DNA of 64,000 bases, taken from positions 1,984,001-2,048,000 of the forward strand of contig CP150183.1 in assembly GCA_037965595.1 (NCBI GenBank), read 5' to 3'. This stretch comes from Alkalihalobacillus sp. FSL W8-0930 (GTDB lineage: Bacteria > Bacillota > Bacilli > Bacillales > Bacillaceae_D). Below the pieces are notes generated by a model. That model did no database searches and was not told the DNA's origin. It worked only from the letters and a program-made list of their open reading frames with translations. The translations under genes were made by a program, and so were the position numbers. Of this stretch, positions 1-64,000 are shown piece by piece (position 1 is the first letter of the stretch; each line of letters starts with the position of its first letter).

Positions 1-294
1 CTAGGCAATCATATTAACGTCACAAAAGTCTCTATATCAGGTTATGAACGCGGGGAAAGAACTCCAGATGTTGATACACTAAATAAATTAGCTGATTTTT
101 TCGGGGTTACAACCGACTACCTACTTGGAAGAGTGGAAGAACCAGATGATATAATGAATGTTGCCTACAGCAGAGGTGGTCATAATTTCACTAAAGAAGA
201 AAAAGAAGAACTTGATTCAATCCTTGAAAACGAAGTTGAGAAATTCTTAAGGTTAAGAAAACAATTCTTAAGAAGTAAAGATGATAATAAATAA
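1..294 (+). CDS. XRE-family repressor, C-terminal part (partial at window start)
   Basis: The frame is open from base 1 and ends in TAA at 292-294; the start lies outside the window. The visible protein begins inside a helix-turn-helix of the Cro/CI type, with the family pattern SGYERGERTPDVDTLNKLA followed by FFGVTTDYLLG. A charged tail rich in Lys and Glu follows. Such proteins repress the early genes of phages and integrative elements, and the ImmA-like peptidase gene about 1.2 kb downstream is the usual partner that inactivates them. That pairing is inferred from family knowledge and proximity. Confidence 0.85.
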   Translation, partial: LGNHINVTKVSISGYERGERTPDVDTLNKLADFFGVTTDYLLGRVEEPDDIMNVAYSRGGHNFTKEEKEELDSILENEVEKFLRLRKQFLRSKDDNK

Positions 295-295
295 T

Positions 296-330
296 AGATC
301 CGACAATTTATTTAATCGGATCTATATTTT
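296..330 (+). terminator. Rho-independent terminator after the XRE gene
   Basis: Inverted repeat AGATCCGA / TCGGATCT (296-303 and 316-323) with a 12-base loop, followed by ATATTTTT. It lies directly behind the repressor stop codon and separates that gene from the next one. Confidence 0.7.
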
Positions 331-397
331 TAAGTTATAGATAGGTATTTAGTATTAATATTCTTATATATAAAGGGATTAAGGGAGGGATAATTTC

Positions 398-1414
398 TTG
401 ATTTTTCAAAGAAGATTCATGATTTCTGTCATTGTATTAGTTTTATTATCAGTACTGAACACAAACCTTGTCCATGCTAATACGCTATCCAATAGCTATT
501 TCAATGATGCTTTGGATGAAGATATCCAGAAAAGAACAAATGAAATTAATGAACAATGGGAAATCTTTTGGACTAAAAATCTAAAATCATACATACGACA
601 AGATATTAAAAAGAAAGAAGTAAGAGAAAAATTAGATGAACTTGAAGAGTATTTATTAGAGGAGATTGAATCAATTAAGGCTGAAGATATCCCTGAAGAA
701 TTAGATAGAAAAGACAAACGTAGTATTAAAAAAATTCACAAAGCTGAACTAAAAAACTACAGAAATCTCTTGAAACAAACTCGAAAGGTTGATAAAGATA
801 TCAAGAGAGATAAATTTGTTGATTCGGAACAATACGATAAAAAGTTAAAAACTTCTCAAAAAAATGAAGAGCGTATTAACAAAGAAATTGAAAAAATTAA
901 CTCTAAAAATGATGTTAGTATAAAAACAATCTCTTTTAATCTATCAGATGAAATAGATAAAGAAACTGTTTTAAATGAATTAGAAGAAGAAATAAAGTTA
1001 GAGAAAGAAGCACAAGAAAAAGCTGCTGCACTTGCTGAAGAAGAGCGAAATGCTCAGGGAGAGGAAAACAGTAAGGAGCTAATTGAGGCATCATCCACCG
1101 ATACTAATCAAAAAGAAATTGAATTTCAAAATTGGGTTAACGATTTGATCGTAACAGGAGAAGGTCTTATTGTTGATGTTAAGCCTTTTATGCCTGATGA
1201 CTGGTCAAATACAGATATTTATTTGAGTTCAGAGTATTTCTTGTTAACGCCTGAACAACAAAAGTATCTGGCAGAAACTATAGGACCCACTGTAAAAAAT
1301 CAAGTTTTAGCTGCAAACTTAGAGTCTTACACAAGTATTAGATTCCGATACTATGAAGACAACAGAGTCTTAGCTGAAGAAAAATTTTGGGGTAGTGGCT
1401 ACAACATGAAATAA
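398..1414 (+). CDS. Secreted coiled-coil protein of unknown function (mobile-element cargo)
   Basis: A 338-residue protein with a TTG start placed 8 nt after a strong AAGGGAGGG site. Residues 8-28 form a hydrophobic signal segment ending near VHA, so export is likely. Residues about 35-230 are dominated by Lys, Glu and Asp in heptad-like order, consistent with long coiled coils. The last 100 residues are more mixed and aromatic, suggesting a small globular domain. I do not recognise the family. It sits between the repressor and the ImmA gene of the integrated element, so it is probably cargo. Base composition is A-rich compared with the genes right of 3900, which fits acquired DNA. Confidence 0.75.
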   Translation: MIFQRRFMISVIVLVLLSVLNTNLVHANTLSNSYFNDALDEDIQKRTNEINEQWEIFWTKNLKSYIRQDIKKKEVREKLDELEEYLLEEIESIKAEDIPEELDRKDKRSIKKIHKAELKNYRNLLKQTRKVDKDIKRDKFVDSEQYDKKLKTSQKNEERINKEIEKINSKNDVSIKTISFNLSDEIDKETVLNELEEEIKLEKEAQEKAAALAEEERNAQGEENSKELIEASSTDTNQKEIEFQNWVNDLIVTGEGLIVDVKPFMPDDWSNTDIYLSSEYFLLTPEQQKYLAETIGPTVKNQVLAANLESYTSIRFRYYEDNRVLAEEKFWGSGYNMK

Positions 1415-1416
1415 AG

Positions 1417-1437
1417 AAAGCCTACGGGCTTTTCTTT
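1417..1437 (+). terminator. Rho-independent terminator
   Basis: Short hairpin AAAGCC-TACG-GGCTTT followed by TCTTTT, directly behind the stop codon of the coiled-coil protein gene. Confidence 0.65.
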
Positions 1438-1482
1438 TCACCAAATAACCGAACGTATATTCCCTGTCAGGAGTGAAACAGC

Positions 1483-2103
1483 ATGAGATTTTCAGCTCAT
1501 ACATTCAGAGATAAAGAGGTCAGCAAATTATTAAGCAACAAAGGTATTAATTCAGTCAATGATCTATCGACTGATCACCTCAGTACCCTCTTAGACACAA
1601 TGGTTATTTATGAGCCAAGCGCTTCCCATGTAAGGTCCGTTGAAGACTTCACTCTAATCACACTAGACAGCCGTCTAAATAGGCTAGAACAAAGACGCGA
1701 ATTCTTTCATGAGCTTACTCACGCCCTTTTCCATCCAGGGGATCAACAACATATGTCCCCTGAACTTTCACGCTTCCAGGAAGAACAGGCGAATTACTTA
1801 ATGCTCTATTTAGCAATGCCCCTTCATTTATTCGAACCAGTCCTATTAAAATACCAATCGCTTGTAAGTTTACAAGAAATGTTCGATCTACCCCAGGATA
1901 TGATCAGTTCAAGGATTGAATCATTACGACGTGAACGCTCGAGATCATCATATCAGACTAAGCTTCAACGTATTGAGTGGCAATATAGGAAAAAGAGTCT
2001 CCGACCTGGAGAGATACACGGCGGCACCGTTCAGATTCTTCAGCAATTAAAGAATCAGGTTGGCGAGGAAAGGATGAGTTCAGATGTTACGCGTTTATTA
2101 TGA
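1483..2103 (+). CDS. ImmA/IrrE-family metallo-endopeptidase
   Basis: A 206-residue protein with the zinc motif HELTH at residues 76-80 and an EEQANYL segment near 100-106 that supplies the usual third acidic ligand. This is the arrangement of ImmA/IrrE peptidases, which cleave XRE-type repressors to induce an element. The start ATG follows a GGAGTGAA site. The 3' end overlaps the next gene by 20 bases in another frame, so the two are likely translated together. The repressor upstream is the natural candidate substrate; that is inference. The C-terminal half, after about residue 130, is basic and not typical of any domain I know. Confidence 0.85.
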   Translation: MRFSAHTFRDKEVSKLLSNKGINSVNDLSTDHLSTLLDTMVIYEPSASHVRSVEDFTLITLDSRLNRLEQRREFFHELTHALFHPGDQQHMSPELSRFQEEQANYLMLYLAMPLHLFEPVLLKYQSLVSLQEMFDLPQDMISSRIESLRRERSRSSYQTKLQRIEWQYRKKSLRPGEIHGGTVQILQQLKNQVGEERMSSDVTRLL

Positions 2104-2443
2104 GGAGTTAGATGGCGCATTACTCCCTCAAAAGGTTTTAGTTAGACCAGGAATTGAATATGGAACATCAAAACATGATGTATTTACCCCATTCGAAAGA
2201 TTTTACGATGATGAATTCCATGACGACCTGAAAATCATTACTATTACACAGGCTGCACTAACTCGAGATATTTTTAATGCAACAACCATCAGTGTTGACT
2301 TAGACCAAGTAAAAAAAGATTTGTATGCTTACAGTATTCATCCTAATCAACTATTGGAAGCCGATTATTTTCTAATGTTAATGTCAGATATAGAAGAAGT
2401 CCTTCAGATGACTTTACATCAATTTTTCAAAGCAGAGGTGTAA
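2084..2443 (+). CDS. Hypothetical protein overlapping the ImmA gene
   Basis: A 119-residue acidic protein beginning inside the end of the peptidase gene; a GGCGAGGAAAGG stretch upstream can act as ribosome-binding site. No signal peptide, transmembrane segment or known motif is visible. It is followed after 3 bases by the recombinase gene, so peptidase, this gene and recombinase form a tight cassette. Its place suggests a role in control of the element, but no function can be assigned from sequence. Confidence 0.7.
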   Translation: MLRVYYEELDGALLPQKVLVRPGIEYGTSKHDVFTPFERFYDDEFHDDLKIITITQAALTRDIFNATTISVDLDQVKKDLYAYSIHPNQLLEADYFLMLMSDIEEVLQMTLHQFFKAEV

Positions 2444-2446
2444 ATA

Positions 2447-3883
2447 ATGAAATGCGCGATTTATACAAGGGTTTCAACTGAAGAGCAAGCAAAAGATGGT
2501 TTTTCAATTAGAGCTCAGAAAGAAAGATTAGACATGTTTGCACAATCGCAAGACTGGGATATCTACGACTACTATATAGATGAAGGACGTTCAGCTAAAG
2601 ATACTGATCGAGAAGAACTCCAACGAATGCTGAATGATATTGCTGAGAATAAAATTGAAGTTGTTCTTGTTTACAAGTTAGATAGATTAACAAGGTCTGT
2701 AATGGACCTCTATAAATTACTTGAAAGATTCGAAGCACATGGCTGCATGTTCAAATCAGCCACTGAGGTATTTGATACCACCACCCCGACAGGAAGACTT
2801 TTTATCACACTTGTAGCTGCTGTTGCTCAATGGGAAAGAGAAAACCTTGGCGAGCGCGTTAAATTTGGGATGGAACAAATGGTTGAGGAAGGAAGATGGC
2901 CAGGTGGCCCTACTCCATTTGGATTCAGATTAAACGACGAAGAAAAGTTAGTTATTGATGAAGCAGAAGCGGAAGTATATAGATATATGTATGAACTTTA
3001 TGAAACATTTCACGGCGATGTGAAAATATCGAATATATTGAATCATGATTTACAAGCCAAAACCAGAAAAGGCAACGATTTTAGTTCTAAGACGGTCAGG
3101 GATATTATGAAGAACCCTATAGCATACGGAGCTTTAAGATGGGCAGGTAAAATAAATGAAAATTTTGCTCCTGCTATTGTACCAAAAGAAAGATATGAAA
3201 ATGCTATGAACTTAAGACAGACTAGAAATAATCATCACCCTCAAAATGTGGCATCTGATTATATATTTACTGGTGTCATAAAATGTGCAAGGTGTGGAGC
3301 TCCATTAAAAGGAACACTTAGAAACATTGGAGGAACAAAATATCGATACGTAATATGCACTAACCAACGTGAAAAAAAGTGTGATCTCCCCTTAATTCGT
3401 GAATTAAGCATTGAGCTTTATTTCTTAAATGAAATTCAGAATCAACTTAAAAAATTTCATCAGATTGCTTTTGAAGTTGGAAATGAACCTGATCAAGCTG
3501 CATTAAAAACAAAAACACATATTGATCAATTAGAAAAACAACTCAAAACAATAAGAGACCGAAGAAAGAAATGGCAAGTTGCCTATGCTAACGATGTTAT
3601 CGATCTAATAGAGTTAAGAGAACATACCACCAGTGATCGCAAACGACAAGAAGAGTTAGAGAAAGAAATATCTGAACTAATCGTAGATAACCCTCAAAAT
3701 ACTTCTGAAGAGATTGTTAGAGCATTAACTGATTTTCTTGGTAATTGGGATTTATTAGAACCGATTGAAAAAAAACATAGTTTGATGCTTTTCCTAAAAA
3801 GATTTGATATTGATTGTGATGATGGGGCTAGGCTGAATTATAAGAAAAGGAAGCTATACCTTTCAAACTTTCAGTACAACTAG
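2447..3883 (+). CDS. Large serine recombinase (site-specific integrase)
   Basis: A 478-residue protein. The resolvase domain starts with YTRVSTEEQ, giving catalytic Ser10, and includes YKLDRLTRS near 76-84. A Recombinase domain follows (about 155-265), then a zinc ribbon with Cys280, Cys283, Cys304 and Cys312, a coiled coil at about 340-420 and a short tail. These enzymes integrate and excise phages and mobile elements between short att sites with a central dinucleotide. The gene is the last one of the element, and the chromosomal transporter remnant begins 27 bases after its stop. That is the usual layout, with the integrase gene against one attachment site. Confidence 0.93.
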   Translation: MKCAIYTRVSTEEQAKDGFSIRAQKERLDMFAQSQDWDIYDYYIDEGRSAKDTDREELQRMLNDIAENKIEVVLVYKLDRLTRSVMDLYKLLERFEAHGCMFKSATEVFDTTTPTGRLFITLVAAVAQWERENLGERVKFGMEQMVEEGRWPGGPTPFGFRLNDEEKLVIDEAEAEVYRYMYELYETFHGDVKISNILNHDLQAKTRKGNDFSSKTVRDIMKNPIAYGALRWAGKINENFAPAIVPKERYENAMNLRQTRNNHHPQNVASDYIFTGVIKCARCGAPLKGTLRNIGGTKYRYVICTNQREKKCDLPLIRELSIELYFLNEIQNQLKKFHQIAFEVGNEPDQAALKTKTHIDQLEKQLKTIRDRRKKWQVAYANDVIDLIELREHTTSDRKRQEELEKEISELIVDNPQNTSEEIVRALTDFLGNWDLLEPIEKKHSLMLFLKRFDIDCDDGARLNYKKRKLYLSNFQYN

Positions 3884-3919
3884 CACTTTTTTGTACCTTA
3901 CACTACATGAGCTGTTCCT
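3884..3919 (+). other. Inferred right attachment junction of the integrated element
   Basis: Between the recombinase stop (3883) and the first transporter-like codons there are only about 27 bases. The transporter frame is closed by TGA at 3908-3910 and reads Ala-Val-Pro-Leu from 3911 onward. The crossover must therefore lie in or very near 3884-3919. The matching left junction is outside the window, so the core cannot be defined here. Confidence 0.5.
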
Positions 3920-4966
3920 TTGGTCGGAGCAATCCTTATTCCGGTTGCTGTAAGAGCTGGACTTCCTCCAGTGGCTACTGGGGTAGCGATAGCGATTGCC
4001 GGGCAAGGAATGGCGTTATCTTCTGATTATATGATAAAGATTGCACCTATGCTAACTGCAACGGCTGCCAATGTTGAGGTCTCTGCTGTGGCTGATAAGG
4101 CGCTCATCTTATCGCTTATTACTGGAATCACGGCTCTCGGTCTTGCGTATTTCCGGATTCGCAAGTTGATTCAGTTACCATCTTCTGCACATTTAGAGGC
4201 TTGGAACGCGACTACTAGTGAGCCATCAGCTCCTGTCCCGCGGGCTCAATCACCTCGTGATAAGACATCTAGTCTGTTCTTTGCGATTGCTGTTCCTCTA
4301 ACCTTTTTAGCAATTATGATTTATATGCTGTATGCCACGTTTACTGATGGAGTAACGCTTGAAGGTGGTGCTGGAGCGGCTTTAATTGGAGGCGTAGCTG
4401 TTCTACTTATGATTGCAGCAACGGTTGTTTATAACTGGCGCCAGTCCTTAAATCAAGTGAGTGATCATCTTGTTGAAGGGTTTGTCTTTGCGTTTCGCGC
4501 GATGGGTCCTGTCATTCCAATCGCTGGCTTTTTCTTTTTAGGGAGCGGTGAAATATCGGCAAAAATTTTTGCATTAGAGGAAGGGTTACAGGCCCCCTCC
4601 TTTCTCTTTCAATTAGTTGAAGCCGGGCAGCAATTCATTCCTGAGAGTCCAATATTCGCTGGGTTTGGCTTGTTACTTGTCGGAATGATTACGGGGTTAG
4701 ATGGATCTGGTTTTTCTGGATTACCACTTGTTGGAGCCCTATCTGGTGCTCTGGCGCCTTCTGTTGGTGTTAATGCCGCTACGCTTGGTGCGATTGGACA
4801 AATGGGCGCCGTTTGGGTTGGAGGCGGAACGTTAATTGCCTGGTCGTCTATTGTGGCTGTTGCGGGGTTTGCAAGGGTATCTGTTGTTGAGCTCGTCAGG
4901 CAGTGTTTTATCCCTGTTATGTCCGGTTTAATTCTTTCAACCATTGTAGCGATTCTATTCTTCTAA
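3911..4966 (+). pseudogene. Transporter gene lacking its 5' part, cut by the element
   Basis: About 350 residues of a very hydrophobic protein with some eight membrane-spanning stretches and Gly/Ala-rich segments such as GLPPVATGVAIAIAG and GLDGSGFSGLPLVGA. No signal or ribosome-binding site precedes it; the frame simply begins at the element junction, and the first usable start (TTG 3920) has no Shine-Dalgarno sequence. It resembles the C-terminal part of an ion or organic-acid permease, but I cannot name the family. If the element excised, the full gene could be restored, with the missing 5' end expected beyond the left side of the window. Confidence 0.75.
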
Positions 4967-4973
4967 CGTACAG

Positions 4974-5003
4974 AGGCCCTTTGCCATTAACGACAAAGGG
5001 CCT
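4974..5003. terminator. Hairpin between convergent genes
   Basis: A perfect 10-bp stem, AGGCCCTTTG / CAAAGGGCCT, with a 10-base loop, lies between the transporter remnant and the converging 43-residue gene. No long T run follows on either strand, so termination efficiency is uncertain. Confidence 0.55.
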
Positions 5004-5015
5004 CCTACATCATTT

Positions 5016-5147
5016 CTAGTTATCTTTCTTGTCTTCCGTGTCTTTTTCTTTCTTACGGTCTACTGTACCGTCCTCAAGACTTTTATCAAATAAATCTTTT
5101 GTTTCTTCTTCACCAGATTTGTTTTCGTTTTTTTCTTTATCGCTCAT
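5016..5147 (-). CDS. Small highly charged protein, 43 residues
   Basis: On the minus strand an ATG at 5147 is preceded by GAAAGGAAGTG and opens a 43-codon frame ending in TAG at 5016. About 60 percent of the residues are Lys, Asp or Glu, and there is no hydrophobic segment. It lies 51 bases downstream of the membrane protease gene on the same strand and may be co-transcribed with it. I do not recognise it; small charged proteins like this are common in Bacillaceae. The good ribosome-binding site is the main support. Confidence 0.6.
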   Translation of the reverse strand: MSDKEKNENKSGEEETKDLFDKSLEDGTVDRKKEKDTEDKKDN

Positions 5148-5198
5148 TCCTACACTTCCTTTCTCTCTATACCATACTATACCCGGCATATATAGAAG

Positions 5199-5969
5199 TT
5201 AATCATCTGCCTCTGCCAGGAATGCATGAACCCGATCAATTGGTATCGCAAGCCCCACTGAGTCTTGATCACTTGAGAACCCTGGAATGGTTTTTGCATA
5301 GATCACACCTACAACTTTTCCAGATTCTGAAATCACCGGACTTCCACTATGCCCTTGGAAGATACTAGCATCAATTTGAATGGCATCATACTGTTCTTCA
5401 TGTTCTGTAATATGTCCTGTAATGGCTATGTGATCATAAAGAAGTGGATTACCAATGATATAGACGGATTGTTGATCACTCGTTCCTTCAACACTTAAAG
5501 GCAACGTTTCATGAGATTGATCGGATTCAATCGTAAGTAAAGCAAGATCCAAGTCCTCGTCTTCATGCACGATATCTGCTTGGTACTTCTCACCATCCAC
5601 CGTTGTGACAATCAGAGGTCCCTCCCCTTCAGCCACATGATGATTGGTTAAAATTTGACCATCATCACCATAGAAAAAGCCCGTTCCCTTTGACCCGGTC
5701 CTTTGAACATGAACGATGCTTTCTTTGTACGTTTGAATATCCGGTTGTGTAGAAAGCTCTTCGGATTGATCCATCAATCCTCTCCCATCCGCCCCGTAAT
5801 ACTCCAGTAAGAATGCACCCGCATTACCAAGTAAAATAAGAGCAAGAAAAACAGCAGCTAGCTTCACCCACCATCTTGAAGGCTTTTTTCGTTCAGGTTC
5901 ATTTGGCAAAAAATCTTCGGGTTCTGGCTCCCCTTCCATGATTTCATCTTCACGGCGGTCATCCTTCAT
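5199..5969 (-). CDS. Membrane-anchored trypsin-like (S1C) serine protease
   Basis: The start chosen is the ATG at 5969, right after AGGAGGTGAG, giving 256 residues. An acidic N-terminus (1-35) is followed by one membrane segment (about 36-57) and an extracytoplasmic protease domain. The triad is readable: His111 in TNHHVAEG, Asp141 in DLDLALL and Ser208 in QGHSGSPV. HtrA-type proteins have this fold plus a PDZ domain; here the protein ends after the protease domain, so PDZ is absent, as in short YyxA-like or HtrA-like relatives. A role in cell-surface protein quality control is inferred from the family. Confidence 0.85.
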   Translation of the reverse strand: MKDDRREDEIMEGEPEPEDFLPNEPERKKPSRWWVKLAAVFLALILLGNAGAFLLEYYGADGRGLMDQSEELSTQPDIQTYKESIVHVQRTGSKGTGFFYGDDGQILTNHHVAEGEGPLIVTTVDGEKYQADIVHEDEDLDLALLTIESDQSHETLPLSVEGTSDQQSVYIIGNPLLYDHIAITGHITEHEEQYDAIQIDASIFQGHSGSPVISESGKVVGVIYAKTIPGFSSDQDSVGLAIPIDRVHAFLAEADD

Positions 5970-5985
5970 AAAACTCACCTCCTGC

Positions 5986-6010
5986 AAAAAAAGACCTGAA
6001 TCACTCAGGC
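5986..6010 (-). terminator. Rho-independent terminator of the ytvA operon
   Basis: Read on the minus strand, GCCTGA-GTGAT-TCAGGT is followed by CTTTTTTT. The stem includes the stop codon of the 51-residue gene, and the T run ends 17 bases before the protease start codon. Confidence 0.7.
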
Positions 6011-6160
6011 CTCATCTTCTTTCGTATCCTCTTTTTGTGCTAGCTTTGTTAGTTCTGCAAGTAAGATATGCTGTGGCATATGCACTAAGTGTTCAACAGG
6101 GACCTTTAAATGCGCCGCCAGTTTTACTGCACTCTCCGGGGAAAGCTGTAATGGTCTCAT
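6005..6160 (-). CDS. YycC-like small protein coupled to ytvA
   Basis: A 51-residue frame starting at the ATG at 6160 and ending in TGA at 6005. It begins MRPLQLSPESAVKLAAHL and contains HLVHMPQHIL, which resembles the small Bacillus YycC family; I give that name from memory only. The start overlaps the stop of the photoreceptor gene as ATGA, and GGAGGTCAC lies upstream, so translation is probably coupled. No membrane segment is seen. The function is unknown, but the coupling suggests a link to light or stress signalling. Confidence 0.7.
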   Translation of the reverse strand: MRPLQLSPESAVKLAAHLKVPVEHLVHMPQHILLAELTKLAQKEDTKEDEA

Positions 6161-6957
6161 GAGGTGTGACCTCCTTTTTCGGCAAAGTCTAAATCGCGCA
6201 ACACGCGTTTAACAGAACTCGCTGTCTTTATAGATTGTAAGCCTTGTCGATTAAACTGGATGGATTTCATCGCCAGGTCTGGTCTCATACCACAAACAAT
6301 CAATTCCGTTCCAATTAGCGTTAATACATCACGTAAACTATAAATGCCATCAACCACTTCATCATCAAAGGTTTGTAAGCCTGATACATCTAAAACCAAT
6401 GTCTCGATTTTTTCGTTTACAGTCTCCGTTGTGATTTGACTAAACATTTCCGTGAACCGTTCTCCATCTACTTGACCAATAAGTGGTAGTACAGCTAACC
6501 CATCTAGTAATGGTACAATTGGTGTAGAAATCGAACGAATTTGTTCAAGTGATTGCTTATATTCATTTTCGGTTAATTTGTGATCAGAAATATCCTTCTG
6601 AATTCCAACAAAATAATGCTTATCTTCTTTTTCCAAATAAACAGGATCAATCGTTAATTCGTTCCAAAAAGGTTGTCCATTCTTTTTATAATTTAAGATT
6701 TCAATTGTAATTGATTTCTTATTCTTTATCGCTTCACGTAAAAGGCGGACAGCGTCTGGATCTGTATCCTTACCTTGTAGGAACCGGCAATTGGTGTTTA
6801 GTGTCTCTTCAACTGTATAACCGGTCATCGATGTGAACCCCTTGCTCACATAGATAATTTCATTATCAGGCATATCCGGATCTGTTACAAGAATTCCTAC
6901 TCTCGTATAATCTAGAATTTTCACTAATAATTCTGCTTGTTCAATGATCGCCTTCAA
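6157..6957 (-). CDS. ytvA: Blue-light photoreceptor YtvA (LOV-STAS)
   Basis: A 266-residue protein with a TTG start 7 nt after GGAGGG. Residues about 10-130 form a LOV-type PAS domain; the diagnostic NCRFLQG places the photoactive flavin-binding Cys at 57. A linker helix leads to a STAS domain (about 148-255). Length and order match Bacillus subtilis YtvA (261 residues), which joins the stressosome and activates the sigma-B general stress response under blue light. It is followed by a translationally coupled small gene. No other stressosome gene lies in the window. Confidence 0.93.
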   Translation of the reverse strand: MKAIIEQAELLVKILDYTRVGILVTDPDMPDNEIIYVSKGFTSMTGYTVEETLNTNCRFLQGKDTDPDAVRLLREAIKNKKSITIEILNYKKNGQPFWNELTIDPVYLEKEDKHYFVGIQKDISDHKLTENEYKQSLEQIRSISTPIVPLLDGLAVLPLIGQVDGERFTEMFSQITTETVNEKIETLVLDVSGLQTFDDEVVDGIYSLRDVLTLIGTELIVCGMRPDLAMKSIQFNRQGLQSIKTASSVKRVLRDLDFAEKGGHTS

Positions 6958-7126
6958 CTAGCAACCCTCCATTTTGATAAGAATGCCCTCTCTCTATATA
7001 GTTAAAAAAGTCGCGTTCATTGCCTGTATCATATGTTTGAAATATAATAAGATACATTCTATTGTAACTTTATTTCATTAGTAGGGTCAATTTATAAATT
7101 TATTTCACTTGGAGGATAACAATCGA

Positions 7127-7474
7127 ATGAAACCTATACATGTAGAAGATGTACAAAAACGTATTCAAGCGTTCTCGAATCAAACTGTTTACGTGCACTT
7201 AGAAACAACGAATGGAGCCTATGCGACGCATAACAATGCCGATTTCTTTTCTGCGAGTGCATACATCCGTAATGCAAAAGTTCACGTAGAGCATGGCAAA
7301 ATTCTTGGAGATGGGCCTTATCGAGTTGGTCTTAAGATCGATATAGGCTGGGTTTATGCAGAAGGAATTACGCATTACGAGGACGAGCAAGAAGGTCGCT
7401 TACTTCTAGCTGGTCACGGAGCCGAAGGAAAACTTGCTGTTGCGTTACAAATTAGTGAAACCCCATTTGAATAA
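7127..7474 (+). CDS. yojF: YojF-family protein (DUF1806)
   Basis: The ATG at 7127 lies 10 nt after a GGAGGA site, giving 115 residues; an upstream in-frame TTG would overlap that site. The protein is soluble, with Gly-rich strands such as LGDGPYRVGLKI and LLLAGHGAEGKL, and matches the DUF1806/YojF family as I know it. In Bacillus it stands directly before yojG/bshB2, as here with a 20-base gap. The biochemical role is unknown; the conserved pairing suggests a link to bacillithiol metabolism. Confidence 0.8.
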   Translation: MKPIHVEDVQKRIQAFSNQTVYVHLETTNGAYATHNNADFFSASAYIRNAKVHVEHGKILGDGPYRVGLKIDIGWVYAEGITHYEDEQEGRLLLAGHGAEGKLAVALQISETPFE

Positions 7475-7494
7475 TTAGGTAGGAGATGAATGTC

Positions 7495-8166
7495 ATGAAA
7501 CAAGAATCACACGTACTCGTAATTTTCCCACATCCCGATGATGAGGCATTCGGTGTCTCGGGCACAATCTCAGCTCACCGTGCAGCTGGAACTCCCGTCA
7601 CATATGCTTGTCTTACACTTGGAGAAATGGGGCGCAACTTAGGCAATCCCCCATTTGCAACTCGAGAATCACTCCCGGGCATCCGTAAAAATGAACTACT
7701 TCAAGCGGCTAAAGCAATGGATATTCAAGATTTGCGTATGATGGGCTTTAGAGACAAAACGATTGAATTTGAAGACGATGAGAAAATGAAACAGCTTGTT
7801 CTTGATTTAGTGGAGGAATTAAATCCTTCTCTCGTGATTACATTTTATCCGGGATACTCTGTGCATCCAGATCACGAAGCAACTGGTCGCGCAGTCGTTT
7901 CAGCACTCTCTGACCTACCTAAAGAAACCCGTCCTACCTTGTATTGCCTCGCATTTTCAAACGGTCACGAGGACGAGGTTGGAGCACCTGATGTAATCCA
8001 TGATGTAAGTGATTTTGCTGAACAGAAAAAGGATGCCATGCGCGCTCACCTCTCACAAACGGTTTGGATGCTTGCAGACATGGAACCGAAATGGGATGCA
8101 GGAAATCCTGAAGCATTAGCTTGGTTACACCGTGAACGCTTTTGGACGTATTCATTTAACGATTAA
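7495..8166 (+). CDS. bshB2: Bacillithiol biosynthesis deacetylase BshB2
   Basis: The start is the ATG at 7495, 9 nt behind TAGGTAGGAG; an ATG at 7486 would overlap that site. The 223-residue protein carries the PIG-L-family zinc motif PHPDDEAFG (His13, Asp16) and later HPDHEATGRAV. BshB enzymes remove the acetyl group from GlcNAc-malate to give GlcN-malate, the second step of bacillithiol synthesis; BshB2 also acts on bacillithiol S-conjugates. yojF lies just upstream. The bacilliredoxin-like ytxJ at 11.1 kb supports a bacillithiol-using cell. Confidence 0.9.
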   Translation: MKQESHVLVIFPHPDDEAFGVSGTISAHRAAGTPVTYACLTLGEMGRNLGNPPFATRESLPGIRKNELLQAAKAMDIQDLRMMGFRDKTIEFEDDEKMKQLVLDLVEELNPSLVITFYPGYSVHPDHEATGRAVVSALSDLPKETRPTLYCLAFSNGHEDEVGAPDVIHDVSDFAEQKKDAMRAHLSQTVWMLADMEPKWDAGNPEALAWLHRERFWTYSFND

Positions 8167-8185
8167 TAATAGAGGTGCATGATAT

Positions 8186-9085
8186 ATGATGCAAGAACGC
8201 TCGTTACTTTTAATAGACGGCTTTAACTTACTCAGTCGTGGCTATTTTGCCACTGCTTATGGAAAAGAAGAACAAGATCTTCCTAAAACAGAAGATGGCC
8301 TTTACACAAATGGGCTCAGAGTCTTTTGGCAGAAGCTTTTTCAGCTTGTAACAAAACATCAAATTACCCACCTTGCTGTTGCTTGGGATGTGAAACGCGA
8401 GGATTCCATTCGTCGCAAGAACTTTCCAGACTACAAGGCGACTCGTGGTGAACTACCTTCTCCACTTATTCAGCAGTATGAAACGTGTTTAACTTTAATT
8501 GAAGCTCTAGGTATTAAAGAATTAACAACTCCCCCTTATGAAGCCGATGACGCCATTGGAGCCATCGCTGGATTATGGGAGCTTGAAGAAACGGGACCAT
8601 GCTACATTTATAGCAATGATAAAGATCTTCTTCAGCTTTTGAGTCCACAGACTTCACAAATTATTGCAAGCAAAAAAGGGGAAGAAACGTATACGATACA
8701 GCATTTTCGCGATGAGTATGGTATTGAGCCGGTTCAATGGCCTGATGTAAAAGCTCTACTAGGAGATAAAAGCGATAATATCCCTGGTTGTGCTGGTATC
8801 GGACCTAAAACGGGCTTGCCATTAATCCAACGTTACGGAACAATCGAAGGAATCTATGAAAATATTGAAAACCTTGATCCCGAATTCGCGCGTTGCTTAA
8901 AAAAGCTGCATAATGGCAAAGAAGCCACTCACGTAAGTAAGGAGCTGGCAACAATTATTTGTGAAATTGAAAGCTTGGTTGGGACAAATTTTGAGGAATA
9001 TGAATTAAATGTTGATGCAGAAACGGTTGCATCCACTCTTAAGCCTTTTTCTATACGAACTAGCTTTCAGCAGCCTCTCTTTTAA
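8186..9085 (+). CDS. ypcP: 5'-3' exonuclease (YpcP-like, Pol I N-domain homologue)
   Basis: A 299-residue stand-alone flap-endonuclease-like protein. It starts LLLIDGFNLLSRGYFA, holds the acidic metal cluster in PPYEADDAIGAIA and YIYSNDKDLLQL, and has the helix-hairpin-helix stretch GDKSDNIPGCAGIGPKTG. This is the fold of the N-terminal exonuclease domain of DNA polymerase I without the polymerase. In Bacillus, YpcP backs up Pol I in removing RNA primers. It begins 19 bases after bshB2, with an AGAGGTG site. Its terminator overlaps the final codons. Confidence 0.9.
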   Translation: MMQERSLLLIDGFNLLSRGYFATAYGKEEQDLPKTEDGLYTNGLRVFWQKLFQLVTKHQITHLAVAWDVKREDSIRRKNFPDYKATRGELPSPLIQQYETCLTLIEALGIKELTTPPYEADDAIGAIAGLWELEETGPCYIYSNDKDLLQLLSPQTSQIIASKKGEETYTIQHFRDEYGIEPVQWPDVKALLGDKSDNIPGCAGIGPKTGLPLIQRYGTIEGIYENIENLDPEFARCLKKLHNGKEATHVSKELATIICEIESLVGTNFEEYELNVDAETVASTLKPFSIRTSFQQPLF

Positions 9086-9104
9086 TGAGGCTGCTTTTCT
9101 TTTA
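9069..9104 (+). terminator. Terminator overlapping the exonuclease stop codon
   Basis: AGCAGCCTC / GAGGCTGCT (9069-9077, 9087-9095) followed by TTTCTTTT. The loop contains the TAA at 9083-9085. The converging gene on the other strand also ends within this hairpin. Confidence 0.8.
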
Positions 9105-9390
9105 GAGGTTCAAGCTTTTTGAAGGGTTCGAAGATGAATAACTGACTAAGTATAAGAGCAAGTACCAAATAGCTAATAAAAAAGCTTCTAATAAAATTAA
9201 AATTAATCATCATAAAAATCATACACAATACAAAGAAAAGATATTGAATGAGTAATACCTTAAATCCTACCTGTTGCTCCGTTTTACACGATGGGCAAAT
9301 CAGTCTCCGATTTGCAATCCCTTTAAAATATACTTTCCGATGCGGAACCAAAGCATGACAACGTACACATTTAAGATTCGATTTGGCCAT
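9082..9390 (-). CDS. CXXC-20-CXXC zinc-ribbon membrane protein
   Basis: The most likely start is ATG 9390 (MAKSNLKC); a GTG 15 bases upstream is possible. Residues CVRC and CPSC are separated by exactly 20 residues, the hallmark of the small CXXC-20-CXXC family (TIGR04104 as I recall), followed by two hydrophobic segments that should span the membrane. The last residues are charged. Function is unknown in the family. The gene converges on the exonuclease gene, overlapping it by 4 bases. Confidence 0.75.
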   Translation of the reverse strand: MAKSNLKCVRCHALVPHRKVYFKGIANRRLICPSCKTEQQVGFKVLLIQYLFFVLCMIFMMINFNFIRSFFISYLVLALILSQLFIFEPFKKLEPLKEKQPH

Positions 9391-9506
9391 AACTCTCTCT
9401 ACCACTTTCTGGTTTTTTCTTCTATTATACCAGAATACTTGATTTCATAGTATTCGCCTTTTATAATAGTAAACTTGTGAGTAGAATGCGGTAAAGGAGT
9501 GATTGC

Positions 9507-10013
9507 GTGCCTACAGAACACCTGACGAAAGAGGCAGCCTATGAATGGCCTGAGCAATCAATCAGTGATGAAGAATTTGAACTGATTCGAATGCAACAGA
9601 ACTTAAAAGAAATTGCCAAAGATCATAAGGTGCTCGGGATAGAGCAGACAAAGGAAGAAAAATGGGTGATTGTATCTCAAATCGATGACGGTCATACATG
9701 CCAAATTATGATTAACACGTGTACCTCGTCCTACCCAGGGCACTGGGAATTTGCCATTCAAGCAGAATATTATAATTCCTTTAATCTTCATATTGATGAC
9801 ATTAAAGGGGAAGAAAACCGTGGGTTTGGTAGCATTTGTATGAATTATTTAAAGGAACACGCCAGCCGTCAAAACATCCAGAAAATCACAGGAGATTTAG
9901 TGAAACGTGATTGGGATCATCGAGATAGACTCATCCATTTTTATGAAAAACATGATTTTGAAGTGGAGATTGATGAAGAGAATCTGAATGGTTCCATTGT
10001 AACAAATTTATGA
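9507..10013 (+). CDS. GNAT-family N-acetyltransferase-like protein
   Basis: A 168-residue protein with a GTG start 7 nt after AAAGGAGTG. The C-terminal half has the GNAT order: a strand near NLHIDDIKGEE, the acetyl-CoA loop region ENRGFGSICMNYLKEHA (Q/RxxGxG-like as NRGFGS), and the terminal FYEKHDFEVEI. The N-terminal 60 residues are helical and charged. The substrate is unknown. It stands alone with its own terminator. Confidence 0.75.
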   Translation: MPTEHLTKEAAYEWPEQSISDEEFELIRMQQNLKEIAKDHKVLGIEQTKEEKWVIVSQIDDGHTCQIMINTCTSSYPGHWEFAIQAEYYNSFNLHIDDIKGEENRGFGSICMNYLKEHASRQNIQKITGDLVKRDWDHRDRLIHFYEKHDFEVEIDEENLNGSIVTNL

Positions 10014-10025
10014 ATACTATTCAGT

Positions 10026-10064
10026 TAAAAGCTATGTGTATGCAAGTCATACGTGTAGCTTTTT
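10026..10064 (+). terminator. Rho-independent terminator
   Basis: Hairpin AGCTATGTGTATG / CATACGTGTAGCT with a 5-base loop, then TTTTTT. It ends the acetyltransferase transcript and touches the stop codon of the converging gene. Confidence 0.8.
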
Positions 10065-10312
10065 TATGTATGGTGCTTTTTCCGGTCTGCAAACCAATTT
10101 ACTATAAATACGAGAAGCCCCAATGGCAAGGTGAACAATAATGCCATTATGCTAAATGGATAAGCCCAAAATAATCCATTAAATTGAGTGTTCTTACTCG
10201 AAACATAATGATACACATCAACTGCTAGTGTCATTAAAATGATTGGTAAGATTGTCAGAATGATCGTATATATCGTTGTTTTTGTAAAACCTTTTAAAAA
10301 TGAAATCAGCAT
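10064..10312 (-). CDS. Small membrane protein, two predicted spans
   Basis: An 82-residue protein with hydrophobic stretches at about 12-33 and 48-72, short polar ends and a basic His-rich C-terminus (ADRKKHHT). The start ATG at 10312 follows AAGAGGTTTATT. The family is not recognised, and there is no operon partner on the same strand. Confidence 0.6.
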   Translation of the reverse strand: MLISFLKGFTKTTIYTIILTILPIILMTLAVDVYHYVSSKNTQFNGLFWAYPFSIMALLFTLPLGLLVFIVNWFADRKKHHT

Positions 10313-10436
10313 AATAAACCTCTTTTAAACCTTATTAAACGTTTGTTTCTCCTTACCATTGTACATTCTTACTAACCAAATTAAAGTACTTTCCCATTCG
10401 CTCCCTTCATACAATTCATTAAGGAGGCTCATTATT

Positions 10437-10730
10437 ATGTCCAAAATCCCTTTTAGTGAAGAGTATTTGCAAAGTCAGCTTTCAAAATTAAATGAATTAA
10501 ATAGGTTATCGGTGCAAGTGAAAAATGTTTCAAGCAATAAGGAGTTCGAACATCTCAGCCTAGCGCTTGATAGCGTCTATGCAAGCTACGGGCAATTAAT
10601 CGATACGCTGCTTCAACATAAGCGAAACCGTGTATACACATCTGATGCTAACACGTATATTAAAGAACAACTCGACTACTCAGCAAGTCAGTTAAATCGA
10701 TACTGTGATCAGATCGAGACGCCTAATTAG
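10437..10730 (+). CDS. Hypothetical helical protein, 97 residues
   Basis: The ATG at 10437 is 8 nt behind TAAGGAGGC, a near-perfect ribosome-binding site, so upstream in-frame codons are not used. The protein is soluble and helical (SEEYLQSQLSKLNELNRL, LDSVYASYGQLIDTLLQH) with no known motif. A terminator overlaps its last codons. No function can be inferred. Confidence 0.7.
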   Translation: MSKIPFSEEYLQSQLSKLNELNRLSVQVKNVSSNKEFEHLSLALDSVYASYGQLIDTLLQHKRNRVYTSDANTYIKEQLDYSASQLNRYCDQIETPN

Positions 10731-10742
10731 GGGTCTTTTTTC
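10717..10742 (+). terminator. Terminator overlapping the gene end
   Basis: AGACGCCT-AATT-AGGGGTCT with one internal mismatch, followed by TTTTTTC. The stop codon TAG at 10728-10730 is within the stem. Confidence 0.65.
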
Positions 10743-10748
10743 TTGGAA

Positions 10749-10838
10749 TTAAACGATCCATGCCGTCGCAAACATACCAATTAATACTAAGCATCCAGCC
10801 ACCAACATCCACTTCTCATCCGTCGCAATACGCATCAT
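10749..10838 (-). CDS. 29-residue hydrophobic peptide
   Basis: On the minus strand, two ATG codons (10838 and 10835) follow AAGGAGAGGTTCG, a strong Shine-Dalgarno. The frame reads MMRIATDEKW and then one hydrophobic span (MLVAGCLVLIGMFATAWIV) up to TAA at 10749. A single-span micropeptide is plausible; the strong ribosome-binding site is the main evidence. The protein is not recognised. Confidence 0.5.
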   Translation of the reverse strand: MMRIATDEKWMLVAGCLVLIGMFATAWIV

Positions 10839-10968
10839 CGAACCTCTCCTTGTCCATTTGTTTACTTCCACATTACGTAGCTACTATTAAGAATAGAACT
10901 CAAAATGGATAAATGAACCTGAATTGGACATTCTATAGATGAGAATAAAGAGTGACTTGGAGGGAACG

Positions 10969-11091
10969 ATGGACTGGTTTCGATTACTGCAGCACACATG
11001 TTCAATCTTAGCCTTTGTTTGTTTATTTTTGGTTTATGTAAAAATGCTCAAGGAATCTAGACGGAAACACGCACAAAAAAAAAGCAGCTGA
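10969..11091 (+). CDS. 40-residue single-span peptide with basic tail
   Basis: ATG 10969 follows TTGGAGGGAACG. The peptide has a hydrophobic core (SILAFVCLFLVYV, about 12-25) and a strongly basic tail (RRKHAQKKSS). A symmetric terminator covers its stop codon. The layout of short hydrophobic peptide, basic tail and tight terminator recalls type I toxin peptides, but no antisense RNA promoter can be shown. It may simply be a small membrane protein. Confidence 0.55.
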   Translation: MDWFRLLQHTCSILAFVCLFLVYVKMLKESRRKHAQKKSS

Positions 11092-11110
11092 GACTCAGCT
11101 GCTTTTTTTA
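11078..11110. terminator. Symmetric bidirectional terminator
   Basis: A-run, GCAGCTGA-GAC-TCAGCTGC, T-run. It can serve both the 40-residue gene and the converging ytxJ gene. Confidence 0.85.
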
Positions 11111-11458
11111 TTATGCTTGAAGTGCACCTTCAATACTTTCCTGGGTGATATTCCAATGGGACTCTGTCCATTTCACTTCACTGTTTTTAAGAAGAAAGAT
11201 TTGCGGTGATTTGTGAACCACATCTAGATCTTCAGCAATTTTGTTAGAAACCGGACGGGATTCAATTACTTTAACATAAGCCGTAGCAACCTCTTGTCCG
11301 TTAGCAGATTCAACAAAAGTATTAAATTGTTTGAATGCATCTGCGCTAATGGGGCAAGACGTGCTATGTTTGAATACCAATACTGGCTTGTCTGCATCAG
11401 CCTTTGCTTTTACCTCTTGCCAGTCTTGTTCACTTGTTAGTTCATGTACATTTGTCAT
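11111..11458 (-). CDS. ytxJ: YtxJ, bacillithiol-system thioredoxin-fold protein
   Basis: The start ATG at 11458 follows GGAGGCTATTCC, giving 115 residues. KHSTSCPISADAF places a single Cys at 35 in a thioredoxin-like fold, the signature of YtxJ (bacilliredoxin-like, phylogenetically linked to bacillithiol). Such proteins are thought to remove bacillithiol from mixed disulfides. In Bacillus subtilis ytxJ is a sigma-B general stress gene. bshB2 lies in the same region. Confidence 0.9.
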   Translation of the reverse strand: MTNVHELTSEQDWQEVKAKADADKPVLVFKHSTSCPISADAFKQFNTFVESANGQEVATAYVKVIESRPVSNKIAEDLDVVHKSPQIFLLKNSEVKWTESHWNITQESIEGALQA

Positions 11459-11531
11459 GGAATAGCCTCCTATCATCTGTAAGGTTGACTATAACTTTTT
11501 TTAAAGGAAGAATCAATGAAACAGGTTTGTA

Positions 11532-12374
11532 TTATTCCGTGTAATACATTAACGCAATGGCTCCCGGCCCCGTATGAGTGCTAATAATCGGTGAAGTTGT
11601 TGTAACAAAATAAGGAACATTCGGAGCAATCGCTTTCAAAGCGTTCACTAGTCGCGTTGAAAGATCCTCTGCTTCTATATGAGTAATAGTCACTTTCTTT
11701 ACGACTTTACCAAGTGCTGCTTCAGAAAATTGATTGGTAAGATAGTCGATAACTTGTTTGTAGGTTCGCATGTTTTTAATTGGTGTATATTCTCCATCTA
11801 CAATGGCAGCTAAAGGTTTCACCTTTAATAGAGATCCAATTAAAGCTTTTCCTTTCCCAATACGTCCACCCTTTTGTAAATACTCTAATGTATCGACCAT
11901 AATAAATAAGTGAGATTGGTCGCGAATGTCTTGAAGCTTAGTCAGGATTGGCCCCATTTGTATTCCGTTAGATGCCATCTCCGCAGCTTGTTCCACTTGA
12001 AACGCAAGTGCGCCAGATATAAACGATGAATCGAGAACTGTTACATCAGCTTTTGAATCAGATGCAGCAAGTTCGGCCGAATGAACGGTGCCGCTCAACT
12101 TTTCAGTCATATGAATAGACAGAATTTGAACTCCAGGGTATTTATCTTCTAATTGATCATATACGGTAAGAAATGTTCCAACGGATGGTTGAGAGCTTTT
12201 TGGAATCTCAGTAGAAACCTCTAACAAATCAATAAATTCTGTCGGATCAAGATCGATACCATCCAGAAATGTTTGACCGTTTGCTTGGATCGTTAAAGGC
12301 ACAACCTGTATATCTAGCTTCTTAATAAGATCAGCAGGCAGGTCACAAGTTGAATCTGTTACAATTTTTATCAT
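11532..12374 (-). CDS. DegV-family fatty-acid-binding protein
   Basis: A 280-residue protein beginning MIKIVTDSTCDLPADLI, with SSQPSVGTFL and LEYLQKGGRIGKGKALIGS in the expected order for DegV proteins. Members bind a fatty acid and hand it to the fatty-acid kinase FakA; Bacilli carry several paralogues. The start ATG is behind TAGGAGAAAATG. Upstream lies the recQ terminator, so it has its own promoter. Confidence 0.9.
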   Translation of the reverse strand: MIKIVTDSTCDLPADLIKKLDIQVVPLTIQANGQTFLDGIDLDPTEFIDLLEVSTEIPKSSQPSVGTFLTVYDQLEDKYPGVQILSIHMTEKLSGTVHSAELAASDSKADVTVLDSSFISGALAFQVEQAAEMASNGIQMGPILTKLQDIRDQSHLFIMVDTLEYLQKGGRIGKGKALIGSLLKVKPLAAIVDGEYTPIKNMRTYKQVIDYLTNQFSEAALGKVVKKVTITHIEAEDLSTRLVNALKAIAPNVPYFVTTTSPIISTHTGPGAIALMYYTE

Positions 12375-12396
12375 TCATTTTCTCCTAAAGAAAGAC

Positions 12397-12449
12397 ATAT
12401 AAAAGCCTGAACATCAGGCAGATACGCTGCACATCTGACATTCAGGCTT
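12397..12449 (-). terminator. Long terminator hairpin after recQ
   Basis: Outer arms AAGCCTGAA / TTCAGGCTT (12403-12411, 12441-12449), then TCAG/CTGA and GCAG/CTGC inner pairs, followed on the minus strand by TTTATAT. It separates recQ from degV. Confidence 0.7.
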
Positions 12450-12508
12450 CTCACATTATATCACATCATAACATCAGGATTGATTCTAACAATGACGAAA
12501 TAATGAAT

Positions 12509-14632
12509 TTATTTACCGATAACTAGACGGATTTCTTCAAATGTATAGTTTTCCGGTAGCTCATCCTTAATCGGTCTTAAGAACTCTGCACCCACTCGCT
12601 CGGCTGTTTGCAGGATTTGCTCTCTTTTATCTTCTGGAACAAGGCTAGCTAAGTTAAGTTCCATCCCTTCAGATTCCGCACGTATTAAATGATTAAGAAT
12701 GGTTCTTTCTGATAATTCACGTTCATTTACAAGCTCTTGAATGGTTAAGCCGTTTAAAAATTGGGTTGCCGTCTCTAAATGATTCCCTTTCTTCCCAGAT
12801 CCATTTGATGATGTCTTAGCAGGACGTAATGTGATATCCATCTCTGGCTTTTTATCTTTAAACGGAGCCAGTGCCTGGATAAACGCTTCTGCATACTTTG
12901 TTTTCTTCTGCTCACCCACTCCGCTAATGGAACCAAATTCCTCTTCTGTTTGCGGGATGTACTTACTCATTTCTTTTAACGTCTTATCTGAAAATACCAA
13001 ATATGGCGGTATGCCACTTGCCGAGGCAAGCTCTTTCCGTAATTCTCGAAGTACAGCAAACACTTCATCTAACTCTTCAGGCTCTTTAGTTTCGGGTTCG
13101 ATTCGCCTCATGACTTGCTCGTTGCCGAGTAATACGTTTACTGCACGCTCTGTCAGTTCAATTGTCGGATACTCAGAATTTGTCCGTTGCAAATACTCTT
13201 CAGCTACAAGATAATCAATAAACGATTGAACAGACTTAGCTGTTTGTTGTTTCATTAGGCCATAGGTTGGAAGTTTGTCTAAACCAAATTGTTTGATTTT
13301 CTGATTAGTAGAACCTGTTAAAATTTGTGCAATCATCATCGTTCCAAAGCGCTCTCGTGTTCGCTTTATACATGAAAACACCATTTGAGCTTCCTTCGTA
13401 CATTCTTGTTTTTCACCTTGCTGTAAACAATTACTGCAGCGTCCACATGGCTCGTCCGAATCATCCCCAAAGTATCGTAGGATTGTCTGTTGAAGACAGC
13501 TTTCTGTATGACAATACGAAATCATCTTTTGGAGCTTATAAAATTCATTTTGTTTATATGTTGCGTCTGCATCCGATTGTTCGATGAAAAATTGTTGGGT
13601 TCTGATATCCTGTCCACCAAATAATAAGATACAATCTCCTTTTTCTCCGTCTCGACCCGCTCGACCTGCTTCCTGGTAATATGCTTCAATGTTTTTTGGT
13701 AGATTATAGTGAATGACATATCGTACATTCGACTTGTTAATTCCCATACCAAATGCATTTGTTGCAACCATCATCTCCACCCTGTCATACAGAAAATCCT
13801 CTTGACTCGTGGCCCTTTCAACATCGCTCATACCTCCATGATAGATTCCACATGTAAAGGACTTCTTTTCAAGGTGACTAGCGATCTGCTCCGCTTCTTT
13901 ACGTGTTGACACATAGATAATTCCAGGCTCACCCTTACGCTGGTTCACAAAACGGGTCACAAATGCGCGTTTGTCGACCCCTTTCATCACCTGAAAAGAT
14001 AAATTCGTCCGCGCAAAGCCTGTCACAACCGCATGATCCTCTGAAATCGCTAAATGTGCTTTTAAGTCATTTTGTACATCCTTTGTTGCGGTAGCCGTTA
14101 GAGCCAGCACATTTGGGCGAGGCTGTAGCTGTTCAATCCACTGCGGAATTTTCATATAGCTTGGTCTAAAGTCATGGCCCCACTGTGACATACAGTGTGC
14201 CTCATCAATCGCTACTAAAGAGATGTCGATAGAAGATAACAGCCTCTGAAACGCGAAATTCTCTAATCGTTCAGGAGCAACGTAAACAAGTTTATATTGA
14301 CCGTCTTTTATTCGTTCTGTACGAGCAAATTCTTCTTGGGCAGACAAGGTACTATTTAAATAGGTTGAAGCAATACCGAGTTCATTTAAAGCATCCACTT
14401 GGTCTTTCATTAATGAGATTAAGGGCGAGATCACAATCGTTAACCCTTGAAGTAACATTGCGGGGATTTGATAACAGATTGACTTTCCTCCACCTGTAGG
14501 CATGATCGCTAGTGTATCCTGTCCATTTAATACATGAGAAATCACTCGTTGTTGTCCAGATCGAAAGGATTCATATCCAAACGTTTGCTGAAGTAGACGA
14601 CGGGCATCCTCTTCTAGATTCGTACGTGACAA
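12509..14632 (-). CDS. recQ: ATP-dependent DNA helicase RecQ
   Basis: About 707 residues. Helicase core: MPTGGGKSICYQIP (Walker A), AIDEAHCMSQWGHDFRPSY (DEAH box), and YYQEAGRAGRDG (motif VI). A zinc site follows (CHTESC and CGRCSNC), then RQC, HRDC (about 525-600) and a C-terminal winged or HTH domain ending in NYTFEEIRLVIGK. RecQ unwinds recombination intermediates in the 3'-5' direction. It is longer than Bacillus subtilis RecQ (591) because of the extra C-terminal HTH region. A TTG at 14632 lies 8 nt behind AAAGGGGG and is the likely start; another TTG at 14638 is too close to that site. Confidence 0.93.
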   Translation of the reverse strand: MSRTNLEEDARRLLQQTFGYESFRSGQQRVISHVLNGQDTLAIMPTGGGKSICYQIPAMLLQGLTIVISPLISLMKDQVDALNELGIASTYLNSTLSAQEEFARTERIKDGQYKLVYVAPERLENFAFQRLLSSIDISLVAIDEAHCMSQWGHDFRPSYMKIPQWIEQLQPRPNVLALTATATKDVQNDLKAHLAISEDHAVVTGFARTNLSFQVMKGVDKRAFVTRFVNQRKGEPGIIYVSTRKEAEQIASHLEKKSFTCGIYHGGMSDVERATSQEDFLYDRVEMMVATNAFGMGINKSNVRYVIHYNLPKNIEAYYQEAGRAGRDGEKGDCILLFGGQDIRTQQFFIEQSDADATYKQNEFYKLQKMISYCHTESCLQQTILRYFGDDSDEPCGRCSNCLQQGEKQECTKEAQMVFSCIKRTRERFGTMMIAQILTGSTNQKIKQFGLDKLPTYGLMKQQTAKSVQSFIDYLVAEEYLQRTNSEYPTIELTERAVNVLLGNEQVMRRIEPETKEPEELDEVFAVLRELRKELASASGIPPYLVFSDKTLKEMSKYIPQTEEEFGSISGVGEQKKTKYAEAFIQALAPFKDKKPEMDITLRPAKTSSNGSGKKGNHLETATQFLNGLTIQELVNERELSERTILNHLIRAESEGMELNLASLVPEDKREQILQTAERVGAEFLRPIKDELPENYTFEEIRLVIGK

Positions 14633-14663
14633 AACCAATGCCCCCTTTAAGAAGTGTAATAAG

Positions 14664-14690
14664 TAAAAAAGTTCGCAGCGTGGCGAACTT
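14664..14690 (-). terminator. Terminator of the PQQ-type dehydrogenase gene
   Basis: On the minus strand AAGTTCGC-CACGCT-GCGAACTT is followed by TTTTTAC, starting inside the stop codon at 14690. Confidence 0.8.
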
Positions 14691-15781
14691 TAGTTTAATT
14701 CGACTTCTATTAGTTTATCATCTGTGTCGTCAGGATTGCCACGGCCATCTGTGTTATTTGTTAAAAAGTATAATTGATTATCTTGCACAAGAACATCTCG
14801 AATGCGACCATATCCTTCAATGAAAGGACTAATCTCACCTTCATCAATGTTCACCTCATACACAGCCTCCCCACGCAAACCTGCCATGTAAAGCTGATCT
14901 TCCATGGCAACAAGACCAGACGGAGCCCAGGTGTCGTCACCAGAATGAATGAATGGTGCCTCGATATCATCTGATGTATCGTCGCCTTCATAATCTGGCC
15001 AGCCATAATTATTTCCGGGTTCAATTTGGTTTATTTCATCTAATGCTGTTTGCCCGTGCTCAGAGCTATACATCGTTCCATCCTCTGACCAAGCAAGTCC
15101 TTGTGGATTACGATGGCCATAGGACCATACATATGAATCTTCCATTGGCATAGCATCTGGAATCGAACCATCAAACGTCATTTTTAGGATCTTCCCAGCT
15201 AATGAATCAACATCCTGAGATAATGGGGGATCCTCTGCATCGCCAGTTGTCACATACAATTCATCTTCAAAAATAGCTAATCTACCTCCGTTATGAGTAG
15301 GCGCCCCTGGAATGTTCCCTAGTAGCTCTGCTTCTTCTTCCCATACATCTTCGTTTCTTACCACTTGAATCACTCGATTTTTAATCCCTTCACTATCCTG
15401 ATACGAATGATATAAGAACGCTTGTTGATTGGATTCAAAGTCAGGATGTAAAACAAATCCGAGCAGTCCCGATTCACCTTGCTGCACGATCTCCTCTGAT
15501 ACATTTAATGTTTGATCTGACACTTCTCCATCCTGTACCATTAAAAGGTTTCCATCACGGTCGGTAATAAACCAGCTTTCCTCATGCACTTGCATAGCCC
15601 ACGGCGAATTCAATGAGTCAGCAACTATATTCTCGTCCAATTCAGATTCGTTTGTGTCCGTGCTGTTGTTAGCGTCTCCTTGGTTTTGCCCATTTGTCTC
15701 ACTCGACTCCTCATCAGCCGGTTCCACTCCACAAGCAGTTAAAACACTTGCTGCTAGCCCCATCATCAATGTCTTTTTCAT
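14690..15781 (-). CDS. Lipoprotein of the PQQ-dependent sugar dehydrogenase family
   Basis: A 363-residue beta-propeller protein. The signal peptide ends in the lipobox LTAC (Cys17), and a Asn/Asp/Glu-rich linker follows. The GSDH fold is shown by HNGGRLAIFEDELYVTTGD, YGHRNPQGLAW and EHGQTALDEINQIEPG..NYGWP. Relatives oxidise sugars at the cell surface with PQQ, like the soluble aldose sugar dehydrogenase of Escherichia coli. No PQQ synthesis genes are visible, so cofactor supply or activity is open. It stands alone, divergent from the ABC-F gene. Confidence 0.85.
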   Translation of the reverse strand: MKKTLMMGLAASVLTACGVEPADEESSETNGQNQGDANNSTDTNESELDENIVADSLNSPWAMQVHEESWFITDRDGNLLMVQDGEVSDQTLNVSEEIVQQGESGLLGFVLHPDFESNQQAFLYHSYQDSEGIKNRVIQVVRNEDVWEEEAELLGNIPGAPTHNGGRLAIFEDELYVTTGDAEDPPLSQDVDSLAGKILKMTFDGSIPDAMPMEDSYVWSYGHRNPQGLAWSEDGTMYSSEHGQTALDEINQIEPGNNYGWPDYEGDDTSDDIEAPFIHSGDDTWAPSGLVAMEDQLYMAGLRGEAVYEVNIDEGEISPFIEGYGRIRDVLVQDNQLYFLTNNTDGRGNPDDTDDKLIEVELN

Positions 15782-15855
15782 CTTATCCCCTCCAAAAACT
15801 CTATTACCTTTAAGGATATGAAATAAACCGCATTCTTTTTTAGATCAGTCGCGCG

Positions 15856-15887
15856 AAAAGCCTCTTTGCCGTTTACATCAGGCTTTT
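15856..15887. other. Hairpin in the divergent region before the ABC-F gene
   Basis: AAAAGCCT / AGGCTTTT with a 16-base loop lies 83 bases before the ABC-F start. A second small one, AAGCG-TATAG-CGCTT, follows at about 15929-15943. Several ABC-F genes are controlled by leader attenuators; here no U-run follows the stem, so only the inverted repeats are claimed. Confidence 0.35.
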
Positions 15888-15970
15888 AAGGTTGTAGAAT
15901 GGACAAGATGGACACAATTGCATAAATAAAAGCGTATAGCGCTTGTACCGATAATTGGAGGAAACAACAC

Positions 15971-17560
15971 ATGATTACTGTTCATAATGTAGGTTTGCAG
16001 TACGGAGACCGCAAATTATTTGATGAAGTGAATATTAAATTTAGCCCAGGGAATTGTTACGGATTGATTGGGGCTAATGGAGCTGGAAAATCAACGTTTA
16101 TTAAAATTCTATCTGGAGAAATTGAACCTCAATCAGGTGATGTGAGCTTAAAGCCAGGACAACGTTTAGCTGTTTTAAAGCAAAACCACTTTGAATATGA
16201 GGAAGAAGAAGTACTTAACACTGTTATGATGGGTCACCCACGTTTGTATCAAGTGATGCAAGAGAAAAACGCCATCTATATGAAGGAAGATTTCACGGAT
16301 GAAGATGGCATGAAAGCAGCTGAGCTGGAAGGCGAATTCGCTGAACTTAACGGGTGGGAAGCAGAATCAGAAGCTGCTGTTCTCCTAAAAGGACTAGGCA
16401 TTGATGAGTCGCTTCACTACAAAAAACTAGCTGACCTAACAGGTTCAGAGCGTGTAAAAACATTGCTTGCTCAAGCTCTATTTGGTCAACCTGATGTTCT
16501 TCTTTTGGATGAGCCTACCAACCACTTGGACTTAAAAGCGATCCAATGGTTAGAGGACTTCTTAATTAATTTTGAAAACACCGTTATTGTTGTGTCGCAT
16601 GACAGACATTTCTTAAACAACGTATGTACTCACATTGCTGACCTTGATTTCGGTAAAATCCAAGTGTATGTTGGGAACTACGATTTCTGGTATGAGTCAA
16701 GCCAGCTTGCCCAAAGAATGGCACAAGATAATAACAAGAAAAAAGAAGAAAAGATTAAAGAATTACAAGGCTTTATTGCTCGCTTTAGTGCTAATGCCTC
16801 GAAATCAAAGCAAGCAACTTCACGTAAAAAATTGCTAGACAAGATTGAGTTAGATGATATTAAACCTTCTTCTCGTAAATATCCATACGTTCACTTCGCT
16901 CCAGAGCGTGAGGTTGGAAACGATTTGTTACGTGTTGAAAACCTTAGTAAAACAATTGATGGCGTAAAAGTCTTAAACAATGTTAGTTTCACTATGAACA
17001 AGGATGATAAGATTGCGTTAGTTGGTACGCATGAAACAGCTAAAACAACACTTTTCAAAATCCTTACTGGTGAGATGGAACCAGACTCCGGAAGCTACAA
17101 ATGGGGAATCACAACATCTCAATCGTACTTTCCTAAGGATAACTCCAGCTTCTTTGAAGGAAATGAAACATCAATCCTTGAATGGTTAAGACAGTATTCT
17201 CCTGAGGATGATAGTGATACATTCCTACGCGGTTTCTTAGGTCGTATGCTTTTCTCTGGTGAAGAAGTGCACAAAAAAGCAAACGTCCTATCTGGAGGAG
17301 AGAAAGTTCGTTGCATGCTTTCTAAAATGATGTTAAGTGGTGCAAACGTTCTTCTTTTAGATGAGCCTACCAACCACCTTGACTTAGAATCTATTACAGC
17401 AGTCAACAATGGTTTAATTAACTACAAAGGGTCGATGATCTTTGCATCACATGACCAACAGTTTATTCACACGATTGCTAACCGTATTATTGAGCTTACA
17501 GACGAGGGCTTAATTGACAAAGAGCTTTCTTATGAGGAGTTTCTTAAGGAAAGAGCTTAA
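15971..17560 (+). CDS. ykpA: ABC-F ATPase YkpA (YbiT subgroup)
   Basis: A 529-residue protein with two ABC domains and no membrane part. Domain 1: GANGAGKST (Walker A), LTGSERVKTLLAQALFG (signature region) and LLLDEPTNHLD. The P-site linker near 260-290 is rich in Lys. Domain 2 has LSGGEKVRCMLSK and LLLDEPTNHLDLES, but its Walker A reads GTHETAKTT, not GxxGxGKT. A changed second P-loop is typical of YkpA. ABC-F proteins act on the ribosome; the YkpA/YbiT role is not defined. The start follows TTGGAGGAAAC. The repeat element begins right after the stop. Confidence 0.9.
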   Translation: MITVHNVGLQYGDRKLFDEVNIKFSPGNCYGLIGANGAGKSTFIKILSGEIEPQSGDVSLKPGQRLAVLKQNHFEYEEEEVLNTVMMGHPRLYQVMQEKNAIYMKEDFTDEDGMKAAELEGEFAELNGWEAESEAAVLLKGLGIDESLHYKKLADLTGSERVKTLLAQALFGQPDVLLLDEPTNHLDLKAIQWLEDFLINFENTVIVVSHDRHFLNNVCTHIADLDFGKIQVYVGNYDFWYESSQLAQRMAQDNNKKKEEKIKELQGFIARFSANASKSKQATSRKKLLDKIELDDIKPSSRKYPYVHFAPEREVGNDLLRVENLSKTIDGVKVLNNVSFTMNKDDKIALVGTHETAKTTLFKILTGEMEPDSGSYKWGITTSQSYFPKDNSSFFEGNETSILEWLRQYSPEDDSDTFLRGFLGRMLFSGEEVHKKANVLSGGEKVRCMLSKMMLSGANVLLLDEPTNHLDLESITAVNNGLINYKGSMIFASHDQQFIHTIANRIIELTDEGLIDKELSYEEFLKERA

Positions 17561-17706
17561 TTAACTTAGTTAGCAAAACATGAACATAGCAATATATCCG
17601 CTACAGGAGAAACCCTCGCTTGTTCAAATAAAATAAGGAATGGCGAATGATTCTGCAATTGAATCATTCGCCATTTTTGTATTGGTTTTTAGTTATGTCC
17701 CAACCT
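17561..17706 (+). repeat. Interspersed repeat, copy 1 (short form)
   Basis: About 146 bp lying exactly between the ykpA stop and the end of the sugar permease gene. Modules: GAACATAGCA, then ATCCGCTACAGGAGAAACCCTCGC, the hairpin module TGGCGAATGATTC..GAATCATTCGCCA, and the tail TTTTAGTTATGTCCCAAC. The internal stem-loop of copies 3 and 4 is missing, so this is a deleted form. See copies at 22541, 49511 and 57751. Confidence 0.8.
17639..17677. terminator. Terminator hairpin inside repeat copy 1
   Basis: A perfect 15-bp stem AATGGCGAATGATTC / GAATCATTCGCCATT with a 7-base loop, followed by TTTG on the plus strand. It can end ykpA transcription and, read from the other side, the sugar transporter operon. 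Confidence 0.75.
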
Positions 17707-17722
17707 TCTTCTTTTTTACAAA

Positions 17723-18553
17723 TTACTCCTTCACTGCCCCTTCTGCTACTCCTGCCATAAATTGTCTGCTAAAGATGATAAACAAAATAATCAGAGGTAA
17801 CGTGGCCATCAGTGTGCCAGCCATGATCATGGCATAGTCTGTATCATACACACCATTTAATTGTGACAGCATGACTTGTAGAGTATATTTTTGCGGATCA
17901 TTGATCGTAACAAGTGGCCATAGATAGTCATTCCACACATTAATAAATGTAAAGATCCCAAGGAAGGTTAAAGCTGGTCTTAATGTTGGTAATGCGACAT
18001 TCCAATACAATCGGAACATCCCACACCCATCTAATCTACCTGCATCAAGTAAGTCATTCGGGACGGATTCCTGACAAAACTGTCTGATCCAAAAGATCCC
18101 AAATGCACTTGCAAGACTCGGAATAATTAAGGCTTTATACGAGTCTACCCAACCAAACTGAGCAATTAACAAGAAGGAAGGAACAAAACTCATTTGAGCA
18201 GGAATCATCATTGTAAGGAGCAGCGCTACAAACAACATATTTTTACCTGGAAAATTGAATTTTGCAAAAGCAAATCCGGCTAGTGAACAAAAGAACAAGA
18301 CACCTATTGACGTTACAGTAGAAACAAAAACGGTATTAAATAAGGCTTGAAAAAAGTTAATATTGTCAAAAACATCATTGATATTGTTCCAGAGCTCGCC
18401 ACCAAACGTAAGACGAGGCGGAAATTGTAGAATTTCACTTGTAGTATTGGTTGCCATCACAATCAGCCAATAAAACGGAAAGATTGAGATAAAGACTCCG
18501 ATTAATAGCAAAAGATGCACGATAAGCTTCATATACCAGCGATCATTTGTCAT
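17723..18553 (-). CDS. Carbohydrate ABC transporter permease (MalG/AraQ type)
   Basis: A 276-residue protein with six predicted spans. The EAA-type loop reads DLLDAGRLDGCGMFRLYWN and is followed by ALPTLRPALTFLG, where the ATPase docks. Size and order match AraQ of arabino-oligosaccharide importers. It is last in a three-gene operon with the second permease (15-base gap) and the binding protein. No ATPase gene is present, so a shared MsmX-type ATPase is likely, as for AraNPQ in Bacillus subtilis. Substrate is not certain. Confidence 0.88.
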   Translation of the reverse strand: MTNDRWYMKLIVHLLLLIGVFISIFPFYWLIVMATNTTSEILQFPPRLTFGGELWNNINDVFDNINFFQALFNTVFVSTVTSIGVLFFCSLAGFAFAKFNFPGKNMLFVALLLTMMIPAQMSFVPSFLLIAQFGWVDSYKALIIPSLASAFGIFWIRQFCQESVPNDLLDAGRLDGCGMFRLYWNVALPTLRPALTFLGIFTFINVWNDYLWPLVTINDPQKYTLQVMLSQLNGVYDTDYAMIMAGTLMATLPLIILFIIFSRQFMAGVAEGAVKE

Positions 18554-18568
18554 TCCATTCCCTCCTCC

Positions 18569-19501
18569 TTATGCTCGTTGAACAAGCTTCCAATTGATAA
18601 ATGAGAACGCTCCTATAATAATAAACATCATCCATGAAACAGCTGAAGCATAACCATAGTTACTATTTATAAAGCCTTCATTATACATATAAAGAGTCAT
18701 CGTCATTCCTGCTCCTCCTACACCACCTGATAGTCCGAGTAAGACTTCTGGCTCTGTAAAGATTTGCATTGATCCAATCGTAGTCATAATGACTGTAAAT
18801 AAAATGATTGGACGAAGCAATGGAATCGTGATACGAAAGAAAATCTGAATTTTATTCGCTCCATCAATCACCGCTGCTTCATATAAAGATTTAGGAATAC
18901 TTTGCAACCCTGCTAGATAAATGATCGCATTATACCCAACAAATCGCCAAACGACCATGGAAGCAATAACAACTTTAATTAAAAACGAAGAGTTCATCCA
19001 TTCAAGCGAGCCAATTCCTATGAGAGATAGAACATAATTTAATAATCCATATTGATTACTAAAAATCGTTTCAAAAATGATCGCTACAGCAACGATCGAA
19101 GTGACGTTTGTAATAAAAAACATTGTTCGATACGCCCCCCTCATTCGTAGCCTAGGGAGATTTAACAAGAAGGCGATCACTAAGGCAAAAAACAGCATTG
19201 GTACACTGGACAGGAACCAGATTGCAAATGTGTTCCCTACCGATTGCCAAAAAACGGGTTCTGTTAACAGGTAGTTAAATTGAGAAAATCCCACAAACGT
19301 CATGTCACCTAACCCCGACCAACTATGAAAAGACAAATACAGAGAAAATAAAATCGGAAACAATCCAAAGATTAAAAACAAGAGAAAGAAAGGTGAAATA
19401 AAAAGATACAGGATTCGATGCTTCCATATTTCACTCCATAAGGAAGGCTTACTCATTGCTTCTACACGGTCACTTGATGAATTCGGAACTGGACGACTCA
19501 T
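18569..19501 (-). CDS. Sugar ABC transporter permease (MalF/AraP type)
   Basis: A 310-residue protein with six spans and an N-terminal cytoplasmic stretch of about 30 residues. The EAA loop is SLYEAAVIDGANKIQIFFR followed by ITIPLLRPIILF. Its length is close to AraP (313). It pairs with the MalG-type permease downstream to form the membrane channel, and with the lipoprotein encoded 11 bases upstream. The start ATG follows AGGAGGGATATG. Sugar specificity cannot be read from sequence. Confidence 0.88.
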   Translation of the reverse strand: MSRPVPNSSSDRVEAMSKPSLWSEIWKHRILYLFISPFFLLFLIFGLFPILFSLYLSFHSWSGLGDMTFVGFSQFNYLLTEPVFWQSVGNTFAIWFLSSVPMLFFALVIAFLLNLPRLRMRGAYRTMFFITNVTSIVAVAIIFETIFSNQYGLLNYVLSLIGIGSLEWMNSSFLIKVVIASMVVWRFVGYNAIIYLAGLQSIPKSLYEAAVIDGANKIQIFFRITIPLLRPIILFTVIMTTIGSMQIFTEPEVLLGLSGGVGGAGMTMTLYMYNEGFINSNYGYASAVSWMMFIIIGAFSFINWKLVQRA

Positions 19502-19512
19502 TCATATCCCTC

Positions 19513-20760
19513 CTACTCATTTGTTTGTCTAGATAACTCTCGACTAATCTTCGTCTGCACATCTTGCCATGCAGTGTCTGGATCTTTATTTCCTCTCTCC
19601 ACTAATGTGAGTTCATCCTCAAAATAACTTCTTAGCGGTCCGTAAAGATTTCCGTAATATGTTAGAGGTACATCCTTTGCTGCTTCTGCATACACCTCCA
19701 TTACCACTTGATCACCAAAGAATGGGTCGGGTTGATACAGATCCTCTGACTCAATGGTTTCAATGGTAGAAGGGAAAAGCTCTACGCCTAAATAATGTTC
19801 CTTTTGTGATTCTGTTGATACTAATGCTTTTGTTATCTCAACTGCCAAATCCTTTTCCTCTGAAGATTCTAAAACCCCTAAAAATGAACCTCCATTATTT
19901 CCTGCTCCACCAGGTGCTGCTGTAATCCTCCATTCACCTGCTGTATCAGGAGCAGCGTCCTTTAAGATATTCGCTTCCCATACTGCCCCAATAAATGAAG
20001 CGATCGATCCGTTATTTAGTGCTGCATTCCGTTCTCCATCCGCAATTCTCGGTGTTAGCTGCAGTTCATTTACCTTCATCGCCATATCCCAAGCTTCTCG
20101 AACCGATCCGCCATCGCCAATATATTCTTCATCTGTTGTAAAGTATTTATCTGATTGTTGTTCAATATTTTGTAAATACGTTCTTTGCAGGTTATCAAAC
20201 ATAAAGACCCCTGTACGTTCCTTCATCTGCTCCCCTGCTTTAACATAGGCATCCCAACTATTAATTTGTTCTGCAACTTCATCTGGTTCAGAAGGCAGAC
20301 CAGCCTCTTCAAATAAGTCCGCTCGATAATATAAGACGGTTGGACCTGTATCAATCGGTAGGGCAATCATTGTGTCTGTTTCCGGGTCAATCGCTAAATT
20401 CCATTTCCAATCTAAGTAGTCTTCTTTTATTTCCTCTACTCCGTAATCATTTAAGTTTACGAACTTATCACTATACTGAAGATACTCAGAGGCCCAGTCA
20501 TTCATCGCCACGATATCTGGTCCATTCCCTGCAATTAAAGCGGTATGCAGCTTTGTTTTGTATTCTCCGCCCACTTTCTGAGCATTAATAGTGACACCAG
20601 GGAACTCTGCCTCAACATCTTTAATCACTTGATCATCTAACGCACGATGCCAATACCACAGAGTAATGGTTGTATCGCCTTCTGCTCCTTCTGAATTCGC
20701 ACAACTAACTAGCATCCCTGTACAAAATGCACCTAGTAAAAGACGGTTTAGTCGTTTCAT
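19513..20760 (-). CDS. Sugar-binding lipoprotein of the ABC transporter
   Basis: A 415-residue solute-binding protein. The signal peptide ends in LVSC, so Cys20 is lipidated. ITLWYWHRALDDQVIKDVE begins the family-1 binding fold, with PDIVAMNDWASEYL and YYRADLFEEAGLPSEPD as typical signatures. It is first in the operon. A LacI/cre-like palindrome lies 19 bases before the start, and an AraR-like palindrome further upstream, so carbon-source control is likely. AraN-like function is a guess from size, gene order and operator. Confidence 0.88.
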   Translation of the reverse strand: MKRLNRLLLGAFCTGMLVSCANSEGAEGDTTITLWYWHRALDDQVIKDVEAEFPGVTINAQKVGGEYKTKLHTALIAGNGPDIVAMNDWASEYLQYSDKFVNLNDYGVEEIKEDYLDWKWNLAIDPETDTMIALPIDTGPTVLYYRADLFEEAGLPSEPDEVAEQINSWDAYVKAGEQMKERTGVFMFDNLQRTYLQNIEQQSDKYFTTDEEYIGDGGSVREAWDMAMKVNELQLTPRIADGERNAALNNGSIASFIGAVWEANILKDAAPDTAGEWRITAAPGGAGNNGGSFLGVLESSEEKDLAVEITKALVSTESQKEHYLGVELFPSTIETIESEDLYQPDPFFGDQVVMEVYAEAAKDVPLTYYGNLYGPLRSYFEDELTLVERGNKDPDTAWQDVQTKISRELSRQTNE

Positions 20761-20778
20761 AACATCCTCCTCAGAATA

Positions 20779-20792
20779 TGATAACGCTTACA
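20779..20792 (-). promoter_or_regulatory. cre/LacI-type operator before the sugar operon
   Basis: TGATAACGCTTACA on the plus strand (TGTAAGCGTTATCA on the minus strand) fits the CcpA cre consensus except at one position and also looks like a LacI-family operator. It lies 19 bases upstream of the binding-protein start, where binding would block transcription. Confidence 0.6.
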
Positions 20793-20799
20793 TTTAAAC

Positions 20800-20828
20800 T
20801 TTTACGTAAAATAGTTGGACGTACAACT
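20800..20828. promoter_or_regulatory. Two adjacent palindromes, one AraR-like
   Basis: TTTTACGTAAAA (20800-20811) is a perfect 12-bp palindrome. One base later comes AGTTGGACGTACAACT (20813-20828), close to the GntR-type AraR operator pattern ATTTGTACGTACAAAT of Bacillus. Both lie in the 122-base region shared by the divergent transporter and reductase genes. Identity of the regulator is inference. Confidence 0.5.
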
Positions 20829-20843
20829 TATAATATATTAAAA

Positions 20844-20857
20844 TGAAATCGATTACA
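20844..20857 (+). promoter_or_regulatory. Consensus cre site before the aldo/keto reductase
   Basis: TGAAATCGATTACA matches every position of the CcpA consensus TGWAANCGNTNWCA. It starts 39 bases before the reductase ATG and just after the AT-rich TATAATATATT stretch, so catabolite repression is likely. Confidence 0.7.
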
Positions 20858-20882
20858 ACAAGTTTACTAGGAGGCTTATTTT

Positions 20883-21812
20883 ATGAATCATATAAACATT
20901 TCAGCTGTTAAAAAGCCAATCAGTTCATTAATCTTAGGCTCTGATTATTTTACACCTCAAAATCAAGAGAAAGTAAACGAGATGATTGAGGCGTTTGTTG
21001 AAGTTGGTGGGAACACAATTGATACCGCATACATTTATGCAGGTGGTGAGAGTGAAAAAGCAATTGGACAGTGGATTGATCAAGCCTCTAATCGAGATAT
21101 ATTAAATATATGGACAAAAGGTGGTCACCCAAATCAACATGGACATACGATTAATCAAGTTGAATTGTATGATCAGCTTCAAACAAGTCTTGAACGCCTA
21201 AAAACAGACCATGTTGAATTATATGCACTCCACCGAGATGACTTGACAGTACGCGTAGAAGATATACTTGAGTGGTTAAATGAGCATGTTCAAGCTGGGA
21301 GAATTCAAGCATTTGGTGCATCAAATTGGAGTGTAGAAAGGCTTCAAGAAGCGAATCAGTATGCAGCTAAAAACGGTATGCAGGGCTTTTCGTTTTCAAG
21401 TCCAAACCTGAGTTTAGCTAAAGCAAAAGAGCCTTATTGGCCAGGATGCGTTAGCGCAGATCAGCAGATGATCGAATGGCATGAGCAAAGCAAGCTTCCA
21501 TTATTCTCTTGGTCTTCACAAGCGAGAGGATTCTTCACGGGTCGATTCACTCGCGATAATTTGGAGAATGAAGATTTAGTTCGTGTGTTTTATAATGATG
21601 AGAACTGGGAACGTTACGACAGAGCAGAGAAGCTATCGAAGGAGAAACAGTGCAGTTTGATTGAAGTTGCTTTAGCGTATGTATTAAATCAAAGCTTCCC
21701 GACAGGTGCTATTATTGGACCACAAAACCGTCAAGAATTACAATCTTGTGGGCGAGGAGCAAGTCTTACTTTATCAGCCGATGAAATTGCTTATCTTGAT
21801 TTACAAAAATAA
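20883..21812 (+). CDS. Aldo/keto reductase
   Basis: A 309-residue NAD(P)H-dependent reductase of the AKR barrel fold. The catalytic tetrad is visible: Asp in GNTIDTAYIYAGG with the Tyr after it, Lys in IWTKGG, and His in ELYALHRDD; RIQAFGASNWS follows. Cofactor-binding residues lie in FPTGAIIGPQNRQEL. The start follows AGGAGGCTTATTTT. It is divergent from the sugar transporter and has its own cre site, so it may act on a sugar or sugar derivative. Substrate is not known. Confidence 0.88.
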   Translation: MNHINISAVKKPISSLILGSDYFTPQNQEKVNEMIEAFVEVGGNTIDTAYIYAGGESEKAIGQWIDQASNRDILNIWTKGGHPNQHGHTINQVELYDQLQTSLERLKTDHVELYALHRDDLTVRVEDILEWLNEHVQAGRIQAFGASNWSVERLQEANQYAAKNGMQGFSFSSPNLSLAKAKEPYWPGCVSADQQMIEWHEQSKLPLFSWSSQARGFFTGRFTRDNLENEDLVRVFYNDENWERYDRAEKLSKEKQCSLIEVALAYVLNQSFPTGAIIGPQNRQELQSCGRGASLTLSADEIAYLDLQK

Positions 21813-21824
21813 ATGAAGTTAAAA

Positions 21825-21860
21825 AGGCGAGTTGCTCAAGTGATGAGCTCCTCGCCTATT
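21825..21860. terminator. Bidirectional terminator
   Basis: AGGCGAG-TT-GCTCA / TGAGC-TC-CTCGCCT (21825-21857) with ATTTTATT on the right and TTTTTAAC on the left of the minus strand. It ends both the reductase and the converging DedA gene. Confidence 0.75.
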
Positions 21861-21867
21861 TTATTGA

Positions 21868-22491
21868 TTATATTTTTTGTATCATTTTATCCACATCATT
21901 CTTTTTGAACTTTCGATATACAAAAAATCCAAGAGCAACACAAGCGACAATAACAAGATATGTGACTTGCTCTAGTATGGATTGAACCTGCCCTATCATC
22001 TGGCCGAAGAAGTAACCCATGGAGAAATAGGCTGCAACCCAAATGGAAGCAGATAAGAAAGCGTACGTGGCAAAGGTTACATATCGAATGGACGAAGCCC
22101 CTACTCCAAGTGGAACAGCATGGCGAACAAACGGAAGATAATAGCTAAATAATAGCGCACGCTTACCATGTCGATTAATAAGCTTTGTACTTTCCTCAGC
22201 TCGTTTTTTCCACTTTGCACCAAAACGAGTTTGTTTAGTCATCGTCTGATTCATCCTTGCTCCAATTGTATACCATATAGAGCCATGACAAATGACTGCT
22301 GCAAAAATAGTTAAAAACGTTGGAATCGGTTCTACATACGTTAATGTAACCATCCAACCACCTGTCATTAATAGAACTTCATTTGGGACTGGAAAAATAA
22401 ACAATCCGATGGCAAAACAAATAAATAATGCTGTATAACCATATGGTAAGACGTGATTGATCATTTCATTGATCCAGTCCATTGTATTCAT
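21868..22491 (-). CDS. DedA-family (SNARE-associated/VTT) membrane protein
   Basis: A 207-residue protein with the family pattern: re-entrant FIFPVPNEVLLMTGGW, then the conserved block RHGKRALLFSYYLPFVRHAVPLGVGASSI. Five to six hydrophobic stretches. DedA proteins act as undecaprenyl-phosphate or phospholipid flippases and are needed for envelope integrity. The F-x-R-x-x-P type motif is present as FVRHAVP. The start ATG is preceded by GAGGAGATGAA. Confidence 0.85.
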   Translation of the reverse strand: MNTMDWINEMINHVLPYGYTALFICFAIGLFIFPVPNEVLLMTGGWMVTLTYVEPIPTFLTIFAAVICHGSIWYTIGARMNQTMTKQTRFGAKWKKRAEESTKLINRHGKRALLFSYYLPFVRHAVPLGVGASSIRYVTFATYAFLSASIWVAAYFSMGYFFGQMIGQVQSILEQVTYLVIVACVALGFFVYRKFKKNDVDKMIQKI

Positions 22492-22540
22492 CTCCTCAGG
22501 AAATAGATACCCTCATTTCCCTCATAGAAAACAAAAAAAG

Positions 22541-22701
22541 TGCGAAACATAACTTTAAATTGATGATTAAAACACGAACGTAGCACCACATCCACTACAG
22601 GAGAATCCCTCTGCTCGTTTTAATAAAACAACAAATGGGCGAATGATTCTGCTATCAAATCATTCGCCCTTTGTGTATTCATTTTTAGATATGACTCAAG
22701 C
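22541..22701 (+). repeat. Interspersed repeat, copy 2 (short form)
   Basis: About 160 bp. It opens with GCGAAACATAACTTTAAATTG, the inverted complement of the tail consensus, then has ACACGAACGTAGCACCACATC, CACTACAGGAGAATCCCTC, the hairpin GGGCGAATGATT..AATCATTCGCCC (22637-22648, 22658-22669), and the tail TTTTTAGATATGACTCAAGC. The stem carries an extra G-C pair not in the other copies, so base pairing is kept while sequence varies. Like copy 1 it lacks the internal stem-loop. Confidence 0.78.
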
Positions 22702-22709
22702 TCTTTTGG

Positions 22710-22910
22710 TTACCCTTTAAAATACTCTTTGTAATATCCACCGATCTTACCTGTGTTATCAATCACAAAATAAAATTCCTCAGTCTCATTTTTTAATGGA
22801 TAGGTGTTTCCTACTGTTAAAGCACGGTTAACCATATACTTTTTGGCATCCGTATGAACGCATGTCAGTTCACGGATGGTTTCGTTTGTTTCCCACTGTT
22901 GATGAATCAT
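22710..22910 (-). CDS. Small conserved protein (DUF6501-like)
   Basis: A 66-residue protein; ATG 22910 is favoured because AAAGGCAGG is 8-9 bases upstream, while an ATG at 22916 is too close. It starts MIHQQWETNETIRELTCVH and contains DAKKYMVNRALTVGNTYPL and FVIDNTGKIGGYYKEYF. I associate this pattern with a small Bacillus family (DUF6501, from memory). No function is known. It lies downstream of odhAB on the same strand. Confidence 0.7.
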   Translation of the reverse strand: MIHQQWETNETIRELTCVHTDAKKYMVNRALTVGNTYPLKNETEEFYFVIDNTGKIGGYYKEYFKG

Positions 22911-22936
22911 TTTCATTACCTGCCTTTAATTCGTGA

Positions 22937-22968
22937 TAAAAAAGAGAAGCTGACGAGTCAGCTTCTCT
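22937..22968 (-). terminator. Terminator of the odhAB operon
   Basis: AGAGAAGCTGA / TCAGCTTCTCT with a 4-base loop (22943-22953, 22958-22968), then TTTTTT on the minus strand. Confidence 0.85.
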
Positions 22969-22981
22969 AAGCATACAATAC

Positions 22982-24244
22982 TTATCCTTCTAACAACAAG
23001 TTTTCTGGGTCCTCAAGCATTTCCTTCACTTTCACAAGGAAGCTTACTGCTTCTTTCCCATCTACGATTCTATGATCATATGAAAGAGCAATGTACATCA
23101 TCGGACGATTTTCAAAGGTTTCCTCGTCAATAGCAACTGGTCTCCATTGAACTTTATGCATGCCCAAGATACCAACCTGAGGTGCATTAAGAATAGGTGT
23201 AGACCATAGAGAACCGAATACTCCACCGTTTGTAATTGTGAAGCTACCGCCTTGTAGATCAGATAAAGCAAGCTTATTATCACGCGCTTTTAGACCTAGA
23301 TTACGGATTTCACTTTCAATTCCTGCAAATCCTAAGCGATCTGCATCACGAACAACTGGTACAACTAGACCATCATCCGTTGAAACAGCGATCCCAATGT
23401 CATAGTATTTCTTCATTAGGATTTCGTCTCCTTGAATCTCTGCGTTTAATAATGGGAATTGTTTTAATGCCCCGATTACCGCTTTTGTAAAGAATGACAT
23501 GAACCCAAGTTTTACTCCTGTTTTTTCTTGGAATGCATCCTTACGACGCTTACGAAGATCCATCACATTTGTCATATCAATCTCGTTAAAAGTCGTTAGC
23601 ATCGCAGCTGTTTGCTGAGATTCAACCAAACGTTTAGCGATCGTTTGACGACGTCTTGACATCTTAATACGCTCTACAGGTTTAGCAGGATTATCTGCTT
23701 GTGCAGGTGCTTTTGTTTCTTTTTTTGTTTCCTTTTTTGGCTCTTCTTTTTGAGTTGAATGGGAATCAACATCTTGCTTACGGATCGTTCCGTTTGAGTT
23801 AATATCTTTTAACGAGATCCCTTTTTCTCTTGCGCGTTTGCGTGCAGAAGGAGTTGCTAGTCTACGCTCATCTTCTGTTAATTCTTCAGAAGACGTTGAT
23901 TGAGGAGCTTCTTCCTTCGACTCTTCTTTTGATTCAGGAGCAGCATCTTTTTTCTCTTCGGCTGGTTCAGAGCTTTGCTCATCGCTTCCTTGATCGCCCG
24001 ATCCATCAGCGCTCTCATCAATAATGGCAATTACTTCTCCGACTTCAACTGTATCACCCGGTTCACGCTTTAGCTCCTTAATCACCCCAGAATATTCTGA
24101 TGTGATTTCAATGTTGACCTTATCTGTTTCCAGTTCTGCAATATACTCTCCTTGATTAACGTGATCGCCTACTTTTTTTAACCACTCGGCAATCGTTCCT
24201 TCAGTAATCGATTCAGCTAGTTCTGGTACTTTAATTTCAGTCAT
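22982..24244 (-). CDS. odhB: Dihydrolipoyl succinyltransferase, E2 of 2-oxoglutarate dehydrogenase
   Basis: A 420-residue protein. An N-terminal lipoyl domain holds ELETDKVN with lipoyl-Lys42, followed by a Glu/Ser/Lys linker, a peripheral-subunit-binding domain ([16 protein letters not shown], about 135-170), a second linker, and the catalytic core from about residue 190 to the end with SYDHRIVDG, whose His is the active-site residue. It transfers succinyl groups to CoA in the TCA cycle. odhA lies 15 bases upstream; E3 is encoded elsewhere. The terminator follows its stop. Confidence 0.96.
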
Positions 24245-24259
24245 GATGGATGCGCCTCC

Positions 24260-27094
24260 TTAGTTTTTACGAGTAAAAGTCTCGTTTACAATGCGGGATT
24301 GTTCTGTTTTATGAGCAGATGATACACCTTCAGCTGGACTTGAACGATACGTGCGTCCAATATAGCTAAGTTCAACCTCTTCAGGAAGAATCTCCAGAAT
24401 ACGAGACTCCATAAAAGTCCAAGCTCCCATGTTTTTAGGTTCTTCTTGCACCCATTTAACCTCTTTGAGATTCGGGAATTTTTGCAGAAGCTCACGAATC
24501 ACACGACGAGGGAATGGATATAGCTCTTCCACTCTTGCAATATGAATCCAGCTTGTATCTTCATCTTGGTTTTTCGCTAAATGATCATTTAACTCTACAC
24601 CAATTTTTCCACTGCATAGTACAACTCGCTCTACTTTTTCAACTTCTGATCCTGTTGTTGTATGCTCAAGTACTGGAAGGAATTCACCATCCGTGAACTC
24701 AGCTGGTTTTGATGAAGCAGCCTTGTTACGCAATAAGCTTTTAGGCGTCATGATAATTAAAGGTCTTACAGCATTCTTTTGGAGAATGGCAGCTTGACGA
24801 CGCAAAATATGGAAGTATTGAGCTGCAGACGTACAGTTTGCAACAGTCCAGTTATTTTCCGCAGCCATTTGAAGGAAGCGCTCAAGTCTTGCACTTGAAT
24901 GCTCTGGTCCCATCCCCTCATAACCATGAGGAAGGAGTAAAACAAGTCCAGATTTTTGGCCCCATTTAGCGCGAGCCGCAGATACCCACTGGTCAAGCAT
25001 CACTTGTGCTCCATTACTAAAGTCACCAAATTGAGCTTCCCAAAGCACGAGTGTTTCTGGTGAAAAGACATTATAGCCATACTCGTACCCAACAGCTGCT
25101 TGCTCTGACAACGGTGAATTATAAATGGAGAACGATGCAGCTCCGTCTTCAAATTCATGAAGTGGTGTAATTGTTTTATTTGTTTCTCGATCATGCAACA
25201 CCGCATGTCTATGAGCAAACGTTCCACGCTCAGTATCCTGACCAGTTAAACGAATTGGTGTACCGTCCGCTAGAATGGTTGCAAACGCTAAATACTCACC
25301 TAAGCCCCAATCAAGCGCACCATTTTCTTTAAAAGCATCCAATCTACGATGTAAAATCTTTTCAAGCTTTTGATTTGGTTTAAATCCATCTGGCCACTGC
25401 AAAAGCTGTTCATTAATTGACTCTAAACGTTCTCTTTCCACTTGCGTTTTCACTTTTGGCAAGCCGTTTACAATAAAACCTGGAGGACTAAGCTCTTGCT
25501 TGTTCTCAGATTTCTTATTGGAAATGGAATCGTATTCCTCTTGCAAAAGATTTGCTTGCTCTTCATCTAGTTGTTTGCCATAATTGGCTTTTACCGTCCC
25601 GGCTTCTTCAAGCTGACGAGCATATAGTTCACGTACAGTTGGATGCTTACGAATTTCATCGTATAGTACCGGCTGAGTGACAGCTGGTTCATCCCCTTCA
25701 TTGTGGCCATATCGACGATAACCAATTAAATCAATTAAGAAGTCTTTTTTGAAGCGCTTGCGGTATTCAACCGCTAATTTCGTTACTTTTACACAGGCCT
25801 CTGCATCGTCTGCATTTACATGAACTATTGGAATTTCGAATCCTTTTGCAGGATCACTTGCATATGTAGTTGAACGTGAATCAAATATTTCAGTTGTGTA
25901 CCCAATGTTATTGTTGGCAATCACATGCAGACTTCCACCGATTTGATAACCATTTAAACGACTTAAGTTTAATGTCTCTGTTACAACACCTTGGCCAGGA
26001 AATGCAGCATCTCCATGAATTAAAATCGCCAAAGCTTTGCTAACGTCTTGTTGAGGTTGACCTTTTTCTGAGCGATCTTCTTGTGCTGCACGAGCGTAGC
26101 CTTCTACAATCGGGCTAACAAATTCTAGATGACTCGGATTATTTGCAAGGGTAACTCTAGCAGAATGTTGTTCTTTTTCAATGATTCGATTTTCACCCAA
26201 GTGATACTTTACATCACCTGTCCAACCGTCATTGTATTCTTCTCCGCCTTCTGTAGGAGCTGTGTTCTCCTTAGGTGCTTGCAGGAACTCTGAGAAAATG
26301 CGATTGTAAGGCTTTCCAAGTGTGTGAGCCAATACATTTAATCTTCCTCTGTGAGCCATACCAATCATTACATTTTTTGTCCCTTTACTCATAGACAAAT
26401 CAATTGATTCATCAAGCATTGGAACAAGCGTATCTAATCCTTCTATTGAAAATCGTTTTTGACCTACAAACGTACGGTGAATAAATTTTTCAAATCCTTC
26501 TACTTCCGTTAAACGTTTTAATAGATCTTTCTTTTTATCAGTAGTCAGATCCTCAAAAAAGTCACCCGACTCAACAGCATTTCGTAACCATATTCTTTCT
26601 TCTTCATCTTGAACATGCTCAAATTCAAACGCCGTTGTTTTTGTGTAGCGTTTCTTAAGATGTTCAATTACATCAAAACCATTTCGCAAATGGGCTGGAG
26701 CATTGTTCATCAAAAGTCCTGCTGGGATATTTAGAAGGTCTTCCTTCGTTAATTGAAAACGCTCTAAACTAATAAATTCATCGCTTAGCTCTGAACGTAG
26801 AATTGGATTGATGTTAGAGACCAAATGACCTTTGGCCCGAATCATATCAGCAAGCTTAACTGCACTTACTACTTTCGTCATCATGTCCGGGTTGAGCGTA
26901 TTTGTTGTTCCTTTTACTCCATCTGTGTCTATTTGAGTTGGAGGTGGACCCCATAATTCAAATTTCTCACGTAGATCAGGATCAACAGCATTCGCATCCT
27001 TTAAAAACTCATCATACAGTTCAATCACAACGCCAAGGTTGGGACCATGAAATCCTTGCCACGGCGCTTCTTGGTTATTCTCCTTGCTGGACAT
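24260..27094 (-). CDS. odhA: 2-oxoglutarate dehydrogenase E1
   Basis: A 944-residue thiamine-diphosphate enzyme. [40 protein letters not shown] and [16 protein letters not shown] mark the ThDP-binding half; [18 protein letters not shown] and [14 protein letters not shown] mark the pyrimidine half. It decarboxylates 2-oxoglutarate and passes the succinyl group to OdhB. Length equals that of Bacillus subtilis OdhA (944, from memory). TAGGGGG precedes the ATG. A cre-like element lies about 60 bases upstream. Confidence 0.96.
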
Positions 27095-27148
27095 GTGATA
27101 ATAACCCCCTAAGAAACTTTTCTACTCTCAATAGTTACCGTTAATTTT

Positions 27149-27161
27149 TGTAACGCTTACA
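27149..27161 (-). promoter_or_regulatory. cre-like palindrome upstream of odhA
   Basis: TGTAAGCGTTACA on the minus strand is an odd-centred palindrome that equals a cre site lacking one base. It lies 55-67 bases before the odhA start. Catabolite control of odhAB by CcpA is known in Bacillus subtilis; whether this degenerate site is bound is uncertain. Confidence 0.4.
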
Positions 27162-27514
27162 CAGATAGTTTACCACGATTCTGTCTTGCACTCAAAGGAA
27201 TCTGGTGTTTTCACGAAAATTCGCTAAGAATCTTTCAACAACCATTAAAATTGTACGCCTTTTCATTGAGAAAATCTAGCATTTATTTGGCTTTTTCAGA
27301 AAAAAATGTAGTCTTTTAAAAGAATGATGTCGAACGTAAAAAATCCTCACTTACAGCTAAATTCTGTAGTTATAAATGATTAGGTGTTAAGCTCGCCAAC
27401 TTCTTCTATTCTATTATACGTTAAAGGAACAAACCAAGTAAATCACTTGGTTAAATTCCAGCATAACTTTTTTCATTTTGGTAAAACTGAACCATAACTA
27501 AAGGAGGAATCCCT
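27162..27514. other. Divergent intergenic region odhA / 76-residue gene
   Basis: About 350 bases, AT-rich, no convincing frame on either strand. It must carry the odhA promoter. The only clear structure is AACCAAGT-AAATC-ACTTGGTT (27432-27452), an 8-bp hairpin or operator about 62 bases before the small gene's start. Confidence 0.5.
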
Positions 27515-27745
27515 ATGGAGAAAACAATTTGGACAACAGAATCAAATGTGCCCAGTTTGGTGATTGTTGATAACGTGAACGGTCGATATGCGATACGAAA
27601 GGCCGATACAAGCGGACAAGTGTTTACAAACGGTACTGAATTAAAACAGTGGATTGAGCAAAATTGGAATCCTTCGCTTTTCACTAATAACGCACAATAT
27701 GATCAACTTTTAAAAGAGATTCAAGATGAACTTACTTCTTTTTGA
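27515..27745 (+). CDS. Hypothetical protein, 76 residues
   Basis: ATG 27515 follows TAAAGGAGGAATCCCT, an ideal ribosome-binding site. The soluble protein reads MEKTIWTTESNVPSLVIVD with GRYAIRKADTSGQVF and a helical C-terminus. No motif is recognised. Its last 14 bases overlap the end of the converging methyltransferase gene. Confidence 0.7.
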   Translation: MEKTIWTTESNVPSLVIVDNVNGRYAIRKADTSGQVFTNGTELKQWIEQNWNPSLFTNNAQYDQLLKEIQDELTSF

Positions 27746-28715
27746 ACAAGAGAACATACCATCCACCTTCTCGAATGACAGGAGTACAGGAAACTTGTGT
27801 AAATCCAGTCTTTTTAGCATAAGACTGCAATTCCTTCTCATTCGGCACTGGATACATTTCTTCATGAGCGGACATAAAACTGTTAAAACCTGAGGCAAAT
27901 CTTTGACCGTGCTTTGAACTGACAAGCGGAGACATGATGAACAAATGACCTTTCTTACTAAGAAGCTTTGACGCTCTCTTAAACAGTTTTAGGCGGTCCT
28001 GATATGAAAAATAGTAGAATAAATTATTCATCATAACTAAGTCATACTGATTCTGATCAATGTAGTTCATGAAGTCAGCATGAATAACTGTGATATCTGT
28101 TCCCTTCGCCTGTTGAGCCGCTTCTTTTTGCACTTTAGCGTCCGCTTCAATCCCTGTTAACTGCACATGAGGAAATTTTTGATGTAAACGATGCAAATAT
28201 CCTCCATGTCCACACCCTACATCTAACACTCGTTTCACTTTTTCTTTTTTCACAACAGAGGTCATTTTAGGGAACATTACGGATTCAAGGAGGCCTGATG
28301 TTTCTGCAACGGTGTGTCCTATATCCTCTTCTAACAGAGATACTTCATCGCCCTTCATTAAATGCCGATAAGAAAGCATTGTTGGTATATGTAGTTCCAT
28401 CATTTCTTTTAGAAGGATCCCAACTGATTGATGACTCGTTTTTGACAAGTAAGTAACCATTCGTTTCTTTGATTGAATTTTCTTCCCTTGTTTTCCTTTT
28501 AAATAACCTAGTGCCAAGCCGACTTCAACCCAGCGCTCTAATAAATCCTCTTTATATGAATATCTCTCTGCGATCAACTTTGCTGTAACAGGTTTCTCAA
28601 ATGCCTTAAATAAATCAAGACTATATCCTAAATGAGCATGCCAAGCTTGTAGAAACGGTTCATTTTTCTTCATCCATTTACGTGCTTGCCATAATCTTTG
28701 GTATTCTGCTATCAC
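27732..28715 (-). CDS. SAM-dependent methyltransferase with N-terminal winged helix
   Basis: The likely start is GTG 28715, since GGGGGAGAG lies just before it; a GTG at 28733 has no such site. About 327 residues. Residues 1-110 form a winged-helix-like domain (LIAERYSYKEDLLERWVEVGLALGY), as in O-methyltransferases. The class I Rossmann fold follows: VLDVGCGHGGYLHRL (motif I), LTGIEADAKV, and VMMNNLFYYFSY. The domain order suggests a small-molecule methyltransferase. Substrate unknown; no biosynthetic neighbours. Confidence 0.82.
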   Translation of the reverse strand: MIAEYQRLWQARKWMKKNEPFLQAWHAHLGYSLDLFKAFEKPVTAKLIAERYSYKEDLLERWVEVGLALGYLKGKQGKKIQSKKRMVTYLSKTSHQSVGILLKEMMELHIPTMLSYRHLMKGDEVSLLEEDIGHTVAETSGLLESVMFPKMTSVVKKEKVKRVLDVGCGHGGYLHRLHQKFPHVQLTGIEADAKVQKEAAQQAKGTDITVIHADFMNYIDQNQYDLVMMNNLFYYFSYQDRLKLFKRASKLLSKKGHLFIMSPLVSSKHGQRFASGFNSFMSAHEEMYPVPNEKELQSYAKKTGFTQVSCTPVIREGGWYVLLFKKK

Positions 28716-28880
28716 ATTTCTCTCCCCCATCACAATTAACTTAGCATCTTGTGCTTAATGTTACATTCCCATCCATTAGACAAATGAAACCGTCGCTGAA
28801 TTGTCGCTTTCCTTCTATCAACTGAAACGATATAATGAGATTTCAAATTGACAATGAAGAATTCTAGAGGATGACTGTAT

Positions 28881-29492
28881 ATGAGAAAAATGTTGATGTT
28901 TTTGCTAGTGGGTTTTGTTGCCATTATTGCTCTGTTTGTGTATCTCTTTCAGTCTAACAATCAAGTCAGACAAATTACGTACAAAACGGTCATTGGACAA
29001 CATCAAATCCCAGAGAAATTTGTACCCGTGTACCAAGAGGCAGCTGATGAATATGAGATTCCATGGGAGTTACTCGCCTCCGTACATCGCGTTGAAACCA
29101 TTTTCTCTACGATGAAACCTATGGAAAGTCCTGTTGGTGCGCTTGGGCCTTTTCAATTTATGCCTAGAACGTGGGTAGGCTGGTCTCACCCTGGTGGTGA
29201 CATTGGGGAGCTTGATGATGATGTTGATTTTACAGATCCAGAACTAATCGAGGAACATAACGGGTATGGAATGGATGTATCAGGAAAAGGAGAAGCTGAC
29301 CCTTTTAACATAGAAGACTCAGCCTATGCCGCAGCTGCATTTCTATCTGATCATGGGGCATCTGATGGGGATTTAGAAGGTGCATTATTTTCTTATAATA
29401 GAAGTGAAGAGTATGTAGAAGAAGTTATGGGATATTATCATGCGTATCAAGAAAACTATGAGTTAATTACTCTCCCGCTAGATCAGGATTGA
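28881..29492 (+). CDS. Membrane-anchored lytic transglycosylase-like protein
   Basis: A 203-residue protein with an N-terminal membrane anchor (4-24) and an extracellular lysozyme-like domain. LLASVHRVETIFSTMKP supplies the probable catalytic Glu, SPVGALGPFQFMPRTWVGW is the SLT-type substrate loop, and SAYAAAAFLSDHGA and ALFSYNRSEEYV complete the fold. Such proteins cleave peptidoglycan glycan strands. ATG 28881 is preceded only by a weak AGAGGAT. The gene converges on a small lipoprotein gene, overlapping it by 10 bases. Confidence 0.8.
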   Translation: MRKMLMFLLVGFVAIIALFVYLFQSNNQVRQITYKTVIGQHQIPEKFVPVYQEAADEYEIPWELLASVHRVETIFSTMKPMESPVGALGPFQFMPRTWVGWSHPGGDIGELDDDVDFTDPELIEEHNGYGMDVSGKGEADPFNIEDSAYAAAAFLSDHGASDGDLEGALFSYNRSEEYVEEVMGYYHAYQENYELITLPLDQD

Positions 29493-29677
29493 TTTGTATA
29501 AACGGGTTGTTCCGTTTGCTCTTCTACTTCTACAGGTTCGATATATGAAGGTTCATGTTTTAATTGCATCTGTTTCCCCTCGGACTTTGTCTGACCTAGG
29601 TCTGGTAAGCTACAGCCCATTAAAAGAAATAACCAAATGAACAAACTAACGTATCGAAATTGTCTCAATGAAACCAC
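29483..29677 (-). CDS. Small lipoprotein, about 64 residues
   Basis: A signal peptide with hydrophobic core FIWLFLLMGC ends in a lipobox (Cys22), and the mature part is a short Glu/Gln-rich tail. The start is unclear: GTG 29677 or TTG 29668, both behind GAAAGAAAGAG. The family is not recognised. Its 3' end overlaps the converging transglycosylase gene by 10 bases. Confidence 0.6.
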   Translation of the reverse strand: MVSLRQFRYVSLFIWLFLLMGCSLPDLGQTKSEGKQMQLKHEPSYIEPVEVEEQTEQPVYTNQS

Positions 29678-29734
29678 TCTTTCTTTCGCGTTTTAATATG
29701 AGCTCTATACCTTTAATTTTATCACTCTTTTAAC

Positions 29735-29790
29735 GTCATGCATATCATTCGATAACCGTAGTAACTCATGATATGCTTGATATGCATGAC
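29735..29790 (+). promoter_or_regulatory. Three-half-site operator before the YvgN-like gene
   Basis: GTCATGCATATCA (29735-29747) and TGATATGCATGAC (29778-29790) form a perfect 13-bp inverted repeat. A third TGATATGC lies at 29769-29776, in direct repeat with the second. The site ends 27 bases before the ATG of the downstream reductase. No regulator gene adjoins, so the factor is unknown. Confidence 0.5.
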
Positions 29791-29816
29791 ACATTTATGA
29801 GAGGGAGCTGAATGAA

Positions 29817-30641
29817 ATGGAATTTGTAACGTTAAACAACGGTTTAAAGATGCCTCAACTTGGATTTGGAGTTTGGCAGGTTCCTGATGAAGAAGCAACA
29901 CCTGCTGTAAAAAAAGCACTTGAAGTTGGCTATCGCTCCATTGATACGGCCATGATCTATAAGAATGAAAAAGGTGTAGGAAAAGCTCTCAAAGATACGT
30001 CGATTGATCGATCTGATTTGTTTATTACAACAAAAGTATGGAATGGTGATCAGGGTTATGATTCAACTATTAAAGCGTTTAATGAAAGTTTAGAGCGCCT
30101 TGGTTTAGATTATGTTGATTTGTACCTTATCCACTGGCCTACTCCAATGTATGATACGTATGTTGATACATACAAAGCAATGGAAACGCTCTATAAAGAA
30201 GGCAAAGTAAAAGCCATTGGAGTATGTAACTTTGAAGTAGAGCATCTGCAAAGATTGCTTGACGAGTGCGAGGTCGTACCAGTACTAAACCAGATTGAGT
30301 GTCATCCTTATTTAGTTCAAGATGAACTTAAAGAGTTCTGTGCTAAACATAACATCTTTGTAGAAGCATGGAGTCCGCTTATGCAGGGTGGAGAGGTTTT
30401 AACGAACGATAAAGTCGTTGAGATTGCGAAAGCTCACGATAAAACGCCTGCTCAAGTTGTATTGCGTTGGCACTTACAAAATAACACAATTGTGATTCCT
30501 AAGTCGGTCACTCCTTCAAGAATTGAAGAGAATTTTGATGTTTTTGATTTTGAACTATCTGAGGATGAAATGAAAACCATTCACTCTCTTAACCAAAATA
30601 GCAGAAATGGATCCCATCCAAACGACATGGATAAACGTTAA
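29817..30641 (+). CDS. Aldo/keto reductase, YvgN/glyoxal reductase-like (AKR5)
   Basis: A 274-residue reductase starting LNNGLKMPQLGFGVWQVPD. The tetrad is readable: Asp and Tyr in GYRSIDTAMIYKNEKGVG, Lys in ITTKVWNGDQ, His in YLIHWP. VIPKSVTPSRIEENFDVFDF is the NADPH-binding end typical of the YvgN group, which reduces glyoxal and methylglyoxal. ATG follows GAGAGGGAGCTGA. An unusual operator lies upstream and a strong terminator behind. Confidence 0.88.
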   Translation: MEFVTLNNGLKMPQLGFGVWQVPDEEATPAVKKALEVGYRSIDTAMIYKNEKGVGKALKDTSIDRSDLFITTKVWNGDQGYDSTIKAFNESLERLGLDYVDLYLIHWPTPMYDTYVDTYKAMETLYKEGKVKAIGVCNFEVEHLQRLLDECEVVPVLNQIECHPYLVQDELKEFCAKHNIFVEAWSPLMQGGEVLTNDKVVEIAKAHDKTPAQVVLRWHLQNNTIVIPKSVTPSRIEENFDVFDFELSEDEMKTIHSLNQNSRNGSHPNDMDKR

Positions 30642-30649
30642 CTTAACTT

Positions 30650-30690
30650 ACGACTCAAAGCTCTTGCTTTGGGTCGTCTTTTCTTTTTTC
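30650..30690 (+). terminator. Rho-independent terminator
   Basis: ACGACTCAAAGC-TCTT-GCTTTGGGTCGT followed by CTTTTCTTTTTT, just behind the reductase stop. Confidence 0.85.
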
Positions 30691-30707
30691 TCTAATTAGT
30701 TGCTTTT

Positions 30708-30726
30708 GATAATGAATATCATTATT
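30708..30726 (+). promoter_or_regulatory. Fur box
   Basis: GATAATGAATATCATTATT matches the 19-bp Fur consensus GATAATGATAATCATTATC at all but three positions. It lies 51 bases before the start of the siderophore-binding lipoprotein gene, so iron repression is very likely. Confidence 0.75.
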
Positions 30727-30777
30727 ATATAGAGGGTATACTAAATGATTGATAAGAAACGTGGAGGTTTATAAACG

Positions 30778-31743
30778 ATGAGAAATATACATAAAGTAAA
30801 GAAATCAACATACATGCTAGCATTAGCTAGTGCAAGTATTCTAGCATTGTCAGCGTGCGGCTCTGATTCTGAGGACGAATCAACTGATTCCACTGGCACT
30901 ACTGACTCAGCAAACGTCATGACGGATGCAATGGGTCATGACGTAAACATTCCAGAAAATCCAGAGCGTGTTCTTGGAACGTATTTAGAGGATTATCTTG
31001 TTACGCTTGGAGTAACACCTGTTGCCCAGTGGTCTACACCAAACGGCACACAAGTGTATCTTGAAGATCAATTGGAAGGCGTACCTCCTATTTCTTCTGA
31101 ATTACCACTAGAAGAAGTAACAAGTATAGATCCTGACTTTATTTTAATTAATGATGAAACGCAAATTGAATCTGGGTTATATGAGCAATACAATTCCATA
31201 GCGCCAACCTTTGTGTTAGGAGACGAAGTCACAAATGATTGGCGTAAAACACTAACTGAGCTGGGGAACATTCTCGGAAAGTCGGAAGAGGCGGAACAAG
31301 CCTTAGCTGATTACGATACCCTTGTTGAAGATTCAAAAGATGCCATTCAGCAGTCGATTGGTGATGAGAAAGTAGCGGCCATTTGGTATGTAGCAGATAC
31401 GTATTACACCGTTTCTCCTACACAATCAAGCGGGGCGACATTATTTGAAGACTTGGAGCTTGAACCAGCTAATGTGATTGCGGACTTGCCAGATGACAAC
31501 ATTGCACAATGGAATCCAGTAACGCTTGAATCTCTAGCAGAATTAGACGCGGATCATCTCATCTTTATAAATAGTTCTGAGGAAGCAGCTGATGACTTAT
31601 TAGATGATCCAGTATGGGCAAACGTGCCCGCCGTCTCAAAAGGTCAGGTTTATCCTGAAGATAGAGAATCTTCATGGTTGTACAATGGTTTGCAAGCTCA
31701 TACACAAACGATTGAGTCTGCAAAAGAGCTTTTGACAAAGTAG
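30778..31743 (+). CDS. Iron-siderophore-binding lipoprotein
   Basis: A 321-residue class III solute-binding protein. The lipobox LSAC gives Cys27, followed by an acidic Ser/Asp/Thr linker. MTDAMGHDVNIPENPERVLG, VTSIDPDFILINDETQIESG and LESLAELDADHLIFIN are the family signatures, with the long helix linking the lobes between. These bind ferric hydroxamate or catecholate siderophores. The gene stands alone: no permease or ATPase genes adjoin, so it must feed a transporter encoded elsewhere. A Fur box precedes it. Confidence 0.88.
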   Translation: MRNIHKVKKSTYMLALASASILALSACGSDSEDESTDSTGTTDSANVMTDAMGHDVNIPENPERVLGTYLEDYLVTLGVTPVAQWSTPNGTQVYLEDQLEGVPPISSELPLEEVTSIDPDFILINDETQIESGLYEQYNSIAPTFVLGDEVTNDWRKTLTELGNILGKSEEAEQALADYDTLVEDSKDAIQQSIGDEKVAAIWYVADTYYTVSPTQSSGATLFEDLELEPANVIADLPDDNIAQWNPVTLESLAELDADHLIFINSSEEAADDLLDDPVWANVPAVSKGQVYPEDRESSWLYNGLQAHTQTIESAKELLTK

Positions 31744-31772
31744 TAAAAGGAAACAGCAAAAATATAAATAAT

Positions 31773-31815
31773 AAGGCTAGTGATTCTATACTAAAGATCA
31801 CTAGCCTTTTTTTGT
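31773..31815 (+). terminator. Terminator with CTAGTGATTC motif
   Basis: AAGGCTAGTGAT / ATCACTAGCCTT (31773-31784, 31797-31808) followed by TTTTTG. The arm CTAGTGATTCTAT recurs in the terminator at 39738. Confidence 0.85.
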
Positions 31816-31828
31816 AAGATCATTGGGA

Positions 31829-32002
31829 CTACCTTAACATCGCAATAATCGGAATGGAGAGAGCCATGATAGGAACGAGCACCCAATACCATTGGCTTGA
31901 TTTTTCTTCTACGTATCCAGTTGTCTGTAGTTCTTCCACTTCTTTTCTTAGTTCATCAATTTCACGTTGCATTTGTACAAGTCTTTCCTCATTGTCAGCC
32001 AT
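31829..32002 (-). CDS. 57-residue coiled-coil, tail-anchored protein
   Basis: ATG 32002 lies behind CGAGGAGGCTGAAA. Residues 1-26 are a charged amphipathic helix with Leu/Val/Ile at heptad positions (RLVQMQREIDELRKEVEEL), and residues 39-56 a C-terminal membrane segment (WYWVLVPIMALSIPIIAML). The layout is that of a small membrane-tethered oligomerising protein. It is not recognised. Confidence 0.65.
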   Translation of the reverse strand: MADNEERLVQMQREIDELRKEVEELQTTGYVEEKSSQWYWVLVPIMALSIPIIAMLR

Positions 32003-32070
32003 TTTCAGCCTCCTCGATGATTCTTTTACTTTAGTATAGCTTCCATTATTTACATCTACAACACTATACG

Positions 32071-32105
32071 AAAAAAAGCCTGCTCAAGTTTCACTAGAGC
32101 AGACT
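32071..32105 (-). terminator. Terminator of thyA
   Basis: AGTCTGCTC / GAGCAGGCT around an imperfect loop, followed by TTTTTT on the minus strand, just after the thyA stop. Confidence 0.8.
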
Positions 32106-32111
32106 TCATCA

Positions 32112-33005
32112 TTAAATAGCAATTTCCATTTGTACCTTATCTCCAAACTGATAATGAAGTAACTGGAAATCCTCAATCGTAAAATCATAAAAAGACGTGA
32201 CGTCAGGATTTATAACGAGCTCTGGTGCTTGGAATGCCTCCCGACTCACTTGCTGCTGTAACGGCTCCGTATGTCGCTCGTAAATATGAGCATCACCAAT
32301 ATGAAAATGATACTCGCCAAGCTCATACCCAGTTACTTGAGCGATCATTCGCTGGAGCACGTTATATTGAAAGACATTAAATGGATTACCAAGACCCATA
32401 TCATTAGAGCGGCATCGTACTTCAAGGTGGAGCTTGTTCCCTTTCACGTGCCACTGCGTTTCATATACACATGGCGTCAGAGACATTTCATCCAGTTCAT
32501 CAGGGTTCCAGAGCATCGTTATATGTCTTCGTGATGAAGGGTTTGACTTAAGCTCTTGTATTAAGTAATCCACTTGATCAAGTAAGATTGTTTCTCCTTC
32601 AATGGTTTCATGTCTAGGATCCAGAAGGGCTACGTCCACGTTTTTAACTTGATATGTGCGATTTCTTTTCCCTAACTGATATCCGTATGCTTTCCCTATC
32701 GTCCCGTCCTCTTGCTCCCATTCATTCCAGATCTGTACATTCATTTGACGTAGCTCTTCTACGTTATTTGATTTCTTTTGCCAAATCCAAAGAAGTTCGC
32801 GTATCGCTGTTTTCCAAGCCACTTTTTTTGTTGTTAGAATTGGGACCTCTTTATTTGAAAAATGCATGGACTGTGCCACAATGGATTTCGTATAGGCCGG
32901 CTCCCCGTCCTTCCAAACCGTTCGTACGTGTTCTCCTTGATTGCTATATCCATCAGTTATAATTTTGTTAATGATTTGTTTATACTGTACATCTGCTTCG
33001 CTCAT
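32112..33005 (-). CDS. thyA: Thymidylate synthase ThyA
   Basis: The start is ATG 33005 behind TAGGAGTGAGGGCA, giving 297 residues. SLTPCVYETQWHV holds the catalytic Cys, RCRSNDMGLGNPFNVFQYN the nucleotide-binding block, and HIGDAHIYERH the dUMP loop. It methylates dUMP to dTMP with methylene-tetrahydrofolate. It resembles the Bacillus subtilis ThyA type. The gene starts 23 bases after rtcB, on the same strand. No dihydrofolate reductase gene follows, unlike in many operons. Confidence 0.95.
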   Translation of the reverse strand: MSEADVQYKQIINKIITDGYSNQGEHVRTVWKDGEPAYTKSIVAQSMHFSNKEVPILTTKKVAWKTAIRELLWIWQKKSNNVEELRQMNVQIWNEWEQEDGTIGKAYGYQLGKRNRTYQVKNVDVALLDPRHETIEGETILLDQVDYLIQELKSNPSSRRHITMLWNPDELDEMSLTPCVYETQWHVKGNKLHLEVRCRSNDMGLGNPFNVFQYNVLQRMIAQVTGYELGEYHFHIGDAHIYERHTEPLQQQVSREAFQAPELVINPDVTSFYDFTIEDFQLLHYQFGDKVQMEIAI

Positions 33006-33028
33006 TGCCCTCACTCCTAAATTGCTGT

Positions 33029-34252
33029 TCAATCCTTATATGGGTCAAACTCATTCGCTCCTGCCATGCACACGCCAATTGGACGTAACACATGCTTCAC
33101 ATCAATTGTTTCCTGGTGAGCTTTTAGCACACTTCTAAGCTTTTTATATACAAACGGACTTTCATCCGTCCCACCACCACGTAATTCAACACCATATTCA
33201 CTTATGGCATCATTCATTTGTTTTGGAGAAATCTCTCCACCCTTGCGTTGTTTTGTTTTCCAATTCATTTTGCCAGCTGCTTGCGTTCGGCTCATAATAC
33301 GTCCGGCTCCGTGAACCGTACTAAAGTAAGCCGCTTGGTTTTCCTCAGAGTCCTTACCTTGAATAATAACCGACTCATCACCCATGCTACCACCAATAAA
33401 ACCCCACTGACCTGGTGCGTTGGGAGTAGCTCCCTTTCTGACAACCACGACTTCTTTGTTATCGTGAACTTCTCTCCAAGCAAAGTTGTGATGATTGTGG
33501 ACGGTGAACGTTGCATGTGCCTTAATGATTCCAAGCACCTTATCAATCACATAGTCTCTTCCTGCGTAAGCATAACGTCCAGCCAAGGTCATTGCATTAA
33601 GATACATCTGTCCAACATCAGAATGGATATCAAACAAAGTCGGAACGTCCTCCATCTTTTCGCCGCCAACTTTGTCATGAAACGCTTTTCCTTTTGCTAA
33701 ATTTAAGAATCCACTTGCTGTTTTATGACCAAACCCACGACTACCAAAGTGATTGGCAATCCAAATGTCACCTGTTTTCTCTTCCACAAACAAATCAACA
33801 AAGTGATTACCACTTCCCACTGTTCCTAGCTGTTTTCTAGCAAGTTCCTTAAACGTATGTTTTGTTTGATGATCAATCTCGTCAAAGACATCCCACGCTG
33901 GATCATCAAATACGTCATGATCAACAGGCTCCTGATTCACTCTGCCAATTCCAAACGAGATGGTACGTGCGATTTCATCCATAATTTTAGGGATGTGCCG
34001 TTTGATCTCTTTGTATGTACAATTTGTACGAACCGCTTTGTTGCCACAAGCAATATCATACCCTACTCCTGAAGGGGATATTTGACCATCGTACACCATG
34101 ACTCCACCTACAGGCTGACTATATCCCTTGTGATGATCGGCCATTAATAAACTTTGTACAACATTCCCGTGACTCGCACAAAGAACCGCTTGTTCAACCG
34201 CGCTATCTAATGGGCGCCCCCAGACTCGGACGGATTTTATCTCTTGATACAT
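33029..34252 (-). CDS. rtcB: RtcB-family RNA ligase
   Basis: The start is ATG 34252 behind AGAGGTGAACGT; the longer frame is not used. About 407 residues. MADHHKGYSQPVGGVM, SPSGVGYDIACGNKA (metal-binding Asp and Cys), LGTVGSGNHFVDLF (Asn and His), HGAGRIMSRTQA (with the His that accepts GMP) and the C-terminal GVCMAG are typical. RtcB joins 2',3'-cyclic phosphate or 3'-phosphate RNA ends to 5'-OH ends, in RNA repair or tRNA maintenance. No archease gene adjoins. thyA follows in the same operon. Confidence 0.93.
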   Translation of the reverse strand: MYQEIKSVRVWGRPLDSAVEQAVLCASHGNVVQSLLMADHHKGYSQPVGGVMVYDGQISPSGVGYDIACGNKAVRTNCTYKEIKRHIPKIMDEIARTISFGIGRVNQEPVDHDVFDDPAWDVFDEIDHQTKHTFKELARKQLGTVGSGNHFVDLFVEEKTGDIWIANHFGSRGFGHKTASGFLNLAKGKAFHDKVGGEKMEDVPTLFDIHSDVGQMYLNAMTLAGRYAYAGRDYVIDKVLGIIKAHATFTVHNHHNFAWREVHDNKEVVVVRKGATPNAPGQWGFIGGSMGDESVIIQGKDSEENQAAYFSTVHGAGRIMSRTQAAGKMNWKTKQRKGGEISPKQMNDAISEYGVELRGGGTDESPFVYKKLRSVLKAHQETIDVKHVLRPIGVCMAGANEFDPYKD

Positions 34253-34320
34253 ACGTTCACCTCTATCTAATCTTTTACATATCATACGTTTTTTTAAGAA
34301 GAAGATAAAGAGGATCTCAC

Positions 34321-34362
34321 AAAAAAATCCAGCAGCAGCCACAATGTGCCTTTGCTGGATTT
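34321..34362 (-). terminator. Terminator of the que operon
   Basis: AAATCCAGC / GCTGGATTT with a weak inner stem, followed by TTTT on the minus strand, 7 bases after the queF stop. Confidence 0.75.
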
Positions 34363-34368
34363 AAGCTC

Positions 34369-34866
34369 TTATCGATTCGTAATTGTTTCTGGATACAAAT
34401 CATGATTCATCATACGGTAGTTTGCCATCTCTTCAAACTTAGTTCCAGGCTTACCATAATTACAATATGGATCAATACTAATCCCACCACGTGGGGTAAA
34501 TTTACCCCATACCTCAATGTAACGCGGATCCATTAGCTCTATCAGATCGTTCATGATTTTGTTCATGCAGTCCTCATGGAAATCTCCGTGATTTCTAAAG
34601 CTAAATAAATACAGCTTTAACGATTTACTTTCTACCATTTTCACATCTGGTACATAACTAATGTAGATTGCTGCGAAATCAGGCTGACCCGTAATGGGGC
34701 ATAGAGAAGTAAATTCAGGGCAGTTAAATTTCACAAAGTAGTCTCGATTTGGGTGTTGGTTTTCAAAGACTTCAAGGATCCCTGGATTGTATTCTACCTC
34801 ATATTTTGTGCCTTGGTTCCCAAGTAATGTGACACCTTCAAGCTCTTCCTTTTGTCGTCCACTCAT
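34369..34866 (-). CDS. queF: NADPH-dependent 7-cyano-7-deazaguanine reductase
   Basis: A 165-residue unimodular Que[15 protein letters not shown] gives the Cys that forms a thioimide with preQ0, and [17 protein letters not shown] the NADPH-binding and catalytic His block. It reduces preQ0 to preQ1, the last step of the free-base pathway to queuosine. It is the last gene of queCDEF; a 12-base gap separates it from queE. Confidence 0.96.
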
Positions 34867-34878
34867 TTTAAACTCTCC

Positions 34879-35589
34879 TTATACGCCTCGTTTATTACCC
34901 CAAACCAAAGTATGGAGCTGAGGTAATACTCGAGCATTGTTCATCGATGTTGCTGCAACGGCTTTGTCAATTAGCCATTCGTATCTAGTTAATAGATCTG
35001 ATATTAATGCTTGATCGTTTGTTGTTGATGCGTCTGGGTTCCCGACTTGTAAATAAAACGGAATATCCGGATAACGCGTATGAACATCTTCTGCATATGC
35101 AAAATCGACATCATCAAAAACAACAACCTTTAAGCTTGCCTGCTCTTTTGTAAGATGCTTAAAAAAGACATCTAATTTCTCAAAGTCTGTTTCCATTCCT
35201 GAGCTAGGTGGTTTAGGGGAGATGGTTACATCAGTAATCTGTGTTAACCAATCCTGCCAGATCGTCCCTTGCGTTTCAATAGCTGTTTCCAGCCCTAGTT
35301 CAGTAAGTTGAGTAACAAGCTCACCAATACCTTTATGCAGAGCAGGGTTTCCCCCAGAAATCGTAACGTGAGAGAATTGCTCTCCCCCGATTTCTTTTAA
35401 TTTCGAAATAATATCTTCTGCTGTCATTGATGTGCTTTTGCCTGTTCCATCCCACGTAAAGCTTGAATCACACCATGAACATTTATAATCACAGCCACCT
35501 GTTCGCACAAACATCGTTTTCTTGCCAATAACCATGCCTTCACCTTGAATGGTTGGTCCAAAAATCTCCATTACCGGTATCTTACGCAT
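34879..35589 (-). CDS. queE: 7-carboxy-7-deazaguanine synthase (radical SAM)
   Basis: The start is ATG 35589 behind AAGGTGATTTCC, giving 236 residues. GGCDYKCSWCDSSF has the CX3CX2C iron-sulfur motif of radical SAM enzymes, and EIFGPTIQGEG the N-terminal signature. VTISGGNPALH supplies the SAM-binding GG stretch. QueE converts 6-carboxytetrahydropterin to 7-carboxy-7-deazaguanine. The start overlaps queD by 8 bases. Confidence 0.95.
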   Translation of the reverse strand: MRKIPVMEIFGPTIQGEGMVIGKKTMFVRTGGCDYKCSWCDSSFTWDGTGKSTSMTAEDIISKLKEIGGEQFSHVTISGGNPALHKGIGELVTQLTELGLETAIETQGTIWQDWLTQITDVTISPKPPSSGMETDFEKLDVFFKHLTKEQASLKVVVFDDVDFAYAEDVHTRYPDIPFYLQVGNPDASTTNDQALISDLLTRYEWLIDKAVAATSMNNARVLPQLHTLVWGNKRGV

Positions 35590-36010
35590 GGAAATCACCT
35601 TGCTTCGGTCGAAAAACAACATAGCTTGTTGGCGTTTCTCGTACAACTACTTGCAAACAAACCGGTTTATTCGCTAGTGTATTTAGTTCAGCTTGAACGG
35701 CCTGCCCTATCTGACGAGAAACCTCCTCCGTCGTAGGTGGGCGATGACTAAATTCTGAGTGCTGGTTTAATAATGTATGATCATAGCGTTTATGAACAAT
35801 TTGTTTTAAACGTTTAAAATCCACTAAAAAACCTAGCTCGTCTAGCTCGTCCCCTGCAATAGTTATATTAATAAAATACGTATGACCATGCATGTTTTGG
35901 CAGTTTCCCGCTCTTTCGTCGTCAATATAATGAGCAGCCGCCAAATGCATATCCTTATTTAATTCAAATGAATACGAATGCGGCACCTGCGGATAAAATT
36001 GCTGTAGCAT
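35582..36010 (-). CDS. queD: 6-carboxytetrahydropterin synthase
   Basis: A 142-residue T-fold protein. HLAAAHYIDD, CQNMHGHTYFINI and the later YDHTLLN supply zinc-binding His residues and the catalytic Cys/His. It converts dihydroneopterin triphosphate to 6-carboxytetrahydropterin. It starts directly at the queC stop, with overlapping bases at 36010, and overlaps queE at its end. Confidence 0.94.
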   Translation of the reverse strand: MLQQFYPQVPHSYSFELNKDMHLAAAHYIDDERAGNCQNMHGHTYFINITIAGDELDELGFLVDFKRLKQIVHKRYDHTLLNQHSEFSHRPPTTEEVSRQIGQAVQAELNTLANKPVCLQVVVRETPTSYVVFRPKQGDFHA

Positions 36011-36675
36011 TACACTTGCCCCCCTTTCTTAGAAAGATAAGCATCTAAGCCATTCTTTCTGAGGATACAAGAAGGACACTCGCCACAACCATCACCGCGT
36101 ACGCCATGATAACAAGTTAATGTTTTTTCACGAACAAAAGAAAGCGCGCCTAGTTCATCCGCTAGCTCCCATGTTTGTTCCTTATTCAGCCACATTAAAG
36201 GTGTATGGATAACAAATTGTTCATCCATCGCTAAATTTAGTGTGACATTTAATGATTTAATAAATACATCACGACAATCCGGATACCCGCTAAAGTCTGT
36301 TTCACAAACTCCGGTAATCAGATGTCGTGCACCCATTTCACGAGCATACACAGCTGCAAACGATAAGAATAAGTGATTACGCCCCGCAACAAAGGTTGAC
36401 GGTAGCTCTCCTTCTTCCCCATCTTTCACATCGATGTCATCACGCGTTAAGGCATTTGCAGACAATTGATTAATGAGTGTCATATCTAATACATGCAAAG
36501 ATACGCCTAACTCGTCCGCAATTTCTTTTGCACACTCAATTTCAGCCGAATGTCTTTGACCATAATCGAAGGTTACGGTATAGACTTCTTTAAATTCTTT
36601 TAATGCCCAAAATAAACATGTTGTACTGTCTTGTCCACCGCTAAACACCACAACGGCTTTTTCGTCTTTCATCAT
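36010..36675 (-). CDS. queC: 7-cyano-7-deazaguanine synthase
   Basis: A 221-residue ATP-dependent amidotransferase-like enzyme. [18 protein letters not shown] is the PP-loop, and four Cys near the C-terminus ([16 protein letters not shown]) bind zinc. It turns 7-carboxy-7-deazaguanine into preQ0. It is first in the operon; AAGGAG lies 10 nt before the ATG and the riboswitch-terminator unit about 55-130 bases upstream. Confidence 0.96.
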
Positions 36676-36728
36676 ACACTCTTAACTCCTTTTTTAAGGA
36701 AAAAGAGCGTTCGTAACCCCAAACACAG

Positions 36729-36749
36729 GAAAAAAAACTGGTCCAGTTC
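36729..36749 (-). terminator. Riboswitch-linked terminator
   Basis: On the minus strand AACTG-GAC-CAGTT is followed by TTTTTT. It stands between the preQ1 aptamer and queC, and preceding bases GTTCTGTTTTGAAC can pair in an alternative way. It is the probable expression platform. Confidence 0.65.
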
Positions 36750-36770
36750 AAAACAGAACACAGCTTACTG

Positions 36771-36805
36771 TTAGTTTTTTATAGAGGGAGTTTGCGAACC
36801 TCTTA
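36771..36805 (-). ncRNA. preQ1-I riboswitch aptamer
   Basis: On the minus strand AGAGGTTCGCAAACTCCCTC (stem-loop 1) is followed by TATAAAAAACTAA, whose A-rich strand and CTAA form the pseudoknot. This is the preQ1 class I pattern. It lies before queC; ligand binding should favour the downstream terminator and shut off preQ1 synthesis. Confidence 0.92.
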
Positions 36806-36934
36806 TACCTATTCAATCCGTTAGTCTTAGTGTAACATAACTGTTCGCAGTCAGCTATTCTTTTCACTTTGCGTAAAAGTTGGTAATATAGGAGAGAATA
36901 GAAATTCAGTTTGCTTAATTTGAGGAGGCTTTTT

Positions 36935-38164
36935 ATGTCTTTTGTTGAACAAGTAGAAAAATATGCAGAGCTCGCTGTAAAAGTTGGAGTGAACATTCAA
37001 CCAGGTCAAACACTGGTTATTCGCACACCCCTTTTTGCCGCAGAATTTGTTCGTGTAGTAGCTAAAAAAGCGTACGAAGCTGGAGCAGGTCATGTAGAAG
37101 TAGAATGGTCTGACGAAGAAATATCAAAGCTAAAGTATCACCTTGCACCTGACGAATCTTTTCATACATATCCAGAGTGGCGTGCAAAAGGGTTAGAAGA
37201 GGAAGCTGAAAAAGGTTCTGCCTTCTTAAGCATTACTGGATCTGATCCTGATTTACTAAAGGGTGTGGATCCTACTCGCATTGCCAATGCTAACAAAGCA
37301 GCTGGAGCCGCATTAAATGGATTTAGACGCTACATCACTTCTGACAAGGTTAGCTGGTCAATCGTTGCAGTGCCGTCTGTAGGTTGGGCTGAAACGGTTT
37401 TCCCTGAAGAAAAAGGGGAAAAAGCGGTTGAAAAGCTTTGGAATGCAATCTTCGCCGCAACAAGAATTGACCAAGCAAACCCTGTAGCAGCATGGAAAGA
37501 ACACCTTGCTACATTGGATGAAAAGATGGACATCTTAAATCAACAGCATTTCCACGCACTTCATTACACAGCAGAAGGAACAGACTTAACAATTGAATTA
37601 CCAGAAACACATCTATGGGTATCTGGAGGCAGTATTAGCAAAAGTGGCGTAGACTTTGTTGCAAACATGCCGACGGAAGAAGTCTTTACAGCTGCAAAGA
37701 AAACGGGTGTAAATGGCCATGTAACAAGCACTAAGCCATTAAGCTATGGTGGCTCACTGATTGAGAACTTCACTCTTACTTTTGAAGAAGGTAAAATTAC
37801 TAAAGCCACGGCAGAAAAAGGTCAAGAAACATTAGAACGATTACTTGAGAATGATGAAAACTCTCGCTATATTGGTGAGGTTGCACTTGTTCCACACAAA
37901 TCACCGATCTCTGATACAAACATCATCTTCTTTAATACACTATTCGATGAGAATGCATCAAACCACTTAGCGATTGGAAGTGCTTATGCCTTTAATATTG
38001 AAGGTGGTAAAGAAATGACAAATGAAGAGCTTGAAGCAAACGGAATCAATACAAGTCAAACCCATGTTGACTTCATGGTCGGTTCTGCTTCAATGGACAT
38101 AGATGGTATTCAAAAAGATGGCAGCCGTGTTCCTGTATTCCGTAACGGAAACTGGGCGATCTAA
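36935..38164 (+). CDS. ampS: Aminopeptidase AmpS (family M29)
   Basis: ATG 36935 follows TTGAGGAGGCTTTTT, giving 409 residues, the expected length for AmpS. VEQVEKYAELAVKVGVNIQPG is the family start; metal-ligand blocks are seen in FVANMPTEEVFTAA (Glu), GGSLIENFTLTFEEG (Glu), HLAIGSAYAF (His), and HVDFMVGSASMDIDG (His, Asp). M29 enzymes are cytosolic dimetal aminopeptidases with broad specificity. It is divergent from the que operon and ends in a strong terminator. Confidence 0.93.
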   Translation: MSFVEQVEKYAELAVKVGVNIQPGQTLVIRTPLFAAEFVRVVAKKAYEAGAGHVEVEWSDEEISKLKYHLAPDESFHTYPEWRAKGLEEEAEKGSAFLSITGSDPDLLKGVDPTRIANANKAAGAALNGFRRYITSDKVSWSIVAVPSVGWAETVFPEEKGEKAVEKLWNAIFAATRIDQANPVAAWKEHLATLDEKMDILNQQHFHALHYTAEGTDLTIELPETHLWVSGGSISKSGVDFVANMPTEEVFTAAKKTGVNGHVTSTKPLSYGGSLIENFTLTFEEGKITKATAEKGQETLERLLENDENSRYIGEVALVPHKSPISDTNIIFFNTLFDENASNHLAIGSAYAFNIEGGKEMTNEELEANGINTSQTHVDFMVGSASMDIDGIQKDGSRVPVFRNGNWAI

Positions 38165-38171
38165 TCAAACA

Positions 38172-38200
38172 AAAAAAGCACCTATAGTAGGTGCTTTTTT
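38172..38200. terminator. Bidirectional terminator
   Basis: AAAAAAGCACC-TATAGTA-GGTGCTTTTTT between the ends of ampS and the converging symporter gene. Confidence 0.88.
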
Positions 38201-38201
38201 T

Positions 38202-39554
38202 TTATGGCTCTAGTCTTTCTCCTCTTCTAAATTCTTGGAATCTCTTTGTTTCATGTACAACAACCCCAGATAAGAAGATCAAACCAATTAAGTTTGGAAT
38301 AGCCATTAATGCATTAAAAATATCAGCAATGTTCCAAACAATCTCAAGATGAGAGACAGCTCCGACAAAGACGACTAGTACATAAATGGTACGATAGATG
38401 TACGCATTTCGATCGCCGAACAAGTAGCCAAAACACTTTTCTCCGTAGTAAGACCAGCCAAGAACGGTTGTGTAGGCAAAAAAGATAATACCTATTGTTA
38501 CGATCAAACCGCCGTATCCCGGTAAGAAGGATTCAAATGCTGCTCCTGTTAAAATGTCTTGGTTTGTGTCTCCAAGACCAAACTGCATAATACTCATTAC
38601 AATGACTAAACCAGTGATCGTACATACAATCATTGTATCTAAAAACGTTCCAGTCATGGATACTAATGCTTGACGACCAGGATAATCTGTTTTAGCAGCC
38701 GCTGCTGCAATCGGTGCAGATCCTAGTCCAGCCTCATTCGAGAATACCCCTCTGGCAACTCCATATCGAATCGCTGTACCAATCGCTCCACCCGCTACGG
38801 ATTCCCCAGTAAAGGCAGCCTTAAAAATCATCGCAAACGCTTCAGGTACTAGATTAATATTTAAAAGAATAATAATTAAGCCGCCAACTATGTAAAAAAT
38901 GGCCATAAACGGTACAATAACAGAAGCAAATTTACCTATACTTTTTATTCCACCAAGCAAGACTAAACCAGTTAGAACAGCAAGTGCCACTCCTGTAATC
39001 CAAGGTGTTATACCAAAATTGGAACTAAGAGCTCCAGCTACTGTATTAACCTGCGTCATATTACCGATCCCAAATGAAGCTAGAAAGCCAAATAATGCAA
39101 ATAGTACAGCCAACCATTTCCAGCCTAAACCTTTTTCTATGTAATACATCGGACCACCGGATATCTCACCTTTTTCGTTGACTACCCGATATTTTACTGC
39201 AAGAATTGCTTCTGCATATTTCGTTGCCATTCCGAAGAAAGCTGCGGCCCACATCCAAAAGATTGCGCCAACCCCTCCGAGTAGGACGGCCGAAGCGACC
39301 CCAGCCATGTTACCAATCCCAAGTGTAGCTGCCATTGCAGTCATTAGTGATTGGAAATGAGAGATATCTCCCTCTTCTTCACTATTTTTATCTGATTTTG
39401 TAAAAACAAGCTTTAACGCATAAGGTAATTGAAAAACCTGTAAAAGTCCTAATCTCACCGTAAGGAGAACACCAGTTCCCACAATTAAAATAAGAGTGGC
39501 AGGACCCCAAACAATGTCACCTATTGCACCTACTAAATTACTGAACCAGTCCAT
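38202..39554 (-). CDS. Alanine/glycine:cation symporter (AGCS family, AlsT-like)
   Basis: A 450-residue membrane protein with about ten spans. GISGGPMYYIEKGLGWKWLAV-type block (here ISGGPMYYIEKGL), GIGNMAGVASAVLLGGVGAIFWMW and GVFSNEAGLGSAPIAAAAAK are family signatures. It imports alanine or glycine with sodium, or possibly glutamine as proposed for AlsT. The start follows GAGGAGAATTGG. Monocistronic. Confidence 0.92.
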   Translation of the reverse strand: MDWFSNLVGAIGDIVWGPATLILIVGTGVLLTVRLGLLQVFQLPYALKLVFTKSDKNSEEEGDISHFQSLMTAMAATLGIGNMAGVASAVLLGGVGAIFWMWAAAFFGMATKYAEAILAVKYRVVNEKGEISGGPMYYIEKGLGWKWLAVLFALFGFLASFGIGNMTQVNTVAGALSSNFGITPWITGVALAVLTGLVLLGGIKSIGKFASVIVPFMAIFYIVGGLIIILLNINLVPEAFAMIFKAAFTGESVAGGAIGTAIRYGVARGVFSNEAGLGSAPIAAAAAKTDYPGRQALVSMTGTFLDTMIVCTITGLVIVMSIMQFGLGDTNQDILTGAAFESFLPGYGGLIVTIGIIFFAYTTVLGWSYYGEKCFGYLFGDRNAYIYRTIYVLVVFVGAVSHLEIVWNIADIFNALMAIPNLIGLIFLSGVVVHETKRFQEFRRGERLEP

Positions 39555-39731
39555 CCAATTCTCCTCTCGTCACTAAACTGTAACATCTATAAGACTAAAT
39601 TCTACGTATTTCGTACCTCCCCGTCAATCTATTTGTTAAATTATTCGACAAGAAACCTCAATCTCCTTTTAAAAATTGAGAAAAAATCAAATTTTTGGAT
39701 AGAAATCTTAAAAAGAAACTTTATCTTTCAT

Positions 39732-39770
39732 AAAAAAAGACTAGTGATTCTATTTAAGAATCACTAGTCT
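39732..39770 (-). terminator. Terminator of acylphosphatase gene, CTAGTGATTC motif
   Basis: A perfect 13-bp stem AGACTAGTGATTC / GAATCACTAGTCT (39738-39750, 39758-39770) then TTTTTT on the minus strand. It shares CTAGTGATTCTAT with the terminator at 31773. Confidence 0.85.
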
Positions 39771-39778
39771 AGTTTGTG

Positions 39779-40054
39779 TTAATGAATAACCTTAAATGAT
39801 TTTTCTGATTTCAATTCATTCAGTTGTTGTTGATGGACTTGATTAACTTTAGCAAATCGATTTCCTGTTTTGATCGATTTTAAGAAAGAATCAATTTGTT
39901 GTTCATCCCCTTCAACCTCAGCTTCAACCGAACCGTTTGATTTGTTCTTTACCCATCCAACTAGGTCATACTCAATTGCCTGCTGCTGAGTAAAGAAACG
40001 AAAACCCACGCCTTGAACCTTCCCTTCAATGTTTAAATGATATCGTTGAATCAT
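39779..40054 (-). CDS. acyP: Acylphosphatase
   Basis: ATG 40054 is 9 nt behind GAGGA, giving 91 residues. GKVQGVGFRFFTQQQAIEYDL contains the catalytic Arg and phosphate loop, and GWVKNKSNGSVEAEVEG the catalytic Asn. It hydrolyses acyl phosphates such as 1,3-bisphosphoglycerate. It is monocistronic with its own terminator. Confidence 0.95.
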   Translation of the reverse strand: MIQRYHLNIEGKVQGVGFRFFTQQQAIEYDLVGWVKNKSNGSVEAEVEGDEQQIDSFLKSIKTGNRFAKVNQVHQQQLNELKSEKSFKVIH

Positions 40055-40111
40055 ATAGCACACTCCTCGTTCCTTTTGTATGTCCGCTTAGACATCTTTT
40101 TAAACATCTTT

Positions 40112-41440
40112 TTAAACATCTTTTTTCTTTAAAAGGTGAAGCGAATTTTCAATATTAACCTGCCCGATTGATCCTACATGTGAGGTTGAAGCCCCATCAA
40201 TCAGTAGTCTTTTAATTATAGCAGGTGTGAGTTGATTATTGGCTTGTAGAAACAGGGCACAAACACCTGCACAATATGGAGTGGACATCGAGGTTCCAGA
40301 CATTCTCGTGTAGTACTTTCCCACTCGATGTGCTTTTTGTGATCGATCAATAGAAGAGCCTGGCACTCTTAAAGATACAAGATCAACACCTGGTGCAAGT
40401 AAGTCAGGTTTTGGTTTTCCATATATCGTAGGGCCTCTACTTGAAAAGGATGCTGTATTTGATTCTTTCTGTTCGAAGTAATGAGTTGAGTCCATTGCAC
40501 CTACCGTAATAATTTGTTCACTAACTCCTGGACTTGAGATAGTATAAGGATCGGGTCCACTATTACCTGCAGCTGTTACAACAGTCATTCCGGCTCTCCA
40601 TGCTTCCTCTACAATCTTTACAATTGGATCATCAAGTTCTGTCTGATATTTTGTTGCATGAATACCTAGAGAAATCGATAGAATATGAATCGGTCTATTT
40701 GGATTTTCTCGGTTGTAGTTAATACACCATTCAATCCCTTGAATAATTGTTTCAATTGTTCCAGTTCCCTTATGATCGAGCACCTTCACTCCAATAATAT
40801 TAGCCTCAGGAGCAACACCCCGATAATCCCCATAAGAGTGGTGTCCGTTACCAGCTGCGATACCTGCACAATGTGTACCATGACCATTGTCATCATAAGC
40901 TTCCGTTCGGTGATTAATGAAATCAACAAAGCCACTGATTCTACCTTTTAAGTCATCATGTTTAAATACTCCCGTGTCTACAATTGCTATGGTTACACCT
41001 TTACCTGTAAATGTGTGCTGTGGATGCTTATAGGACACACTTGACTTGGTATACACTTCACTTTTGGGAAGGGCTATAATTTTTCTATTTAAGTAAACTT
41101 TTTTAATAGTAGAGAAAACCGATAACAGTTCGTACAAACGATCTGGGGTAACATCAGCACTATAACAGAAAATACTAGAAAATCGATTTCGGACAGAACA
41201 TTTGTTGTGAGCTGATAACAAATGGTCCATGACAATTACTTGAGATAAAAAGTTCGTTTTCTCGAATTCGATAATAACGGATAATTTCTGATGATGCCAC
41301 ATTGTTTTATCAATTGAAGAATGAACAAAACGTGGTGTGAGTCGTAAGGGTTTATAAAGCCTGAGTATTTTGTCTCGTAATGGTTTATCCAGTTTGTTTG
41401 AATAACACCTTACTAGTCTAACCAATGAATAATGAAACAT
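40112..41440 (-). CDS. aprX: Subtilisin-family serine protease AprX
   Basis: ATG 41440 follows GGGATGGGGGATTT; the resulting 442 residues equal the length of Bacillus subtilis AprX. The N-terminal 120 residues form a propeptide-like domain (MFHYSLVRLV; SVIIEFEK) without a signal peptide, so the enzyme is probably intracellular. Triad: Asp155 in IAIVDTGV, His187 in DDNGHGTHCAG, Ser384 in SGTSMSTP; oxyanion Asn293 in AAGNSGPD. Role is not established; stationary-phase expression is reported for the homologue. Confidence 0.95.
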   Translation of the reverse strand: MFHYSLVRLVRCYSNKLDKPLRDKILRLYKPLRLTPRFVHSSIDKTMWHHQKLSVIIEFEKTNFLSQVIVMDHLLSAHNKCSVRNRFSSIFCYSADVTPDRLYELLSVFSTIKKVYLNRKIIALPKSEVYTKSSVSYKHPQHTFTGKGVTIAIVDTGVFKHDDLKGRISGFVDFINHRTEAYDDNGHGTHCAGIAAGNGHHSYGDYRGVAPEANIIGVKVLDHKGTGTIETIIQGIEWCINYNRENPNRPIHILSISLGIHATKYQTELDDPIVKIVEEAWRAGMTVVTAAGNSGPDPYTISSPGVSEQIITVGAMDSTHYFEQKESNTASFSSRGPTIYGKPKPDLLAPGVDLVSLRVPGSSIDRSQKAHRVGKYYTRMSGTSMSTPYCAGVCALFLQANNQLTPAIIKRLLIDGASTSHVGSIGQVNIENSLHLLKKKDV

Positions 41441-41667
41441 AAAATCCCCCCATCCCTTTTCACCCCTCACTACAAGTTATGAACACTTGGAAGATTCGAT
41501 CGGATGATTGTCCACATAAAAAGATAAAGGGCTTTTAAAAAAATAAAATGTAAGGGTTTTCAAAAACGGAACTATAGGGTATACTACAAATATCACAAAA
41601 TAGACACAACTTAGACACGGAACGTTCATATATTAGCTATAACCAATTTGCTTAGGAGTTGATGACG

Positions 41668-41946
41668 ATGGGTATCTTTTTCTTCTACATGTTTGTTGCT
41701 AGTGCTACTCCTTTATTTCTATGGCTTGAGTATCGCAAACTTGCTATTGCAAGTATTCCAGGAATCTTTGCATTGTGGATTCTCGGAGCGATCTATATAA
41801 TCAATCCAACATGGTGGATTGAAGCTTGGTTTATCTTTACGTTTTCAGTTAACGTTGTATTAGCTCACTATGCTGCGATTGTGCTTTACGGGATGCCATT
41901 CATTAAAGCAAAACGTCTTGAGCGTCAGCCAAAACGACTTGTATAA
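41668..41946 (+). CDS. Small membrane protein, three spans
   Basis: ATG 41668 lies 9 nt behind TTAGGAG, giving 92 residues. Three hydrophobic stretches (about 2-17, 28-45, 54-75) and a strongly basic tail (KAKRLERQPKRLV) place the C-terminus in the cytoplasm. The family is not recognised. It converges on the qox operon and shares its terminator. A TATACT-like -10 region lies about 75 bases upstream. Confidence 0.7.
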   Translation: MGIFFFYMFVASATPLFLWLEYRKLAIASIPGIFALWILGAIYIINPTWWIEAWFIFTFSVNVVLAHYAAIVLYGMPFIKAKRLERQPKRLV

Positions 41947-41955
41947 TTAAACAAC

Positions 41956-41992
41956 AAAAAAGCCACTTAATCCAAAGATTAAGTGGCTTTTT
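41956..41992. terminator. Bidirectional terminator (qox operon)
   Basis: A 16-bp arm AAAAAGCCACTTAATC / GATTAAGTGGCTTTTT with a 4-base loop; serves qoxD and the converging small gene. Confidence 0.9.
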
Positions 41993-41993
41993 C

Positions 41994-42305
41994 TTATTGA
42001 TGCTGAGGTAAATGAATACCAAATTCTAATACAAAGTAAGAACCGATAACAATGACTACAGCAATAAAAATGGCGAAGATCGTATGACCTGCTTGTGTCA
42101 CGCCATCTTTACCCTCACGAATATGCATGAACATAAACAATTGAACGCCAGCTTGAACAAAAGCAAACAGAAAGATCACAATGATTTTAGCAAGTGTAGA
42201 TAAATCTGTATACAATGCAATCCATACTGCAAAAAGCGTTAATAGGATGGATCCAAGAAATCCAATAATATGCGACCAAGGAGTATGTGATTTATTTTGA
42301 CTCAT
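41994..42305 (-). CDS. qoxD: Cytochrome aa3 quinol oxidase subunit IV
   Basis: A 103-residue protein with three spans, of the bacterial COX4-type small subunit (SHTPWSHIIGFLGSILLTLFA; QLFMFMHIREG). It stabilises the oxidase. It is the last of qoxABCD, separated by one base from qoxC; GGGGGATTGTAAG is its ribosome-binding region. Bacillus subtilis QoxD is somewhat longer. Confidence 0.92.
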   Translation of the reverse strand: MSQNKSHTPWSHIIGFLGSILLTLFAVWIALYTDLSTLAKIIVIFLFAFVQAGVQLFMFMHIREGKDGVTQAGHTIFAIFIAVVIVIGSYFVLEFGIHLPQHQ

Positions 42306-42306
42306 C

Positions 42307-42924
42307 TTACAATCCCCCCAGACCCATCAGGTAAACACCTGTGAAGATAAAGATCCAGATTACGTCAAGGAAATGCCAGTAAAGACTCGCAATAAAAACT
42401 TTTGACGTTGTACGTGGTGTTAACCCACGACGTTTTACCTGAATCAGAAGCAGTATAATCCAGCCGATACCAATGGATACGTGTAGTCCATGTGTCCCAA
42501 GTAAAACAAAGAATGCAGACCAGAATGCACTTGTTGATAATGTAGCTCCTTCATGAGCATAATGCCAGAACTCATAAATTTCAAAGCCAACAAATCCTAA
42601 ACCAAGTACTAGCGTAATAGCCATCCAAGTAATTAACTGCTTTACTTTTCCTGCACGCATGGCGTGAATGGCAAGGCCACATGTAAAACTACTAGTCAAA
42701 AGAAGGAATGTCATAATCAAAACAAGCGGTAAGTCAAACAAATGATCAGCCGTTATTCCACCAGCTGTTCGATTCACTAGTACAAAGTATGTCGCAAACA
42801 GCGTCGAGAAAAGGGCGAACTCTGCTCCGATAAAAATCCAGAAGCCAAGAATATTATTCCGACCTTCAGCTGATTGGAATTCAAGCGGTTCATTGGCGTA
42901 TTCTGCGTCTTGGGCATGTGCCAT
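42307..42924 (-). CDS. qoxC: Cytochrome aa3 quinol oxidase subunit III
   Basis: A 205-residue five-span subunit. [24 protein letters not shown] and [17 protein letters not shown], then [13 protein letters not shown] and [12 protein letters not shown] are subunit III signatures. GGGAGGCGAAGTAA lies before ATG 42924 and overlaps the qoxB stop, so the pair is coupled. Confidence 0.94.
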
Positions 42925-44871
42925 TTACTTCGCCTCCCTTGCACGTTTTTCAGTTTCTTCAATTTCCTCTACACTTACATAGTACCCATCGTTATAATCA
43001 AATGAACGGTAAGCCATGCAAGCGAAGATTCCAATTGCACCTACAATACCCATCCAGAACCATTCAAAGACAAGTCCAAATCCTGCGAGGAACATGAAAC
43101 ATCCCATAACGAATGGAACAGCTGTATTACTAGGCATGTGAATCTTTTCGTATTTGTCGATCTTATTAGGATCAATTCCTTTTTCTTTCATATCCCAGTA
43201 AGGATCCATTGCTGTAACTTCTGGAACCTTAGCAAAGTTATAATGTGGCGGAATCGCAGAAGAAGTTGCCCACTCCAATGTACGTCCACCCCATGCATCT
43301 CCTGTAGTCTCTCTTGGAGAGTAACGGAAGCTGTAGTAGATATTATAAACAAGGATAATAAAGGCAAGACCCATAATAAAGGCTCCGACCGTTGAAATAA
43401 AGTTCAGTGCAAACCAACCGTCTTCCACACCATAGATGTGAATACGACGAGGCATTCCATCTAGTCCTAAGAAATATTGTGGGAAGAAACAAATATTAAA
43501 TCCAGCCACAAAGATCCAGAAGAACCATTTACCAATACGCTCGTTTAATTTATAACCAAACATCTTCGGATACCAATAAATGAACCCAGCGAAGCAGGCA
43601 AATACAGTAGCCGCGATTAGTACATAGTGAAAATGTGAAACTAGGAAATACGTATTGTGATATTGATAGTCAGCAGCAGCCATTGCAAGCATAACTCCTG
43701 TTACCCCACCAATAACAAAGTTCGGAATAAACGCAACTGACCAAAGCATAGGTGTCGAGAATGTAATCCGTCCTTTATGCATGGTAAGAAGCCAGTTAAA
43801 GATTTTAACCCCTGTTGGAATGGAGATCGCCATCGTTGTAATCGAGAAGAATGAGTTAACAACGGCGCCTGAGCCCATTGTAAAGAAGTGATGCACCCAA
43901 ACAAGGAAACTTAATACTGAAATCGCAACGATAGAATAAACCATTGCGTTATATCCAAACAAACGCTTCTTAGAGAATGTTGTAATAATCTCTGAGAAGA
44001 TACCAAACGCAGGCAATGCAACGATATATACTTCAGGGTGTCCCCAAATCCAGAATAGGTTGGCCCAAAGCATAGGCATACCACCGTTGGTTAAGTTAAA
44101 GAAATGTGTTCCGAATAGACGGTCAAACGTCATTTCGGCTAAAGCAATTGTTAATACCGGGAAGGCAAGAACAATAATCATTGAAGTGATTAATGTTGTC
44201 CACGTAAACATTGGCATCATCATAAGTTTCATGCCTTTGGCACGCATCTTAAAGATTGTAACCATCATGTTAATACCAGTTGCTAGTGTACCAATTCCTG
44301 AGATTTGCAGTCCTAGTAAGTAGTAGTTCTGTCCAGGACCAGGGTTCAGTTCATTTGAAGCGAGTGGCATGTAACTGGTCCAACCCGCAGATGGAGATCC
44401 ACCAATGATAAAGGAGATATTGAATAATCCCATACCAATGACAAATGTCCAGAAGCTCAAGTTATTCAAGAACGGGAATGCAACGTCTCGTGCTCCAATT
44501 TGAAGTGGAATCACAACGTTCATTAAACCGATCAAGAAAGGCATCGCCATGAAAATAATCATGATCGTACCGTGTGTGGTAAAGATTTCATTGTAGTGCA
44601 GAGAATCTAAAAATGTCATGTTTGGTGCAGCTAATTGCGTACGCATCATTAATGCGTCAATTCCTCCACGGAAAAACATTAAGATCGCAATTAAGATATA
44701 CATAATCCCTAATTTTTTGTGATCAACACTCGTAATCCACTCATCCCAAAGCCATTTCCACTTTTTAAAGTATGTGAGCACAAACACGGCTCCAATGGCA
44801 GAAATCAGGATGGAGATTTGGGCGCCTAAAATTAGCGGATCTCCAGTTATAATAAATTCATCCCATTTCAA
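42925..44871 (-). CDS. qoxB: Cytochrome aa3 quinol oxidase subunit I
   Basis: A 648-residue protein with about fourteen spans. [33 protein letters not shown] (heme His), [17 protein letters not shown] (CuB His with the HPEVY His-Tyr pair), [10 protein letters not shown] (His-His to CuB) and [14 protein letters not shown] (two heme His) are all present, so the binuclear centre is complete. The TTG start at 44871 follows GAAAGGGGACG. It reduces oxygen and pumps protons using menaquinol. Confidence 0.96.
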
Positions 44872-44908
44872 AAGTAGCGTCCCCTTTCATTTGAAAGTAC
44901 TTCACTTG

Positions 44909-45892
44909 CTATTCGTTAGCAGCTTGACTTTCAAACCCTTCTATCTCTCCAGAATCTGATTGTGTTAACGCAGGCATCTCATACGCTTTACCGGCACGAG
45001 AGTGTGGATTAAGTGGTTCATATCCCATACGCTCCCAAGCGTTAATTGCATATTCTGCATCAGTTGAATGATCCACCCAGTCCAAATGTGTTGAACTAAA
45101 TGTCATTTCTGAAGAAGAACCTGGCACCATCAGTTTGTCATACTCTTCTTGAGTTAACTCAGGGGCATCTGATTGTGTTTCTTCCACCCAAGCATCAAAA
45201 TCGCCTTGCTCTAATGCAACCACATCAAACTTTTGTTCAGAGAACCCTTCACCTGTGTAGTTTGCATTTCGTCCTGCATACGTTCCTACTTCATTTGCTT
45301 GTAAGTACAGTTGTGTTTCCATTCCGGCCATATTATATTTTTGACCACCTAACTGTGGAATCCATAATGCTGCCATGGAATCAGCAGATGTCAATTTAAA
45401 TAAGATTGGACGGTCAGTAGGGATGTTCAAGTAATTAACTGTTTCAATCCCTACCTCTGGATAACTAAAAATCCATTTCCAGTTTACACTTGTGGCATGT
45501 ACGACAACGGGTTCTTTATGAGCTGTCGCAGCAGGAGCTTCCTCAAGCTCGAAGATTGTCATGATTGTCGGTACAGAAAGAATAATAACGATAATGACAG
45601 GTATGATCGTCCAAATAATTTCTAACTTGTGACTTCCTTCAATCTCGGGTTGATAACCCTTATGATCTTCTCGTTCTCTATATTTGACTAGTATAACTGT
45701 TAGTAGAATAAAGACTACAAGAACAATTAATAGCATGAATCCAATAGAGAACCAAATGAGCCAAGCTTGCGATTCTGCAACTGGGCCTTTTGGATCCAGC
45801 ACTGTCATATTTCCACATCCGCTCAAAAATAGGCTCAACGCAAGAAACGCTAGCCACTTTAGAGACTTACCATTTTTCAGCAAAGGTATCAC
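44909..45892 (-). CDS. qoxA: Quinol oxidase subunit II (no CuA site)
   Basis: A 327-residue lipoprotein: the lipobox LSGC gives Cys26, followed by two membrane spans and a cupredoxin domain. The CuA ligands of cytochrome c oxidases (C-S-E-x-C-G-x-x-H-x-x-M) are missing; the region reads IPQLGGQKYNMAGMETQLYL. That marks a quinol, not cytochrome c, oxidase. The C-terminal 100 residues are acidic and polar. The GTG start at 45892 follows AGGAAGAAGG. It begins the qoxABCD operon. Confidence 0.94.
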   Translation of the reverse strand: MIPLLKNGKSLKWLAFLALSLFLSGCGNMTVLDPKGPVAESQAWLIWFSIGFMLLIVLVVFILLTVILVKYREREDHKGYQPEIEGSHKLEIIWTIIPVIIVIILSVPTIMTIFELEEAPAATAHKEPVVVHATSVNWKWIFSYPEVGIETVNYLNIPTDRPILFKLTSADSMAALWIPQLGGQKYNMAGMETQLYLQANEVGTYAGRNANYTGEGFSEQKFDVVALEQGDFDAWVEETQSDAPELTQEEYDKLMVPGSSSEMTFSSTHLDWVDHSTDAEYAINAWERMGYEPLNPHSRAGKAYEMPALTQSDSGEIEGFESQAANE

Positions 45893-46201
45893 CCTTCTTC
45901 CTAAGACGTAATTGCATTAACTTTTGTGAACCCTTGAACATACCTTTCATTGCTTTTATCCTACCATAAATCATGACACGTAAGGGTAGCATTTACACAA
46001 ACTCTCACAAAAATATCACAAATTTTGTGGTGTGTTTTACTGACTTTGCCACATAATTGGAAATAAATGACTCATAATAAAACACTACCCGAAATTCACC
46101 ATAATTATGTAATGAGTCAGAAAGTAAATATGCAAAAGACTTTATGATTGTGACATATTTCGAGTGAAAAGTACAATTTTTTATCCTTAAAAAGCCTTAT
46201 C
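45893..46201. other. Intergenic region carrying the qox promoter
   Basis: About 309 bases, AT-rich, with no convincing reading frame. Near 46008-46029 there are repeated TCACAA half-sites and the palindrome CACAAATTTTGTG (46017-46029), resembling a redox-regulator (Rex-type) site only loosely. TTGTGAACCCTTGAAC occurs at 45921. No terminator could be found for the sequence to the right, which is the 3' end of the esterase gene. Confidence 0.45.
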
Positions 46202-47377
46202 TTATTTCCCTACATTAAAAGGGAACATCGATAAGGCCTGTTTACTAATTAAATAACTTCCAATCGTGTATGCTTCAAGTTCATCTCGAAGCGAGGATGT
46301 TAAATTTCCTTGATTAAAGTAAGTGAGCTGATATGGCTTATTCACTCTCTCGTCGGCAAATGCTTCATTTAGAAATGCCGCCGTATCATTTAAGGCGTAG
46401 TTACCACTTTGCATCACCTCAAAGAAAGAAACAAATCCATGCATCGTGCCATTGTACCGAGTGGCTTCTACCGGTACTCCAGCAGCCGCCAACTTATTTG
46501 CATACGCCTCACCCTCATCACGTAATGGGTCAAATTCCGCCGTAATAATAAATGTCTGAGGCATGTTGCTTACATCCGCTTCAAGTGGTGAGCTGTATGG
46601 CGACGTCCACATTTCTTCATCTGGTGTATAGGTTGATCTTGCAAGTTCCATCACATTTCTTGATAGCAGATAATAACCACTTGAGTAGTGATCACGCGAA
46701 TAGAAATCATCATCAAGAAATGTTGTTAGTGGATATAATAAGGCCTCTGCTTTCACAGATGGTCCATTAAGGTCCCTTGCCATCATAGCGACGGATGTCG
46801 CGACATTTCCACCAGAGCTATCTCCTACAACCGCAATATTGTTTACATCTGCATCATATGTGTCCGCGTGGCTTACAACCCAATTTAAGGCATCATATCC
46901 ATCCTGAATAGCTGTTGGAAAGGGAAACTCAGGTGCTAATCGATACTCCACTGCAACAACAATACTGTTTGTTCTAGATGCAAGTGAGCGTACAATATTA
47001 TCGTGAGTATCAATATTGCCATAACCTTTCATGAATGCTCCTCCATGAAAATAAAGGATGACAGGATGTGGGCCAGGCTCTTTCGGTTGATACATTCGAG
47101 CTGTCACTGTACTTGAATCAGAAGTTGGTATATCAACAAGCGCTCGATCAAACCGAGAGGACCCTTTTGCTGCCAAAAAAGATGGAGCTTTAAGATCAGT
47201 TGGCAAAAGGTTATTCGCAACAGCATGCAGGATAACAGCTGTTTTGACCGGAACTTTGCCAGCCTCTGTATTAGTCCATGCTTGTACTGTAATCGTCATT
47301 GTAAGCAAAATCATAATGAGTCCTAGAGTCATTGAGGCAACAAGGATCAACCCTTTACGGAAAAAAGCCTTCAACAA
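46202..47377 (-). CDS. Alpha/beta hydrolase, HSL-family esterase
   Basis: A 391-residue protein with one N-terminal membrane segment or signal (about 12-33). ILYFHGGAFMKGYG is the HGG oxyanion motif, and AVVGDSSGGNVATSV the nucleophile elbow (Ser in GDSSGG). The acid is Asp in TAEFDPLRDEG and the base His in NGTMHGFVSFF. About 65 residues beyond the usual end (after MQSGNYALNDTAAFL) are unassigned. Family members hydrolyse short-chain esters. It may act at the membrane; substrate unknown. Confidence 0.88.
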   Translation of the reverse strand: MLKAFFRKGLILVASMTLGLIMILLTMTITVQAWTNTEAGKVPVKTAVILHAVANNLLPTDLKAPSFLAAKGSSRFDRALVDIPTSDSSTVTARMYQPKEPGPHPVILYFHGGAFMKGYGNIDTHDNIVRSLASRTNSIVVAVEYRLAPEFPFPTAIQDGYDALNWVVSHADTYDADVNNIAVVGDSSGGNVATSVAMMARDLNGPSVKAEALLYPLTTFLDDDFYSRDHYSSGYYLLSRNVMELARSTYTPDEEMWTSPYSSPLEADVSNMPQTFIITAEFDPLRDEGEAYANKLAAAGVPVEATRYNGTMHGFVSFFEVMQSGNYALNDTAAFLNEAFADERVNKPYQLTYFNQGNLTSSLRDELEAYTIGSYLISKQALSMFPFNVGK

Positions 47378-47482
47378 ACATCTCCTCCATTAAACAATAG
47401 ATTATGCTACTCAGTATAGCAGAATGAATGTATTGTGGAAGAGATTACAAGAGATTTATTTAGAATGTCACATATTTTAGTG

Positions 47483-48001
47483 TTAATTGTTCCAATTCTC
47501 CTCGATAAATTCATCTCTACCCGATTGTTTACGATCCTCTTTATACGCTTTCCGTTCTTTCTTGTAAAAATCCTGATGTTCTTCTTCTGCAGGATAGAAT
47601 GTATCTGCTGGTAGTATTTCTGTCACGATTGGTTTCGCAAATCGCTGACTGTCTTCAAGTTGCTGCTTTGATTGCTCTGCTAGTTGTCTTTGCTCTTCCG
47701 TATGATAAAATATAGCGGTTCGATATTGATCGCCGCGGTCTTGGAACTGTCCACCAGCATCCGTTGGATCAATTTGAACCCAAAACAAGTCTAATAGCTT
47801 TTGATATGAAAACACATCGGGTTCAAACACAATTTCAACAGCCTCGTAATGTCCAGTTTCGCCCGTTTTTACTTGTTTGTACGTTGGATTTTGTACAGAT
47901 CCACCTGTGTAACCCGAAACGATTGAGTGAATTCCTGGCTGTTCATCAAATGGTTGAACCATACACCAGAAACATCCTCCTGCAAATGTCGCTCTCTCCA
48001 T
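47483..48001 (-). CDS. msrA: Peptide methionine sulfoxide reductase MsrA
   Basis: A 172-residue enzyme. ATFAGGCFWCMVQPF contains catalytic Cys10, and GYTGG, GHYEAVEI and FWVQIDPT complete the family pattern. It repairs methionine-S-sulfoxide in proteins with thioredoxin. The start follows GGAGAGAGAAC. The neighbouring uvsE gene on the same strand ends 16 bases upstream, so the two may be co-transcribed as repair genes; inference from spacing. Confidence 0.95.
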   Translation of the reverse strand: MERATFAGGCFWCMVQPFDEQPGIHSIVSGYTGGSVQNPTYKQVKTGETGHYEAVEIVFEPDVFSYQKLLDLFWVQIDPTDAGGQFQDRGDQYRTAIFYHTEEQRQLAEQSKQQLEDSQRFAKPIVTEILPADTFYPAEEEHQDFYKKERKAYKEDRKQSGRDEFIEENWNN

Positions 48002-48016
48002 GTTCTCTCTCCTTAA

Positions 48017-48895
48017 CTATGCAAGCTCTTCTCTTAACGAAAACAGCGCTTTTTCTTTTAATTTTGCTTCTAACATACAATCGATTACCGTATCTTGAAC
48101 GACTTCCATCAGCCTCTCAAATTCCTCTATACGAATAAGATCCGCGTGCGCAGGATCTGTCTCTGATCGCTTACCAGAACTGATGTGAACCTTTGGATGA
48201 TATGACGTGTGCTCCCACGTTTGTTTGACCGATGTAAAAAGCTCTTTTAATTCATCAGTCGTGCGACCAAAACACATCTCATGATGAATATCGAAGCAAA
48301 TCGTCACTCCGCACACGGCAGAAATATCTAGAACATCTTGAGTATGAAAGACTTTGTCATCGTTCTCAAGTCTAATCAATTCCTTTACGGAGTCAGGTAA
48401 CGTTTTAAATACGTTACTAAACGTCTCTTTCGCTTTTTCCTTATCTCCGTATGCGCCACCTGTATGAATGATCATATCAATTCCGCCCACAGCTCGTAGA
48501 AAGTCATGATGATACTGTAAGTCTTTTTTAGCATTATCAACGACGTGTTCTCTAGGGGAATTTAATACCGAGTATTGCCCTGGGTGCATGGAAAGTCTTA
48601 AGTCATGCTTTTTCTGTAACGCTTGAATCTCATCGAGCTTTGTATTTACGTCTTGATCGGTTTGCCACTCCCAAGTCATTTCAGGAAGAGTCGCAAATGG
48701 AATCATATCGCTCGAAATCCGGAAAAAGAAAATGTCATGGTCGATATTCCACTCGAGAACTTTCTTGAGTTGGTCAATATTATGTAACGTAAGCTCTTTA
48801 ATGATTGACATCCCTTTATCCTGCATCGTTTTTAAACGACATGTTTTAAAAACGGTCGGTATACTTAAGTTTTGACATGGATATCCAAGACGCAT
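48017..48895 (-). CDS. uvsE: UV damage endonuclease UvsE
   Basis: A 292-residue TIM-barrel nuclease. MRLGYPCQNLSIPTVFKTCR, HDIFFFRISSDMIPFATL, LSMHPGQYSVLNSPREHVV and VCFDIHHEMCFGR-type blocks give the His, Glu and Asp residues that bind the metal cluster. It nicks DNA 5' of UV photoproducts. Bacillus subtilis YwjD is the homologue. msrA lies just behind it. Confidence 0.93.
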   Translation of the reverse strand: MRLGYPCQNLSIPTVFKTCRLKTMQDKGMSIIKELTLHNIDQLKKVLEWNIDHDIFFFRISSDMIPFATLPEMTWEWQTDQDVNTKLDEIQALQKKHDLRLSMHPGQYSVLNSPREHVVDNAKKDLQYHHDFLRAVGGIDMIIHTGGAYGDKEKAKETFSNVFKTLPDSVKELIRLENDDKVFHTQDVLDISAVCGVTICFDIHHEMCFGRTTDELKELFTSVKQTWEHTSYHPKVHISSGKRSETDPAHADLIRIEEFERLMEVVQDTVIDCMLEAKLKEKALFSLREELA

Positions 48896-48917
48896 GGTAA
48901 AACTCCCTCTTTAACAA

Positions 48918-49217
48918 TTATGACGTAATCTCTTGAGATTCAAATTCAATTTCATCTTTTGTACGACTATATTTCACCTTAAGGTTATGTTGCCCAAAAT
49001 ACCAAGCATCCTGCTCTTCAACATAAAAAATACAATCGTCTATTTTATATTCAGCCAATGGACGCTCTGGCTGCTCCTGACTAATTCCTAGTGAAAAGCC
49101 ACTTTGAAATGAACCGCATCCTCCATATCGAGCAAAGAAACGGATGTACTGATTCTCCTCTGTATCAAATTGTTCTTTGAACCAGCGTACGGCTGGTTTG
49201 GTTACTTCTATCTTCAT
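48918..49217 (-). CDS. yneR: HesB/YadR/YfhF-family protein YneR
   Basis: A 99-residue protein: KPAVRWFKEQFDTEENQYIRF, RYGGCGSFQSGFSLGISQEQP, and DAWYFGQHNLKVKY. This is the compact HesB-like fold with one Cys (CGSF), as in Bacillus YneR; the classic three Cys of IscA are not present, so an Fe-S role is doubtful. GGAGAGGATTACC lies before the ATG. uvsE follows 22 bases later on the same strand. Confidence 0.85.
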   Translation of the reverse strand: MKIEVTKPAVRWFKEQFDTEENQYIRFFARYGGCGSFQSGFSLGISQEQPERPLAEYKIDDCIFYVEEQDAWYFGQHNLKVKYSRTKDEIEFESQEITS

Positions 49218-49378
49218 GGTAATCCTCTCCTATCACTATCGTTATCCTATCATATCAATTTATAGGCCAAAAAACCATGAAAGCGTACAAGCAATACCCC
49301 AATTAACTTTCCCTAAGGAAACTTTTTAGCCTGATTGCATATTTTGAAGTAAATAATAAGTTTAAGGAGTGACGGGTC

Positions 49379-49501
49379 ATGAACTATAAAAAAGCTGTCG
49401 GATACGCAACGATTCTTCATTCGTTCGGTGGATTAACTAAGGAACAAAAAAATCAATGGCTATCCACCCTATCTACTCAGAACCCTAAGAAAAAAGCGTA
49501 A
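49379..49501 (+). CDS. Small basic protein, 40 residues
   Basis: ATG 49379 lies behind TAAGGAGTGACGGGTC. It encodes MNYKKAVGYATILHSFGG and a helical, Lys-rich end closing with TAA at 49499. No signal or span is seen and the family is not recognised. It ends just before repeat copy 3, whose hairpin could terminate its transcript. Confidence 0.5.
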   Translation: MNYKKAVGYATILHSFGGLTKEQKNQWLSTLSTQNPKKKA

Positions 49502-49510
49502 AATAAAAAG

Positions 49511-49769
49511 CGAGGCTAAGATAAAACCTTAAGGTAGATAGTAATACACGAACATAGCACCAAATCCGCTACAGGAGAATCCCTCGCACCCACAAGAACG
49601 GCCTCAGCCCCTTTCGCGGGAAAAGCGCCGCTACAGTGTCTTCACCGCGTTCTGTTCCGTAGGAGTCTCGGGTTCTCCCTCCGCTCGTTTTGTTATAACA
49701 CAAATGGCGAATGATTCTGCAATTGAATCATTCGCCATTTCTAATTGATTTTTTAGTTATGTCTCAACG
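49511..49769 (+). repeat. Interspersed repeat, copy 3 (long form)
   Basis: About 259 bp. Left end GAGGCTAAGATAAAACC, then ACACGAACATAGCACCAAATC, the paired arms AGGAGAATCCCTCG (49573-49586) and CTCGGGTTCTCC (49667-49678), inner hairpins GAACGGCC..GTTCCG and AGCGCCGCT, and the terminator module AATGGCGAATGATTC / GAATCATTCGCCATT (49703-49717, 49725-49739). Tail TTTTTTAGTTATGTCTCAAC. The outer ends are imperfect inverted repeats of each other. No coding capacity. Confidence 0.85.
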
Positions 49770-49788
49770 TCTATTTATGGAATTTACC

Positions 49789-50694
49789 CTAACTTAATTG
49801 TAGCGTAGTATCAAGTAATTCGATCAGCTTAACGATGTCGGGTTTACTGATTTGGCCATCCGCTCCAACTGCTTTTCCTTTGTGATACAAATCTTCAGAA
49901 ATAATAGAAGAGAAAATGACAACAGGTGTGTGTTCATAAGATGGATGGTCTTTAATACGCTTGGTAAGATGATGTCCATCCATTTGTGGCATTTCAATAT
50001 CGGTAATGATTAAATCAATCTTACTGCTAATTGCCCCTTGGTCACTAAGAGCATCCCATGCAAGTTGTCCATTTTCAAACGTCGTTAGTTTGGTATAGCC
50101 GGCTTCAGTAAGTGTATCTTGCAACAACTGGCGTAGTACTCCAGAGTCCTCAACAATGACAATATGCTTGCCTCCACGGTCACGAGGAGTTATGGAATGA
50201 ATAGATGATCGATTCATTCCCGCATCTGGATGGATTTCAACGACAATTTTTTCGTAATCAAGCATAAAGGCTACATAGTCTTCCATTTTTACAATCCCGG
50301 TAACATGACTATGTGCCCCTTGAGACAATTCATTAGGTTTTTCAACCTGTCCCCAAGAGACGCGGTGAATTCTTGACACATTATGTACGCGGAATGCTAC
50401 CTTTAATTTATTTAGTTCGGCCACGATAAATTTGTGAGTACTTGCTTCTCCAGCATCTTTCACGTCCAATACTACGGACAAATCAATTAATGGAATAATT
50501 TCATCCCGGATGCGAATAACTCCTTCTACATACGGATGACGATTTGGTGTTGCAGTTACATCAACAGGCTGAACGATTTCTCTTACCTTTAATACGTTAA
50601 TCCCGTACGTCTCTTTACCAATCTCGAACATAACAAGCTCGAGTTCATTGGTACCACTCTCTAACAATATATTTGACTGTGACATTTGGGTCAT
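49789..50694 (-). CDS. cheV: Chemotaxis coupling protein CheV
   Basis: ATG 50694 lies behind GGGGGAAACGAA, giving 301 residues. An N-terminal CheW domain (about 12-155, MFEIGKETYGINVLKVREI, VEGVIRIRDEIIPLIDL) couples receptors to CheA; a C-terminal receiver (about 175-298) has the phospho-accepting Asp232 in LIITDIEMPQMDG and the Lys in ADGQISKPD. Together they mediate adaptation in Bacillus chemotaxis. No other chemotaxis gene is near. Confidence 0.95.
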   Translation of the reverse strand: MTQMSQSNILLESGTNELELVMFEIGKETYGINVLKVREIVQPVDVTATPNRHPYVEGVIRIRDEIIPLIDLSVVLDVKDAGEASTHKFIVAELNKLKVAFRVHNVSRIHRVSWGQVEKPNELSQGAHSHVTGIVKMEDYVAFMLDYEKIVVEIHPDAGMNRSSIHSITPRDRGGKHIVIVEDSGVLRQLLQDTLTEAGYTKLTTFENGQLAWDALSDQGAISSKIDLIITDIEMPQMDGHHLTKRIKDHPSYEHTPVVIFSSIISEDLYHKGKAVGADGQISKPDIVKLIELLDTTLQLS

Positions 50695-50796
50695 TTCGTT
50701 TCCCCCGTTTTTATAGGCTCTTGTATAGTCAGATTCCAGCAGACTATCCTCTTCTCTATCTTCGGCAGAAAGACGCGCGAAGTTAAGCAAAAGCAC

Positions 50797-50830
50797 AAAA
50801 AAACATCCACTGAATGAGGTTCAGTGGATG
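50797..50830 (-). terminator. Hairpin behind the SurA-like gene
   Basis: CATCCACTGAA / TTCAGTGGATG (50804-50814, 50820-50830) followed by TTTTTTT on the minus strand. It ends the transcript of the lipoprotein gene. Confidence 0.85.
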
Positions 50831-50844
50831 CGTGGTCCATCTTC

Positions 50845-51588
50845 TTAAACAAAAATCTCAACATCACCTTGTTCTCTTAACTCTTCAAGAATATCACTTG
50901 CTGCTTCAGACGTCTTTTGAGCTTTCAACTGTTCAGCAATCGTATCTTCAACATCTTCAAGAGCTGGTGGTTCTTCTTCTCCATCTGCCGCGGCAATGAT
51001 TTCATCATAGGTCGATTGAATTTCTTCATCTGTTGGATCTTCAATTTGAGCCTTCTGCTCGATGTATTTTTGTGGCTTCATGCCTTCTCTAATATTCTCT
51101 CTGAATTCATCAATTGTTACATTATTATCACCGAAAAGTTCTTCCAACTCTTCGTCTGATTCAACCTGATACATCGCTTTAAATTGATCAAGCTGTGCGT
51201 TTACTTCCTCATCTGTCACTTCAACATCTTCCTCATTAGAAGCTTGCATTAGAAGTTCAGAATCTACTAAGAAATTAACAGATTGGTCTTTTAGCTGATC
51301 ATCCACTTCTGTTGAAGATGGATCAACCTGACCGCCCATCATTAATTGTTCTTCTTTTGCTTGATTGTATTCAACCACAAAGTCGTCTTTTAATAGATCT
51401 ACACCATTAATTGTAGCTACGACATCAGGTATGTCTTCAAAGTTTGTTTCAGCTATAGTCGGTTCCTCTGTTTGTGATTCATTTTGCTCGTTCTGACTCT
51501 CAGCATTTTCATCTGTCTCACCAGAACAAGCTGCTAATCCTACAGCTAGAGCAAAAGCAGAAATTCCAAGTATAAATTTGTTTTGCAT
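50845..51588 (-). CDS. SurA-N-like foldase lipoprotein
   Basis: A 247-residue lipoprotein: the lipobox LAAC gives Cys21, followed by a Glu/Gln/Asn linker. VVATINGVDLLKDDFVVEY and the helices to about 185 form a SurA N-terminal chaperone domain (VNFLVDSELLMQASNEED, IDEFRENIREGM). The PpiC rotamase domain found in PrsA is absent; only a short helical end follows (QLKAQKTSEAASDILEEL). It probably assists folding of exported proteins outside the membrane. Confidence 0.85.
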   Translation of the reverse strand: MQNKFILGISAFALAVGLAACSGETDENAESQNEQNESQTEEPTIAETNFEDIPDVVATINGVDLLKDDFVVEYNQAKEEQLMMGGQVDPSSTEVDDQLKDQSVNFLVDSELLMQASNEEDVEVTDEEVNAQLDQFKAMYQVESDEELEELFGDNNVTIDEFRENIREGMKPQKYIEQKAQIEDPTDEEIQSTYDEIIAAADGEEEPPALEDVEDTIAEQLKAQKTSEAASDILEELREQGDVEIFV

Positions 51589-51783
51589 TTTTTAAAGGCC
51601 CCTTTCATTACGTGCATCTAGAGGCAGTGTACCACAGGTTGAACAAGGCGATAAACTCATAATGAATGGAAGGATTAAAATGTGTAATCGTATCAAAAAC
51701 AAGCATGCTAAAATCCCTGACACACCACGCTTCAACGACTAAACTTCCTTAATTATCAAAAATAGTGTGAAATAACAAACTGC

Positions 51784-52728
51784 CTAATTGGGTAGAGACC
51801 TTAGAAAATTTCCGCTGCAAAATCGCTTAATTTGGGCATCGGAGTAGTACTTTGATAGCCTTTCAATAAAAGCTGGATATCGGCCCGGGTGTTCAAGCCC
51901 ATCCACGTAAGTTGAGATTCCATCAAAGTCTGAACCGAAGCCAATTGACTTTTCTCCACCTAGTGCGCATAAATGTTCAATATGCCGAATTACATCGTCT
52001 ATCGTTGCTTCTTCGGTGTCTGATAGAAACTTCGGTAAAAAAACTAGACCCATGTATCGGTCGTTCTTGAATAACGCTCTTGCCTGCTCATCATTTAAAT
52101 TTCGTTTATGCCCACAAATAGCTGATGCATTTGAATGACTTGCAATGACATATTGAGATAACTCTACCGTGTCCCAGAAGCTTTTCTCGCTTAAATGAGA
52201 AACATCCGTTAGCACCTTATGTTTATTATGATTCTCAATGACTCGTTTCCCGAAATCAGTAATGCCTGCTCCTCTAGACTCTTCAATACCATCGGCAACA
52301 AGATTTGCTTCATTCCATGTTAATCCTACCGATAAAATCCCTTGTTCAATTAGAAAATGATGTTTCCACTCGTCTGAACCAACTGCATCCATCCCCTCCA
52401 GTGTAAGAATGGCACCAATTTCTCCTTCCTTTAATAAAGAAAGATCTGACCACTTTTTCACATGTTTCATTTGATGATAGGGTTGAATCACTTTTTGATG
52501 AAAAAGCTGGATTTGTTCAAGAACTGCTTGAAATTTCAGTTCTTGTTTAACAAATGGTTCAATGAAAATGGCGAAACATTGAAGTGTGACTCCTCCGTCC
52601 ATTAGTCTTGTTAATGTCACGTCCAACTGCTCGCTGTCTTTAAAGGATTGATTTGGATTCATCCATAACTTTAGTAATACATCACAATGTGTATCCGTTA
52701 CGTTAAAAGAAGAGGAATTTTGGTTCAT
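51784..52728 (-). CDS. Membrane dipeptidase-like protein (M19)
   Basis: The start is ATG 52728 behind AAAGGTGCTGATGG, giving about 314 residues. FNVTDTHCDVLLKLW provides the His-x-Asp metal pair, LTLEGMDAVG the bridging Glu, LTDVSHLSEKSFWD and IASHSNASAICGHKRN the His ligands, and IGFGSDFDGI the catalytic-site Asp. M19 dipeptidases cleave dipeptides, including D-amino acid forms. No partner genes are seen on this strand. Confidence 0.9.
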   Translation of the reverse strand: MNQNSSSFNVTDTHCDVLLKLWMNPNQSFKDSEQLDVTLTRLMDGGVTLQCFAIFIEPFVKQELKFQAVLEQIQLFHQKVIQPYHQMKHVKKWSDLSLLKEGEIGAILTLEGMDAVGSDEWKHHFLIEQGILSVGLTWNEANLVADGIEESRGAGITDFGKRVIENHNKHKVLTDVSHLSEKSFWDTVELSQYVIASHSNASAICGHKRNLNDEQARALFKNDRYMGLVFLPKFLSDTEEATIDDVIRHIEHLCALGGEKSIGFGSDFDGISTYVDGLEHPGRYPAFIERLSKYYSDAQIKRFCSGNFLRSLPN

Positions 52729-52794
52729 TCCATCAGCACCTTTCAAAGTCTTATTACATAGACATAATTAGAATGTTTTATTGGAGGAGTTTAC

Positions 52795-53190
52795 ATGAGT
52801 GAGCATAATACAAATGATGCTAAGAATTCACGAGGGTATCAAGATGTAATGCGATCGATTGATGACTTTTTTCATCAAACGTATCGACGATTTCAAGCTC
52901 CGCCATTATTTGCACAATCCATTCCTGTACGTACTGAGGAAACACTTGAAGCCTTTATTATTTTTGCCGAATTACCTGGAGTAGATAAGCAATTAATTCG
53001 CCTAGAAGCTTTGCCGCACGCACTTGCTATCCGAGTGATGTCGAGCGAATATTCTGAACAATCAGTCGAAAAAGAGCGACTTGTATCAATCCCATTTGTT
53101 TACGGAGAAAAAGATATTAAGGCAAATTATAAGGACGGATTACTACGAATTACGATAAAACGCCACAGACAATCCATATCCATCGATTAA
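52795..53190 (+). CDS. Hsp20/alpha-crystallin small heat-shock protein
   Basis: A 131-residue protein. After about 40 residues, an alpha-crystallin domain follows: EAFIIFAELPGVDKQLIRLEA and LVSIPFVYGEKDIKANYKDGLLRI, including the GLLRITI end motif. It is divergent from the dipeptidase, with GGAGGAG before the ATG at 52795. Co-oriented with the YppG-like gene 12 bases on. It binds unfolding proteins; some family members are spore coat proteins. Confidence 0.88.
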   Translation: MSEHNTNDAKNSRGYQDVMRSIDDFFHQTYRRFQAPPLFAQSIPVRTEETLEAFIIFAELPGVDKQLIRLEALPHALAIRVMSSEYSEQSVEKERLVSIPFVYGEKDIKANYKDGLLRITIKRHRQSISID

Positions 53191-53202
53191 GGAGGTTAAA
53201 CC

Positions 53203-53502
53203 ATGCTTCATAACAATCAAAGCCGACGTCACCCATACCCAAACTTCCCTACTCAAGGAAGACATCCCTCTTATTACCCAAATCAAGGGAGAAGAATGCG
53301 GGCAGGTGTACGTCAGCAGACAACTGGCATGTATTCACCGAATCAAACCGTATCACGTACCGGGTTTATCAAAAAAGCTTTCACATCAGACGACGGTCAA
53401 TTTGATGTATCCAGAACCGCTCAAACGGTGGACCAAGTCATTAAAACGGTACAGCAGGTTTCCCCATATGTTCGTAAGGTTGGCTCATACTTTCTTAGAT
53501 AG
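53203..53502 (+). CDS. YppG-like protein
   Basis: A 99-residue protein rich in Asn, Gln, Arg, Tyr and Pro in its first half (NNQSRRHPYPNFPTQGR), followed by GFIKKAFTSDDGQFDVSRTAQ and KTVQQVSPYVRKVGSYF. That pattern recalls the YppG-like family of Bacillus. Such proteins are thought to be spore-related, but the role is unknown. AAGGAGG lies 8 bases before the ATG. It lies behind the Hsp20 gene in the same operon. Confidence 0.72.
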   Translation: MLHNNQSRRHPYPNFPTQGRHPSYYPNQGRRMRAGVRQQTTGMYSPNQTVSRTGFIKKAFTSDDGQFDVSRTAQTVDQVIKTVQQVSPYVRKVGSYFLR

Positions 53503-53504
53503 CC

Positions 53505-53807
53505 TTACTTTAGGGTTAAACCATATGCTAGCGTTTGATTTGGATTCACCATTTTTAATCCCTGTGTAGGCTTATAATCAATGGTTACTCGCGAGCCAAT
53601 TTCATCGCTCGCTTTTTTGTTGTAAATAAACTGTTGGCCCGCTTGCCGGACAGTTGTATCTTCTGATTCAACAGGATCATCAAGCTGCAAGTAAAATTCA
53701 ATCATGGTACTGCATTCAAATGTATCTCGTGCTACAACTCGTATCGCTTTGTCCGACTGAATGGATTGAAAAGAAGATGCTGCCGCATCAGTAACAGTAA
53801 TGTCCAT
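53505..53807 (-). CDS. HesB/IscA-fold protein (YqkB-like)
   Basis: A 100-residue protein: MDITVTDAAASSFQSI, DDPVESEDTTVRQAGQQF and IDYKPTQGLKMVNPNQTLAYG. This is the HesB/IscA-type beta fold as in the YqkB group; only one Cys is present, so cluster binding is uncertain. AGAGGTG precedes its ATG. It converges on the YppG-like gene with a 2-base gap, and no terminator was seen between them. Confidence 0.75.
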   Translation of the reverse strand: MDITVTDAAASSFQSIQSDKAIRVVARDTFECSTMIEFYLQLDDPVESEDTTVRQAGQQFIYNKKASDEIGSRVTIDYKPTQGLKMVNPNQTLAYGLTLK

Positions 53808-53831
53808 AGTAAAACACCTCTCTTAAAAAGC

Positions 53832-55052
53832 TTAAATTAAATCATTTTGCTCAAATAAAAACTCATAAGGAATATCCATAAACATATACAACGAATCAGA
53901 GATAGGGTATGCAAATGTGCGTATTTGCTCATCTCGCTCAATATCAGTGTATAAATCAGACAATATTCCTTTTTTCTCAACATTCATGCGAACGATGTTT
54001 TCAAGAAAATACGGTCGCCAGCTCCAGTTTTTATACAGACCCTCTTTTTTTAGCTGCCATGCACCTTCCAGATCCTTTTCCACATTAGAGGATTGCTGAA
54101 GCCCTTCTTCATTGCAGATGTAAATTCGAAAAACATACTCACTTAACTCTTTTGCGACAGTTAAGATGAGGTCATCTAATGTTCCCGTGCTTTTTGTTTG
54201 TTTTAATGTAGCACGTAGTGAATGTCCTAATTCGTTTGAAAGTTCAAGTTGTGCTTGCATCTTCTTACGTTCATACGTAATGAAGTGCTGGAAGTCTTTT
54301 TGCATCCGCTCTCTGCATACATCCTCTAACACTAAATCTTTTGAGGCAGGTAGAAGGTAAGGGCCTTGATAGTAACGGGCTCCATTTCGCCAAGCATAGT
54401 TTAATTGATTAAAGGTTGAGATTCCATCAAATAATAGTGTTGCTCCAATCTTACGAGAAAGCATTGTAAGAGATTGGTGAACATCCCCATATAAATGTGG
54501 AAGCGAATCCTGATTTAAAAAAGAAACGTTCACACGAATGACATTAGGATGAAGCATGGCAACTTGATCCATATGACTACTGCTTTGCCCTACATTATCA
54601 ATTCCAATTCGAATCCCTAAGCTTTGAAGATAGGAAAGAACATGCTTAATCTCTGCATAATAAGAGTGAATATCTTTTTCATCTAATCCCAAAATAATTT
54701 GATTATAACTAATCGTTTGATCTTCAATATACGGTTGAATCCGTTCTAAAAAGCTTTCTCCAGAATCCTTTATAAGTTGTCTAGCATCGTAGTTAAAGTA
54801 CATAGCTCCTTTAAAGTTCGAAGCAGCGTAATGCTCTAGTGCTAGCCTTTGCAAGTGATCGTCGAGTTCATTTCGGTATTCAGAGGGAATGGTTTTATCG
54901 CCAAAAAACCATCCTATTCTTTTAACCCCATCTGGTGCATTAAGTCTTGCTACAACCTCGTACCCCACAACAATTTGCTTCTCAGCGTTAAAGATGGGAA
55001 GAAAATAAGGTACGACATTATCTTTTTCCATCATGACATCTAAAGGATCCAT
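53832..55052 (-). CDS. ykuI: EAL-domain c-di-GMP receptor YkuI
   Basis: A 406-residue protein, within one residue of YkuI. The EAL domain (about 10-250) carries VGYEVVARLNA in the place of the EAL motif, plus IGIDNVGQSSSH where active enzymes have DDFG, so catalytic activity is doubtful. A C-terminal YkuI-type PAS-like domain follows (about 260-400). Bacillus subtilis YkuI binds c-di-GMP without detectable hydrolysis and influences exopolysaccharide. AGGAGGGGTTGA lies before the ATG. Confidence 0.92.
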   Translation of the reverse strand: MDPLDVMMEKDNVVPYFLPIFNAEKQIVVGYEVVARLNAPDGVKRIGWFFGDKTIPSEYRNELDDHLQRLALEHYAASNFKGAMYFNYDARQLIKDSGESFLERIQPYIEDQTISYNQIILGLDEKDIHSYYAEIKHVLSYLQSLGIRIGIDNVGQSSSHMDQVAMLHPNVIRVNVSFLNQDSLPHLYGDVHQSLTMLSRKIGATLLFDGISTFNQLNYAWRNGARYYQGPYLLPASKDLVLEDVCRERMQKDFQHFITYERKKMQAQLELSNELGHSLRATLKQTKSTGTLDDLILTVAKELSEYVFRIYICNEEGLQQSSNVEKDLEGAWQLKKEGLYKNWSWRPYFLENIVRMNVEKKGILSDLYTDIERDEQIRTFAYPISDSLYMFMDIPYEFLFEQNDLI

Positions 55053-55109
55053 TCAACCCCTCCTCACACACAACATAACCACTTAAGTATAGCATAGGAG
55101 GTAGCTTCA

Positions 55110-55940
55110 TTACGTTAGGAAATGCTTGATAAGCTGAGCCGTTTTTTTCGGTTGTTCTTCTGGCACTAAATGACCTGTTTCAGGAAGGACCATGAGCTTG
55201 GCATCGTGCAAATCGTGCGATAACTTCTTCCCAACGGATAAAGGAATGAGAGGATCACTTTCCCCCCATATAATTAAACACCTTTGTTTAATTGATTGAA
55301 GATCCGTACTAGACATATCCCCTTCGCGTTGCCTCATTAAACAAGTAATAGAATGATAAAACCCTCTATCCTTTAAAGGTCTACCGTACTCTTTGACCAT
55401 TTCACTTGTCACAGCATTTTTTTTGAACATTAATTGGCCGATAAACGGTTTACAATCCCTATTCTTCCCCAATGAATAGAGTAAAGAGGAGAAGAATGGT
55501 ATATAAGAGGAACACACCACCACTTTTTTCACTCGATGAAAATATGCAGAAGCTGAAAGAAGGATTAATGAATCGATCCGTTCAGGCGTTTGCTTAGCTG
55601 TATACAAGGCCACTTGACCTCCCATTGAATGGCCAATTAATGTGACATGGTTTAGCTCATACAACTCCATTATTTCAGTTAACAAAGCTGCATAATTTTT
55701 AAATTCATAGCAAAACGTTTTATCCTTCCCACTTTTTCCGAATCCAGGTAAGTCAAAGCATAATAAATCATAGTCATTTGGCATCGATGGCAGCAGTTGT
55801 CTGAAACTGAAACTTGATGAAAGAAATCCATGTATAAAAAGCAATGTTCCCCTACACTTTTTAGCCGTGTGAAACCACCTTTCCACATATACATGTGTTC
55901 CTTGCATATATAATGTTGCCTGTTCACCCTTTCGTTTCAA
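55110..55940 (-). CDS. Alpha/beta-fold hydrolase
   Basis: A 276-residue protein, TTG start behind GGGAGGTGG. LLFIHGFLSSSFSFRQL carries the oxyanion region, VTLIGHSMGGQVAL the nucleophile Ser, IIWGESDPLIPL the acid Asp, and PETGHLVPEEQP the His. The family includes esterases, lipases and haloperoxidase-like enzymes; the substrate is unknown. The first 30 residues are basic and not a signal peptide. No operon partner. Confidence 0.88.
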   Translation of the reverse strand: MKRKGEQATLYMQGTHVYVERWFHTAKKCRGTLLFIHGFLSSSFSFRQLLPSMPNDYDLLCFDLPGFGKSGKDKTFCYEFKNYAALLTEIMELYELNHVTLIGHSMGGQVALYTAKQTPERIDSLILLSASAYFHRVKKVVVCSSYIPFFSSLLYSLGKNRDCKPFIGQLMFKKNAVTSEMVKEYGRPLKDRGFYHSITCLMRQREGDMSSTDLQSIKQRCLIIWGESDPLIPLSVGKKLSHDLHDAKLMVLPETGHLVPEEQPKKTAQLIKHFLT

Positions 55941-56006
55941 TGCATACCACCTCCCGATAACACGTAATATAACTAGGCTTACCCAAAACAGAACTCCTTA
56001 TGAACG

Positions 56007-56044
56007 AAAAAATCCGAATGCTTCCACTTGGGAGTCATTCGGAT
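56007..56044 (-). terminator. Terminator of metA
   Basis: ATCCGAATG / CATTCGGAT (56012-56020, 56036-56044) followed by TTTTTTCG on the minus strand. Confidence 0.8.
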
Positions 56045-56051
56045 CTAAATG

Positions 56052-56960
56052 TTACGTTAAATCATAAGGCGTCTCTTGGTATACATAATAATTCAACCAG
56101 TTTGTAAACAGCAGGTTTGAATGGGCTCTCCAGCGAAGCGCGGGAGGAACACTTTGATCATTATCTGGAAAGTAGTTCACTGGTGGTTGGATCGCCACCC
56201 CTTTACTTAAGTCCCTTTGATATTCTTCATCTAAAGTCGTTACATCATATTCTGAATGTCCCGTCACAAAAATGTGTTTTCCATCCTTTGAAGCTGCAAG
56301 ATACAAGCCCGCATCCTTAGATGTACTTAAAATGTCTAGTTCCGAGACCTTATCTATGTCTTCAATTCTTGTCTCTGTATGTCTGGAGTGTGGTGCCAAG
56401 AATACATCATCAAACCCACGAAGTAATTTAATTGGATCTGGATTCACCTTATGCTCAAAAATTCCAAATAATTTTTCACTCATCGGATATTTCTGAATTC
56501 CGTAATGATGATACAATCCAGCTTGTGCCCCCCAACAAATATGTAAAGTTGAAGTGACATTGTCTTTACTCCAATCCATGATCCATTTTAATTCTTCCCA
56601 GTAGTCCACTTCTTCAAATTCAAGCTGTTCAACAGGAGCGCCAGTAATAATCATTCCATCAAATTTGCGCTTTTTAATCTCATCTATTGTTTTATAAAAA
56701 AGCTTAAGATGATCTTGTTTCGTATTTTTTGAAACATGAGACGAAGGGTACAAGAAGGATACATCAAGCTGCAATGGCGAATTACTTAACAGCCGCAAAA
56801 TTTGAGTTTCTGTCGTTTCCTTTATAGGCATTAGATTTAAAATCACAATGGATAGTGGCCTGATGTCCTGACTATATGCTCTCGATTCGTCCATAATAAA
56901 AATGTTCTCAGCGTTTAAGATTTCCCTAGCTGGAAGATGATCTGGTATTTTAATTGGCAT
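56052..56960 (-). CDS. metAA: Homoserine O-acetyltransferase (MetA fold)
   Basis: ATG 56960 follows GAGGGGAGAGCCAGAC, giving 302 residues. The acyl-enzyme Cys142 is in [16 protein letters not shown], and the catalytic His is in VTGHSEYD. Residue 111 is Glu ([15 protein letters not shown]), which in this family marks acetyl-CoA rather than succinyl-CoA use. It activates homoserine for methionine synthesis. No S-box riboswitch is visible in the 122-base gap upstream, so control differs from many Bacillus met genes. Confidence 0.94.
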
Positions 56961-57082
56961 GTCTGGCTCTCCCCTCAAAATCAATCTTGCTTCTTTCTCT
57001 AACGTTTCCTTGTCTATTTATCTTGATAAACGTATCATGAAACGAAGCAATCTGCAATAAAGGATGAAAGGAATGAGATCGA

Positions 57083-57760
57083 ATGAATTTACGGTTAGAA
57101 TGGGTTTATAAGCATCCAAAACGAACGGCTCGCTATCAAATGACAACAGATTATATGAGTATTAATGAGGCTCTTCTATTGGAAGAAGATCTTATAAAAA
57201 CAGGTCGCTCTGTTAGTTGTCAGTTTTTTGATGAAGATGATGCGAGCTGGACTAGGAAGGATTTACTTAGATTCTTAAAAGCAATGGAAACAGAACCGCA
57301 TCAAGTAAAGGCTTATATCGACGGAGGCTACCGCAAGGAATCAAACGAGGCTGGGCTTGGTTTGGCGATTTATTATCAGCAAAACGGTCAGCATTGGCGA
57401 TATAGAGTAAACGAACGGATAGACGAAATTGACGATAATAATGAGGCAGAATACGCAGCTCTCGCATATTTATTTACGATCGCCGAGGAATTAGGAATTC
57501 ACCATCAGGCACTAACTATTTATACAGACTCCAAGACGCTTTATCATCAAATGACGGGGGAATGGCCTTGTTATGAAGAAACACTTATTCGATGGAATGA
57601 ACGGATTGAAGAAAAGGTGGCAAAACTCGGACTCAAACCCACGTACTCTTTTCTTGGCAGACATTTAAATAAAGAAGCAGACCAACTCGCATCTCAAGCA
57701 CTCGACGGTATTTTTATTGAAGGGAAAAAAGAACAGACAAAAAAAGAGGACGTGACCTAA
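57083..57760 (+). CDS. RNase H-fold protein (YpeP-like)
   Basis: A 225-residue protein. Residues about 75-215 have the RNase HI-type fold: AYIDGGYRKESNEAGLGLAI (Asp), DDNNEAEYAALAYL (Glu), LTIYTDSKTLYHQ (Asp) and LNKEADQLASQAL (Asp), so the catalytic set is complete. The first 70 residues are a separate domain (KHPKRTARYQMTTDYMSIN). AAAGGAATGAGATCG precedes the ATG. The stop codon TAA falls in the left end of repeat copy 4. Confidence 0.85.
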   Translation: MNLRLEWVYKHPKRTARYQMTTDYMSINEALLLEEDLIKTGRSVSCQFFDEDDASWTRKDLLRFLKAMETEPHQVKAYIDGGYRKESNEAGLGLAIYYQQNGQHWRYRVNERIDEIDDNNEAEYAALAYLFTIAEELGIHHQALTIYTDSKTLYHQMTGEWPCYEETLIRWNERIEEKVAKLGLKPTYSFLGRHLNKEADQLASQALDGIFIEGKKEQTKKEDVT

Positions 57761-58006
57761 CGTTAATGTAGCGAGAAAAACAAAAATATTGCAAAAAAAT
57801 CCGCTACAGGAGAATCCCTCGCTTTCCACGGGAACGGCCTCAGCACCTTTAGCGGGAAAAGCGCCGCTAAAGTGTCTTCACCGCGTTCTGTTCCGTAGGA
57901 GTCTCGGGTTCTCCTTACGCTTGTTTGGAGAAAAAACAAATGGCGAATGATTCGATGTAGAACCATTCGCCATTTTTCGTATTGATCTTTAGTTATATTT
58001 CAGCCA
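57751..58006 (+). repeat. Interspersed repeat, copy 4 (long form)
   Basis: About 256 bp, the second long copy. It contains ATCCGCTACAGGAGAATCCC, TCGCTTTCCACGGGAACGGCC, AGCGGGAAAAGCGCCGCT, CGCGTTCTGTTCCGTAGGAG, TCTCGGGTTCTCC and the module AATGGCGAATGATTC..ACCATTCGCCATTTTT, then TTTAGTTATATTTCAGCC. The inner stem-loop can fold over about 110 bases. The stem arm of the last hairpin has changed more than the other copies. It fills the space between the RNase H-like and PHP genes. Confidence 0.85.
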
Positions 58007-58013
58007 CTTTTTC

Positions 58014-58874
58014 TTACTTTAATGCTTGAAACACTTGATCTGCATAGTTGTTTTGAAGTCGAGTGACCCCAAGCGGCTCTTGTTTTCGTCCATATGTCTC
58101 ATGATGAAAATCAGATCCGCCTGTCCGGTAGATAGGATATCCTGTTTTCTGCTCTGCTTCGGTGCAAAGCGCCTCATATCGTTGTCTTTCTTCATCAGTA
58201 TGATCACGATGATATACTTCAATTCCATCCATTTGATAATCGGTAATCCAATCGATCAATACATGATCAAGCCCATAGTATCCAGGGTGAGCAACAATTG
58301 AAAGTCCACCGACTTGATGAGTCCAGCTGATCGCTTCCTGAATCGTCATTTCTTTTTCTTTTTCAACGTAACAGGGCTTGCCTTCTGCTAAATATTGATC
58401 AAAAGCCTCAGCGACCGTTGCTACAATCCCATGGCGTACGAGCACCTTTGCTATGTGCGGACGGCCAATGCTTCCACCATCTGCTTCAGCCAATACTTCA
58501 TCGGCTGAGACATGCACTCCAACTGATGCTAGCTTAGAGATCATTTTTGTCATTCTTCGTTCGCGCATCTCGCGTTGTTTTTTGAGCATAGCTTGGAATT
58601 CTGAGTGTGTAGGATCAACACCTAATCCCAGCATATGAACACTTTTTCCTTCATACACACACGAAAACTCTATTCCAGCCAACACTCGAACTCCAAACTC
58701 TCGACCCGCCTCCATTGCTTCTTGAACTCCATCAATGGTATCGTGATCGGTTAATGCGATTTGAGTTAGCCCTACCGCATGGCACTTTTCTACTAATTGA
58801 CGAGGGGAATACCCTCCGTCAGATGCTGTTGAATGCATATGGAAGTCACTTGTTGCGTTCTCTGTCTCTGTCAT
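58014..58874 (-). CDS. PHP-domain phosphoesterase (YciV/RnaAM-like)
   Basis: The start is ATG 58874 behind GAGGGGAAGAGTAGCC, giving 286 residues. DFHMHSTASDGGYSPRQLVE holds the metal His residues, LTDHDTIDGVQEA, IEFSCVYEGKSVHMLGLGVD and HPGYYGLDHVLIDW complete the set, with SDFHHETYG near the end. PHP proteins of this type remove phosphate from 3',5'-nucleoside bisphosphates or act as 5'-3' RNA exonucleases. nadE lies 27 bases upstream on the same strand. Confidence 0.9.
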   Translation of the reverse strand: MTETENATSDFHMHSTASDGGYSPRQLVEKCHAVGLTQIALTDHDTIDGVQEAMEAGREFGVRVLAGIEFSCVYEGKSVHMLGLGVDPTHSEFQAMLKKQREMRERRMTKMISKLASVGVHVSADEVLAEADGGSIGRPHIAKVLVRHGIVATVAEAFDQYLAEGKPCYVEKEKEMTIQEAISWTHQVGGLSIVAHPGYYGLDHVLIDWITDYQMDGIEVYHRDHTDEERQRYEALCTEAEQKTGYPIYRTGGSDFHHETYGRKQEPLGVTRLQNNYADQVFQALK

Positions 58875-58900
58875 GGCTACTCTTCCCCTCGCAAAGCGGT

Positions 58901-59731
58901 TTACTTTTTCCACCAAGTATCATAAATGGTTGCTGGTAGCTGACGCTTATGTTCCGTTTTCTTATATCGTTCCTCTAAAGCTGCTGCAATTTGTGTATCA
59001 ATTTTCTTACCTTCCAAATAATCGTCAATTTGGTCGTACGTCATCCCTAGTGCTTGTTCATCAGGAAGTCCTGGTTGATCATCCTCAAGGTCCGCTGTCG
59101 GCTCCTTCGTATAAAGATGTTCCGGAGCACCTAGTTCTTTTAGAATTTGCTTACCTTGACGTTTCGTTAATCCAAATAAAGGAGTTAAATCAGCTGCGCC
59201 ATCACCAAATTTAGTATAGAAACCAGTAACAGCCTCAGCAGAATGATCCGTTCCGATCACAAGAAGACCAAAGTGCGCTCCTAAATCGTATTGTGCTTTC
59301 ATACGCTCACGTGCTTTTGTGTTTCCTTTTAAAAAGTCAGAGATCGGTTCACCAACAACTTGTTTGAACGTTTCGGATGATGCATCCACTGCCGGCTTGA
59401 TGTTTACCGTATGTGTTTTTGTTGGATTAATAAATTGAACGGCGTCACGCGCATCCGCCTCATCCTTCTGTTCTCCGTGTGGAAGTCTTACTGCGTGAAA
59501 TTCAAAGGCATTAGATGTTTGCTCAGCGTTCAGCTCATCAATCGCTAATTGTGCAAGTTTACCTGCTAATGTGGAATCTTGACCTCCAGAAATCCCTAAA
59601 ATATACCCTTTAGCGCCACTTTTCACTAGATAATCTTTCAAAAATTGCGTTCTTGTTCTAATCTCTTCTTTTGAGTCTACTGCTGGTTGTGTATGTAGAG
59701 CTTCAATAATAGATAGTTGCGTTTCATTCAT
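58901..59731 (-). CDS. nadE: NH3-dependent NAD synthetase
   Basis: A 276-residue protein. [17 protein letters not shown] is the PP-loop for [24 protein letters not shown] and [19 protein letters not shown] hold the NAD-site residues, and [21 protein letters not shown] the ammonia/Mg site. It converts deamido-NAD to NAD. AGGAGGGTTTACC lies before the ATG. PHP gene follows 26 bases downstream, so the two are likely one transcript. Confidence 0.96.
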
Positions 59732-59792
59732 GGGTAAACCCTCCTAAAAGTGTATAGTTTGTCTTTTCCCTAAAAAGAGATTCAATATGCTT

Positions 59793-60095
59793 CTATTTTC
59801 GCAGTAGCGTAATTAGTTGATCAAGCTGACCCTCTTGCTTTAAGATTTGTTCCTGCCACTCTCCAAATAAATCAAAATGCGGGAACTCGTCCCGAACGTG
59901 GATCCATTCCTTTTTCAGACCATATTTAGAGCCCCATTCAATCAATCGGTCTACATCGCAGCATGCCACTTTCGTAACCGTTGTACAATTAGGAAAGCGA
60001 TCATCTAACCAATAATGAGTTAAAAAAGCAATTTCACCTGACTTTGCAGCTTGCTTCCAACGATTAAGCTGCGGTCGCTTAATTCCAAAGGCCAT
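59793..60095 (-). CDS. yneQ: YneQ-like protein
   Basis: ATG 60095 overlaps the stop of the thioesterase gene as TAATG, giving 100 residues. MAFGIKRPQLNRWKQAAKSG is followed by IAFLTHYWLDDRFPNCTTVTK and EFPHFDLFGEWQEQILK, the pattern I recall for YneQ of Bacillus subtilis. In that species the genes stand as yneP-yneQ-yneR; here yneR is 11 kb away. Function unknown. Confidence 0.82.
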   Translation of the reverse strand: MAFGIKRPQLNRWKQAAKSGEIAFLTHYWLDDRFPNCTTVTKVACCDVDRLIEWGSKYGLKKEWIHVRDEFPHFDLFGEWQEQILKQEGQLDQLITLLRK

Positions 60096-60526
60096 TACGA
60101 GTCCTCGTTCCATTTAATAGCTTCATATTTAGCAAACCATTCTGGAAATACCTTTTTAAATGCCGCTGGCTTAAACGTTTTCTTACTAACAATAATGTGA
60201 GTGGTTGATCCTTCTACACAGATGTCTCCATGTTGGTTTGTGATTACGTATTTGTACTCTGTACGGAGCCCGTCATTTTTTGAAACCCACGTTGTCACTG
60301 TGGCCTCATCTCCATAACGCACCGGTTTCTTATAGGTAGCTTGAACATCATACACAGGTGCATAATAGCCATGCTCTTCCATTTCTACATAACTATAACC
60401 GATATCTTCAATCAAGCCTTGTCTTCCGAGCTCAAAATACTTTAGGTAATTGGCATGATACACAACTCCCATCATATCCGTGTCGGCATATAAGAGTTGA
60501 ATCGTACGTTTGCTTTTAAATTCCAC
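60095..60526 (-). CDS. yneP: Acyl-CoA thioesterase (4HBT hot-dog fold), YneP
   Basis: A 143-residue hot-dog protein. LLYADTDMMGVVYHANYLKYFE contains the catalytic Asp of the 4-hydroxybenzoyl-CoA thioesterase group, and RYGDEATVTTWVSKNDGLRTEY the usual strand. It hydrolyses small acyl-CoA thioesters. Its stop overlaps the yneQ start. GGAGACATTTTTG precedes the ATG. Confidence 0.88.
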   Translation of the reverse strand: MEFKSKRTIQLLYADTDMMGVVYHANYLKYFELGRQGLIEDIGYSYVEMEEHGYYAPVYDVQATYKKPVRYGDEATVTTWVSKNDGLRTEYKYVITNQHGDICVEGSTTHIIVSKKTFKPAAFKKVFPEWFAKYEAIKWNEDS

Positions 60527-60609
60527 AAAAATGTCTCCTTTGTTCCTTCTACATCAGCATTTGTTTGGTTAATTATAACATAATCCGTTTTGTGCACAAC
60601 GAATAGTGA

Positions 60610-62916
60610 TTAGACTGACCTTCTCACATCTTCACTAATTATGGTTTGTAGCGTTTCAATATCAAGGTTCTTATGGTCAGAGAGTCTGAGCGCTTGCTGT
60701 TGCACAATTTGTTCAAACAACTGGTCAACATACCTTCCGTTCGCAGGATGTCCCTCATCAGGTATCACGTCTCGCAATGCTTCTTTTGCATCAGGTACGA
60801 ATTCGTATCCAACTGTAATTGCTTGATTTATAATCATCTCCACAAGTTCTTCCTTACTATAGTTTTCAAAGGCAATATGTTTTCGAAAGCGTGAACGAAG
60901 CCCCGGATTTGCGGATAACAATCGATCAATCTCTTTTTCATACCCTGATAAAATGACAACCAGATTCTCATCGTGAACAGTCATCGCTTCGACAAGAGCA
61001 GTGATTGCTTCTTGTCCGTAATCTGTTGATGAACCTTGGATAAGCGAATAAGCCTCGTCAATAAATAACACTCCTCCGAGCGCATCCTTGATCACTTCTT
61101 TTGTTTTTAATGCTGTTTGACCCGCATAACCAGACACAAGATCTGCACGTCCTACTTGCAGCAGATGGCCTCGTTTTAACAAACCTAATTCTTTTAATGC
61201 TCGCGAATATATCGCCGCAACGGTTGTTTTGCCAGTACCAGGCGAACCACTGAACGTTGTATGAAGCTGAACTGGCATTGAATAGAGCCCTCGTTCTCGT
61301 CTTACTTGTTGAACCTCGGCATAGGCAGTTAATTGCTTTATTTCATTTTTTACGTTCTTCATTCCAATTAATTGATCCAACTGATTTAAAGCCGATAGCC
61401 CATCTTCATTCTTTTGTTTTTTAAAATGCTCTGCCTTGAGCTGAGTAAAATCCGGGGCTGTTCCTTGTTCTTCTACCGTCGCCCCTTTTTCAAAAATAGC
61501 CTTGTAAACTAAGTTTTGAACGGTTCGTGCGTTCCCAAATGTTGCATCTACTTTTGCTTCTTCTATTTGTTCTTTAAGAGAAACAAGAGCCGATTCCGTT
61601 AGAATAAAATCATTATCTATTGCCATACGTTCTGCAATATCCAGTAGCTCACTGGATGTATAATCCCTTAAGTGTAGATGGTTTTGTTCAGGAAACCTAC
61701 TTCTGAGCCCAGGATTTGAGCGTAGAAACGTACGCATTTCTTCTGGATAACCAGCTAAGACAACCGCAAAGGTACCTGCATATTGACCGCTCGTCATTGC
61801 AGATACAAGTGTGTCTATAACCGTTTGACCATAATCATTTCCTGATGTATCTGCTCTTTTTAAACTATAGGCTTCGTCTATAAAAAGAACACCACCAGAT
61901 GCACGTTCAATGGCTTTTAATGTCAGCTCTTCAGTTTGACCTACATAACCCGCGACTAATTGTGAGCGGTCTACCTCATATACACTTTCTTGCTTTAGTA
62001 AACCGAGTTCATAGTAAATACGAGCGAGTAGACGCGCAATGGTTGTTTTGCCTGTACCTGGGTTTCCGGTTAGAATCATATTCAAATTGATTCCTTCCTT
62101 CATTCGGTATCCTTCTATTTCACGCTTTTTCTGATAGGATAAAAATTGATAAAGCTTATGTACACGTTCTTTAATCTCAGACAGACCAATCATTTTTGAA
62201 AGTTTACGTAGGGCCGTATCCTCTTGTTCTTCACCTGTAATATTCTTTAATACGTCTTGCCACTGTTTTTGAATTGACTTTATTTCCTCAACGGCTTGTT
62301 TTAATTCTTTAAATTGCGAAGCAGAATAATACACTCCATCTAATGAATGAGCATACGCCTCGGTTGCTTTGGATATACGTAAAAAAGGCTCTTCAAACTG
62401 TTTAAATGTATCCCATAGCAAATCAATATGCTGATAATGTGAGCTATTTGCTTCTTCCTTTAATTCTGTTAATGAATGGATCTGCTCTTCTAATGGCTCT
62501 TTTGCACGAAAATACTGTTCAGCTAGTTGATAGTAACGCTTTGCTGATTCCTTTTTAGCTGTCCCATGATCTGTTTCACGTATAGCAGGAAATTCTAAAG
62601 GAATGGCCGCATGAACAAATTGATCAATAATCAATTCCGCTTGTAGAAATTGAGCCATATGACTAGATTGATCATAAGATTTTGCTTCTTTCACCCATGT
62701 GGCTAGTAAGGAATCCACCATATTCAGCCGCTTATATCTAGCAAGAGCTAACAGGATCAAACCATCCGCATAAGACGTTGGAGATTGTTCCTTTAATTCT
62801 TTCTCCCACTGAGTGAGATGACGCCAAAGTTTTGTTTCATCTACTTCATGTTTTCCTGATTTAATGTCTTCAACCCAGTCCTTTAATTCTTCTAGCGATT
62901 CAATGGATTGTTGCAT
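60610..62916 (-). CDS. Tandem AAA ATPase, SpoVK/CbbX-like
   Basis: A 768-residue protein. Residues 1-230 are helical and Lys/Glu-rich; the rest holds two CbbX-type AAA domains. Each has a P-loop (GNPGTGKTTIARLL; GSPGTGKTTVAAIY), a VSGYAGQT-type pore loop, Walker B GGVLFIDEAYSL and an arginine-finger region NPGLRSRF. Such AAA modules occur in SpoVK, Rubisco activase CbbX and type VII EccA. The Bacillus subtilis SpoVK has only one module, so this is a duplicated form with an N-terminal extension. It stands alone; its client is unknown. Confidence 0.88.
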   Translation of the reverse strand: MQQSIESLEELKDWVEDIKSGKHEVDETKLWRHLTQWEKELKEQSPTSYADGLILLALARYKRLNMVDSLLATWVKEAKSYDQSSHMAQFLQAELIIDQFVHAAIPLEFPAIRETDHGTAKKESAKRYYQLAEQYFRAKEPLEEQIHSLTELKEEANSSHYQHIDLLWDTFKQFEEPFLRISKATEAYAHSLDGVYYSASQFKELKQAVEEIKSIQKQWQDVLKNITGEEQEDTALRKLSKMIGLSEIKERVHKLYQFLSYQKKREIEGYRMKEGINLNMILTGNPGTGKTTIARLLARIYYELGLLKQESVYEVDRSQLVAGYVGQTEELTLKAIERASGGVLFIDEAYSLKRADTSGNDYGQTVIDTLVSAMTSGQYAGTFAVVLAGYPEEMRTFLRSNPGLRSRFPEQNHLHLRDYTSSELLDIAERMAIDNDFILTESALVSLKEQIEEAKVDATFGNARTVQNLVYKAIFEKGATVEEQGTAPDFTQLKAEHFKKQKNEDGLSALNQLDQLIGMKNVKNEIKQLTAYAEVQQVRRERGLYSMPVQLHTTFSGSPGTGKTTVAAIYSRALKELGLLKRGHLLQVGRADLVSGYAGQTALKTKEVIKDALGGVLFIDEAYSLIQGSSTDYGQEAITALVEAMTVHDENLVVILSGYEKEIDRLLSANPGLRSRFRKHIAFENYSKEELVEMIINQAITVGYEFVPDAKEALRDVIPDEGHPANGRYVDQLFEQIVQQQALRLSDHKNLDIETLQTIISEDVRRSV

Positions 62917-63023
62917 CTGATCCTCTCCTCGAACGATAACTCGTGTGTCTACCTATCTATTCAAACTATATCAGAACTGTTTTTATTCCAAAAGAAAAAG
63001 GAGCTCCCCCGTGTGTTAAATGG

Positions 63024-63056
63024 AAAACATCCACCCCGAATAATGGGATGGATGTC
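63024..63056 (-). terminator. Terminator of sspN
   Basis: ACATCCACCC / GGGATGGATGT with one G-T pair, followed on the minus strand by TTTTCC. It lies just behind the sspN stop. Confidence 0.75.
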
Positions 63057-63062
63057 GCATAC

Positions 63063-63203
63063 CTAGCCTTTTGGAGGTATATAGTCAGGTTTTTGATTTG
63101 ATTTTGTATTCATTTTCTTCCCGTTATTTGAACTTGACTCACGGGGCTGAGTACCTAAATGATCTGGGCGAAATTGTCTGCCTTCTTGATTTGGTTTGGT
63201 CAT
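63063..63203 (-). CDS. sspN: Small acid-soluble spore protein SspN
   Basis: ATG 63203 lies behind AGGAGGTGTCAGAT and opens a 46-residue frame. It reads MTKPNQEGRQFRPDHLGTQP, then SNNGKKMNTKSNQKP, closing with PPKG, which fits the SspN pattern (GxPxxxPxHLGTxP then a Gly-Lys-Met block) known from Bacillus subtilis. The protein is found only in the spore. This supports a spore-forming host. The similarity is from memory, so the symbol is tentative. Confidence 0.75.
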   Translation of the reverse strand: MTKPNQEGRQFRPDHLGTQPRESSSNNGKKMNTKSNQKPDYIPPKG

Positions 63204-63271
63204 CTATCTGACACCTCCTATTGGTCTAACCATAGGATTTCCTAGACGTCTCCTTTTATCCAAAACAAAAA

Positions 63272-64000
63272 TTAATCATCAGAGTCTTTTCGTCTATTTT
63301 TAAGAAGATCTTCAAGTGCATCTAAAATTTCATCTTTTGAGAGATTAGATGCTTCGTTTGATTTTTTCTTATCTTTATTTGGTGTCTGATTCAGATCCTC
63401 AGACTCGTTAGAAGATACGTAGTTAGTTAAATCCTCTTCCTTTTTTACTTCCGGTAATATAGGCGTCTCTTGTTCACTCTGAGTTAAGTGCTTAGGCTCA
63501 GGTACTTCATAATAGTCACCCTCAACCGTTGTTACATAATTCTGCCTGCGTCTTGTTTCTTTATCAAGCAAGCTATAGACAACTGGGATGACAAATAGCG
63601 TTAACAACGTTCCACTAATTAATCCTCCAATAATCGCAATCGCCATTGGTTGTTGGAATTCGGACCCTTCACCAATCGCAAGAGATAAAGGAACCATTCC
63701 AAGGATCGTCGTGGCAGATGTCATAACAATTGGCCTCGTACGAAGCTGAACAGATTCAATTAAAGCCTGGTACGTAGACATTCCCTTTTCCTTCATTTGG
63801 TTTACAAAGTCAAGCATGACAATACCGTTGTTTACAACAATACCAAGCAAAATAATCAATCCGATAAACGTTGTGATCCCGATTGCCGTTTGAGTGACCA
63901 CTAGGGCAATGGATAACCCAATGACAACAAGCGGCACTGTAAACATAATGATAAATGGAAGCTTTAATGATTCAAACTGTGCAGCCATAATTAAATAGAT
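63272..64000 (-). CDS. RND transporter, C-terminal part (runs out of window)
   Basis: The frame is open to base 64000; only the last 243 residues are seen. YLIMAAQFESLKLPFIIM is the start of the final membrane block, with IILLGIVVNNGIVMLDFVNQ and RTRPIVMTSATTILGMVPL as RND motifs. A 70-residue Glu/Lys/Asn-rich cytoplasmic tail follows. The nearest known relative is SwrC (YerP) of Bacillus subtilis, an AcrB-type self-resistance pump for surfactin. The tail is longer than usual. Confidence 0.88.
   Translation of the reverse strand: MYLIMAAQFESLKLPFIIMFTVPLVVIGLSIALVVTQTAIGITTFIGLIILLGIVVNNGIVMLDFVNQMKEKGMSTYQALIESVQLRTRPIVMTSATTILGMVPLSLAIGEGSEFQQPMAIAIIGGLISGTLLTLFVIPVVYSLLDKETRRRQNYVTTVEGDYYEVPEPKHLTQSEQETPILPEVKKEEDLTNYVSSNESEDLNQTPNKDKKKSNEASNLSKDEILDALEDLLKNRRKDSDD

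Follow-up and report, generated by a model that had tools for sequence, protein, structure and literature searches.

What are the four intergenic sequences that share one module order at positions 17561, 22541, 49511, and 57751 of the window (the whole stretch of 64,000 nucleotides analyzed here)? An earlier note had described them, from the letters alone, as two long and two short copies of a MITE-like or bcr-like repeat whose ends looked like imperfect inverted repeats. The four repeats, with the module order reported, were present at these positions, all on the plus strand. Two forms do exist, but the "short" one is a form without a middle module of ca. 100 nt, so that intact copies measure ca. 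261 bp from end to end, or 164 bp when the module is missing. The ends are inverted as proposed; the outer ones, however, turned out to be terminal inverted repeats (TIRs) of 16 to 17 bp, GAGG(G/C)(C/T)GGGACATAACT/AGTTATGTCCCAGCCTC, the left one being lost in the first copy. A strong hairpin lies ca. 19 nt inside the right end, and U-rich sequence accompanies it on both strands.

Copy c1 (17564 to 17707; defined by alignment and by R1, a model of the right end and hairpin, i.e., the right third of the repeat) is a short form with a decayed left end, the hairpin at 17642 to 17672, and the right TIR at 17692 to 17707. The other three were delimited by alignment. Copy c2 (22540 to 22703), also short, has its left TIR at 22540 to 22553, its right TIR at 22688 to 22703, and a hairpin (22637 to 22669) with one extra pair, the added G-C pair already pointed out. 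The long copies are c3 (49512 to 49771; left TIR, 49512 to 49527; hairpin, 49706 to 49736; right TIR, 49756 to 49771) and c4 (57746 to 58007; left TIR, 57746 to 57761; hairpin, 57942 to 57971; right TIR, 57992 to 58007). The left TIR of c4 holds the stop codon of the open reading frame at 57083 to 57760. The middle module spans 49588 to 49681 in c3 (alignment and consensus fold), and its equivalent in c4 lies at ca. 57823 to 57918 (alignment); c1 and c2 are without it.

Searching the 3.885-Mb genome with R1 gave at least 150 scored matches at an E value of ≤0.01, which rules out chance for the repeat. They fall at a minimum of 133 distinct places, the other 17 matches being on the reverse strand of the same hairpins, and the weakest of the 133 places listed retain hardly more than the hairpin. 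A 20-mer of the terminal repeat, allowing up to three mismatches, found 61 ends (both ends counted) versus none for the reversed control pattern. Among 104 aligned copies, 98.4% of the hairpin cells were paired, and changes on both sides occurred at 6 of 12 pairs, a level reached in 0 of 500 shuffles (the alignment follows the model, itself built from 33 copies). Pairing of the TIRs with each other as an RNA stem showed no clear excess over column composition. Thus, the hairpin varies while staying paired, as the earlier note had read it, and the two results that it had named as speaking against its idea (a genome without further copies, or a hairpin lacking pairing support between ends that all differ) did not occur: pairing is supported, the ends are conserved, and further copies abound.

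The sites were also compared with those of the sister species G001. A syntenic site was available there for 24 copies, and at 16 of them the element was absent. All 16 empty sites had a terminator-type stem-loop that is missing from this genome, while R1 recognized no element at them, with one marginal match (E = 0.05) at 1669006. The deleted segment was centered on the hairpin by automatic alignment in only ca. 6 of the 16 sites, the rest being ambiguous or off-center. Within the window, the element is absent in G001 from the sites of c2 (hairpin AAAAGAATGGC-CGTAAA-GCCATTCTTTT instead), c3 (ACGAATG...CATTCGT), and c4 (AAGGATGAACGT...ACGTCCATCCTT). The c2 site is also empty in G004, a congener with a hairpin there (by eye), and in G003, which is without an obvious strong hairpin. 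At the c1 locus, G001 has a long copy with its left end, and G004 has a hairpin (read by eye) and no element. The reverse swap was seen twice in the window: an intact resident terminator, AAAAAAAGCACCTA-TAG-TAGGTGCTTTTTTTTT, lies at 38164 to 38210, exactly where G001 has a copy of the element, and a second intact hairpin, AAAAAGGCGAG...CTCGCCTATTTT, lies at 21823 to 21861 (fold of 21806 to 21875, −22.8 kcal/mol), where G001 has a decayed copy with a different hairpin, GGCAGACGATC...GATCGTCTGCC. These two hairpins represent the "before" state in this genome. Site 1789709, considered as a further empty site, was ruled out, as R1 scored 52 bits for a decayed copy in G001, so that the site is held in both species. 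At site 1635316, a second hairpin of G001 adjoins the replaced one, and a degraded form of this second hairpin is kept in this genome. The removal of a resident terminator on insertion had been missed in the earlier note.

A precedent is IS1272, an element of the IS1182 family from Staphylococcus, which replaces a stem-loop, often a terminator, with no target duplication (PMC5678879, PMC4923244). Its ends are also of 16 bp and, in the stretches compared, similar to those of the repeat: a published IS1272 primer holds GAGGCTGAGAC, and the TnSha1 probe holds TTATGTCCCGG (PMC5678879, PMC4923244). In contrast, IS1272 is ca. 1.9 kb long and carries a transposase, while the repeat has 0.16 to 0.26 kb, no transposase, and more than 100 copies; it also carries an internal replacement terminator, which is not among the features described for IS1272 in these sources. 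Autonomous relatives with a transposase, which had been suggested as a check, occur in the genomes G004, G029, G038, and G021 and were not found in this one. Given that no IS1182-type transposase (PF05598, PF13751) was found in this genome or in G001 to G003, current mobility is not supported. Of 30 IS1182-type loci, 8 had at least one end that differed from GAGGCTGGGACATAACT/AGTTATGTCCCAGCCTC by no more than two substitutions or by one deleted base (L204), L218 being an exact match; the remaining 22, some of them contig-edge fragments, had no matching end. L204, in the congener G004, and L206, in G029, have IS1182 family transposases (NF033551, 435 and 407 bits) between ends like those of the repeat, the near-matching ends of L204 being one base shorter each. 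In all four IS1182-family elements with matching ends that were folded, a terminator-type hairpin lay 15 to 20 nt inside the right end, as in the repeat. In G004, the middle module occurs ca. 40 nt inside the left end of five IS1182-type elements whose ends differ from those of the repeat.

We therefore put at about 0.85 the probability that the repeat is a non-autonomous, internally deleted IS1182/IS1272-type element, one that takes the place of host terminators and brings a terminator of its own. On the side of this genome, we observed the ends, the copy number, the presence/absence pattern, and the disappearance of the resident hairpin, and no target-site duplication (TSD) was convincing; in other genomes, we observed matching ends, the internal hairpin, and the middle module in IS1182-type elements. 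The repeat has the matching TIRs of ca. 16 bp and the stem-loop replacement without duplication but not the transposase gene, and for this last reason we call it a derivative working like IS1272 and not a member of IS1182. Mechanistically, an IS1182-type transposase would probably act in trans on the 16- to 17-bp TIRs, and its putative target would be an intrinsic-terminator hairpin at the 3' end of a gene. The stem-loop would be removed, leaving the A-tract and the T-tract, the element would be joined between these without duplicating the target, and the hairpin of the element would then presumably take over termination for the gene losing its terminator.

The recommended search for TSDs gave none convincing in 81 copies (30 by 30 offsets, k = 2 to 9), i.e., the 81 of 130 copies with both anchors at no more than three errors per anchor; the best offset (5 of 81 versus 0.37 expected) came from among 7,200 tests and was not accepted. 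Their lack would be expected for a derivative of an insertion sequence that makes none. To the left, A reaches frequencies of 0.90 at −2 and 0.75 at −1 (68 left ends), and to the right, T reaches 0.73, 0.74, and 0.69 at +1 to +3 (91 right ends), versus ca. 0.4 further out. These runs look like remains of the A- and T-tracts of a terminator; alternatively, they could belong to the element's own end. Leftover stem feet outside the TIRs showed no excess pairing (186 and 779 of 2,000 permutations were as high).

"MITE-like" was an apt description, given the small size, the lack of a transposase or any other frame, the TIRs, the many copies, and the clean, lineage-specific presence or absence between sister species. 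MITE traits also include a TSD (PMC3049150), so the canonical definition is not fully satisfied. Could the repeat still be an ordinary MITE that tolerates intergenic sites at 3' ends? The hairpins of G001 would then be a coincidence, since a terminator is present in most gaps of this kind. Of 25 points placed at random in convergent gaps of G001, 13 had a nearby fold of ≤−12 kcal/mol; the hairpins of the 16 sites (10 of them convergent by a simple gene caller) were not significantly stronger (P = 0.09); moreover, other small repeats (SPRITE, BOX, and RUP) favor convergent gaps too (PMC3049150). Compared with tandem gaps, in contrast, the hairpins were stronger (P = 9e-7), and both outcomes were the same with single points (16 sites) or the mean of three points (17 sites, 1789709 included). 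Deletion-free random insertion would retain the resident hairpin, which is gone at 16 of 16 sites, and neither the lack of a convincing TSD nor the published behavior of IS1272, with similar ends (PMC5678879, PMC4923244), fits an ordinary MITE, which we consider unlikely. Convergent gaps often contain stem-loops in any case: with single random points as controls, folds of −9 kcal/mol or stronger were found at 17 of 25 points in convergent gaps, 105 of 203 in tandem gaps, and 11 of 56 in divergent gaps.

Of the 133 places listed, 68 were convergent, 56 tandem, 0 divergent, and 9 unresolved. Between tandem genes, the element was preferentially oriented so that its hairpin lay closest to the stop codon of the upstream gene (45 versus 11, P = 5e-6). 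This orientation bias and the covarying hairpin suggest selection on the terminator and, with no transposase found in the genome, would suit a host-domesticated terminator cassette spread between intergenic regions by recombination or gene conversion instead of transposition. Such an origin appears very improbable in view of the sharp 16- to 17-bp ends common to IS1182 elements, the lineage-specific insertions at unrelated sites, and the fact that, of 8 sites occupied in both species, 3 have the element in opposite orientations. The middle module is structured and G+C rich, its consensus fold having long arms (GGAGAATCCC/GGGTTCTCC); its 3' half is kept in 96 of the 133 places listed, and homologues occur in 8 of 40 genomes, its own included. 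That the module is a structured noncoding RNA family and the remainder its flanks is hardly credible, despite the long arms and a recurrence in other genomes that includes copies with different flanks, since its copies in this genome show little covariation, no repeat sequence matched Rfam at gathering scores in the window (the sole match being PreQ1 at 36765 to 36808), 37 of the 133 places lack the 3' half, and in G004 the module sits inside IS1182-type elements.

The pneumococcal SPRITE is likewise small and interspersed, with a terminator-like hairpin and enrichment between convergent genes near stop codons; in the published description, however, its ends are simply AAAA/TTTT, the genome under study had 30 copies, and no comparable empty site was found (PMC3049150). 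The conserved 16- to 17-bp IS1182-type ends and the empty sites showing the swap set the repeat outside SPRITE. The "bcr-like" alternative was not supported, in view of the match between the ends and IS1182-family insertion sequences and of the lack of a convincing TSD. Compared by description only, bcr1 is also a small intergenic repeat of Bacillales with mobile-element traits but, by the title of its report, specific to the Bacillus cereus group (PMC2267715). Bhal-1 of Bacillus halodurans (74 bp, 36 copies), likened by description only, is another stem-loop intergenic family of Bacillus (PMC2267715). A literature search with pieces of the repeat sequence returned no work on bacterial repeats among the matches listed, and no published miniature terminator-replacing element was found among the open-licence papers listed.

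Stem-loop replacement has so far been described, in the sources cited, for large staphylococcal elements (PMC5678879, PMC4923244), and here it concerns a tiny one. Alkaliphilic soil-type bacilli provide 16 before/after pairs and two reverse cases, which make the reading of hairpins by a transposase testable at many natural sites. At more than 100 loci of one genome, a mobile element appears to have rewritten the 3' ends of genes, which bears on terminator evolution and on annotation, and the replacement terminator that is built in offers a possible reason that such elements can reach high copy numbers. Whether this extends to a general life-style of terminator exchange, in which IS1182-type elements and their miniatures would find terminators by structure, destroy them, and compensate with a terminator 15 to 20 nt inside the end, is to us an even bet. 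If so, insertion would be nearly neutral, allowing one family to overtake more than 100 gene ends, and the hairpin sequence would be swapped between families while its position was kept. Similar ends and a similar layout were seen in a sister family from another genus, whose hairpin differed in sequence at all six loci listed.

The four repeats with a common module order proposed in the earlier note were all recovered in the window, near positions 17564 (c1), 22540 (c2), 49512 (c3) and 57746 (c4), and a genome search revealed many more. R1, a covariance model built from 33 copies and covering the right third of the element (right end and hairpin), gave, at a threshold of E ≤ 0.01, at least 150 scored matches in the genome of origin (G000), that is, at least 133 distinct places and 17 opposite-strand matches on the same hairpins. 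The window (G000:C1:1984001-2048000) lies within a single contig of 3,885,014 bases. With c3 as a BLAST query, the best 40 of 173 candidate places were scored and all 40 were long copies. The lowest-scoring of the 133 R1 places retain scarcely more than the hairpin. The end 20-mer (≤3 mismatches) matched 61 ends in G000, and a reversed control pattern matched none. Three end-repeat matches (G000:C1:3303912, 3198701, and 3752439) fell outside all 133 listed places, the one at 3198701 adjoining an IS4-type copy.

In the orientation of the window copies, the element begins with a left terminal inverted repeat (TIR), GAGG(G/C)(C/T)GGGACATAAC, followed by a left arm with the final sequence CCGCTACAGGAGAATCCCTCGC, a middle module of ca. 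100 nt present in 96 of the 133 copies (scored by its 3′ half), a stretch consisting of CGCTNGTT and then an A-rich run, the hairpin (arms GGCGAATGATTC...GAATCATTCGCC), a U-rich spacer of ca. 19 nt, and the right TIR, GTTATGTCCCAGCCTC. End to end, long copies had a median of 261 bp (n = 36, both ends with ≤4 substitutions) and short copies one of 164 bp (n = 13), with at least two types of junction among the latter. Just outside the element, A was enriched at the left (68 ends) and T at the right (91 ends). As had been proposed, the hairpin keeps pairing while it varies: it was 98.4% paired among 104 copies, 6 of its 12 pairs had changed on both sides, and none of 500 shuffles reached the observed co-variation (alignment fitted to the model). 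The ends gave no clear co-variation signal above column composition and therefore look conserved as sequence, as transposase sites are. Over 132 copies, the 12 nt past the hairpin contained 7.0 and 7.9 T on the two strands, and a control position farther downstream contained 5.5, indicating a hairpin built for both directions.

When neighboring genes were assigned by simple ORF calling, the 133 copies fell into 68 convergent, 56 tandem, no divergent, and 9 unresolved contexts; gaps of 40 to 400 nt in the compared stretch of the sister species G001 comprised 51 convergent, 242 tandem, and 59 divergent cases. Within tandem pairs, the hairpin was near the upstream stop codon in 45 copies versus 11 in the opposite orientation (p = 5e-6). 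This bias is most simply explained by selection for termination, although insertion polarity could also produce it. The window also holds a PreQ1 riboswitch (RF00522, 47.6 bits) at 36765-36808 on the minus strand.

Flank BLAST of all 133 copies gave a syntenic flank pair in G001 (compared stretch of 800 kb; for most sites the only sister genome) for 24, and at 16 of these the element was missing in G001: 1575756, 1581734, 1592443, 1635316, 1665880, 1669006, 1670929, 1692177, 1783712, 1812940, 1908624, 2006612 (c2), 2033682 (c3), 2041918 (c4), 2072418, and 2292183. At all 16, G001 carries a terminator-type inverted repeat that is gone from G000 (at 1635316 and 2072418, the script chose another hairpin and the site hairpin was taken from a separate fold). 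R1 detected no copy at the 16 G001 sites, save one marginal match (E = 0.05) on the 1669006 hairpin. At 1665880, for instance, G001 has A3-CCCCATCGG...CCGGTGGGG-T3, of which G000 keeps just the terminal A and T runs, one on each side of the element. In the automatic alignment, the deleted segment was symmetric on the hairpin to ca. 3 nt in 6 of the 16 (1665880, 1692177, 1783712, 2006612, 2033682, and 2292183), and the gap position was ambiguous or off-center in the remainder; at 2072418, G000 is longer by ca. 500 nt. The check for target-site duplications (TSDs) suggested earlier gave no convincing duplication, and flank pairing outside the element ends showed no excess. At c4, the stop codon of the open reading frame at window positions 57083-57760 falls within the left TIR (57746-57761), and its G001 counterpart terminates within the resident hairpin (frame judged by eye); the new stop codon thus came from the element.

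A best fold of ≤−12 kcal/mol near the gap center was found at 15 of the 16 empty sites, 13 of 25 convergent control gaps, and 64 of 203 tandem ones. The sites differed from tandem gaps (p = 9e-7), but the difference from convergent gaps did not reach significance (p = 0.09), 10 of the 16 being convergent according to the simple gene caller; therefore, the case rests on the hairpin having been lost and substituted and not on its presence. The reverse was seen at window positions 38164-38210 (AAAAAAAGCACCTATAGTAGGTGCTTTTTTTTT) and 21823-21861 (AAAAAGGCGAG...CTCGCCTATTTT), where G000 has an intact hairpin and G001 the element, decayed and with a different hairpin in the second case. These two were the only strong G001-only R1 matches (E ≤ 1e-7) in the window-matching part of G001.

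At eight sites, both species have an element or what is left of one. The orientation is the same at 1755330, 2001617 (c1), 1630280, 2299618, and 1789709 (in the last two, G001 retains scarcely more than the hairpin). Since c1 is short in G000 and long in G001, the middle module was lost (or gained) independently. In G003, a long tandem array of TTTCCCGATATCCGCTCCTC-like units fills the c1-syntenic gap (L163, between G003:C55:16314 and 17006). At 1913145, 2086925, and 2239672, orientations are opposite at the same terminator position, which suggests either that the same terminators were used more than once or that the element was inverted in place. For TnSha1, insertions both ways round are reported in one plasmid terminator (PMC4923244).

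IS1272, whose ends are 16 bp long, is described as replacing inverted repeats of 21 to 85 bp without creating a TSD (PMC5678879), and TnSha1/IS1272 as inserting at terminator hairpins and deleting the stem-loop (PMC4923244). A primer in the former (AAGACCGAGGCTGAGACG) and the final part of a probe in the latter (CTTTATGTCCCGGA) hold sequences resembling the ends of our element, and a genome-wide survey lists IS1182 among the families over-represented between convergent genes (PMC9208149). We therefore infer that an IS1182-type transposase, acting in trans, moves the element by stem-loop replacement of terminators. Within the open-licence literature searched, a miniature element replacing hairpins at many sites while bearing a replacement terminator is new; in a review of MITEs in prokaryotes from 2024, terminators come up as a possibility and in connection with SPRITE (PMC10969869).

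No IS1182-type transposases were found in G000 or in G001 to G003, and PF13751 had 9 matches in the congener G004 and some in 38 of 60 genomes. The autonomous relative that the earlier note had suggested seeking emerged in other genomes, where at least one element-like end occurred at 8 of 30 IS1182-type loci. Ends were within two substitutions of those of the element at L193, L199, L203, L206, L214, L218 (exact), and L222, and lacked one base at both ends at L204; NF033551 identifies the proteins of L204 and L206 as transposases of the IS1182 family (435 and 407 bits). A strong terminator-type hairpin lay 15 to 20 nt inside the end in all four loci folded (L199, at both ends, L204, L206, and L218). 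Five further IS1182-type elements of ca. 1.9 kb in G004 (L267 to L271; ends GAGGCCACTGAAAAAGTC / ACTTTTTCAGTGGCCTC-like) have PF13751-type frames, divided into two wherever the listing gave both. In these five, the middle module lies ca. 40 nt inside the left end, where it may be a leader or terminator guarding the transposase gene. Both internal landmarks of the miniature element, the left-end module and the right-end hairpin, thus recur at corresponding places in IS1182-type elements, and so far no single one combines them with the exact ends. Judged from these sequences, the simplest origin would be an IS1182-type element minus its transposase gene.

R1 detected the repeat in 2 of 30 genomes at E ≤ 1e-7 (G000 and G001) and, at E ≤ 1e-4, in 8 of 41 genomes of the bacterial family (G000, G001, G003 weakly, and five of genus g7); the middle module occurred in 8 of 40, G000 counted. 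Among 16 loci compared, all six from G010 and G033 had like ends and layout with another hairpin (AACGACGAACGTTCC...GGAATGTTCGTC), so that its position was retained and its sequence exchanged, and G002 had a matching right end at L261 only. A GAGGCCACTG-type end was present at five of six loci of G003 and G004, and the left motif had two exact matches in Shouchella xiaoxiensis.

The repeat is itself a target. An IS4-family element (448-amino-acid transposase, NF033592; ends CATAGCCGTCAAGTTAAG) lies inside the middle module of at least nine G000 copies (L074, 2626186; L077, 2939963; L088, 1033643; L098, 1096748; L117, 594437; L125, 3680749; L140, 518469; L149, 1323560; L153, 1353455), at the identical point and in both orientations. 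Its flanks there, GGG(T/A)ACGGCC on both sides, may resemble GGG(N)5CCC, the target of IS231. With 16 near-full copies of the IS4-family element in G000, these same-point insertions mark the repeat as its landing pad.
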